NCBI RefSeq assembly: GCF_946479715.1
Contig: NZ_CAMLHF010000035.1
Location: 1 to 33,205, forward strand
Reading direction: 5' to 3'
Origin: an uncultured Pedobacter sp.
Lineage (GTDB): Bacteria > Bacteroidota > Bacteroidia > Sphingobacteriales > Sphingobacteriaceae
DNA: 33,205 nucleotides
Shown in pieces: positions 1 to 33,205 of the stretch. Under the pieces are notes generated by a model. It was not told where the DNA came from and searched no databases. It saw only the letters and a program-made list of their open reading frames with translations. The position numbers were made by a program, and so were the translations under genes. The first letter of the stretch is position 1; the number at the start of each line of letters is the position of its first letter.

Positions 1-329
1 TGGCCACAGGTACGGCCTCTTTCGCCTGTTATTCGTCCAATGGGCAAACCTGATTCTGTAACAGCTCTTTCTATCAATGTTTCTTCCAGCGCCATTATTT
101 CTTCAGCAATTGCTTCTAAAAACTCAGCACGCTTAATTGTTGAAGTATTTTTATAGCTAACAAAAGCATCTTGTGCTAATGATAATGCCCGTTCAAGTTC
201 TTCTTCTGTTGCGTAAGTAAACTTTTCTGATATTAAAACATTCCCAGTGGGATTGAAAGCCTGAAAGCTATCGGCTCCATGGCCACTACGAATATTTCCA
301 ATAAAATTCTCACCTGTTATAGACACCAT
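1..329 (-). CDS. Aldehyde dehydrogenase, N-terminal part (probable alpha-ketoglutarate semialdehyde dehydrogenase)
   Basis: This is the first 109 codons of a gene that runs off the left edge. The translation begins MVSITGENFIGNIRSG and continues with an AFNPTGNVL segment, then a helical stretch ending in TESGLPIGRITGERGRT. This is the N-terminal pattern of NAD(P)-dependent aldehyde dehydrogenases, and the TESGLP..R..GERGRT part is typical of the 2,5-dioxovalerate (alpha-ketoglutarate semialdehyde) dehydrogenase subgroup. The catalytic Cys and Glu lie outside the window. The gene begins 25 bases after the stop of the 2-keto-3-deoxy-arabinonate dehydratase-like gene, on the same strand. That neighbour would produce alpha-ketoglutarate semialdehyde, so this enzyme would oxidise it to alpha-ketoglutarate for the TCA cycle. 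The ALDH family call is firm; the substrate is inferred from context and subgroup resemblance. I chose the ATG at 329 because it gives the usual N-terminal length. Confidence 0.8.
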   Translation of the reverse strand, partial: MVSITGENFIGNIRSGHGADSFQAFNPTGNVLISEKFTYATEEELERALSLAQDAFVSYKNTSTIKRAEFLEAIAEEIMALEETLIERAVTESGLPIGRITGERGRTCG

Positions 330-354
330 ACTTAGTAAAATTTAAAGCTATCTT

Positions 355-1206
355 TTATACACGAATAGCTATGTGGTTTGTTAATGTTCCAATATTATCA
401 ATACTTATGCTAACCTCGTCCTTTTCATTCAAAGTAAAGTCATTAGGAGGTACAATACAAGTTCCGGTCATTAAAAAACATCCGTTTTTAAAGTCGCACT
501 CAGCATACAAATAGATTACTAACTCATTCAGAGAACGTTTCATTCTGCTAATAGAAACCGAATCACGAAAAACCTCCTTACTGTTTCGTTTGATAACCAT
601 CTCTATCATTGTTTTATCTGATATCGGCTTTTCAGGTATATATAAACACGGCCCCAGAGCAGCACTCCTTTCATAGATCTTTGCCTGCGGTAGGTACAAT
701 GTATTTTCTCCTTCAATGCTTCTGGAACTCATGTCATTTCCTATAGTATAAGCCTGTATGTTTCCAGAAGAATTGATAAACAAAGTTAATTCAGGTTCTG
801 GCACGTTCCAGGTCGAATCTTTTCTAATGTTTACGTGTTGTTTATGCCCGGCTACACGATGAGGTAATGACTTAAAGAATAATTCAGGGCGATCTGCATC
901 ATAAACTTTGTCGTACATGCTTGCTCCACCGGAATCTTTAGATTCCTCTTTCCTGGCATCGCGACTGCGCAGATAGGTTACTCCCGCTGCCCACACTTCC
1001 TGTTGTCCAATTGGTGCCTCAACATCGTTTTCTAATATTCCTAACGCTTTATTTTCCTGCAAGGATTCAGGGTGCTCAGTCAATACATGAACTAAATATT
1101 GGTAGAGGTTGTCATTGTTAATCAATGTATCCCAATCAGCATTAAGTAAATAATATCCTGCATCACTATGCAAAATAGCGCCTTGTTTAGTTTTATATAA
1201 TTTCAT
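355..1206 (-). CDS. 2-keto-3-deoxy-D-arabinonate dehydratase-like protein (fumarylacetoacetate hydrolase fold)
   Basis: This 283-residue protein has the fumarylacetoacetate hydrolase (FAH) fold and closely resembles the archaeal D-arabinose-pathway dehydratase KdaD of Sulfolobus. That enzyme converts 2-keto-3-deoxy-D-arabinonate to alpha-ketoglutarate semialdehyde. Shared segments include YDKVYDADRPELFFK (98-112), VPEPEL (135-140), ENTLYLPQAKIY (167-178) and a C-terminal TGTCIVPP. The expected divalent-metal ligands are visible as E137, E139 and D158, with K176 as the conserved lysine. FAH-fold proteins also include diketo-acid hydrolases of the L-fucose and L-rhamnose pathways. Those would need a sugar-acid dehydrogenase partner, which I do not see, while the next gene is an aldehyde dehydrogenase as the pentose route requires. 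The protein has no signal peptide and should be cytosolic. The upstream gene ends 34 bases away. Confidence 0.82.
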   Translation of the reverse strand: MKLYKTKQGAILHSDAGYYLLNADWDTLINNDNLYQYLVHVLTEHPESLQENKALGILENDVEAPIGQQEVWAAGVTYLRSRDARKEESKDSGGASMYDKVYDADRPELFFKSLPHRVAGHKQHVNIRKDSTWNVPEPELTLFINSSGNIQAYTIGNDMSSRSIEGENTLYLPQAKIYERSAALGPCLYIPEKPISDKTMIEMVIKRNSKEVFRDSVSISRMKRSLNELVIYLYAECDFKNGCFLMTGTCIVPPNDFTLNEKDEVSISIDNIGTLTNHIAIRV

Positions 1207-1240
1207 AATTTATTTATCCGTTTTAATTTGAAATTGTCTG

Positions 1241-2899
1241 TTATAAGGAGATCCCTCTTTTCCAGGGAATAAAATCGTTGTGACCTAATGCTTCAGCTTT
1301 AGCTTTAACCGCCCCGCTTGCGATCTCTATGATGTAATCGAGGATTCGTTCTCCTACCTGTTCAATGGTTTCTTCACCAGTTATTATTGTGCCCGCATCG
1401 ATATCAATAATGTCATTCATCTTTTTGTACAGAGTTGTATTGGTTGATATTTTTACCACAGGTGCAATAGGATTGCCCGTCGGGGTGCCCAGTCCCGTTG
1501 TGAAAAACACTAGTGTAGCTCCCGCTCCAACCTCTGCCGTTGTCGACTCTATATCGCTACCTGGCGTACATAGTAACGTTAATCCAGGTTTTGATACCTG
1601 CTGAGGGTAGTCGATAACATCAATAACCGGCGATGTACCTGCTTTTTTAGCTGCTCCTGCAGATTTAATGGCATCAGTAATTAAACCGTCGCGAATATTG
1701 CCTGCTGATGGATTGGAATCAAATCCTGAACCAACAGCTTTAGCTCTTTCATGATAAGCCGTCATTAAGGTCATGAACTTCCGGGCCACGGTCTCATCTA
1801 TACAACGATCGCTCAGTTCCTGCTCAACACCACAAAGCTCCGGAAATTCCGAAAGTATTACTGATGAGCCCAAAGCAACTAATAGATCTGAAGTATACCC
1901 CAAAGCCGGGTTAGCCGAAATTCCCGAAAAACCATCTGACCCTCCACATTCCAGTCCGATACAAAGTTTGCTTAAAGGAGCGGGTTTGCGCTTAAGTTCA
2001 TTGGCCTGCATCAAGCCTGCAAAAGTTTGTTTTATAGCCAATTTTATTAATTCAGACTCGGTTCCTACCTGTTGCTGCTCAAAACAATACAAAGGTTTGG
2101 AAAACTGAGGATCTCGCTTCGCAATTTCCTCTTTCAATAGTGGTATTTGCGCATTCTGACAACCAAGACTTAACACAGTAGCTCCTGCAACATTCGGATG
2201 CGTTATATATCCGGCAAGCAAGCCACAAAGGTTAATGGTATCGTCTTTTGTGCCACCACAGCCTAACGAATGTGTCAAGAATTTAACGCCGTCAACATTC
2301 GGAAACACCCTGTTTTCTACCTCTGCATCAGTACCTAAAGTTTCTATGTCTATACTCAATATATCCTCAACAGCTATACCGGCTCTGTGCATCTTAACCA
2401 ATTGCTGTACCTGATTGTAATAAGATGAGTCATTGTCATGATACCCCAATCCTTTCATAAAGGCATCCTGAATAACCTGTACATTCTTATTTTCACAAAA
2501 TACCAAAGGGATAATCAACCAGTAATTGGCCACACCAACCTTGCCGTTATCTCTATGATATCCCATAAAAGTTTTATCGCTCCATGAAGATACTTCCGGC
2601 ACTTCCCATCCGGTTTTTCTTTCCTTAAGCTTATAGTTATTAGCCGCATGACTAACATTGCCCGTAGTAATTACTTCGCCTTTTTTAATCGGTTTAGTTG
2701 CCTTGCCTACAAGCACCCCGTACATCAGAACATCATCTCCGGGCTGTAAGTCTATAGTTGCAAATTTATGCTTTGCCTGAACATCTGTAACCAGGTCATA
2801 AGTTCCTGCATCACTATTTATGGCATCACCTGCTTTTAAATCCGATAATGCTACCTCTATATTATCTGTACGATTTATTTTAAGTGTTTTTGACTTCAT
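1241..2899 (-). CDS. UxaA/GarD-family sugar-acid dehydratase (altronate dehydratase-like; D-arabinonate suspected)
   Basis: This 552-residue protein is a full-length member of the altronate/galactarate dehydratase family, with an N-terminal SAF domain (about residues 10-90, ending VLMYGVLVGKATKPIKKGE) joined to the catalytic UxaA domain. Family motifs include THSLGCGGTKDD, LSLGCQN and LECGGSDGFSGISANPALG. These enzymes are metal-dependent (iron or manganese) and remove water across C2-C3 of an aldonate to give a 2-keto-3-deoxy acid. Classic UxaA acts on D-altronate in uronate degradation, but no uronate isomerase or oxidoreductase is present here. D-arabinonate has the same C2-C4 configuration as D-altronate, and the next gene looks like a 2-keto-3-deoxy-arabinonate dehydratase, so D-arabinonate (or L-fuconate) is a reasonable substrate. 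The family is secure; the substrate is inference. It starts 11 bases after the DUF4091 gene. Confidence 0.82.
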   Translation of the reverse strand: MKSKTLKINRTDNIEVALSDLKAGDAINSDAGTYDLVTDVQAKHKFATIDLQPGDDVLMYGVLVGKATKPIKKGEVITTGNVSHAANNYKLKERKTGWEVPEVSSWSDKTFMGYHRDNGKVGVANYWLIIPLVFCENKNVQVIQDAFMKGLGYHDNDSSYYNQVQQLVKMHRAGIAVEDILSIDIETLGTDAEVENRVFPNVDGVKFLTHSLGCGGTKDDTINLCGLLAGYITHPNVAGATVLSLGCQNAQIPLLKEEIAKRDPQFSKPLYCFEQQQVGTESELIKLAIKQTFAGLMQANELKRKPAPLSKLCIGLECGGSDGFSGISANPALGYTSDLLVALGSSVILSEFPELCGVEQELSDRCIDETVARKFMTLMTAYHERAKAVGSGFDSNPSAGNIRDGLITDAIKSAGAAKKAGTSPVIDVIDYPQQVSKPGLTLLCTPGSDIESTTAEVGAGATLVFFTTGLGTPTGNPIAPVVKISTNTTLYKKMNDIIDIDAGTIITGEETIEQVGERILDYIIEIASGAVKAKAEALGHNDFIPWKRGISL

Positions 2900-2910
2900 T
2901 AATCAAGTGT

Positions 2911-4590
2911 TTATTTTTCTAGTATTCGTTTCAAGGTCTGATCTATCCATTCTTCTTTCTTGGGGAAATCAGCGTAAGTTTTTATTTCAGATAGCATGGG
3001 ATCGTCCTGCTTAATACCGGCCGACTGCAGAATGGCATAGTCCTGAAGAGATTCTGCAAATACTTCCCATCTTATAGAATCGTATGGGCCATCTGGTCCA
3101 GGATAAACTACAAAAGGATCTCCAACAGCAATTCCAGGATAAGCACTTCCAGACGCATTGGTAAAAGGATCAATAGGTTCTTCTTTTTCCACTACGTTCC
3201 AATAGTTGTACCCCCAGTGTAAAAAGCCCTGGGCTTTCAAATGATAGAATAAAAAACCTGACATTCTGATTTTAGCAAGAGGGGTATCATAGAACCTATT
3301 AAGCCACTGATCTCTGGGGCCTGTGCAGTAATAAACCCAATGAGGAATATTCTCTTTAAGGTAATCACCAGCCGAACTAATGATCGGAATGGGTATATCA
3401 GTTAATTTCTCTCTTCCGTATCTAACATCACTTAATGCATCCATCACTTTCATCCAGGGAGCCAGTTCCTGCAATATCTTTCTAGCCCTCTTATAATTTT
3501 GTATATGCTCCGATCCGGGCTCATCCGACAAATGGAAGTAGGAATCATCTAATACGTTTTCCTGTTTAAGGAAGCGATGAAACTCCGGTAAGTATTGTTT
3601 TAAAAAATTCAGGTAAACAGGAGATGTTGCAGAAAGATTCTCGTCCCAAAGCAGTTCGTAATTATCACCCTTTTTTGTGTAAACATGCATTGCATTTTCA
3701 ACACCCCAGTAAAGAAAAAGATGGCCCCATTCAAATTTTTTGTAGCCCAATTCCTTAGTCATATCAAGGAATCGTTTGATACGCGACCAGTCAAAACTAT
3801 ATTTACCAGGACTGGTTTCATTGATGATCAGCATCTGACACGGCTTTTTAAATACAGTTTTAAGTTCAAACAAATTTTGAATAAAGGCCACATCATTTCC
3901 ATGATCAATTAAATTCTTCATCTGTGCTTTAGTAAGCTGCCACCACTTCTCATCATACATTTCAGTTTTATACTGAGCCCAGGTAGCTTCACCTCGCCAC
4001 CAATGGGTTACATGAAAGTTCTTACGGGGCTGAACGATAAGCTTGCTAATGTTTAAATCAACCAGAAGTATTTTCTCCATATTTACCTTTCCCTCATTCC
4101 AGCTTACTTTTACTTTGCATTGGTGAATACCCGGTTCTATATTTTCCGGAATCCTTAGGGTAATCCAAAATGAACGGCTTGCATATGGATTAGCATCTAC
4201 GCGGGTAAGTGGATAAAGCGGATCTGGTAACATGCCCGGTAAGAAACCAATCCCATCCAGCTCTTCCTCCCGTACATCAGTATTAAAGTTTTGAAAGGGA
4301 ACCAGGCCTACATAACGGACTTCATGTTTAACTGCGCCAGCTTCCATATTACAGGCAATCTGTACCCTGTCTTTCATATTGCTATGAAAGCCAACCTGAA
4401 AGGATACTCTACTGTTTCTAGCTACGATTAAGGTAAGATGATCATTGACTTTACCTGGAGATTGAGGAAAGATTCGTTTCAGCGAGCTTTCCAGCCAAAC
4501 GTCCATATTTTTATCTTTACCTAAGGCATCCTTATGCAACAGCAGGCCAAATAAAATAAATACAAATGCTATTTTTTGAACTCTTTTCAT
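2911..4590 (-). CDS. Exported GH123-like / DUF4091 protein, probable glycoside hydrolase
   Basis: This 559-residue protein has a hydrophobic N-terminal segment (about residues 8-18, followed by DALGKD) that should act as an export signal. An N-terminal beta-sandwich-like part (to about 190) precedes a central barrel-like region. In that region a YFHLSDEP motif places D356-E357, matching the adjacent Asp-Glu position of GH123-type enzymes. The C-terminal part, with a GDPFVVYPGPDGPYDSIRWE segment, is the DUF4091 signature. It is unusually rich in tryptophan and tyrosine (HWWRGEATW, HWGYNYW), as expected of a carbohydrate-binding cleft. Characterised GH123 enzymes act on beta-N-acetylgalactosaminides, but this branch is distant and its specificity cannot be read here. 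Its place among sugar-acid genes in an arabinan-type operon suggests it trims or cuts the target glycan. No truncation is seen. Confidence 0.75.
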   Translation of the reverse strand: MKRVQKIAFVFILFGLLLHKDALGKDKNMDVWLESSLKRIFPQSPGKVNDHLTLIVARNSRVSFQVGFHSNMKDRVQIACNMEAGAVKHEVRYVGLVPFQNFNTDVREEELDGIGFLPGMLPDPLYPLTRVDANPYASRSFWITLRIPENIEPGIHQCKVKVSWNEGKVNMEKILLVDLNISKLIVQPRKNFHVTHWWRGEATWAQYKTEMYDEKWWQLTKAQMKNLIDHGNDVAFIQNLFELKTVFKKPCQMLIINETSPGKYSFDWSRIKRFLDMTKELGYKKFEWGHLFLYWGVENAMHVYTKKGDNYELLWDENLSATSPVYLNFLKQYLPEFHRFLKQENVLDDSYFHLSDEPGSEHIQNYKRARKILQELAPWMKVMDALSDVRYGREKLTDIPIPIISSAGDYLKENIPHWVYYCTGPRDQWLNRFYDTPLAKIRMSGFLFYHLKAQGFLHWGYNYWNVVEKEEPIDPFTNASGSAYPGIAVGDPFVVYPGPDGPYDSIRWEVFAESLQDYAILQSAGIKQDDPMLSEIKTYADFPKKEEWIDQTLKRILEK

Positions 4591-4605
4591 TTTTTCAAAT
4601 CCTTT

Positions 4606-4941
4606 CTAACAGCAACCCTTTGGGCCACAATAATCGTCTGATACCAGTGGAATTAATCCCTTTTCCAGTTCTTCTTCACTGGCATATCGAACCTTGTCTA
4701 CAATAACCCTAATATGGAATTCATCATCTAAGCCTTCAAATCCGGTTTCCTTTGATAAAAAAAACTGCTTTTCTTCTCCTTCGTTTAAACCTTTAAGTTC
4801 AGCTTCCAAAGAAGGAAGAATTGTCCCATGACCATGTAAATAATTGATTGGTAACCCATCCAAAATATCCTCAAGTATCTCTCCTTTACTATTTTCCATC
4901 TTATATCTAATGGATACAACAGTTTTATCCTCAATTTTCAT
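4606..4941 (-). CDS. Short SlyD-like FKBP-type peptidyl-prolyl isomerase with Cys tail
   Basis: This small protein (111 residues from the ATG at 4941; an ATG two codons upstream at 4947 is also possible) resembles SlyD, with the LHGHGTILPSLEAELKGLNEGE stretch of the FKBP domain and a VRYASEEELEKGL segment matching the SlyD C-terminal strand. It is much shorter than SlyD. The chain passes directly from the FKBP strand ending FFLSKETGF to the last strand, so the chaperone insert-in-flap domain seems to be absent. It ends DDYCGPKGCC, a short cysteine tail like a remnant of the SlyD metal-binding tail. The start overlaps the end of the aquaporin gene by 11 bases, which implies translational coupling. 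With the CobW-type GTPase two genes upstream it may form part of a metal-handling set. It should be cytosolic. The FKBP call is good; the metal role is inferred. Confidence 0.78.
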   Translation of the reverse strand: MKIEDKTVVSIRYKMENSKGEILEDILDGLPINYLHGHGTILPSLEAELKGLNEGEEKQFFLSKETGFEGLDDEFHIRVIVDKVRYASEEELEKGLIPLVSDDYCGPKGCC

Positions 4942-5644
4942 AAGCACTTATTCTTGATTTTTCAACTTCTGTATGCGTTTGTGGAATAAAGGTTTCAGCT
5001 AATAAAAATTTACAGACTACAACAGCTAGCACGGCACCAAAAACTGTAGCGCTTAGATACACCCATAGGTGTTCTGTATGACCAGAAATAATAGCCGGAG
5101 CTAATGATCTTGCCGGGTTCATTGATGCGCCACAAATTGGACCTGCAAACATCGCTTCCAAACCAACCACACCTCCAATTATTATTCCTGCAAGGCTAGC
5201 CTCTCTTTTACTTTTTCTTCCTACAGTAAGGATTACAAGCATTAAAAAAAATGTCAGAAAAAACTCAAGTATGAAAGATTGAAAAGCAGAACCTGCAGGC
5301 AGTGTTGATCCTAGTGTAGCATTAGCCGGAAATATGGCGTGCAGTGTGCAACTTGCTGCAATAGCTCCCGCTACCTGACTTAAAATAAAAGGCCCCAAAT
5401 CTCTACGTGGATGCTTTCCTGATATGGTAAGGGCGATGCTCACCGCAGGATTCATATGCGCACCTGAAATACTTCCAAATGCGTAAATCATACTCATTAC
5501 AATCAACCCAAAGGTGATTGCTATACCCATATGTGTTACTACTCCACCCGATTCCTGGTTAATGATAATTGCGCCTGTACCACAGAAAACCATTATAAAT
5601 GTGCTTATAAATTCAGCGGTATATTTTCTTACTGGACTCTGCAT
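4931..5644 (-). CDS. Aquaporin (MIP family channel)
   Basis: This 237-residue membrane protein has the two half-repeats of the major intrinsic protein family, with NPA boxes at residues 65-67 (GAHMNPAVS) and 176-178 (GASMNPARS). About six membrane helices can be traced, starting with EFISTFIMVFCGTGAI. A Ser, not an Asp, follows the second NPA-Arg, which resembles water-type aquaporins more than glycerol facilitators, though polyol passage cannot be ruled out from this alone. The gene begins 18 bases after the CobW-type GTPase and overlaps the FKBP gene downstream, so it is firmly inside the sugar operon. A water or small-solute channel is an unusual member of a polysaccharide utilisation operon. 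Possible roles are osmotic relief during sugar uptake or passage of a small polyol; both are speculation. Confidence 0.88.
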   Translation of the reverse strand: MQSPVRKYTAEFISTFIMVFCGTGAIIINQESGGVVTHMGIAITFGLIVMSMIYAFGSISGAHMNPAVSIALTISGKHPRRDLGPFILSQVAGAIAASCTLHAIFPANATLGSTLPAGSAFQSFILEFFLTFFLMLVILTVGRKSKREASLAGIIIGGVVGLEAMFAGPICGASMNPARSLAPAIISGHTEHLWVYLSATVFGAVLAVVVCKFLLAETFIPQTHTEVEKSRISAYEN

Positions 5645-5662
5645 TTTATTCTTCTGATAGAC

Positions 5663-6736
5663 CTAATCGATAATCCTGTGTGTTGGTTTCGGGTAGCCCG
5701 GTTTAAATGAGGAAATATCTTTCGTAATAAATTTATACCCTGAACTTGCTTCAATTTTGCTGATTGTATTAAACACCAACGCTTCAAGATGTTCTGGCTC
5801 TGTTTGCACTCTTGCATTAATCAGTATATCTGCCTTTGTCGAAACTGTTTTTCTTATCTCATTGATAGACGTTTGCACTCCCGACGTAAAGCTTATCTTC
5901 TTCTGTTGCACACCATCGTCAATAAAGAATTTTAAATGACCTATTGGTAATTTCTGTTCGTTTATTTCCCAATGAATTTCTTTTGCAAGCGTTACTCCTG
6001 CCTCAAACGCATTATTTTCATCAGCAAAGAGCTCCATTTCAATATCAAGCCAGGCAAGCTCTGCTTCTCCTGCTCCATAAATATCATAGTCGATTTCCAA
6101 AGAGCTTCTCGCACCTGATTTAAAATTTTCCAAAGTAATCAACCACTGGTTTATACTCTCTTTATCAAGCGAGTTTTGAAACAGAATTGTTTTTTCAGGA
6201 AACTTACTATTTACCAAACGATCCATCTTGTTTAACTCCTCGTCAGTTAAAGAATCGATCTTGTTGACAATAAGGATATCCGCCTCTTCAATTTGTTTCT
6301 TATAAATATAAGTTACACTATTAACAAATAACGGTGCAGACTGCAGCATTGTTGGCAACACGTTTGCATCCACAAATACAGAGATGACGGTTTCTATATC
6401 CTTTCGAAATTTTTGTAGTGGTTTTACCACTGTAGCAATCATATCTGTGCAGGAACCCACAGATTCGGCAAACACTATCTCTGCATAATGAGATTCTTTT
6501 AGCACCTCAATTAAACTGTCTACTTTATCATAATTACAACAAAAACAGCCACCTGTAACTTCCATAACTGGAACATTTGAATTGCGCATGAATCTGGTGT
6601 CCACCAACTGCACCCCCTGGTCATTTGTGATTACACCAACATTCACCTTTCCTTTCATTAATTGAGTGCATGCATTTTGAATAGCTGTTGTTTTACCACT
6701 ACCCAGAAAACCGCCGATCAGATATAACTTCATCAT
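5663..6736 (-). CDS. CobW-type G3E GTPase, putative metallochaperone
   Basis: This 357-residue protein has the motifs of the CobW/G3E GTPase family: a Walker A box GGFLGSGKTT at residues 8-17, the metal-binding GGCFCC motif at 62-67 (CxCC), an ESVGSCTD segment at 91-98, and the guanine-specificity box NKID at 158-161. The C-terminal half (about 210-357) is the variable CobW C-terminal region. Such proteins use GTP to deliver metal ions (zinc, cobalt or others) to client proteins in the cytosol. It lies 27 bases after the GH116 gene and 18 bases before the aquaporin on the same strand. Candidate clients in the operon are the GH116 enzyme (cysteine cluster, Tat export), the isomerase and the UxaA-type dehydratase. 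The family is certain; the metal and client are not. No zinc-box site was seen upstream. Confidence 0.85.
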   Translation of the reverse strand: MMKLYLIGGFLGSGKTTAIQNACTQLMKGKVNVGVITNDQGVQLVDTRFMRNSNVPVMEVTGGCFCCNYDKVDSLIEVLKESHYAEIVFAESVGSCTDMIATVVKPLQKFRKDIETVISVFVDANVLPTMLQSAPLFVNSVTYIYKKQIEEADILIVNKIDSLTDEELNKMDRLVNSKFPEKTILFQNSLDKESINQWLITLENFKSGARSSLEIDYDIYGAGEAELAWLDIEMELFADENNAFEAGVTLAKEIHWEINEQKLPIGHLKFFIDDGVQQKKISFTSGVQTSINEIRKTVSTKADILINARVQTEPEHLEALVFNTISKIEASSGYKFITKDISSFKPGYPKPTHRIID

Positions 6737-6763
6737 TTCTATTTTAATTTATACGCTTTATGA

Positions 6764-9406
6764 TTACGACAGTCGTGTTTCTTTACCTGCTATCAATACC
6801 TTTTTAACGGGTATTTTACCATAAGCAATGTTTAGTGATGCTTTATTATCTTTAAAACTTACCGTGCCGAAACCTGTAGCTGTTGATAAGAAACTGGTAA
6901 AATCTCCTACTTTGGAATCCACATGTAAGGCCTTCTCTACTGCATCATAACGTACTCCGGTAAGTCCTTGTATCATTCCATAGCTAGACATTGCCCTGGC
7001 GTACCAGTGTCCGCATTCATATTCATTGAAAGGATTACGTACTCGACCATCATAGCGGTCACGACAAGCTTTTACAATATCCAGTCCCTCATTTACTTGT
7101 CCCATTAACATCAGATGTGATGCTACCTGATACTCAATTCCTGTCCACACTTCATTGCTGTACACAAATGGCAGAGAAAGCATCCCGCCTTTAGGCCATG
7201 AGCAAAGTAGCAATCCACCTTCGTGTCCAGCTGCATATGATGGACGCTGAGGATTTACGTGATCACTTAAATCGGCCTTCAAATTGTATTTGTGAACAGA
7301 TAATAAATGACTTTTGGTTTTTTCAACATCCAACGGTTCTTCAAGTCCGCACATTCTGGAAATCCATCCGCCAAGAATACCGTCAGATAAGCAACCGGTT
7401 CCATACTGGTATTTTGGTCCCTCTTTCTTTAGTATTTCTAATGCTTCAGCTGTATATTGTGTAGCGAAAGATTTTTCATTGACTGGATTAGGCGCATTTA
7501 GCCCGGTCCACTGTATTTTTTGATTAAAATATTCTCCATTATATAATTCACTTTCCATGAATTTTTTACCGGCGGCATAAAGTGTTTTATATTTTGAGAT
7601 GTCTTTTTTAAGAAACTGCCCCATTTTAACAATTGCATTCAGCGCTCCCAGGTAAAAGCTTGTACACATACCATCAGGTCCCCAAAACTCAATATCGTAG
7701 GTATTATGATGTGGTTCTTCCACAATTCCCTTACTTCTGGGATCCCAGGTGTTAATTGAATAATCCATGCTCTTTTTTACCATTGGGTACATTTTTTTCA
7801 GCCATGTAGCATCACCACTAATTCTCCATTCTCTGTATACTTTCATTATGCCCCCAAGCTGGCCATCAGCAGCGGCATGAAAATCATGTTTGGCAGGGCT
7901 TATAGGCATATTTGCTCTAAATTGCTGATGCCCTTCAAAATTTTGATTTTCACAGAACTCTGTAGTTCTAAGGCTCCTTTCAAGGGATGGAAAAAGATGA
8001 GGAATTGCCTGTGCATAATTCCATACGTGGGTACAACTACCATGACAGCACCCGCCATCATCACCGCATCCTTCCCAGCTCCATAGACGACCATCAAATT
8101 GTCTTAATACTGTTGGCGATTTAAGGATAGTAAGGTTTGCGGCAACTGCTTCAATAACTGCTGGAGGTAAAGTGCTGGAATAAAATGCATCACGGAATAT
8201 TGCTGATTTTTTTTGCAGCTCATCATAATTGTTTTTCCAATAAGCTGCTGCCTCTTCAATTCCCTTAAATTTACTGCTATACCACGGTTTGTAGTTCCGA
8301 TCATTGTAAGTTGACTTCTCTTCCAAACCAATGGCAGATGGAGTTATGCAACAATCCGCCGATTCAGCCTTTTTTGGATCAACAACCACATCTCCAATAT
8401 GAAGATCTGAATCCGGAACATACCAGGTCATCATGAGTCTGATGGTTTTTTGTTCTCCTGCGTTTAATTTAAACGGCACAAATAACGATGCACCAGGCGC
8501 ATCTGAGTCAGGCTCCTGAGCCTTAACTTTCCCCTCTTTAATGGTATTCCAAACCATGGTTAAAGGGTCAAACCATCCGCCCCTGAACCAACAATAATCC
8601 ACAGTTGCAGGCTCACTGGTGAAAATAGCAAAATCTGTTTTTAAATGTGGTTTTTCATTTGTTCCTTCCTGCGACAGTATGAATCCGTCTGATAACTTTT
8701 TAATGGCTCCTTTTTGGCCGCCCTGCAACACAAAATTTCTTGCATTATAAGAAAAGACCGCTTCAATAGTTTCTGAGGTATCATTTGTGAATTTATATTC
8801 TAAAGCTCCTGCTGGTAAACTTGAGTTGTCTTCGTCAGTTGGAATGAACGGACTCCATCCAATGATCTGTGTTTTTAACGGTATGTCTTTTTCTTCGAGA
8901 TCAATCGTTGCAAATGGAAAACGATCTGTAAATACCGCACTGTTAAATCTGGGTAAACCGTAGTTACTCCCGCTAGCCCCATTACCTGTACCACGTTGAC
9001 CAAACATCTTCCACTCCTCAATTGGCCCTTCTAATACCCGTGCTACCGTCTGTTTACCTTTTACAGCAATAGCAGCAAACATATTGGGTTCATGAAATAT
9101 TTCAGGCCTGTTGCGGATGGACATATGAGATATGGCCCCGCTGCCTTCCAAACAGAACATCCCTGAACCCAAACCACCAATCGGAAACGCTACTCTTCTA
9201 AGATTTTCGTTTTTATAGCTGGTATTATAAGCTCTTTTGATATTCTTTTCATCCTGCTTTAACGACGTCTGTAAGGTTTCCTTATCAGTATTGTCGGTTC
9301 TGGTTTCGGCCATCATTACCGATGGTATTGCCGTAAGTCCAATACCCCCGATGGTTATTTTTTTTATAAATGAACGTCTGTTATCATTATTTTTCATCAG
9401 TATCAA
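6764..9406 (-). CDS. GH116-family glycosidase with Tat signal (candidate exo-beta-D-arabinofuranosidase)
   Basis: This 880-residue protein (start 9406, or three codons later at 9397) has a twin-arginine signal, NRRSFIKK, followed by a hydrophobic stretch ending near SVMMAE, so it is probably exported folded. The GH116 N-terminal domain starts with NLRRVAFPIGGLGSGMF (68-84). The catalytic alpha-toroid follows, with a presumed nucleophile E445 in WSWEGCGDD and a presumed acid/base D571 in HHNTYDIEFWGPD. Classical GH116 members are beta-glucosidases, beta-xylosidases and GBA2-like glucosylceramidases. At least one bacterial member is known as an exo-beta-D-arabinofuranosidase acting on mycobacterial arabinans, and the neighbouring GH172, isomerase and kinase favour that activity here. 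An unusual cysteine cluster (C447, C453, C454, C458) surrounds the presumed nucleophile. The gene starts 19 bases after the kinase. The family is firm; the substrate is inferred. Confidence 0.85.
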   Translation of the reverse strand: MILMKNNDNRRSFIKKITIGGIGLTAIPSVMMAETRTDNTDKETLQTSLKQDEKNIKRAYNTSYKNENLRRVAFPIGGLGSGMFCLEGSGAISHMSIRNRPEIFHEPNMFAAIAVKGKQTVARVLEGPIEEWKMFGQRGTGNGASGSNYGLPRFNSAVFTDRFPFATIDLEEKDIPLKTQIIGWSPFIPTDEDNSSLPAGALEYKFTNDTSETIEAVFSYNARNFVLQGGQKGAIKKLSDGFILSQEGTNEKPHLKTDFAIFTSEPATVDYCWFRGGWFDPLTMVWNTIKEGKVKAQEPDSDAPGASLFVPFKLNAGEQKTIRLMMTWYVPDSDLHIGDVVVDPKKAESADCCITPSAIGLEEKSTYNDRNYKPWYSSKFKGIEEAAAYWKNNYDELQKKSAIFRDAFYSSTLPPAVIEAVAANLTILKSPTVLRQFDGRLWSWEGCGDDGGCCHGSCTHVWNYAQAIPHLFPSLERSLRTTEFCENQNFEGHQQFRANMPISPAKHDFHAAADGQLGGIMKVYREWRISGDATWLKKMYPMVKKSMDYSINTWDPRSKGIVEEPHHNTYDIEFWGPDGMCTSFYLGALNAIVKMGQFLKKDISKYKTLYAAGKKFMESELYNGEYFNQKIQWTGLNAPNPVNEKSFATQYTAEALEILKKEGPKYQYGTGCLSDGILGGWISRMCGLEEPLDVEKTKSHLLSVHKYNLKADLSDHVNPQRPSYAAGHEGGLLLCSWPKGGMLSLPFVYSNEVWTGIEYQVASHLMLMGQVNEGLDIVKACRDRYDGRVRNPFNEYECGHWYARAMSSYGMIQGLTGVRYDAVEKALHVDSKVGDFTSFLSTATGFGTVSFKDNKASLNIAYGKIPVKKVLIAGKETRLS

Positions 9407-9425
9407 TAATTAGTGATGGTTATAA

Positions 9426-11096
9426 TTAAATAGTTGTTTCCAGGTACTTTCCTAATCTTTCATATTTTTTGTGCCGCAATTCATACAAATGAGCTAGCCT
9501 ATCATCAGGATGGTAAGTTTTATCAAATCCTTTGCCTATTGCGTTCATTGCTTCATTTACATTAGAATAAATACCTGCAACGGTTGCGGCAAACATTACA
9601 GCTCCCAGCGCACAAGTCTGTTCAGACTGGTGGACACGGATAGGCATATTCATGACATTTGCGAGCGTCTGCATTACAAATGGTGATTTCTTTGCAATAC
9701 CTCCCACACCTATCAAACCCTTTATGGCAATGCCCTCAGCTTTAAACCTGTTAGATATACTTTTTGAGCCGAAACAGGTAGCTTCTACAATTGACCTGTA
9801 TATGGAAGGAGCATCGCTCCCCAGGTTTATACCCGTTATAGCACCTTTGAGCAATTGATTAGCATCGGGCGTTCTGCGGCCGTTAAACCAATCAACAGAC
9901 AGTTCGCTCTGATCATTAAATTCCAATGCGGTGGCGCTTTTCTCCAACTCAACCAATAGCTGCTGAGATATATTCTCAGAAATTGCTTTCGCATTTCCGG
10001 CATCAATTCCTGCTGAAGCCGAAACTAAATGCTGCAAAGGCCATGATAAAAGATTCTTAAACCAAGCAAATGCATCCCCAAAGGCTGACTGTCCAGCCTC
10101 CATGCCTATCATTCCTGGAATAATAGATCCATCTACCTGTCCGCATATTCCTTTAACTATGGTTTTATTTATATCATTTTTTGGTGCAACCAGCATATCA
10201 CAGGTGGATGTACCAATCACTTTGCTCAGATAGTAGGGTTCTATTTGTCCCCCAACAGCTCCCATATGTGCATCTATCGCGCCAATACCCACTAAAACAT
10301 CAGTACTCAATCCCAATCGTTTGGCCCATTCTCCACTTAACCTACCGGCTGCTTTATCTGAGGTATAAACTTCCTTACCTAAAGTAGCCGAATATCCTGT
10401 TAATAGTGGATCAAGCGTAGAGAAGAAGTGATCGGGAGGAAAGCCACCATGCTCTTCAGCCCACAAACCTTTATGTCCGGCGGCGCATACACTTCGCTTT
10501 ATTTCTGTGGCTTTTTTACCACCGGTTAACAGAAACGGCATCCAGTCACAATGCTCAACCCAGGTATAAGCAGCATTTCTGATCCGCTCATTTTTTCGCA
10601 GGATATGTAATAGCTTCGACCAAAACCATTCTGAGGAATAAATGCCTCCGGAGTATACCGTGTAATCAGGACTATGTTTTTTCGCATGTGCATTAATTTC
10701 GGCAGCCTCTTTAACAGCAGTATGGTCTTTCCAAAGAATAAACATTGCATCTGCATCTGACTCAAATTCAGGTAGCAATGCCAGTGGAATTCCTTTGTCA
10801 TTTACGGCTACCGGGGTCGAGCCTGTAGTAGCGATAGATATTGCTCTGATATTTATGGCTACAAATGCCCCTGCTTGTTTTAAACACCCTTTTATAGTGT
10901 GTTCTATCCCTTCAATATAATCGAGCGGATGTTGCCTGAATTGATTCTGACTGGCATTGCAGTAAAGTCCGTCATTCCATCTTGGGTAGATAAACGAAGA
11001 CGAGGCAACTTCGTCACCATTATGTGCATTAACTATAATGGATCTGACAGAATCTGTTCCAAAATCAACTCCTATACAATAATCTTGATTTGTCAT
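9426..11096 (-). CDS. araB: Ribulokinase, AraB type (FGGY family)
   Basis: This FGGY sugar kinase of 556 residues has the full set of AraB motifs: the ATP-site loop VDFGTDSVRS near the N terminus, WKDHTAVKEA, YSSEWFWSK, WVEHCDWMP, GAIDAHMGAVGG, IGTSTCDMLV, and the PGMIGMEAGQSAFGD block. It phosphorylates a ribulose with ATP in the cytosol. AraB enzymes accept both L- and D-ribulose. With an FucI-type isomerase upstream and no L-arabinose isomerase, the likely reaction is D-ribulose to D-ribulose 5-phosphate, which enters the pentose phosphate pathway. I chose the ATG at 11096 over one 57 bases upstream because it gives the normal N terminus (MTNQDYCIGVDFG) and leaves a 10-base gap after the permease instead of a 47-base overlap. 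The gene symbol reflects the family; D-ribulose specificity is inferred. Confidence 0.88.
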   Translation of the reverse strand: MTNQDYCIGVDFGTDSVRSIIVNAHNGDEVASSSFIYPRWNDGLYCNASQNQFRQHPLDYIEGIEHTIKGCLKQAGAFVAINIRAISIATTGSTPVAVNDKGIPLALLPEFESDADAMFILWKDHTAVKEAAEINAHAKKHSPDYTVYSGGIYSSEWFWSKLLHILRKNERIRNAAYTWVEHCDWMPFLLTGGKKATEIKRSVCAAGHKGLWAEEHGGFPPDHFFSTLDPLLTGYSATLGKEVYTSDKAAGRLSGEWAKRLGLSTDVLVGIGAIDAHMGAVGGQIEPYYLSKVIGTSTCDMLVAPKNDINKTIVKGICGQVDGSIIPGMIGMEAGQSAFGDAFAWFKNLLSWPLQHLVSASAGIDAGNAKAISENISQQLLVELEKSATALEFNDQSELSVDWFNGRRTPDANQLLKGAITGINLGSDAPSIYRSIVEATCFGSKSISNRFKAEGIAIKGLIGVGGIAKKSPFVMQTLANVMNMPIRVHQSEQTCALGAVMFAATVAGIYSNVNEAMNAIGKGFDKTYHPDDRLAHLYELRHKKYERLGKYLETTI

Positions 11097-11106
11097 TTTC
11101 GGCTGC

Positions 11107-12438
11107 TTAATGGTGCTGCAATGAGATATTTTTAGCGTCAATCTTTTTCCCAATCCCTTTTATAGCATACCAGGCAATAAATGCGAAACATACCATTGGT
11201 ATCACGAAGGCTATAGACATCCCGAAGTGATCTCCTATCAGGCCCATTATTGGCGGACAAAATGCACCGCCTGCAACTGCCATTACCAAAAATGAAGCTC
11301 CTTTTTTAGTTAAAGGCCCTAAATCATATATACCTAAAGCAAAGATTGTTGGGAACATGATCGACATAAAGAAATACGTAAAAAATAAGGCTACTACCGA
11401 AAACCATCCTATCTCTAACAAAACTATAAATACCAGTACGGTATTAACTACAGCATATATTCCAAGAAGTTTTTGCGGCGATAAATATTTCATCATGTAC
11501 GACCCTGATAATCGCCCGATCCAGAAAAGTCCCATCCCTCCAATCGCAAGAATAAGAGATGCTGCCTGCTCAGGATTTTTTGGTGTAAACACTTCACCAA
11601 ACCAACCTAAGTGCTGCATGATATCTTGAACAGGCCCTGTTACATTAGGGATGGTCTCTGTTACATAGTTAATAAAGAATGAGTTAACACCGGTCTGGGC
11701 AGCTACATAAAGAAATTGTGCAATTACAGCCAATACAAAAGCCGGGTGCTTCAATAGATTACGCATCGGCGGATCTTCAGCGGTTTCGGTATCACTGGCT
11801 TCTTTCACTTCAGGAAGCTTAATGAGCATAAATACTAATGCTACAACTACAACAATTCCGCCAACCATCATATATGGCTTAACCATGGAATCGAATTTAT
11901 CTACACCAGGTGTATGTTCTGTTCCAAAGATGAACAATCCACCCATCAAAGGCCCCAATATCCATCCTAAACCGTTAAAAGATTGAGAAATATTGATCCG
12001 TCTGGCTGCATATTCTTTTGGTCCAAGAATAGTTGAGTAAGGATTGGCTGCAGTTTCCAGACAAGCCAGTCCGCATGCCAGCACAAATAAAGCAAGCAGA
12101 AATGGAATAAATGCTTGTAGTTTAGCTGCCGGGTAAAAAAGAAAGGCACCAATGGCAAACAAAACCAGCCCTAAAATGATTCCTTTTTGATAACCGAATC
12201 GCTTCATAAACAGCCCAGCCGGCACAGCCATAGCCAGATAACCAATGTACAATGAAAATTGTATAAAGCCCGATTGTGCTTTTGATACATGTAATATATT
12301 CTGAAAATGCTTATCCAGCACATCCAACAAACCATGTGCAAAACCCCACAAAAGGAATAGGCTGCATATGAAAATAAAGGGCACGAGGTAACTCTTGCCG
12401 GTTTCTGTTCTGAACAGTGAAGTTGATTTTTTATTCAT
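11107..12438 (-). CDS. fucP: FucP-type sugar:proton symporter (L-fucose / D-arabinose permease)
   Basis: This 443-residue protein of the major facilitator superfamily matches the fucose permease group: SYLVPFIFICSLFLLWGFAHGLLDVLDKHFQ at the first helix, the CGLACLETAANPY motif of helix 5, and QSFNGLGWILGP. About twelve membrane helices can be traced. E. coli FucP carries L-fucose, L-galactose and D-arabinose with protons across the inner membrane, all of which share the D-arabino arrangement at C2-C4. The gene sits 11 bases after the isomerase and 10 before the kinase, forming an uptake-isomerase-kinase core. The start at 12438 (MNKKSTSLFRTE) was preferred to an upstream ATG inside the isomerase gene. 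D-arabinose as the cargo is inferred from the neighbours. Confidence 0.88.
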   Translation of the reverse strand: MNKKSTSLFRTETGKSYLVPFIFICSLFLLWGFAHGLLDVLDKHFQNILHVSKAQSGFIQFSLYIGYLAMAVPAGLFMKRFGYQKGIILGLVLFAIGAFLFYPAAKLQAFIPFLLALFVLACGLACLETAANPYSTILGPKEYAARRINISQSFNGLGWILGPLMGGLFIFGTEHTPGVDKFDSMVKPYMMVGGIVVVVALVFMLIKLPEVKEASDTETAEDPPMRNLLKHPAFVLAVIAQFLYVAAQTGVNSFFINYVTETIPNVTGPVQDIMQHLGWFGEVFTPKNPEQAASLILAIGGMGLFWIGRLSGSYMMKYLSPQKLLGIYAVVNTVLVFIVLLEIGWFSVVALFFTYFFMSIMFPTIFALGIYDLGPLTKKGASFLVMAVAGGAFCPPIMGLIGDHFGMSIAFVIPMVCFAFIAWYAIKGIGKKIDAKNISLQHH

Positions 12439-12449
12439 CAGATAAGTGC

Positions 12450-14213
12450 TTAGCTGTATAATGATCCGTAAACTTGACATGCCCTGTAATCCGAGCCTTC
12501 GGTATCCATTCCAAATGAAGACCATGCTGAAGGGCGAAAGACATCGCCTGAAGCTACATTATGCATGTTTACCGGAATTCTGAGCATTGAAGCAAGGGTG
12601 ATCAGATCAGCTCCGATATGCCCATAACTTATCGCTCCATGATTTGCACCCCAGTTTGCCATCACTGAATAAACGTCTTTAAAAGCACCGCTTCCGCTTA
12701 AACGCGGAACAAACCAGGTTGTTGGCCAGGTACGGTCAGTACGCTCATCCAGCGTTTTATGTACATTTTCAGGTAAATCCACTGCCCAGCCTTCGGCAAT
12801 TTGAAGTACCGGACCAAGGCCCTTAACCAAATTTAGTCGGCACATGGTTACCGGCATCTCTCCTTTAGTAAGAAAATTGGATGAATATCCTCCCCCACGA
12901 AAATAGTCGAGATTTGCAGGATACCAGGTAGTTGCTTTCAGACATTCCTCTGCCTCTTGCTCATCAATGTTCCAGAATGGCTTCATCACAGGTTTGCCAT
13001 CTATTGTTTGTCTTCCTGTGCCATCCAAAGTTGCTGAGCCTGAGTTTATCAAATGAATAAATCCTGCCTCTGCGCGTTTATTCGGTTTCCAGCCCGACAC
13101 TCGTTCTACAGCTTCGGGGCTCCAGTAAGTACGTACGTCAGCAAAAATTTGTGCAGTATTTGTCAGTAGATAGTTAAATAGCATAGAAACGCCATTTAAT
13201 GCATCATTTTCTGTTGCAACCATATAAGGTGCCCTTATTCCATTCCAATCGAAAGAAGAATTCAGTATAGCTTCAGGAAAATCCCCGTTAGGTAAGAAAT
13301 CTGTCCATTGGCGTTGCCCCTGGAAACCAGAAACAATTGCATTATGTCCCTGGGCTTCTTCAGCATAACCAATTTTAACAAGTGCATCATTCCCAATCAT
13401 CAGATCGCGAATAATAAGTGTCATCTTTATTACGAATTCCCAATCTTTGTCTTTTTCTTCTCTGGATTTCACTTTCTCAGGCCGATTGAAATCTTCTCCC
13501 TCCAGGCAGTATTTTTTGGTCCATTCCAAAGCCTTCTCGTATTCTTTCTGATCAAATATATTCTGTTGTATACGTCTTAAAACTTCAGAGGAATCTACAT
13601 ATTCATTGCGCATGCCCAAATAGTCCTGAAAGAAATCAGCATCCACAATTGAACCTGCAATACCCATAGAAACTGAACCTATAGCCAGATATGACTTGCC
13701 TTTCATAATTGCAACAGCTAAACCACTTTTGGCAAAGCGTAGCAATTTCTCTTTAACATCAGCAGGAATCACAGCATCTCCCAGGTCCTGCACATCTGTT
13801 CCGTAAATTCCAAATGCGGGCAGCCCCTTCTGGTTGTGACCAGCTAATGTTGCTGCCAGATATACTGCGCCCGGTCTTTCTGTGCCATTAAATCCCCAGA
13901 TTGCTTTAGGCAATAGCGGATCCATATCCATAGTTTCTGACCCATAACACCAGCATGGCGTAACTGATAATGATACGCCTACATTATTATCTCTGAATTT
14001 TTCTGCACATGCTGCTGCTTCTTTAACTCCACCAATACAGGAATCTGCGATGACACATTCCACAGGGCTGCCATCAGGATATTTCAATTCTTGCTTAAAT
14101 AACGCTGCTACTGCTTTGGCCATATTCATTGTGGTATCCTCCAGGGATTCACGAATGCCTCCCAAACGGCCATCTATTATAGGTCGAATGCCTACCTTAG
14201 GGTATTTGTTCAT
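12450..14213 (-). CDS. fucI: L-fucose / D-arabinose isomerase
   Basis: This 587-residue protein is full length for FucI and matches it throughout, for example [54 protein letters not shown] and [10 protein letters not shown]. The metal-binding and catalytic residues are present: E335 (VATEND), D359 (IFADVRTYW) and H525 (NWGANHG). They match E337, D361 and H528 of the E. coli enzyme. FucI is a manganese-dependent hexamer that interconverts L-fucose with L-fuculose and also D-arabinose with D-ribulose. No fuculokinase or fuculose-phosphate aldolase accompanies it; the kinase is of ribulokinase type, so D-arabinose isomerase is the more likely role. An 81-base gap with a strong hairpin separates it from the upstream DUF6786 gene. 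Confidence 0.93.
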
Positions 14214-14237
14214 ATTCTGATCTTTATTTGGTTAAAC

Positions 14238-14285
14238 TTCGGATAAAGGCTGGTGAGATATTAAAGCGCCCACCAGCTATCCGAA
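14238..14285 (-). promoter_or_regulatory. Intercistronic hairpin between the DUF6786 gene and fucI
   Basis: In the 81-base gap between two co-directional genes, 14238-14245 pairs with 14278-14285 (8 bp, TTCGGATA/TATCCGAA). Positions 14249-14255 pair with 14271-14277 (7 bp, GCTGGTG/CACCAGC). There is a 3-base bulge at 14246-14248 and a 15-base loop. No T-tract follows on the minus strand, so it is not a standard intrinsic terminator. It could be an mRNA-processing or stability element that sets different levels for the exported proteins and the catabolic enzymes. Confidence 0.6.
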
Positions 14286-14294
14286 TACATGATT

Positions 14295-15524
14295 TTAATC
14301 TTTAAACGCCCCGGCGATCTCGTCAAGAGATACACCTAGAACCTTTACTGCAATTTCATTTAGAGCGGTTTTGTCCCCCGTAAAATGAAACACACTATGC
14401 ATGTGCGTATGCTTTTCTCCTGGTTTCAAGAATGTAGGTGGCGATACACTTTCTAATTCGTAAAAAGGTCCCATTTGTGAGCCATCAGCTAAAGGCCCAT
14501 CATTATAGGCATTCATGGCATCGCCGGTAAATGGATCTTTGTCTGGTGTCCATTCCTGGTTTAAGTATTTTGCCTTGTTGTTTATGTCAAACATGGTGAT
14601 CGTAAGCACATTCTGATCCGCTGCATAACTACCGGCAACATTTTTAACCCTACCAGGAGGAATACCGAGTTTGCCACGTGATTTACCATCGGCTTTGAAC
14701 AACAGAATTCCATTCTTGTAAGTTATACGGTCTTTAGCAATCTCTCCAAAATAATCTGTAGTAGCTACTTTACCAGCTGCACTTTCGATATATGGAATCA
14801 CAATTACTGTTTTAGGCGATGGGCTAAACATGTCTAAGCTCCAGATACAAGGGGCCCCCGTTTTCTCTGTCCATTCATTAGTACCACTATTAGTGATGGT
14901 ATTTTGTGTTTTAAAGGCAACAGAACTCACTTTACCAGCTAAACTAATATTTAAAACTTTCTCGATGTTATCCTTTTCCAGAATCTCTACATCTCTTTCC
15001 AGCTTTATCTTAAGATTGGTGCCCGCATAGTTCTGCAACTCCATTTCTTTATTTAACGATGCGTGCTTTCCATCAGATTTTAGCAATGTCCAGCTTTCAC
15101 TGTCAATTCCTGCAGGAGTGTGCCAATTGTCGAACACCATCGAATCACCCTTTTTAAAATAAAGGGAAAATTTCCCTCCCTCCGGGCCAAGCCACAAACG
15201 GTCTTCACCACCATAAGCGTTCATATGCGGGTCCAAAGGTTTGCCAAAGGCTTTATAGTTAACCCAGCCAAAACTTTTGCCATCAAGCCCTTCGGCAGTT
15301 GAAGTAAATACCTTTGCCTGATATTTTGGCGATAAAGCAAGTTGAGCGCTTCCGTCATCATTCTTTAAAACAACTATACTGTCATTTTCATTCAAAAAGT
15401 TTAAATCGTAGCCAAACGTGCCCTTTTCAAAAACCTTCATATCTTCTTGTTTTTTTGTGGTAGACTGACAAGATGTGATCATCATTCCTGCCAACAATAG
15501 TGATGGAATTTTCAGTAATTTCAT
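14295..15524 (-). CDS. DUF6786-family lipoprotein
   Basis: This 409-residue protein starts with a lipoprotein signal (MKLLKIPSLLLAGMMITSC, lipid-carrying Cys at 19), so it should be anchored in a membrane facing the periplasm or cell surface. The mature part matches the Bacteroidota family DUF6786 as I recall it, with a GGEDRLWLGPEGGKFSLYF segment (about residues 105-125) and repeated beta-strand stretches that suggest an all-beta fold similar to aldose epimerases. That fold relation is a guess from sequence texture. It lies 17 bases after the GH172 gene and upstream of fucI, second in the operon. A role as sugar mutarotase, glycan-binding protein or lyase-like enzyme on the released sugar is possible; none can be shown from the sequence. 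No truncation is seen. Confidence 0.65.
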   Translation of the reverse strand: MKLLKIPSLLLAGMMITSCQSTTKKQEDMKVFEKGTFGYDLNFLNENDSIVVLKNDDGSAQLALSPKYQAKVFTSTAEGLDGKSFGWVNYKAFGKPLDPHMNAYGGEDRLWLGPEGGKFSLYFKKGDSMVFDNWHTPAGIDSESWTLLKSDGKHASLNKEMELQNYAGTNLKIKLERDVEILEKDNIEKVLNISLAGKVSSVAFKTQNTITNSGTNEWTEKTGAPCIWSLDMFSPSPKTVIVIPYIESAAGKVATTDYFGEIAKDRITYKNGILLFKADGKSRGKLGIPPGRVKNVAGSYAADQNVLTITMFDINNKAKYLNQEWTPDKDPFTGDAMNAYNDGPLADGSQMGPFYELESVSPPTFLKPGEKHTHMHSVFHFTGDKTALNEIAVKVLGVSLDEIAGAFKD

Positions 15525-15541
15525 GTTCTGAGTTTTAAGGA

Positions 15542-16708
15542 TTAATTTACTTCCAGTTCATCTCTTGAAGGGAATTTCGGAAAATTACCATGAGGTTCTG
15601 TTTGGTACCAATAAGCAACAGTCATGATATCCGATTTCTGTGCCAGATACCTGCCACCATCTCTCCATCCCAGATCCTGAATGGTTACCTTAAGGTCTTT
15701 ATCAAAACGTATCGGATCCATGATATGCCACCTGTACATTCCAAATCTTTGTTGGGCTTTATAGGTCCCGTCTGGCCTGATCACCTGATGTAAACCGGCA
15801 TAGGGAGTGCTGTATTCTGTATATTTACCACCTCTGTCGAAATTATAAGATCCGCAGAAATAATCCTCCGTTCCTGTTCCGGCTATGGTTGGATATTCTT
15901 TATCACCATCTAAAAAGAACTTGATCTCACCTTCTCCCCACCATCCATTGTTGTTTACACCAAGTCCCATATATAGGCCTACAAACTGTCCTTTGCCTTT
16001 TACACCATCAATTATAGTATGTACAGATGTAGTGTTAGGGTTCGATCTTCTATATTGTGCATGAAAATAAGCTTCGTCATCTGCAACTGGGGTAAGTGTG
16101 TAATTTACCTGATAATATAACCTCATATCATCTTTTGGATTAATGTTTTCAAGAGTGATTTTGCATTTCTTTCTGAAAGGCATTTTCCAGTAGCAGTTAA
16201 AAGCACTTCCCGGATTAACACTTACAGGTAGGGAATTTAATGGAGCATATTCTCCCCATCCCATTCCAAAGAATGCACCTACAGGAGCTTCAATAGAAGG
16301 TTCTTTTTCATCGTCCCAGTAAAAGCGTAAAATAGAGAACTGCCAGTTTCCCGTTGGTGTCATCCAGATCTGCTGTATGGCACCAGGACCCTCCATTTCT
16401 GCTATAGTTACGGTTTCTCCGCTTTTAACAATTATAAAAGGATTCACTTTCCAGCCAATTCCCAGATCGCGGGCTTCGTTTGCTGCGTTGGCAACATTAC
16501 GTTGCCCTTTACTTTTCACTGGGTCAGCCATTCCGCCTTTACCTTTTTCTCCGGTGAAGTTCTCCGGACTGATAGACCTGGTTTTTGCATCAGATAATCG
16601 AGACAGATTACCAAGATTCATATCAAGGCCATCAAATTTCTGTGGTTTTTGCGCAACTGCCGGTAGAACGAAAATGGTTGCGATGATTAGTAATAAAAGC
16701 TTTCTCAT
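15542..16708 (-). CDS. GH172 (DUF2961) glycoside hydrolase, candidate exo-alpha-D-arabinofuranosidase
   Basis: This 388-residue protein has a standard signal peptide (MRKLLLLIIATIFVLPAVAQ) and a DUF2961 domain, now family GH172. Family motifs visible are GPGAIQQIWMTP, APVGAFFGMGWGEY, NNNGWWGEGEIKFFLDGD and PTIAGTGTEDYFCGSY. Candidate catalytic glutamates are in the GEGE segment (E259/E261) and the GTED segment (E281), the positions of the retaining pair in this family. Known GH172 activities are alpha-D-fructofuranosidase/difructose-dianhydride hydrolysis and exo-alpha-D-arabinofuranosidase on mycobacterial arabinogalactan. Because an isomerase and kinase suited to D-arabinose follow, the arabinofuranosidase role is favoured. 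It is the first gene of the operon. The ATG at 16708 was preferred to one 45 bases upstream because it begins the signal peptide properly. It probably acts in the periplasm. Confidence 0.88.
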   Translation of the reverse strand: MRKLLLLIIATIFVLPAVAQKPQKFDGLDMNLGNLSRLSDAKTRSISPENFTGEKGKGGMADPVKSKGQRNVANAANEARDLGIGWKVNPFIIVKSGETVTIAEMEGPGAIQQIWMTPTGNWQFSILRFYWDDEKEPSIEAPVGAFFGMGWGEYAPLNSLPVSVNPGSAFNCYWKMPFRKKCKITLENINPKDDMRLYYQVNYTLTPVADDEAYFHAQYRRSNPNTTSVHTIIDGVKGKGQFVGLYMGLGVNNNGWWGEGEIKFFLDGDKEYPTIAGTGTEDYFCGSYNFDRGGKYTEYSTPYAGLHQVIRPDGTYKAQQRFGMYRWHIMDPIRFDKDLKVTIQDLGWRDGGRYLAQKSDIMTVAYWYQTEPHGNFPKFPSRDELEVN

Positions 16709-16767
16709 AATTTTAAATTGCGACGTGCCTCGGCTACTTAATAAGCTTTTCACTTGAAATTGTGTAC

Positions 16768-16788
16768 TCCAAATACCCGAGATTTGGA
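16768..16788 (-). promoter_or_regulatory. Small hairpin in the operon leader
   Basis: Positions 16768-16774 pair perfectly with 16782-16788 (7 bp, TCCAAAT/ATTTGGA) around a 7-base loop, just downstream of operator O1 in the direction of the GH172 operon. The susC leader has a weaker hairpin, also with a 7-base loop, at the matching place (18379-18393). A role in protecting the 5' end of the mRNA is possible; the small size leaves room for chance. Confidence 0.35.
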
Positions 16789-16791
16789 TTT

Positions 16792-16807
16792 GCTTACACG
16801 TTTAAGC
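16792..16807. promoter_or_regulatory. Operator O1, LacI-type palindrome
   Basis: The sequence GCTTACACGTTTAAGC is a near-perfect 16-bp palindrome with the central CG typical of LacI-family operators. It is the exact reverse complement of operator O4 in front of susC. It lies between the predicted promoter and the GH172 start, a position suited to repression. Confidence 0.75.
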
Positions 16808-16851
16808 TAAAAAGGATAAAAAAAAATGCTGAGCACTTCGGTTTTAAATGG

Positions 16852-16876
16852 TTTATAATTTGATTGTGTAATCAAA
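16852..16876 (-). promoter_or_regulatory. Predicted promoter of the 13-gene operon
   Basis: On the minus strand a TTTG element (16873-16876) is followed after 15 bases by TATAAA (16852-16857). The same two elements occur in the mirror copy in front of susC. They lie between operators O2 and O1. They only loosely match the Bacteroidota -33 TTTG / -7 TAnnTTTG pattern, so the exact start site is uncertain. Confidence 0.4.
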
Positions 16877-16881
16877 CTTAA

Positions 16882-16897
16882 GCTTAAACGTTTAAAC
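16882..16897. promoter_or_regulatory. Operator O2, LacI-type palindrome
   Basis: GCTTAAACGTTTAAAC is a palindromic 16-mer centred 90 bp upstream of O1. It sits in a 32-bp block (16871-16902) that matches 18261-18292 in inverted orientation with one mismatch. Together with O1 it brackets the predicted operon promoter. Confidence 0.75.
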
Positions 16898-16971
16898 GAA
16901 CAAATATTTTTTTATTTTTTTTCAAGGGCTGATGTAACATTCTCGTTCTAAGATGCGCACAGGCCATTAAG

Positions 16972-18006
16972 CTACTTCTTTTTAGCCGTAGCGCTCGATT
17001 GTCTTACAATTAATTTCGAAGGGATACTTATCTGCGTGTTGAGGCTTTTTTTATCAGTTATGTTTTTAATTAAGATCTGAACAGCCTTTTTACCCATTTC
17101 AAGTAGTGGCTGTTCTATATAGGTTAAAGGGGAATAAAAGAAATCAAAAGCTTCACTCTCATCAAAACATACTATAGCTACGTCATCTGGAACCCTATAC
17201 TGCATCTTATTTAACGATTTCAATCCTTTTAAAGTAAGCGTATTTGTAGCAAAAAATAGCGCATCCATTGCAGGATTCTGAGCAAACAGTTCACGTATAC
17301 CCGCTCCTATCTCTTCCTGATTAGCATTGAAATCAACAGTTTTGATCAACGGGGTTTTAGCTTTTAACAGTTTATTGTCCTTAATTGCATCAAGGTAGCC
17401 CCGCTTTCTATCCAGCATATGAACTAAATCTGTTTTATAAGCGACCATGCCTATGTTTGTTCTGCCTGCTTCAATTAAATGGCTCACAGCATGATAAGAA
17501 GCATCATAATTGTTAGTCATCACATAGTTAGTATCCAGGCCTTTAAAATACCTGTCGATAAGCACTACTGGAATATTGTTTTTTAAGAGCACTTCAATTT
17601 GTTCTTGTGAATTTTCGGCCGGTGCAATGATAAAACCATCAACCTGTCTTTCAGTTAAAATATTGATCAGGTTTTGAGATTTCTCTGCATTTTCATCCGC
17701 ACTTGCAAAAATCACGGTATAGTTAAATTTCTTCGCTTCGTCTTCAACGTTTCTGGCAAGATTAGCAAAGAACGGATTGGAAATATCTGCTACAATTAAT
17801 CCAAAAGTATGCGATTTTCCTGTTTTAAGGCTTTTGGCAATCTGATTAGGCTGATACCCCATTTCCACAGCCGTATCTCTTATCACCTGGGCTATTTCTT
17901 TACCAACACGTGCTTCTTTTTCCTTATTATTTAGCACGTAAGAAACCAGCGCGGTAGAAACACCCACAGTTTGTGCAATATCTTTAATGGATACCTTCTT
18001 CTTCAT
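16972..18006 (-). CDS. LacI-family transcriptional repressor of the locus
   Basis: This 344-residue protein has an N-terminal LacI helix-turn-helix (VSIKDIAQTVGVSTALVSYVLNN, about residues 4-26), a hinge helix region (QPNQIAKSLKTGKS) and a periplasmic-binding-protein-like sugar-sensing domain (HTFGLIVADISNPFFANLARNVE onward). It should bind palindromic operators as a dimer, and four strong palindromes of LacI type (GCTTAAACGTTTAAGC-like) flank the gene, two on each side. The effector is presumably a sugar or sugar phosphate of the pathway, such as D-arabinose or D-ribulose; this is not visible in the sequence. A weaker palindrome lies 14 bases before its start, suggesting autoregulation. No clear terminator separates it from the operon 263 bases downstream, so some readthrough is possible. 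Confidence 0.92.
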   Translation of the reverse strand: MKKKVSIKDIAQTVGVSTALVSYVLNNKEKEARVGKEIAQVIRDTAVEMGYQPNQIAKSLKTGKSHTFGLIVADISNPFFANLARNVEDEAKKFNYTVIFASADENAEKSQNLINILTERQVDGFIIAPAENSQEQIEVLLKNNIPVVLIDRYFKGLDTNYVMTNNYDASYHAVSHLIEAGRTNIGMVAYKTDLVHMLDRKRGYLDAIKDNKLLKAKTPLIKTVDFNANQEEIGAGIRELFAQNPAMDALFFATNTLTLKGLKSLNKMQYRVPDDVAIVCFDESEAFDFFYSPLTYIEQPLLEMGKKAVQILIKNITDKKSLNTQISIPSKLIVRQSSATAKKK

Positions 18007-18019
18007 TGCATAAAGGTAT

Positions 18020-18035
18020 GCTTAATCGATTAACA
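18020..18035. promoter_or_regulatory. Weak fifth operator-like palindrome upstream of lacI
   Basis: GCTTAATCGATTAACA shares 12 of 16 positions with the consensus GCTTAAACGTTTAAGC, and its core TTAATCGATTAA is a perfect 12-bp palindrome. It ends 14 bases before the lacI start codon, where a bound repressor would block lacI transcription. Autoregulation is inferred. Confidence 0.5.
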
Positions 18036-18265
18036 TAAAAATATTAATTGAAACATTTACCTAATTAATTTTAGGCTTTTATCTACCCTGCCTCTTAAAA
18101 ACGAAATAGATCTGTATTTTTCTTCGCTATTGTAAAGAATTTATCACGAAGCAAGATATCCATCAAGCAAAAAGTGTGTTTTTAACCATTTAGAGGCGGA
18201 TTCTGTAAAACCATCCACTGCTTTTTAAGGGAATTGTTTCATGAAATGCAAAAAACTGCTTGTTT

Positions 18266-18281
18266 GTTTAAACGTTTAAGC
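18266..18281. promoter_or_regulatory. Operator O3, LacI-type palindrome
   Basis: GTTTAAACGTTTAAGC is the exact reverse complement of operator O2 and lies upstream of the predicted susC promoter. Its centre is 88 bp from that of O4. Confidence 0.75.
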
Positions 18282-18286
18282 TTAAG

Positions 18287-18308
18287 TTTGATATACACCA
18301 ATTATAAA
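18287..18308 (+). promoter_or_regulatory. Predicted susC promoter
   Basis: A TTTG element (18287-18290) is followed after 12 bases by TATAAA (18303-18308). The same elements occur in the mirror promoter of the minus-strand operon with a 3-base longer spacer. It lies between operators O3 and O4. The exact start site is uncertain. Confidence 0.4.
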
Positions 18309-18353
18309 TCATTTTTTGAACCGAGATCGCTTCGGAATTTTTTTGATCTTTTT

Positions 18354-18369
18354 GCTTAAACGTGTAAGC
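18354..18369. promoter_or_regulatory. Operator O4, LacI-type palindrome
   Basis: GCTTAAACGTGTAAGC is identical, in reverse complement, to operator O1. The identity extends two bases further (AA) and a CTTTTT run precedes both copies. It lies downstream of the predicted susC promoter, a repressing position. Confidence 0.75.
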
Positions 18370-18509
18370 AAGTATTATGGGATGCGCGCTCCCTGGAATT
18401 TCTGCTTATAATTTAGCTGTTATCATTGAAACGAGGCACTCCTACTTTTCTAACTATGGAGAACACTTACCACGCTCAATTTTTTAACCATAAACCAAAT
18501 TAAATTTTT

Positions 18510-21500
18510 ATGAAAGGTTACCAGAACACTAAAACGAGTAATCGTTATGGTGGTAATGCCAGAGTAGTATTAAAGATTTTTTTCTTTTTCTTACTCGCAA
18601 ATTATCACCCGCTGAAAGCACACGCTTTTCAGGTAAATGCAACACAACAAGCCCGGGTTATTACAGGAACTGTTAAAGATGATGCAGGCATCCCTTTACA
18701 GGGCGTAAGTGTCACGATTAAGGGAGAAACCGCAAAAACACAAACTGATGTAAACGGAAAATACAGCATCGGCTTGCAAAGCTCTGGTTCTCATCTCATC
18801 TTCTCTTACATTGGGATGGAAACCCGCGAAATTCCCATTGGCTCTGGAAATGTTTACAATGTTACCCTACAGGATGACAGTAAAACATTGGAAGAAGTAT
18901 CCATCTCTACCGGATACATGACACAAAAGAAGGCAGACCTAACCGGAGCCATCAGTGTAATCTCAAGAGACGACTTTGCTAAAAATCCAAGTGCTAATGT
19001 CATGAGATCTTTGCAGGGAAAGGTTCCTGGCGTTTTTATTACAACAGATGGGAATCCCGCAGAAAATGTTGGAATTCAGGTTCGTGGGGTTACCTCTATG
19101 AACTCCTCTCCTGCCCTGATTGTGTTGGATGGTCAGCCTGTTACCATTAATCTGAGAGACATTAATCCAAATGACATCGAATCAATGCAGGTATTGAAAG
19201 ATGCAGCCTCGGCTTCAATCTACGGTTCCCGTGCTGCAGGAGGTGTTATTCTCATCAATACAAAAAAAGGCAGAAAGGGTGATAATACAAAAATAACACT
19301 CGACAGTTACGTTGGTGCTTCAAAAATAACGGGAGTTCCAGATATGCTCAATGCAGTGCAATATGGCCAGGGTTTATGGCAGGCAACCGTTAATGATGGC
19401 GACGATCCGGGTCCGGGTAACATACGTATTTATAACTACGACTGGAATCGGGATGCCAACGGAGTTCCTGTACTAAACAAGGTCACTCCCATAGAATGGT
19501 TAAATGCAGATCATACTATGCCTTCGTCAGATACGGATTGGTTTAAAGAAGGCACCAGAACTGGTTATCAGCAAAATCATCAGTTAACTATATCCAGCTC
19601 AAGCGAAAGATCAACCAGTCTTTTCTCTTTAAATTATTATGATAATAATGGTACACAGGTTACCTCAAATTTTAAACGCTATTCAGCGCGGTTCAATAAT
19701 GACTATGACCTGCTAAAAGGCAAACTAACTATAGGTGAAAATTTTGCATTATCGAAACTTGCAATTCATGATGTGAACAGTACTTATGGATTTTTGGTGA
19801 TGCCTCCAAACATTCCGGTTTATGATCTTAATGGAGGCTGGGGCGGTGTGGCCATGCCTCTTGGTATGGACGACTTTAATAACCCTGTTAGAGACCTGTT
19901 GATAAGAAAAGACAACAGGAACAACTATCTAAAAGCACTGGGAACTGTCTATGCAAATCTGAAGATCCTGCCTAATCTTGCACTTAAAACCCAATTTGGT
20001 GTAGACTATACTATGGAGTACGATAGAACTATTGATCCTAAGTGGGTTGAGGCCGGAGGAAAAAGTAATACCATAAACAAGGTGTTTCAAAATAACACAC
20101 ATGACCTTGGAACTACCTGGACAAATACATTGACCTATAACCTTAAGCTTGGCGAACATACGGTGGATATGCTTGGCGGTTTGGAAGCGTACAAACTTTT
20201 ACAGGAAAATTTTCAGGGTAACCGAGATGGACTGCTATTAGAAAATAGAGATTACGCTTACCTTGGTACAGCAACGGGTGATAGCAAAGGCCTGCTAGGC
20301 GGAGGTAATGAAAGAAAGCTCTTCTCTTACTTTGGAAAGATCAACTATGCATATGCGTCTAAATATTTGTTTTCCGCAACTATTCGCCGAGACGGTTCTT
20401 CTGTATTCGGAGAGAACAATAAATACGGTTTCTTTCCTGCCTTCTCCGCCGGCTGGAGAATCAAGAACGAATCCTTCTTAAAGGATGTTAACGCTATTTC
20501 AGATTTGAAACTAAGGGCAAGCTGGGGCCAAAACGGTAATTCTGCACCACTCGCCTCAGCATTACTGGTAAACATTTATGGTGTTAACGTTGATGGGACT
20601 TCTTATCCGATAGCTGGTAATCAAACCGGTGGTATCCCATCAGGATACCTCAGAAGAAGTCTGGGAAACCAGGATTTAAAATGGGAAACCACTACCCAAA
20701 CAAACATAGGTGTTGATTTTGCTTTCTTAAACAATCGCCTTACAGGGTCCTTAGATTGGTTTAATAAGAAAACAACAGATATGCTCTTTCAACCACCATA
20801 TATCGCAGCTTTGGGCGAAGGTGGATATCGATGGATCAATGCCGCAGATATGACCAACAAAGGTTTCGAATTGATACTTGGCTGGAATGACACTAAAGGT
20901 GATTTTTCTTATCACATCACCACTAATTTTTCGGCGTATAAAAACAAAATCACAGATCTGCCTTCAAGTGTAAGATTTGCCTATGGAGGTAACGGATTGT
21001 TAGACGACGTTATCGGACGGCCACTGAATTCATTTTATGGCTTAGTTGCCGATGGTATTTTTAAAACGCAGGAAGAAGTTGATAATTCCGCTCAACAGCC
21101 AGGAAAAGGTATTGGAAGGATCAGATATAAAGATCTGGATGGAGACGGTGTAATTAATGAAGCCTATGACCGTACCTGGATAGGCGTTCGAGATCCCAAT
21201 TTAATGGCTGGTCTAAATCTTCAGGCTTCCTATAAAAATTTCGATTTTACGGCCTTTTTTCAGGGTGTTTTTGGCAACGATGTTTATAACTCATGGAAAG
21301 AGCTTAGTGATTTCTGGAACATAGGTGTTCAGAACGACAGAAATCACCCACTCCGCGTGTTGGATGCCTGGACCCCTTTAAATCCTAATTCAGACATCCC
21401 AGCATTGTCACGTCGCGACTCTAATGGTGAAAAAAGATTGTCTACTTACTTTATTGAGCCAGGATCTTACGTTAAGCTCAGAAGTGCTGATTTAGGCTAT

Positions 21501-21677
21501 ACATTTCCTTCCAAAATTACCCAGAAGATCAGCATAGAAAGATTAAGATTATACATTTCTGCTCAAAATCTTTTTACCGTTAAAAGTGGCAAGTTCACCG
21601 CCGGAGATCCTGAAAATCCAGGCACGGGCTATCCAATGCCGCTTACTACTTATTTAGGTATTAACGTAACATTTTAA
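18510..21677 (+). CDS. SusC-family TonB-dependent outer-membrane transporter
   Basis: This 1055-residue protein has an N-terminal export segment (LKIFFFFLLANYHPLKAHAF), a carboxypeptidase-like regulatory domain (about 45-125; ITGTVKDDAGIPLQGVSVTI), a plug domain (about 130-250; VMRSLQGKVPGVFITTDGNP, SPALIVLDGQPV, IESMQVLKDAASASIYGSRA) and a long beta-barrel ending in TYLGINVTF with a C-terminal Phe, as expected for outer-membrane insertion. It imports oligosaccharides through the outer membrane with energy from TonB, working with the SusD lipoprotein encoded 11 bases downstream. The promoter carries the same operators as the hydrolase operon, so import and breakdown should be switched together. 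The ligand is probably an arabinan-type oligosaccharide; this is inferred from the neighbours only. Length is normal and no frameshift is seen. Confidence 0.95.
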   Translation: MKGYQNTKTSNRYGGNARVVLKIFFFFLLANYHPLKAHAFQVNATQQARVITGTVKDDAGIPLQGVSVTIKGETAKTQTDVNGKYSIGLQSSGSHLIFSYIGMETREIPIGSGNVYNVTLQDDSKTLEEVSISTGYMTQKKADLTGAISVISRDDFAKNPSANVMRSLQGKVPGVFITTDGNPAENVGIQVRGVTSMNSSPALIVLDGQPVTINLRDINPNDIESMQVLKDAASASIYGSRAAGGVILINTKKGRKGDNTKITLDSYVGASKITGVPDMLNAVQYGQGLWQATVNDGDDPGPGNIRIYNYDWNRDANGVPVLNKVTPIEWLNADHTMPSSDTDWFKEGTRTGYQQNHQLTISSSSERSTSLFSLNYYDNNGTQVTSNFKRYSARFNNDYDLLKGKLTIGENFALSKLAIHDVNSTYGFLVMPPNIPVYDLNGGWGGVAMPLGMDDFNNPVRDLLIRKDNRNNYLKALGTVYANLKILPNLALKTQFGVDYTMEYDRTIDPKWVEAGGKSNTINKVFQNNTHDLGTTWTNTLTYNLKLGEHTVDMLGGLEAYKLLQENFQGNRDGLLLENRDYAYLGTATGDSKGLLGGGNERKLFSYFGKINYAYASKYLFSATIRRDGSSVFGENNKYGFFPAFSAGWRIKNESFLKDVNAISDLKLRASWGQNGNSAPLASALLVNIYGVNVDGTSYPIAGNQTGGIPSGYLRRSLGNQDLKWETTTQTNIGVDFAFLNNRLTGSLDWFNKKTTDMLFQPPYIAALGEGGYRWINAADMTNKGFELILGWNDTKGDFSYHITTNFSAYKNKITDLPSSVRFAYGGNGLLDDVIGRPLNSFYGLVADGIFKTQEEVDNSAQQPGKGIGRIRYKDLDGDGVINEAYDRTWIGVRDPNLMAGLNLQASYKNFDFTAFFQGVFGNDVYNSWKELSDFWNIGVQNDRNHPLRVLDAWTPLNPNSDIPALSRRDSNGEKRLSTYFIEPGSYVKLRSADLGYTFPSKITQKISIERLRLYISAQNLFTVKSGKFTAGDPENPGTGYPMPLTTYLGINVTF

Positions 21678-21688
21678 AACGTACGAAA

Positions 21689-23437
21689 ATGAAAAAATAT
21701 AAAATAATTATAGCACTCCTTGGAATGATCCTATTCTTTGGGTGCAAAAAATACCTCGACGTATCAACTAAAGGTGCTTTAACTGAAGAACAGGTTTCCA
21801 ATCCGGAACAACTGGAAAACTTTGTAACGGCAGCGTACGCCTATATGCCGAATCTGGGATATCCAGATACGCATGCCCCATGGATAGCAAGTCTTCGCTC
21901 AGACGATGCCTACAAAGGTGGCGGTGGTTTAAGTGATCAAACTCCATGGTACGAAATGGAGATTTTTTCAGCCGTAACTCCAAACGTTGGAAATAATGAT
22001 GGGCCATGGTATCAGGGTTACTGTGCCATCAGCCGTGCCAATGGTGCGCTGCGCCTGTTAGGTAAATTTGACGAAACTCAGTTTGCAGCCAAAGAACAAC
22101 GTATTGCAGAAATGAAATTTCTGAGAGGCTGGATCTATCTGGGGATGAAATTAAGATGGAATTATGTACCATGGATAGATGAAACTGTACCAACAGATGC
22201 CGCAGTTGTTGCAGCAATTTCAAACAGGCCTAAAGGTTCTGTAAACGACCTTGAATTATGGGATAAGATCATCAAGGATCTGGAAGATGCCGCTAATGTG
22301 TTGCCCGAAACTCAGTCAGAAAAGGGCCGTCCTACTAAGTTTGCCGCTCATGCCCTTGCCGCTAAAGCTTTATTATTTAGAGCATATGAAAAAAATGACA
22401 GGCATGAGGTAACCAATATCAACAAGGAAACCCTAAACAAATCCCTGGCACATATAAATGAGATTACTGCAAGAGATGGATCACAGTATGACCTGACGCC
22501 TGATTTTGCCGAGAATTTTATGATTGAATATGATAACAATACCAAGGAGTCTCTTTGGGAAATTCAATATTCTTTAGACGATGGAACAACCAACGGAAGG
22601 GTAAACTGGGGCGATCAGCTTAATGCACCATGGTGGTCTCCGTATTTTGGCTGCTGCGATTTTCATAAGATCTCGCACAACATGATAAATGCTTTTAAAA
22701 CTGATGGAACCGGGTTACCTGACTTCGACAATTACAACAATACTGAACTAGGCGGACAGCTTTATAAACAGTATTTCAAGGATCATGCTTTTGACCCACG
22801 AATGGGCCATACTGTGGCGATACCCGGCTATCCCTGGAAATACGACAATAAACTTATGTTTGATGAATCAGGGTCACGTGCGCCATTTCAGTATGGATAC
22901 TTCAACTCTATGAAGGAACAGGTCCGTCCGGATTGTAACTGCATGTTCAAGCCTTTTTATGTTCAAAATTCAATGAACAAGAAAGAAATCCGCTATGCAG
23001 AAGTATTACTTTGGAAAGCCGAAATCTTAATCCAATTAGATAGAACTGACGAGGCCCTCCCCATCATAAACAGAATAAGGGCGCGTGCAGCAAATAGTCT
23101 TGGCCGTTTAAAGAAAGACGATGGGAGTTTGTGGATGAATTATAAAGTAGAGCAATATAAACCCGGGGTAAACTGTACCTGGACCAAAGATTTTGCATGG
23201 AAAGCTTTAATGTGGGAAGACAGGTTAGAGCTAGCTGGCGAAGGAAGACGGTTTTACGACCTCATGCGTTGGGGACAGTTAAGTACAGTAATGAACACCT
23301 ACATTGAAAAAGAGAAAAAACGGTTTGATTGGTTTAACCTGGCGCATTTTACTGCTGGCCGGGATGAATTCCTACCCATTCCTCAGCCTCAAATGAACTA
23401 CTCTCAAGGAAGTTATGTACAGAATCCAGGATATTAA
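21689..23437 (+). CDS. SusD/RagB-family glycan-binding lipoprotein
   Basis: This 582-residue lipoprotein has a signal with lipobox ending FFGC (Cys19) and the SusD start KKYLDVSTKGALTEEQ. TPR-like helical segments follow, including IAEMKFLRGWIYLGMKLRWNYVPW and AAHALAAKALLFRAYEKND. The C-terminal RagB/SusD part contains EVLLWKAEILIQLDR, the family's WEDRLELAGEGRRFYDLMRWG block, and the ending FLPIPQPQMNYSQG..QNPGY. SusD proteins sit on the cell surface as the lid of the SusC barrel and capture oligosaccharides. It is rich in Trp, as expected for sugar stacking. It lies 11 bases after susC and 13 before the next small lipoprotein gene, forming a three-gene unit. Its exact ligand cannot be read. 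Confidence 0.95.
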   Translation: MKKYKIIIALLGMILFFGCKKYLDVSTKGALTEEQVSNPEQLENFVTAAYAYMPNLGYPDTHAPWIASLRSDDAYKGGGGLSDQTPWYEMEIFSAVTPNVGNNDGPWYQGYCAISRANGALRLLGKFDETQFAAKEQRIAEMKFLRGWIYLGMKLRWNYVPWIDETVPTDAAVVAAISNRPKGSVNDLELWDKIIKDLEDAANVLPETQSEKGRPTKFAAHALAAKALLFRAYEKNDRHEVTNINKETLNKSLAHINEITARDGSQYDLTPDFAENFMIEYDNNTKESLWEIQYSLDDGTTNGRVNWGDQLNAPWWSPYFGCCDFHKISHNMINAFKTDGTGLPDFDNYNNTELGGQLYKQYFKDHAFDPRMGHTVAIPGYPWKYDNKLMFDESGSRAPFQYGYFNSMKEQVRPDCNCMFKPFYVQNSMNKKEIRYAEVLLWKAEILIQLDRTDEALPIINRIRARAANSLGRLKKDDGSLWMNYKVEQYKPGVNCTWTKDFAWKALMWEDRLELAGEGRRFYDLMRWGQLSTVMNTYIEKEKKRFDWFNLAHFTAGRDEFLPIPQPQMNYSQGSYVQNPGY

Positions 23438-23450
23438 AATCTATACAGCG

Positions 23451-23873
23451 ATGAAAAAAATTATTTATATGTGTTATCTCCCTTTGATTTTTCTGTTTAC
23501 CGGTTGTAAGAAAGAGCCGGTTATTGAAAGCAAAGCTGGAGTGAGTTTGCCTATGGTAACCAACCTTAAACTGCAAAAAACAGCTGAAAAAGAAGTTAAG
23601 TTAACATGGGGCATTCCGTCCTCCGTTTCAGATCAAATTGTTCAGCCTTTAAATGTATTTGTTGAGGTAAACGAGGTGATAAGTGTTACCAAAACAGTCT
23701 CGGTATTTTCTACAACAATTGCTAATGCCCCAACAGATTTTGTATACCAATTACCTGATGCAGCAAAAACTTACCACCTTACGGTAAAGCTTATGGGAAA
23801 TACAAAAGTTGTTGACAAAAACTATTCAAGCCAAATTTATTCGCTTGGACAGACTGTAGTTTATACAAAATAA
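23451..23873 (+). CDS. Small surface lipoprotein, third gene of the SusCD unit
   Basis: This 140-residue protein begins MKKIIYMCYLPLIFLFTGC, a lipoprotein signal with Cys19 followed by KKE. The mature part (about 120 residues) has the alternating strand pattern of a fibronectin III/Ig-like domain, with VTNLKLQKTAEKEVKLTW at the start and AKTYHLTVKLMG near the end. I do not recognise a named family with confidence; small lipoproteins of this kind often follow susD and act as accessory glycan-binding proteins. The ATG at 23451 was chosen over one 36 bases upstream inside the end of susD because it starts the signal peptide. The gene is followed by a hairpin. Confidence 0.75.
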   Translation: MKKIIYMCYLPLIFLFTGCKKEPVIESKAGVSLPMVTNLKLQKTAEKEVKLTWGIPSSVSDQIVQPLNVFVEVNEVISVTKTVSVFSTTIANAPTDFVYQLPDAAKTYHLTVKLMGNTKVVDKNYSSQIYSLGQTVVYTK

Positions 23874-23893
23874 CTACAAAAGTGTAACACCAG

Positions 23894-23948
23894 ATACTGG
23901 TTTGGTGCCATTTTGTTCACTAAGTACAGATGGCATCAAACCATGTAT
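23894..23948 (+). terminator. Hairpin after the SusCD-lipoprotein unit
   Basis: GGTTTGGTGCCA (23899-23910) pairs with TGGCATCAAACC (23931-23942) with one G-U pair. A further 5 pairs around a one-base bulge extend the stem outward. The loop is 20 bases. It starts 20 bases after the lipoprotein stop codon. No T-tract follows, so termination may be weak or the hairpin may protect the 3' end of the mRNA. Confidence 0.55.
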
Positions 23949-24099
23949 TATCACTTAAATATCTGCCTCGGCATCATACTTCTCAAACTCTGATCTCGTT
24001 TATTTTGATAAAATAATAACATTTTACGATATTAGATTAATCATTTATCGAAAAAATTAGAACAAAATCGTTTAAAATTTATCAAAAACAGTACCTATT

Positions 24100-24996
24100 A
24101 TGAAAAAAATCGCCCTATTACTTTCCCTGTCGTGTGCCAGCTTTATTGGCTATGCACAAGACACCCCCGCTGCCGATACGACTAAAACCTGGACCATTCA
24201 CGGGGAGAATACTTTCTTAATCAATCAAAGCTCATTTTCAAATTGGGCTGCAGGAGGTGTAAATTCGATTGCAGGAAATCTCGTTTTTAACTACGACTTT
24301 AACTATAAAAAGAACAAATGGAGCTGGGATAATAAAGCAATCGCCGGATTTGGCCTGAGCAAGCAAGACGATATTGGCGTTCGTAAAAATGACGACAGGC
24401 TTATCCTGAACAGTTTACTTGGTTATAAAGCTTCCAAATATTGGATGTATACCTTTTATGCAAATTTCCAAACGCAATTTGCTAAAGGATATAGATATGA
24501 AGGAGACAAAAAAATAACCATTTCAGATTTATTTGCTCCAGCGTATCTAACTTTAGGACCTGGTTTCGCTTACAAACGCGATGATAATTTCAGAGTCAAC
24601 ATCTCTCCTTTTGCTTCTCGTTTCGTTTTTGTGAGGGACAGGGACTTAGCTGCGTCATTCGGAAATGACCCAATGAAAAGACTTCGTTATGAGTTTGGTG
24701 CTTCATTAGATGCGTATTACAAAATAAATCTTGTCGAAAATATCAGTTTAGAGAATATCCTGAAATTATACTCTAACTATCTGGACAAGCCACAAAACGT
24801 CTATACAGATTATACTGCCAACCTTTTCATGAAGGTAAATAAGTTTGTAACCGTAAACGCCGGTGTACAACTACTTTATGACGACAAGACGGGAATACCT
24901 GTTTTTGATGATAACGGAGCAAAGCTTGATGGTCCGGGCAAAAGAGCTTTACAGGTTAAACAGATTTTCGGAGCTGGCTTTACCTATAAGTTCTAG
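24100..24996 (+). CDS. DUF3078 outer-membrane protein
   Basis: This 298-residue protein has a signal peptide (MKKIALLLSLSCASFIGYAQ) and matches the Bacteroidota family DUF3078. Typical features are the early WTIHGENTFLINQSSFSNWAAGG segment, KKNKWSWDNKAIAGFG, a KNDDRLILNS stretch and amphipathic strands throughout that end in GAGFTYKF, with a terminal Phe as in outer-membrane beta-barrels. Its function is not known to me beyond being an outer-membrane protein. It lies 226 bases after the SusCD unit, with a hairpin between, and probably has its own promoter in the very A+T-rich stretch 24000-24099, although I could not place a clear box. A link to the sugar locus is possible but unsupported. 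Confidence 0.85.
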   Translation: MKKIALLLSLSCASFIGYAQDTPAADTTKTWTIHGENTFLINQSSFSNWAAGGVNSIAGNLVFNYDFNYKKNKWSWDNKAIAGFGLSKQDDIGVRKNDDRLILNSLLGYKASKYWMYTFYANFQTQFAKGYRYEGDKKITISDLFAPAYLTLGPGFAYKRDDNFRVNISPFASRFVFVRDRDLAASFGNDPMKRLRYEFGASLDAYYKINLVENISLENILKLYSNYLDKPQNVYTDYTANLFMKVNKFVTVNAGVQLLYDDKTGIPVFDDNGAKLDGPGKRALQVKQIFGAGFTYKF

Positions 24997-25003
24997 ATAC
25001 TTC

Positions 25004-25084
25004 TTCACACATTCTACACACATCCTTCACACCAAACCCACAAACAGGTACCTTTTTGTGAAGGATGTGTGTAGAATGTGTGAA
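25004..25084. repeat. Perfect 28-bp inverted repeat between convergent genes
   Basis: Positions 25004-25031 and 25057-25084 are exact reverse complements (28 bp each) around a 25-base loop. The arms are built of TTCACAC- and CTACACACATCC-like units (G+T-rich on one arm, A+C-rich on the other). It lies between the DUF3078 stop and the stop of the convergent efflux gene, so both transcripts would carry it. There is no T-tract on either side. It could be a bidirectional terminator or a mobile REP-like palindrome. Confidence 0.75.
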
Positions 25085-25109
25085 CTATGTGAGGACTTGG
25101 CATAAGCAA

Positions 25110-26705
25110 CTAGTAAGATATTGGAGCAGGTTGCTTTGATTTAAGATTGATAATCGTCCTGTTAATGTATGGAATTAATGCTATTATTAGGATTACAACA
25201 ATCAATAAACCACTTATAACGGTATAGTAATCTATTGCTGACCTCAATTGAGCCTGAGTTTCTATGGATCTGCCAAGCAATCCCTGAGCAATTTTAGCAG
25301 CCTGACTTGTAGAAACCCCCTTTACAACTAATCCTCTTTTATACGTCTCAAGTTTTTCAACCGCTACCGGATTTAAAGAAGTGATATGCTCCTGAAAACG
25401 GTTTATGTGATTGGTTTTATTGTAAAGCTGGTAAAAGTTAATCAAGGCGATACTACTGCAAAAACCTAAAAAGCGAAAAAACACACCAACGGCCGAGGCC
25501 GTACCACCCAAACGCTCAGGGACCGAAGAAACGGCAAAAACAATTACAGGAGTCATCAGCATCCCTGCTCCCATTCCCTGAACAATTAATGGAATAATAA
25601 AAGTTGAAGCATCTGCCTGCGTGTTAAAAAGGAAGATCATCCAGGTATGAAATATCAACAGCAAGCCGAAACCATACATCCAGATCAATCTCATAGGTCT
25701 TTTTAGGATTAAAAGTCTTGAAGAGATTAAAATGCTAATCGCTATTCCCACAATATTGGCGGCCATGATATAGGCGATATGAATTGGATCCATTCCTAAA
25801 ACAGTAGCAAAGTATAGATTTGTAATATTCAATGCACCACGAACAATATAAAGTACAAAGATTAAAAAAACCCCAACAATATAGTTTCGGTATTTAAATA
25901 CTTCCAGGTCCTGGCTGGGTCTTTTTAAATTGAGTTGTCTTAAAATATGGATGAGCAATAGTACCAATATTGCGCCGCAACTTCTAACTATGCGCTTATC
26001 CTGCAGCCAATAGTATTGTTGTCCATAGGCCAGCACATAGCCAATTAAACATAAGATTAGTGCATAGATCACAAAACTGGCCCAATCTACCTGATAAAGT
26101 GGAATCTTACGGTTTAAACGGACTGTATTCATGATAGACAGTAGCAAAATAGCACCGGGTAAATAACAAAATATGATGGCTTTATATAAGAAATTATAAT
26201 CGTAGGCATCTACAATTGGTGCGGTAAGCAGCATAGATATCGGACTTATACACAGCAGCATGCCATAGAAAATAGAATAACCGATTTCTCTTGCTCTTTC
26301 GCTCTGGATCCTGCTAAATATTAGCGTTATGCAGATACTTGTAGTACCACAATTCGCCATTCCCTGTATAAACCTGAATATAAAAAGCGTATGTAAATTA
26401 TGCGTGTTATAACAAATGTATGAAGTAACAATTTGCAATATAATACCTACAAGAAAATACTCTTTAGTAGCCAGGTACACAAAAAAACGCCTTTCTAAGG
26501 TAAAAAAACTGGCAACTGCAGCATAAAATATGATCATTGAATATTGAACATCAGCAGGTTCAATGCCATAATAACCGGCTGCAGCGTTTGGATTGGCCGT
26601 TGGCAAGCCAAAAAGCAGCAGACAGGGTAAAATAACAATGAATATAGTACCTCTGATCAACCATTCAGGAACCCAGCTTTTAAATACCGGTTTTATAGCG
26701 ATCAT
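25110..26705 (-). CDS. DHA2-type MFS drug efflux transporter (EmrB-like)
   Basis: This 531-residue membrane protein has about fourteen hydrophobic helices, as in the drug:proton antiporter DHA2 group of the major facilitator superfamily. It matches Bacteroidota MFS members that pair with an HlyD/EmrA adaptor. Visible features are FIFRFIQGMANCGTTSICITLIF in the fourth-helix region, IPLIVQGMGAGMLMTPVIVFAVSSVPE, and GTASAVGVFFRFLGFCSSIAL. It would move drugs or toxic compounds from the inner membrane into a periplasmic tunnel made by the next two proteins. Its start overlaps the adaptor's stop by 4 bases (ATGA), so translation is coupled. The substrate cannot be predicted. Confidence 0.88.
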   Translation of the reverse strand: MIAIKPVFKSWVPEWLIRGTIFIVILPCLLLFGLPTANPNAAAGYYGIEPADVQYSMIIFYAAVASFFTLERRFFVYLATKEYFLVGIILQIVTSYICYNTHNLHTLFIFRFIQGMANCGTTSICITLIFSRIQSERAREIGYSIFYGMLLCISPISMLLTAPIVDAYDYNFLYKAIIFCYLPGAILLLSIMNTVRLNRKIPLYQVDWASFVIYALILCLIGYVLAYGQQYYWLQDKRIVRSCGAILVLLLIHILRQLNLKRPSQDLEVFKYRNYIVGVFLIFVLYIVRGALNITNLYFATVLGMDPIHIAYIMAANIVGIAISILISSRLLILKRPMRLIWMYGFGLLLIFHTWMIFLFNTQADASTFIIPLIVQGMGAGMLMTPVIVFAVSSVPERLGGTASAVGVFFRFLGFCSSIALINFYQLYNKTNHINRFQEHITSLNPVAVEKLETYKRGLVVKGVSTSQAAKIAQGLLGRSIETQAQLRSAIDYYTVISGLLIVVILIIALIPYINRTIINLKSKQPAPISY

Positions 26706-27766
26706 TGGTTTTTTGCAATTATAACAATAGCATTCATACCGGCCCTTAGCTTATCGGTTATTTTCTTATCGTCGTCTAACTTAATTTTAACCGGGATACG
26801 CTGCACCACCTTTACAAAATTACCTGTAGAATTATCGGGCGGCAGTAAAGAGAACCTTGCCCCTGTTGCCGGAGATAAGGAAACAATCGTTCCCTGAAAC
26901 TCCTCACCCGGGTAAGCATCAGTTTCAATAACCGCATGGCCATTTAGTTTCATGGTCGAAATTTGAGTTTCCTTAAAATTGGCAATAACCCATTTACCCG
27001 CTTCCTGATCTACAATAAATGCCAGTGTTTGCCCTGCTTGAATCAGTTGCCCCTCCTGTATGGTTCGTCTACCCATCTTTCCATTGTAAGGGGCTGTAAT
27101 TACCGTGTAACCTACATCAAGTTTGTTTCTATCCAATAATGCTTCTCTACGCTTTATTTCAGCCAGATATACGTCCCTTTGAGATCTGATATCGTTAACT
27201 TTTGATGTCGAAGTTTCATACCCGTTTAGTGCCGATCTGTATTCAGCATTCGCTACGTCCAGAGCAGTCTTGCTATTTTCCAATTGTTGAAGCGTCGCAG
27301 ATTCTACTTTAAAAAGCTTTGAATAGCGATCATAATCCTGCTGTTGCTTTAAAAGTTTAGCTTTTGCAGAAGCGATCTGAGATTTCATAACGCTTGCTGC
27401 TTTAGTTGTGGTTACCTCATTGCTTTCCATTACTTTAATCTGAGCCTGTGCATTTAACAAAGCCGCTTCGGCTTCTTGCTGACCAAGTTTGTACTCACTA
27501 TTGTCGATAACAAGCAAGGTGTCGCCTTTCCTTACATCCTGATTTTCTTCGTATTTAATTGTTCTTATGTAGCCTGTTAATCTTGAAGTTATAGGGTTTA
27601 TATATTCTTCTACTTGGGCATCATTGGTTTCTTCATACTTATAAAGGTCCAGTAAGGAAATTGCTCCCCAGATCATTAAACCAAGAACAATAACGCCTGC
27701 AATCCAGGCCGTGATTTTGGTGATTAGCTGATCGGTACTTGTATAGTTTTTCTTTTTTGTTCGCAT
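26702..27766 (-). CDS. EmrA/HlyD-family periplasmic adaptor
   Basis: This 354-residue protein has an N-terminal membrane anchor (about residues 17-38, AWIAGVIVLGLMIWGAISLL), a first half-lipoyl domain (ITSRLTGYIRTIKYEENQDVRKGD), a long coiled-coil hairpin (about 85-205), a second half-lipoyl (LDVGYTVITAPYNGKMGRR) and a beta-barrel domain with the EmrA-type RFSLLPPDNSTGNFVKVVQR motif. It links the inner-membrane pump to the outer-membrane channel. It starts one base after the TolC-like gene's stop and overlaps the MFS gene by 4 bases, so the three form a tight efflux operon. Confidence 0.93.
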   Translation of the reverse strand: MRTKKKNYTSTDQLITKITAWIAGVIVLGLMIWGAISLLDLYKYEETNDAQVEEYINPITSRLTGYIRTIKYEENQDVRKGDTLLVIDNSEYKLGQQEAEAALLNAQAQIKVMESNEVTTTKAASVMKSQIASAKAKLLKQQQDYDRYSKLFKVESATLQQLENSKTALDVANAEYRSALNGYETSTSKVNDIRSQRDVYLAEIKRREALLDRNKLDVGYTVITAPYNGKMGRRTIQEGQLIQAGQTLAFIVDQEAGKWVIANFKETQISTMKLNGHAVIETDAYPGEEFQGTIVSLSPATGARFSLLPPDNSTGNFVKVVQRIPVKIKLDDDKKITDKLRAGMNAIVIIAKNQ

Positions 27767-27767
27767 T

Positions 27768-29093
27768 TTAAAGGTTGCCTATTGCTTTTTGTAATTGGAA
27801 ATATTGTAATTGCGCCGCTATCTGCGCTGCTGCAAGGTCAAATCTGGTTTGCAGCAATTGTGTATCAGCATCTAAAAGATCAGTTAGCAGTGATAACTGG
27901 TTAAAATAAGTGTTGTTAACGATCCTCAGGTTCTCTGTAGCCTGCTTTATATTCTGCTTGGCTACATCAATCCTTGTAATGGCCTCTTTGTATCTTAAAT
28001 AGGCTTCGTTTACTTCCTGTCTAACTTTATCTGTTGTTGCTTCATGTTCAACCTCTCGTCGTTGAAACGCTAGTTCAGCTGCCTTGGTTTTATGCTTGTT
28101 ATGGTAAAATGCTGAGATAGGGAAACTTGCTTTTACCCCACTTAACCCAATTCCATACATCGCTATGGAGTAAGGATAAAACTGAATTTGTGGATAGGAA
28201 TAGGTATAATTTGCAAACAGCCCCACTTTAAAAGATACGTTTGCTTTTACTTTTTTCAGTTCCAGCTTGTTCAATTCGGTTTCCCTTTCAGAGATCTTTA
28301 GCTCATAAGCGTGTGATATGGCCTCATCCAGATATTCAGGATAAGTTTTAATAGCTAAACTAGTATTGGTTAGTGAGTCGGGCAATATTTTAAAGTCATC
28401 CTGCTCACCAATAAGTATTGCCAGCTTTTGGTTGGCTATATTAATGTCGTTATCAATCTGTATTAGCGACATCTTTTGGCGCGACAACTTAAGTTCTGCT
28501 CTAAGCACATCGCTTTTTAAGATCACTCCATTTTTAAGGAGTTGTCTGATCTCTGCTAACTGTTTTTCCTGATCGTTCATATCCTTTAACAGTAAGTCTT
28601 TAAATACTTTACTTCTTTGCAGGTCAAGGTAATATGCAGCTGATTTTAATTTAATTTCGGAGGTGGTTAGGTTTAGCTGTTCCGCAGAAAGGTTCTTTTT
28701 TTCTTTCTCTTCTCTGATCTTCAGATTGGTTTTATTTCCGTTGTAAAGGTTAAGGTATGCGTTGCCACCAAAACTATACGAAGTATGAACTACTTCAAAT
28801 TGTGAAGGAGTATGAAACAGACCATTATCGTAAATGGGCATATTACTAACCCTTGCATACTCTCCTTCGGCCTCAATATCAGGTAGTCGCTCTGCTTTGG
28901 CATCTTTTATAGCTTCTTCAGATTCGCCGAGTTTCAGATGCTGCATCCTGATGGCTTTGCTATTTGTTTCTGCTTTATTCCAGACTTCTGTTAACGACAA
29001 CTGACTATCCGATGGTTCTTCTTGTGCTAACGTAGTGTTTGAAATGAGGATGGAGAGCAAGATAAGAGCATAATTTTTTTTATAGAAATACAT
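27768..29093 (-). CDS. TolC-family outer-membrane efflux channel
   Basis: This 441-residue protein starts with a signal peptide (MYFYKKNYALILLSILISNTTLAQ) and has the paired coiled-coil and strand organisation of outer-membrane efflux proteins. Recognisable parts are LSLTEVWNKAETNSKAIRMQ near the start, two long helical repeats (about 160-235 and 355-430), and a NTYFNQLSLLTDLLDADTQLLQTR block near the end. It forms the exit duct of the tripartite pump. I prefer the ATG at 29093 to the one at 29123 because it begins the signal peptide and because a perfect TAnnTTTG box lies between the two. The gene is divergent from an AraC regulator. Confidence 0.9.
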   Translation of the reverse strand: MYFYKKNYALILLSILISNTTLAQEEPSDSQLSLTEVWNKAETNSKAIRMQHLKLGESEEAIKDAKAERLPDIEAEGEYARVSNMPIYDNGLFHTPSQFEVVHTSYSFGGNAYLNLYNGNKTNLKIREEKEKKNLSAEQLNLTTSEIKLKSAAYYLDLQRSKVFKDLLLKDMNDQEKQLAEIRQLLKNGVILKSDVLRAELKLSRQKMSLIQIDNDINIANQKLAILIGEQDDFKILPDSLTNTSLAIKTYPEYLDEAISHAYELKISERETELNKLELKKVKANVSFKVGLFANYTYSYPQIQFYPYSIAMYGIGLSGVKASFPISAFYHNKHKTKAAELAFQRREVEHEATTDKVRQEVNEAYLRYKEAITRIDVAKQNIKQATENLRIVNNTYFNQLSLLTDLLDADTQLLQTRFDLAAAQIAAQLQYFQLQKAIGNL

Positions 29094-29110
29094 ATAATTT
29101 ATAGAATGCA

Positions 29111-29118
29111 CAAAGCTA
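29111..29118 (-). promoter_or_regulatory. -7 box of the efflux operon promoter
   Basis: On the minus strand TAGCTTTG exactly matches the Bacteroidota -7 consensus TAnnTTTG, 17 bases before the preferred start codon at 29093. No TTTG was found at the expected -33 position. The box lies in the 83-base gap shared with the divergent AraC gene. Confidence 0.45.
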
Positions 29119-29176
29119 GCCATATGATAAAGCTGTAATTTTATCTATATTGCCAATTATTTGTCCATTCCAGCCA

Positions 29177-29971
29177 ATGAATATTTTAAAAACTTCAGAA
29201 TATCTCAGTGCAATTGACTTAAATCCAGATAGTATATTCGTTTTACATGAAAAAATAGAGCGCAAGCTAACCGCCCATTCGCACACAAAAGGGCAATTAA
29301 CGTACGTTCAGGGCGGCGTAGCTTTCATACACATTAAAAACGTGAGCTATATTATTCCTGCCAGGCATTATGTGTGGGTGCCAGTTGGCTTAGCCCACTA
29401 TCTTGAAGTAAGGCATCAGGCCACCGTTATTAGAAACATCTATTTTTATGAACAGGGTGATGCCAATGAGCCGTTCTTTCAGCAATTGGGGATCTACCCT
29501 GTCAATAACCTTTTACTTGAAATGATCATCTTTACTGAGAAATGGAATGGTAATATTTCTGCGGAAAATGTGGTGCCTTTCCAATTCTTATCTTCTTTAA
29601 AGAACCTGCTTCCTCAGCTTGGCATAAAAGCATTCCCCATAGCCTTACCAACCACAAACAACGAACGGTTGATGCCTATTATAGCTTTTCTGGCAAGGCA
29701 TTATAATGAACAGCTTACGCTGGAAGATATGGCAAAAAGATTTGGTATGGCCGAAAGAACACTCTCCAGATTATTTCAATCTGTAATGAGTATCTCTTTT
29801 TTACAATATTTAAAACTGCTAAGGATGGTTAGGGCTATAGAAATGATTCTGCAAACCAGCAAATCAACCAGCGAAATTGCATACGCCACCGGATATAATA
29901 GCCTTGCGGCGTTTAGCAAAGCATTTTTTCAACTTACAAATATCCGCCCGTCCGATTTTGGAAAGCGCTAA
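29177..29971 (+). CDS. AraC-family transcriptional regulator
   Basis: This 264-residue protein has an N-terminal cupin-like sensing domain (LTAHSHTKGQLTYVQGGVAFIHI, and PARHYVWVPVGLAHYLEV), then a C-terminal AraC double helix-turn-helix (about residues 165-260). The latter contains LTLEDMAKRFGMAERTLSRLFQ and the TSEIAYATGYNSLAAFSKAFFQLTNIRPSDF signature. I chose the ATG at 29177 (MNILKTSEYL) over a TTG at 29150 that gives nine extra residues. It is transcribed away from the efflux operon across an 83-base gap and is its most likely regulator, perhaps responding to the exported compound. Despite the family name there is no evidence that it senses arabinose or controls the sugar locus. Confidence 0.92.
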   Translation: MNILKTSEYLSAIDLNPDSIFVLHEKIERKLTAHSHTKGQLTYVQGGVAFIHIKNVSYIIPARHYVWVPVGLAHYLEVRHQATVIRNIYFYEQGDANEPFFQQLGIYPVNNLLLEMIIFTEKWNGNISAENVVPFQFLSSLKNLLPQLGIKAFPIALPTTNNERLMPIIAFLARHYNEQLTLEDMAKRFGMAERTLSRLFQSVMSISFLQYLKLLRMVRAIEMILQTSKSTSEIAYATGYNSLAAFSKAFFQLTNIRPSDFGKR

Positions 29972-30001
29972 AATATTGGTCAGAAGGCTCTAAAAAAAAG
30001 A

Positions 30002-30034
30002 AAGCGGGAATAATCATACCGACCATTCCCGCTT
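30002..30034. terminator. Hairpin with T-tract on the minus strand
   Basis: AAGCGGGAAT (30002-30011) pairs perfectly with ATTCCCGCTT (30025-30034) around a 13-base loop. An A-rich run (29992-30003) precedes it, so on the minus strand the stem is followed by a T-tract, the form of an intrinsic terminator for leftward transcription. For the rightward AraC gene, which ends 30 bases before the hairpin, the downstream T content is weaker. It may work in both directions. Confidence 0.6.
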
Positions 30035-30112
30035 ATCTAAATTAACGCTCTCAGTATAAAGACGTATATTTAACAGTAATATTGTATTAGGTTAAAAAAA
30101 AATATTCATCCC

Positions 30113-30484
30113 ATGCCAGCAATCACAAGGAAGACTAAAATAGACGCTTCGGCTTTTTACGATACCGAAGAAAATCCTAAACAGCTTATTCACCTCCTTC
30201 ATCATCATATATGCAAAACAGGTGAACTGGAAAAATTGATTTTGGATTACGAATACGGTAAAGGCAAAATAGAAAACATCGGGATTCTAAAAGATACCCT
30301 TGTTAGTGATCATAACTTAAAAGGCAAATTTAAAGCAGAATATCAGATCAGCGAATTTTCGATGTGTGCCGCAATAGATTATACTGATGATCACGCTATG
30401 GATATCGATTTTGCCATTGATAAAGACACTAACGAGCTGATATTAACAGGCGAAACCCGATACGAAAGATCAGATGAGCTTTAA
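30113..30484 (+). CDS. Small hypothetical protein, unrecognised
   Basis: This is a 123-residue acidic protein with no signal peptide and no membrane segment, so it is probably cytosolic. I do not recognise its family. It contains a histidine-rich stretch (LIHLLHHHICKTGE, residues 25-38) in the N-terminal third and a run of acidic residues (YTDDHAMDIDFAIDKDTNEL) near the C-terminal end, followed by ILTGETRYERSDEL. The reading frame is intact, starts with ATG, and fills the space between a hairpin and the convergent DUF4268 gene, leaving 7 bases between the stop codons. These features support a real gene. The histidine cluster might bind a metal, but nothing else supports that. Confidence 0.65.
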   Translation: MPAITRKTKIDASAFYDTEENPKQLIHLLHHHICKTGELEKLILDYEYGKGKIENIGILKDTLVSDHNLKGKFKAEYQISEFSMCAAIDYTDDHAMDIDFAIDKDTNELILTGETRYERSDEL

Positions 30485-30491
30485 ATAAAGC

Positions 30492-30953
30492 TTACTTGAA
30501 TAACTCAAAACCATAACGCGCATCGTTCCAGAACTCATCCAGTGCTATAATACGAGGCTTAAAAAAGGAAATTAGCTTAGGCCAGTCTTCTTTATTAAAT
30601 ATGCTTACGCCGGGTAAAACGGTATATATCTTGCAAACTGTTTTGCCGTACTCATCTGTCGAATGTAGTTCCCACTGCCATTCTTCTCCTAAAACTCCGG
30701 TCAACAGTTTCTTGTATTCTTCAAACTGCTCAAATAATAGCTGTTGTATGGTTAAATCAGGATTAGAGATCTCTATCCCTATCCATGCCGACTTTTTATC
30801 AACCTGCATTTTAAATGCCAGATACTTGATGCCGGTCTTGTAGTTAATCCAGTTAATTCGTAACCCTTCAGCAGAAGGTTGCAATGCCATATACTGCCCA
30901 TATGCAGTCCAGAAAGCTTGCTTAATCTGCGTAGCCTGATCTTTTGAATACAA
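30492..30953 (-). CDS. DUF4268 domain protein
   Basis: This 153-residue protein matches DUF4268 over its whole length, with the family start MYSKDQATQIKQAFWTAYGQYM, a central strand-rich part (GIKYLAFKMQVDKKSAWIGIEI) and a FFKPRIIALDEFWNDARYGFELF end. The domain is of unknown role; longer proteins carry it fused to nuclease-like domains, and a restriction-endonuclease-like fold has been suggested. This is a stand-alone copy, which is common in this phylum. It starts 18 bases after the YfhO-family gene on the same strand and probably shares its transcript. It converges on the small hypothetical gene. Confidence 0.85.
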   Translation of the reverse strand: MYSKDQATQIKQAFWTAYGQYMALQPSAEGLRINWINYKTGIKYLAFKMQVDKKSAWIGIEISNPDLTIQQLLFEQFEEYKKLLTGVLGEEWQWELHSTDEYGKTVCKIYTVLPGVSIFNKEDWPKLISFFKPRIIALDEFWNDARYGFELFK

Positions 30954-30971
30954 TCTTTATAGTTTAATGGT

Positions 30972-33205
30972 TTATACCAAAGCAGTCTTTTTCTTAGCTC
31001 TGAAATGCAAAAATACAGCAATACCTGAAATGATTACCAGAATTAAAGAAGAAATCATAGATATCTTATCTCCAACAAGGTAAGATGTCGGTTCAAACTT
31101 AAACTCTAAATTGTGACTGCCGGCAGGTAGTTTGGCTGCTCTAAGTATGTAATTGGCTCTAAAATAAGGGATTCTATTGCCATCTAAATAAGCATTCCAG
31201 CCTTTGTCGTACCAAACTTCAGCAAATACAGCTATAGCATCCTGTGCACTTTTATATTTATAAACCAGGTGATCCGGATGATATTCGGTCAGTTGAATCT
31301 TTGCAGTAGTATCAGTTAAAGGTTTTGCATCACCAATTTGAGATTTAAAGGTCTCATCAACTATTGCTGTTGTTTTCGGGTCAAAGCTGGTAATGGCTTT
31401 CATCTCTTGATCTGCATTTTTAACATAGCTCACATTGCTGATGAACCATGCATTTCCCAAAGCTGTTTTTCTTTCTATGGCCTGAGGCGTCGGACTCGCT
31501 TTATCGGCCATAATCACGTATTTGGTATTTAGCATATCCAATACAGGCTCATTTATCTTTTCACTAAATTGTGCTGTAATCAGCTCGTCGTAACGCTGCA
31601 GCCTTGCAGAGTGTCTTCCTCCTACCGATTTGTGGAAATACGAAGCCGAAGCATCAAAGAAAGGATTACCTTTTGTAAAATCTATAACCCTAAAATCAAG
31701 TGATTTATCGTTTAAAATCTGAAGGTCAGCTGCAGTAGCCTGGTAATTTTGGTCGAGCACAGATTTATCATAGAAATTACTGTTGTTCAGGTATCTTCTG
31801 TCTACACCCCACATATCAATCAGTATCAGCACACCTAAAACAATAAATGCGGTGTTTGCTTTAACTTTCCCTTTCAATATAGCCCATAACACACCAAAGC
31901 CTAGTAAAATGAAAATCAAAGATCTGAAGGCATCCGTACGGGCAAGCGATATTCTGTCTTCTATCAAAGCACTCCCTATGGAGTTGGCAAACCCAAGATC
32001 AGCTTTAAAAGCCTCCGCAAGATGATTTACCATTTCCTGATGCGATGAATCTCTAAAATCAAAAAACAAGGTCGGCGCGAGCATAAATAACACTAAGCCA
32101 CCGCCTGTTATATATAGAGAATAAAGTAATTTTTCGGGTAAATCTTTTGCCTTATCTTTCTCATCTACAAACTGCTTAAGTGCCACAAATGCCAGCAATG
32201 GTATAATTAATGCCGGTATAACCAATATAGATTCTACTGCCCGCATCTTATTATACATCGGGAAGTAATCAAAAAACAGATCAGAGATTAATGGAAAATG
32301 TTTGCCAAACGATAAAAACACAAATAGAAATGTAGAAGTTAAAATCCACCATTTCATTTTACCCTTAACTATAAATAGCCCCAGAACATATAAAAAGATC
32401 ACAATACACCCAAAATACCATGGACCATGAGTGCTCGATTTTTCTCCCCAATAAGTTCTTAATAAGCCCTGCTCAAGCTGAGGGATGAGCTCTTTAACCT
32501 GATCTTCAGGAACGCCCTTTGCTACCAATGCTTTAGCTACATTAGAATGCTCATCTAATTGTTTGATCTGCGTAGCACCCCCATACATATTTGGCACAAG
32601 GAATGTAGAGATTTCACCAACACCCTGGCTCCAGAGATAGGCATAATCACGTCCAAGTCCGGTATCTGATTTTGAGGTTGTTCTGGTTAAATTTGCTTTA
32701 CCACGGATAGATTCGTTCCCGTACTCGTAGGTAGTCCATAATTGCCCTGCATTTACACCAACGGCTAAAATAACTCCTGCAAAAAGATATCCTACAGCCG
32801 TAAAAAAAGCCTTTAACTGCTTAGATGCTATTGCATAATACAGTTCAAAACCTGCCAATATGAGCAAGCACATGAACAGATAATAAGTCATTTGTATGTG
32901 GTTGCATCTGATTTCAATGGCAAGAAAAAGAGCAGTTAACAAACCACCTAATAAATATCGGCCTCTAAAAGTGAGTAAAATAGAAGCTAGTACAGGTGCA
33001 AAGAACGAAATTGCCATGGCCTGATTGCTGTGGCCGGCTTCAATATAAATGAAATTATAAGACGTAAAAGCAAAGGCTATGGCTCCTGCAGCAGCAAGCC
33101 AGGGCTTCATTTTTAATGTGCTTAATAAAAAATAAGCCCCCAGCAAATAGCAAAGCACAATATCTATCGGATTCGGAAATACAGTTTTTAAGGTATTGAT
33201 CACAT
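30972..33205 (-). CDS. YfhO-family large membrane protein, N terminus beyond the window
   Basis: About 744 codons of a multi-pass membrane protein are visible; the frame is open to the right edge, and the family's N-terminal part (first helix and the following periplasmic loop) should lie outside. Visible are many hydrophobic helices between residues 10 and 460 of the fragment, a NLTRTTSKSDTGLGRDYAYLWSQG loop, and a large extracytoplasmic domain (about 480-700). The fragment ends in a final helix (ISSLILVIISGIAVFLHF) and a basic tail. This is the YfhO architecture, a glycosyltransferase-C-like fold whose Gram-positive members take part in lipoteichoic acid glycosylation; its role in Bacteroidota is not settled. 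There is no visible link to the sugar locus. Confidence 0.88.
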   Translation of the reverse strand, partial: VINTLKTVFPNPIDIVLCYLLGAYFLLSTLKMKPWLAAAGAIAFAFTSYNFIYIEAGHSNQAMAISFFAPVLASILLTFRGRYLLGGLLTALFLAIEIRCNHIQMTYYLFMCLLILAGFELYYAIASKQLKAFFTAVGYLFAGVILAVGVNAGQLWTTYEYGNESIRGKANLTRTTSKSDTGLGRDYAYLWSQGVGEISTFLVPNMYGGATQIKQLDEHSNVAKALVAKGVPEDQVKELIPQLEQGLLRTYWGEKSSTHGPWYFGCIVIFLYVLGLFIVKGKMKWWILTSTFLFVFLSFGKHFPLISDLFFDYFPMYNKMRAVESILVIPALIIPLLAFVALKQFVDEKDKAKDLPEKLLYSLYITGGGLVLFMLAPTLFFDFRDSSHQEMVNHLAEAFKADLGFANSIGSALIEDRISLARTDAFRSLIFILLGFGVLWAILKGKVKANTAFIVLGVLILIDMWGVDRRYLNNSNFYDKSVLDQNYQATAADLQILNDKSLDFRVIDFTKGNPFFDASASYFHKSVGGRHSARLQRYDELITAQFSEKINEPVLDMLNTKYVIMADKASPTPQAIERKTALGNAWFISNVSYVKNADQEMKAITSFDPKTTAIVDETFKSQIGDAKPLTDTTAKIQLTEYHPDHLVYKYKSAQDAIAVFAEVWYDKGWNAYLDGNRIPYFRANYILRAAKLPAGSHNLEFKFEPTSYLVGDKISMISSLILVIISGIAVFLHFRAKKKTALV

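Follow-up and report, generated by a model that had tools for sequence, protein, structure and literature searches.

D-arabinan typifies the cell walls of mycobacteria and their relatives; to our knowledge, little is known of its environmental consumers. Al-Jourani et al. (2023; PMC10115798) described PUL42 of Dysgonomonas gadei, likewise a member of the Bacteroidota, in which a fucose isomerase accompanies GH172 exo-D-arabinofuranosidases, and a putative GH116 protein (HMPREF9455_02468) has been noted in the same locus (PMC10509167). PUL42 contains GH183 (DUF4185) genes, none of which were found in the DNA described here, while the passages of the PUL42 account on which we draw make no mention of oxidative D-arabinose genes or of CobW and FKBP, both present here. 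The D-arabinan cluster of Microbacterium arabinogalactanolyticum (Shimokawa et al. 2023, PMC10509167) differs in having an ABC transporter, a GH183 gene within the cluster and exo-enzymes without a signal sequence. Watanabe et al. (2019; PMC6336799) reported a non-phosphorylative D-arabinose pathway in Herbaspirillum huttiense, a proteobacterium for which the portions of the report cited here describe no SusCD or glycosidases; it shares with our locus a UxaA/GarD-type D-arabinonate dehydratase and an FAH-type dehydratase leading to 2-oxoglutarate semialdehyde. The FAH enzymes of H. huttiense are called poorly related to archaeal KdaD in those portions, whereas the FAH protein here has archaeal KdaD as its nearest relative among solved structures.

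Our results indicate that the window (the whole stretch analysed, 33,205 nucleotides from an uncultured, soil-type Pedobacter sp.) very probably holds a polysaccharide utilisation locus directed at glycans that contain D-arabinofuranose, with two routes of D-arabinose consumption predicted from its genes (Table 1). A LacI gene and two mirrored pairs of operators stand between a SusC-SusD-DUF4945 unit and a run of 13 co-directional genes, within which the gaps range from -11 to 81 bp. The initial annotation had named SusCD, GH172, GH116, FucI, FucP, an AraB-type kinase and a KdaD-like protein, all of which are present, and its main interpretation, that the set imports and consumes D-arabinose-containing glycans, is well supported by the sequence comparisons. 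Genes for the GD_AH dehydratase, aldehyde dehydrogenase, GH123, FKBP, aquaporin, CobW and DUF6786 were not used in that reading. The Pfam scan covered 25 distinct proteins out of 27 open reading frames of at least 100 aa, the other two being antisense inside other genes, and the start codons of GH172, FucP, AraB, GH116 and FKBP were reset to internal ATGs. The GH116 protein is 98% identical to that of Pedobacter sp. V48, whose locus also supplies a full-length counterpart (L001:19088-20683) of the aldehyde dehydrogenase that is truncated where the window ends. Among 80 GH116 loci compared, relatives of the LacI regulator occur in 12 and of the aquaporin in 7.

Table 1. Predicted features of the locus, with positions in the window and supporting evidence
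Feature	Position	Strand	Evidence
Aldehyde dehydrogenase, cut by window edge; candidate 2-oxoglutarate-semialdehyde dehydrogenase	3..329	-	Aldedh 36 bits
KdaD-like FAH protein; candidate 2-keto-3-deoxy-D-arabinonate dehydratase	355..1206	-	177 bits to 2q18; five active-site residues match
UxaA/GarD-superfamily dehydratase; candidate D-arabinonate dehydratase	1241..2899	-	GD_AH_C 324 bits; galactarate dehydratase 278 bits, cut-off 731
GH123-type, near solved beta-N-acetylgalactosaminidases	2911..4590	-	908 bits to 8p4l, 904 to 8q8h
Small FKBP/SlyD-like protein, C-terminal CGPKGCC	4606..4941	-	PRK10737 36 bits, below cut-off; FKBP_C 17.4 bits, cut-off 21.1
Aquaporin	4931..5644	-	MIP 157 bits
CobW/COG0523-type GTPase	5663..6736	-	98 bits; CFCC in 29/30 relatives
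GH116, predicted exo-beta-D-arabinofuranosidase; twin-arginine signal; Cys-rich loop (447, 453, 454, 458)	6764..9397	-	363 bits to 8ic6; E445, H460, R497, D571
AraB-type ribulokinase	9426..11096	-	NF003154 670 bits, cut-off 428; TIGR01234 540, below cut-off 583
FucP symporter	11107..12438	-	TIGR00885 342 bits, cut-off 280
FucI isomerase (predicted D-arabinose to D-ribulose)	12450..14213	-	NF008220 1098 bits, cut-off 775
DUF6786 lipoprotein (lipobox by eye), predicted mutarotase fold	14295..15524	-	552 bits; AF2/Foldseek
GH172 (DUF2961), predicted exo-alpha-D-arabinofuranosidase; Sec-type signal by eye	15542..16708	-	401 bits to 8ic8; N304 = ExoMA1 N253
LacI-type operator, GH172 side, outer	16792..16807		Palindrome GCTTACACGTTTAAGC
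LacI-type operator, GH172 side, inner	16882..16897		Palindrome GCTTAAACGTTTAAAC
LacI-family regulator	16972..18006	-	Pfam LacI and Peripla_BP_3 above cut-off
LacI-type operator, SusC side, inner	18266..18281		Palindrome GTTTAAACGTTTAAGC; arm of 43-nt inverted repeat, 91% complementary
LacI-type operator, SusC side, outer	18354..18369		Palindrome GCTTAAACGTGTAAGC
SusC, TonB-dependent glycan importer	18510..21677	+	TIGR04056 830 bits, cut-off 368
SusD, glycan-binding lipoprotein	21689..23437	+	SusD_RagB above cut-off
DUF4945 small protein, lipobox by eye	23415..23873	+	132 bits, cut-off 28

A shared operator set had been proposed for these genes, and the pattern proves to be far above shuffled expectation. 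Four palindromes resembling GCTTAAACGTTTAAGC form mirrored pairs with spacings of 90 and 88 bp, two preceding GH172 and two preceding SusC, and a weaker fifth copy lies at about 18017-18039. With up to 3 mismatches the pattern has 11 matches in the window (both strands counted, hence about half as many places) versus a shuffle mean of 0.94; none of 100 shuffles reached 11, the maximum being 8. In the 6.5-Mb V48 genome, four of the five distinct sites with at most 1 mismatch fall at this locus, while a reversed-pattern control gave none there and one each in two of 8 genomes searched. The motif also occurs in other genera upstream of GH116, SusC, GH172 or LacI, and sites with at most 2 mismatches were found at 18 of 32 loci with a D-arabinose route versus 5 of 48 without. 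We predict that LacI controls both the SusCD unit and the 13-gene unit through the mirrored operators.

Assignment of GH172 and GH116 as exo-alpha- and exo-beta-D-arabinofuranosidases, respectively, is a well-supported prediction, in which nearest solved structures and reported specificity residues agree with the activities first suggested. GH172 (DUF2961, 317 bits in Pfam) reached 401 bits with the exo-alpha-D-arabinofuranosidase 8ic8, compared with 139 or less for the other three matching GH172 sequences of solved structure, and its N304 keeps the Asn at the fructose-excluding place. The GH116 protein scored 363 bits against the exo-beta-D-arabinofuranosidase 8ic6 versus at most 39 against the other eleven solved structures. 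It has the residues by which we recognise subfamily 4, namely the nucleophile, acid/base, His and Arg of ExoMA2 (E445, D571, H460 and R497), all four invariant across 28 aligned relatives. At 48 of 80 loci, GH116 occurs with neither route visible in the available stretch (some contigs are short), and hence GH116 alone is no proof of D-arabinose use. Of the components of a D-arabinan utilisation locus, SusC-SusD, GH172 and GH116 are present together, and GH183 is missing from the locus: none was detected among the 25 window proteins scanned, as the initial annotation had said. Its suggestion of a possible endo enzyme gene outside the window agrees with the sister genomes searched in place of the window's own, as V48, P. 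panaciterrae and B4-66 each carry GH183 apart from the locus, with no strict operator adjoining; the product scores 203 bits to a solved endo-D-arabinanase.

The GH116 protein has recurrent neighbours in many species, where CobW and a Cys-tailed FKBP accompany a Cys-rich GH116 with a Tat-type signal. The CobW protein carries CFCC, a form of the CxCC motif that we take to mark COG0523/CobW GTPases. Cysteine tails are found in 33 of 33 FKBP relatives; the likeness to SlyD lies in this tail only, as the score of 36 bits is far below the SlyD equivalog cut-off of 174, and we do not regard the protein as a true SlyD. Where the GH116 here has two extra cysteines, ExoMA2 carries Ser; the loop of the GH116 here (C447, C453, C454, C458) lies near the catalytic Glu445 in the sequence. 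These data suggest, but do not prove, that the Cys-rich GH116 is a metal-dependent glycosidase matured before export with the help of CobW and FKBP. A fuller version, in which this branch, widespread in Bacteroidota, comprises metalloglycosidases whose C447/C453 (beside C454/C458) bind metal inserted in the cytosol by CobW and the Cys-tailed FKBP, the folded enzyme then leaving by Tat, is possible but rather doubtful. The zinc-cysteine beta-L-arabinofuranosidases of GH127 and GH146, as presented in the part of PMC10728902 used here, are furanosidases too and recall the Cys-rich active-site neighbourhood proposed for GH116. Unlike in those enzymes, catalysis in ExoMA2 proceeds via Glu431 and Asp557, both conserved here, and metal binding is a proposal.

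It is nearly as likely as not that CobW and FKBP are unrelated to GH116 metallation and act in overall zinc supply or for a different enzyme, their linkage reflecting shared ancestry of a gene block. The GH116 cysteine type changed independently only twice on the tree, so that the test against the chaperones had no power (median p 0.5); 7 of 58 Cys-type GH116 rows lack a detected partner, and Ser-type GH116, including the solved ExoMA2, works without CobW/FKBP neighbours. This alternative sits less easily with the distribution of this CobW type, found in 6 of 300 genomes of the order and always within 35 bp of a GH116, with the FKBP-CobW fusions downstream of GH116 in two loci (L068 and L078) or with the overlap of the FKBP frame with the GH116 stop in 11 of 33 cases. 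The pair also follows GH116 in loci without FucI, because of which we rejected a link to FucI. Tat export was dropped as a mark of chaperone-dependent GH116 because the RR motif is common to both cysteine types, occurring in 77 of the 80 relatives. The cysteine type was defined by the pair 447/453, chosen after the data were seen; it tracked the partners better than a four-cysteine set (353, 453, 485, 781), for which the counts were 29 of 38 with and 16 of 42 without. The GH116 structure model (numbered as the ORF minus 4; mean pLDDT 74.8) falls below 50 at residues 442-461 and is too weak there for cysteine geometry. A search of an open-access collection found no paper on CobW and SlyD with a glycoside hydrolase, which is not proof of absence from print.

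A second, oxidative D-arabinose route encoded at the operon end is well supported as a prediction, with a candidate UxaA/GarD-type dehydratase (both GD_AH_C and GD_AH_second domains), a KdaD-like enzyme and an aldehyde dehydrogenase. The KdaD-like call had been right as to identity (177 bits to the archaeal KdaD 2q18, next match 56) and had missed membership of this route. Residues E108, E137, E139, D158 and K176 correspond to KdaD E114, E143, E145, D164 and K182, whose active-site roles, apart from that of the specific Glu, we take as given. The V48 aldehyde dehydrogenase has as its best NCBIfam match 2,5-dioxovalerate dehydrogenase (103 bits, cut-off 750) and as its best PDB match 3v4c, an unnamed NADP+ aldehyde dehydrogenase (453 bits). 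That these genes serve another sugar acid, such as D-altronate or galactarate, and are merely co-transcribed is unlikely. Pfam and NCBIfam do group the dehydratase with galactarate/altronate enzymes, profile scans of the operon's proteins found no D-arabinose dehydrogenase or lactonase, and 6 of 18 oxidative-only loci (L030, L047, L063, L066, L067, L069) show no such dehydratase above threshold, in some because the available stretch ends. However, the dehydratase is far under the galactarate dehydratase cut-off, its KdaD-like partner and the shared operators point to D-arabinose, an L-fucose dehydrogenase sits within the oxidative operon of Chitinophaga arvensicola, and FucI was found genome-wide in none of the 18 genomes whose locus shows oxidative genes only. 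The two routes are not strictly exclusive, since 5 of 11 FucI-only genomes searched carry a KdaD-type gene elsewhere. No paper on D-arabinose and D-arabinonate in Bacteroidetes was found in the open-access collection searched, although one may exist in print.

FucI and the AraB-type kinase fit D-arabinose better than L-fucose, because a ribulokinase is present and no aldolase family was detected among the scanned window proteins; the proposed action of FucI, FucP and AraB on D-arabinose agrees with this gene content. A locus for L-fucose (or L-galactose), with FucI, FucP and the oxidative genes serving L-fucose and both glycosidases of other specificity, is improbable: FucI and FucP are L-fucose equivalogs in NCBIfam, the two sugars have the same configuration and UxaA-type enzymes are weakly active on L-fuconate too (in the section of PMC6336799 cited), but the kinase is not a fuculokinase, no fucosidase is present, the glycosidases match D-arabinofuranosidases down to specificity residues and V48 has a separate cluster resembling an L-fucose oxidative route.

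For a D-arabinofuranose utilisation locus, we envisage that SusCD imports oligosaccharides and that the exported GH172 and GH116 take off terminal alpha- and beta-D-arabinofuranose. DUF6786 would help to interconvert the released sugar forms, as suggested by its predicted fold (AF2 pLDDT 89; top Foldseek matches in the mutarotase family); its gene occurs at 31 of the 32 loci that have either route and at 0 of the 48 that have neither. FucP would then import D-arabinose, and FucI and the AraB-type kinase would yield D-ribulose-5-phosphate. In parallel, D-arabinonate may arise from an L-fucose/D-arabinose dehydrogenase encoded elsewhere and pass through the UxaA-type dehydratase, KdaD-like enzyme and aldehyde dehydrogenase to 2-oxoglutarate. 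In the least certain part of the scheme, GH116 is most likely matured with the aid of CobW and the Cys-tailed FKBP before leaving by Tat.

In summary, the locus gives testable Pedobacter and Chitinophaga models of D-arabinan turnover and suggests that, under a single regulator, bacteria swap an isomerase/kinase pathway for an oxidative one. For DUF6786, on which we found no paper in the open-access collection searched (not proof of absence from print), the comparisons supply a fold prediction and a close functional setting. A pathway dedicated to the metal maturation of a glycoside hydrolase would, if true, be new. The partners of GH116 raise the question of whether some glycosidases need metal-loading helpers, which would alter the expression, assay and annotation of such enzymes.

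Judged by GH116 identity (98% to Pedobacter sp. V48 and 96% to P. panaciterrae), the window is Pedobacter-like. A co-directional run of 13 genes, with intergenic gaps of -11 to 81 bp, encodes, in order, GH172, DUF6786, FucI, FucP, an AraB-type kinase, GH116, a CobW GTPase, an aquaporin, a small FKBP, a beta-GalNAcase-like GH123, a UxaA/GarD-type dehydratase, a KdaD-like FAH protein and an aldehyde dehydrogenase; SusC, SusD and DUF4945 lie on the opposite side of the LacI gene. FucI converts D-arabinose to D-ribulose, and AraB-type kinases phosphorylate O5, a position not used in the L-fuculose pathway. In V48 the aldehyde dehydrogenase is full-length and a dGTPase-like gene (named by eye) comes next, so the catabolic genes probably end after the aldehyde dehydrogenase. 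The efflux genes are apparently unrelated to the polysaccharide utilisation locus (PUL). In Pedobacter B4-66, at a locus without SusCD, the DUF3078 protein is still found next to LacI.

Coordinates of features in the window
Feature	Position	Strand	Remark
13-gene run	16708 down to window edge		
GH123-type protein	2911-4590		
Aquaporin	4931-5644		between CobW and FKBP; family at 7 of 80 GH116 loci
LacI	16972-18006	-	
SusC	18510-21677	+	
SusD	21689-23437	+	
DUF3078 protein	24100-24996		directly 3' of SusCD unit
Efflux genes, EmrB/EmrA/TolC-type	25110-29971		beside AraC-type regulator

Both glycosidases point to D-arabinofuranose: GH172 scored 401 bits against a solved D-arabinofuranosidase and at most 139 against the other solved members matched, and GH116 scored 363 and at most 39, respectively. 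Shimokawa et al. (PMC10509167) describe Asn253 of GH172 as blocking fructofuranose and Glu431, Asp557, His446 and Arg483 of GH116 as cutting or binding beta-D-arabinofuranose; all five have identical counterparts in the window proteins. Al-Jourani et al. (PMC10115798) deal with Dysgonomonas gadei on D-arabinan and note galactosamine on mycobacterial arabinogalactan. The GH123-type protein matched two solved beta-N-acetylgalactosaminidases, one from Niabella aurantiaca, at 908 and 904 bits, and its family occurs at only 3 of the 80 GH116 loci; a link between this protein and that galactosamine is speculation.

The initial annotation had proposed looking beyond the locus for the endo-D-arabinanase family GH183 (DUF4185), and this search succeeded in the sister genomes. 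In V48, P. panaciterrae and B4-66, a gene with a strong DUF4185 match (322-327 bits) lies outside the D-arabinose locus, flanked by genes that look, by eye, helicase-like and HD-type. Each of these three genomes also has a weaker match of 48-49 bits, barely over the 39.5-bit cut-off. One match, at 304 bits, was found in P. yulinensis, and none in 14 control genomes. The V48 protein scored 203 bits against a solved endo-D-arabinanase. No strict-form operator site was found on the DUF4185 contig in V48, P. panaciterrae or B4-66.

The window FAH protein is closest to archaeal KdaD (177 bits; next match, 56) and keeps five KdaD active-site residues, and the dehydratase encoded upstream belongs to the UxaA/GarD superfamily, which includes a D-arabinonate dehydratase (Watanabe et al., PMC6336799). 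By identity thresholds of our choosing, applied within the available stretch (some contigs being short), the 80 loci comprised 2 with both routes (V48 and P. panaciterrae), 12 with FucI only, 18 with oxidative genes only and 48 with neither. Dehydratase and FAH genes were both present in 12 of the 18 oxidative-only loci, and the FAH gene alone in the remainder. A genome-wide search detected FucI in none of these 18 genomes, several of which are metagenome bins and possibly incomplete (searched in batches of 8 and 10; V48 and P. panaciterrae served as positive controls in the batch of 8). The B4-66 locus lacks FucI, AraB and SusCD and keeps GH172, DUF6786, FucP, GH116, CobW, FKBP and the oxidative genes. 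A clean exchange of one route for the other is spoken against by the KdaD-type genes encoded elsewhere in 5 of 11 FucI-only genomes searched. The oxidative operon of Chitinophaga arvensicola contains an L-fucose dehydrogenase (NF052481, 422 bits; cut-off, 300), relatives of which (68-70%) are encoded elsewhere in V48, P. panaciterrae and B4-66. Since the V48 relative adjoins an amidohydrolase resembling a sugar lactonase (by eye), such genes elsewhere in the genome could supply the first oxidative steps; no operator was found at the V48 relative. A separate V48 cluster (in the 14-kb stretch L129), encoding a FucP-like protein, a dehydratase (57% to that of the window), an SDR, an FAH protein, an amidohydrolase and an L-fucose dehydrogenase relative, looks like a non-phosphorylative L-fucose route.

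Of the 32 loci with a D-arabinose route, 31 encode DUF6786, and none of the 48 others does; at the exception, L030, the available stretch stops at the FAH gene. Among 300 genomes of the order, 43 encode DUF6786: all 17 that have this GH116, but also 26 of the 283 that lack it, so DUF6786 is not confined to genomes with this GH116. We infer a mutarotase role from its structural model (pLDDT 89), for which Foldseek gave a match to the mutarotase/aldose-1-epimerase fold at E 1e-11, with TM-scores of 0.62 (by target) and 0.46 (by query).

Four palindromes of the form GCTTAAACGTTTAAGC occur as mirrored pairs upstream of GH172 and of SusC. Allowing one mismatch, the V48 genome (6.5 Mb) has five distinct sites, four of them at the D-arabinose locus; the reversed pattern, used as a control, had no match in V48, and of the eight genomes searched only two gave a hit, one apiece. 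The motif also lies upstream of GH116, SusC, GH172 or LacI in Niabella, Ilyomonas and Chitinophaga. Relaxing the limit to two mismatches gave 50 sites across 23 of the 80 loci, compared with 15 in one mononucleotide shuffle per locus, so lone weak sites mean little. Loci with a D-arabinose route had such sites in 18 of 32 cases, the remaining loci in 5 of 48.

The FKBP family occurs at 33 and the CobW family at 30 of the 80 loci. Every one of the 33 FKBP proteins has clustered cysteines at the C-terminus or close to it, and in 11 cases the FKBP frame has a four-base overlap with the GH116 stop. CFCC is present in 29 of the 30 CobW proteins. Two loci (L068 and L078) encode an FKBP-CobW fusion of ~430 residues immediately after GH116. 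Several loci (L016, L017, L023, L031, L033, L040 and others) combine GH116, FKBP and CobW, with D-arabinose catabolic genes not visible in the available stretch. Window-type CobW (E <= 1e-30) was found in 6 of the 300 genomes, always within 35 bp of a GH116, and this GH116 in 17 (Fisher p 1.3e-8, close kin included); five of the six adjacent GH116s are close kin, at least 88% identical to that of the window. With the window row removed, L022 and L067 lacking data, and weak matches excluded (CobW up to 52 bits, FKBP up to 42 bits), 51 of the 58 rows in which GH116 positions 447 and 453 are both cysteine had CobW or FKBP nearby, or a full-length CobW encoded at another place in the genome; 6 of the 51 depend on genome-wide CobW matches (34-54% identity), one of these genomes being counted in another row too. 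A partner was found in none of 20 rows with serine or threonine at either position. As the positions were selected after the data had been seen, and the cysteine change reflects only two events on the tree, much of this association is due to shared ancestry. A twin-arginine motif is present in 77 of the 80 GH116 relatives, of both cysteine types. Given that ancestry, and because the cysteine loop was not resolved in the GH116 structural model, we advance metal binding by GH116 as a hypothesis.

In summary, the assignment of the locus to D-arabinan and D-arabinose utilisation is borne out. It is a known D-arabinan PUL in a new form, distinguished by the presence of both D-arabinose routes and a putative GH116 helper module.
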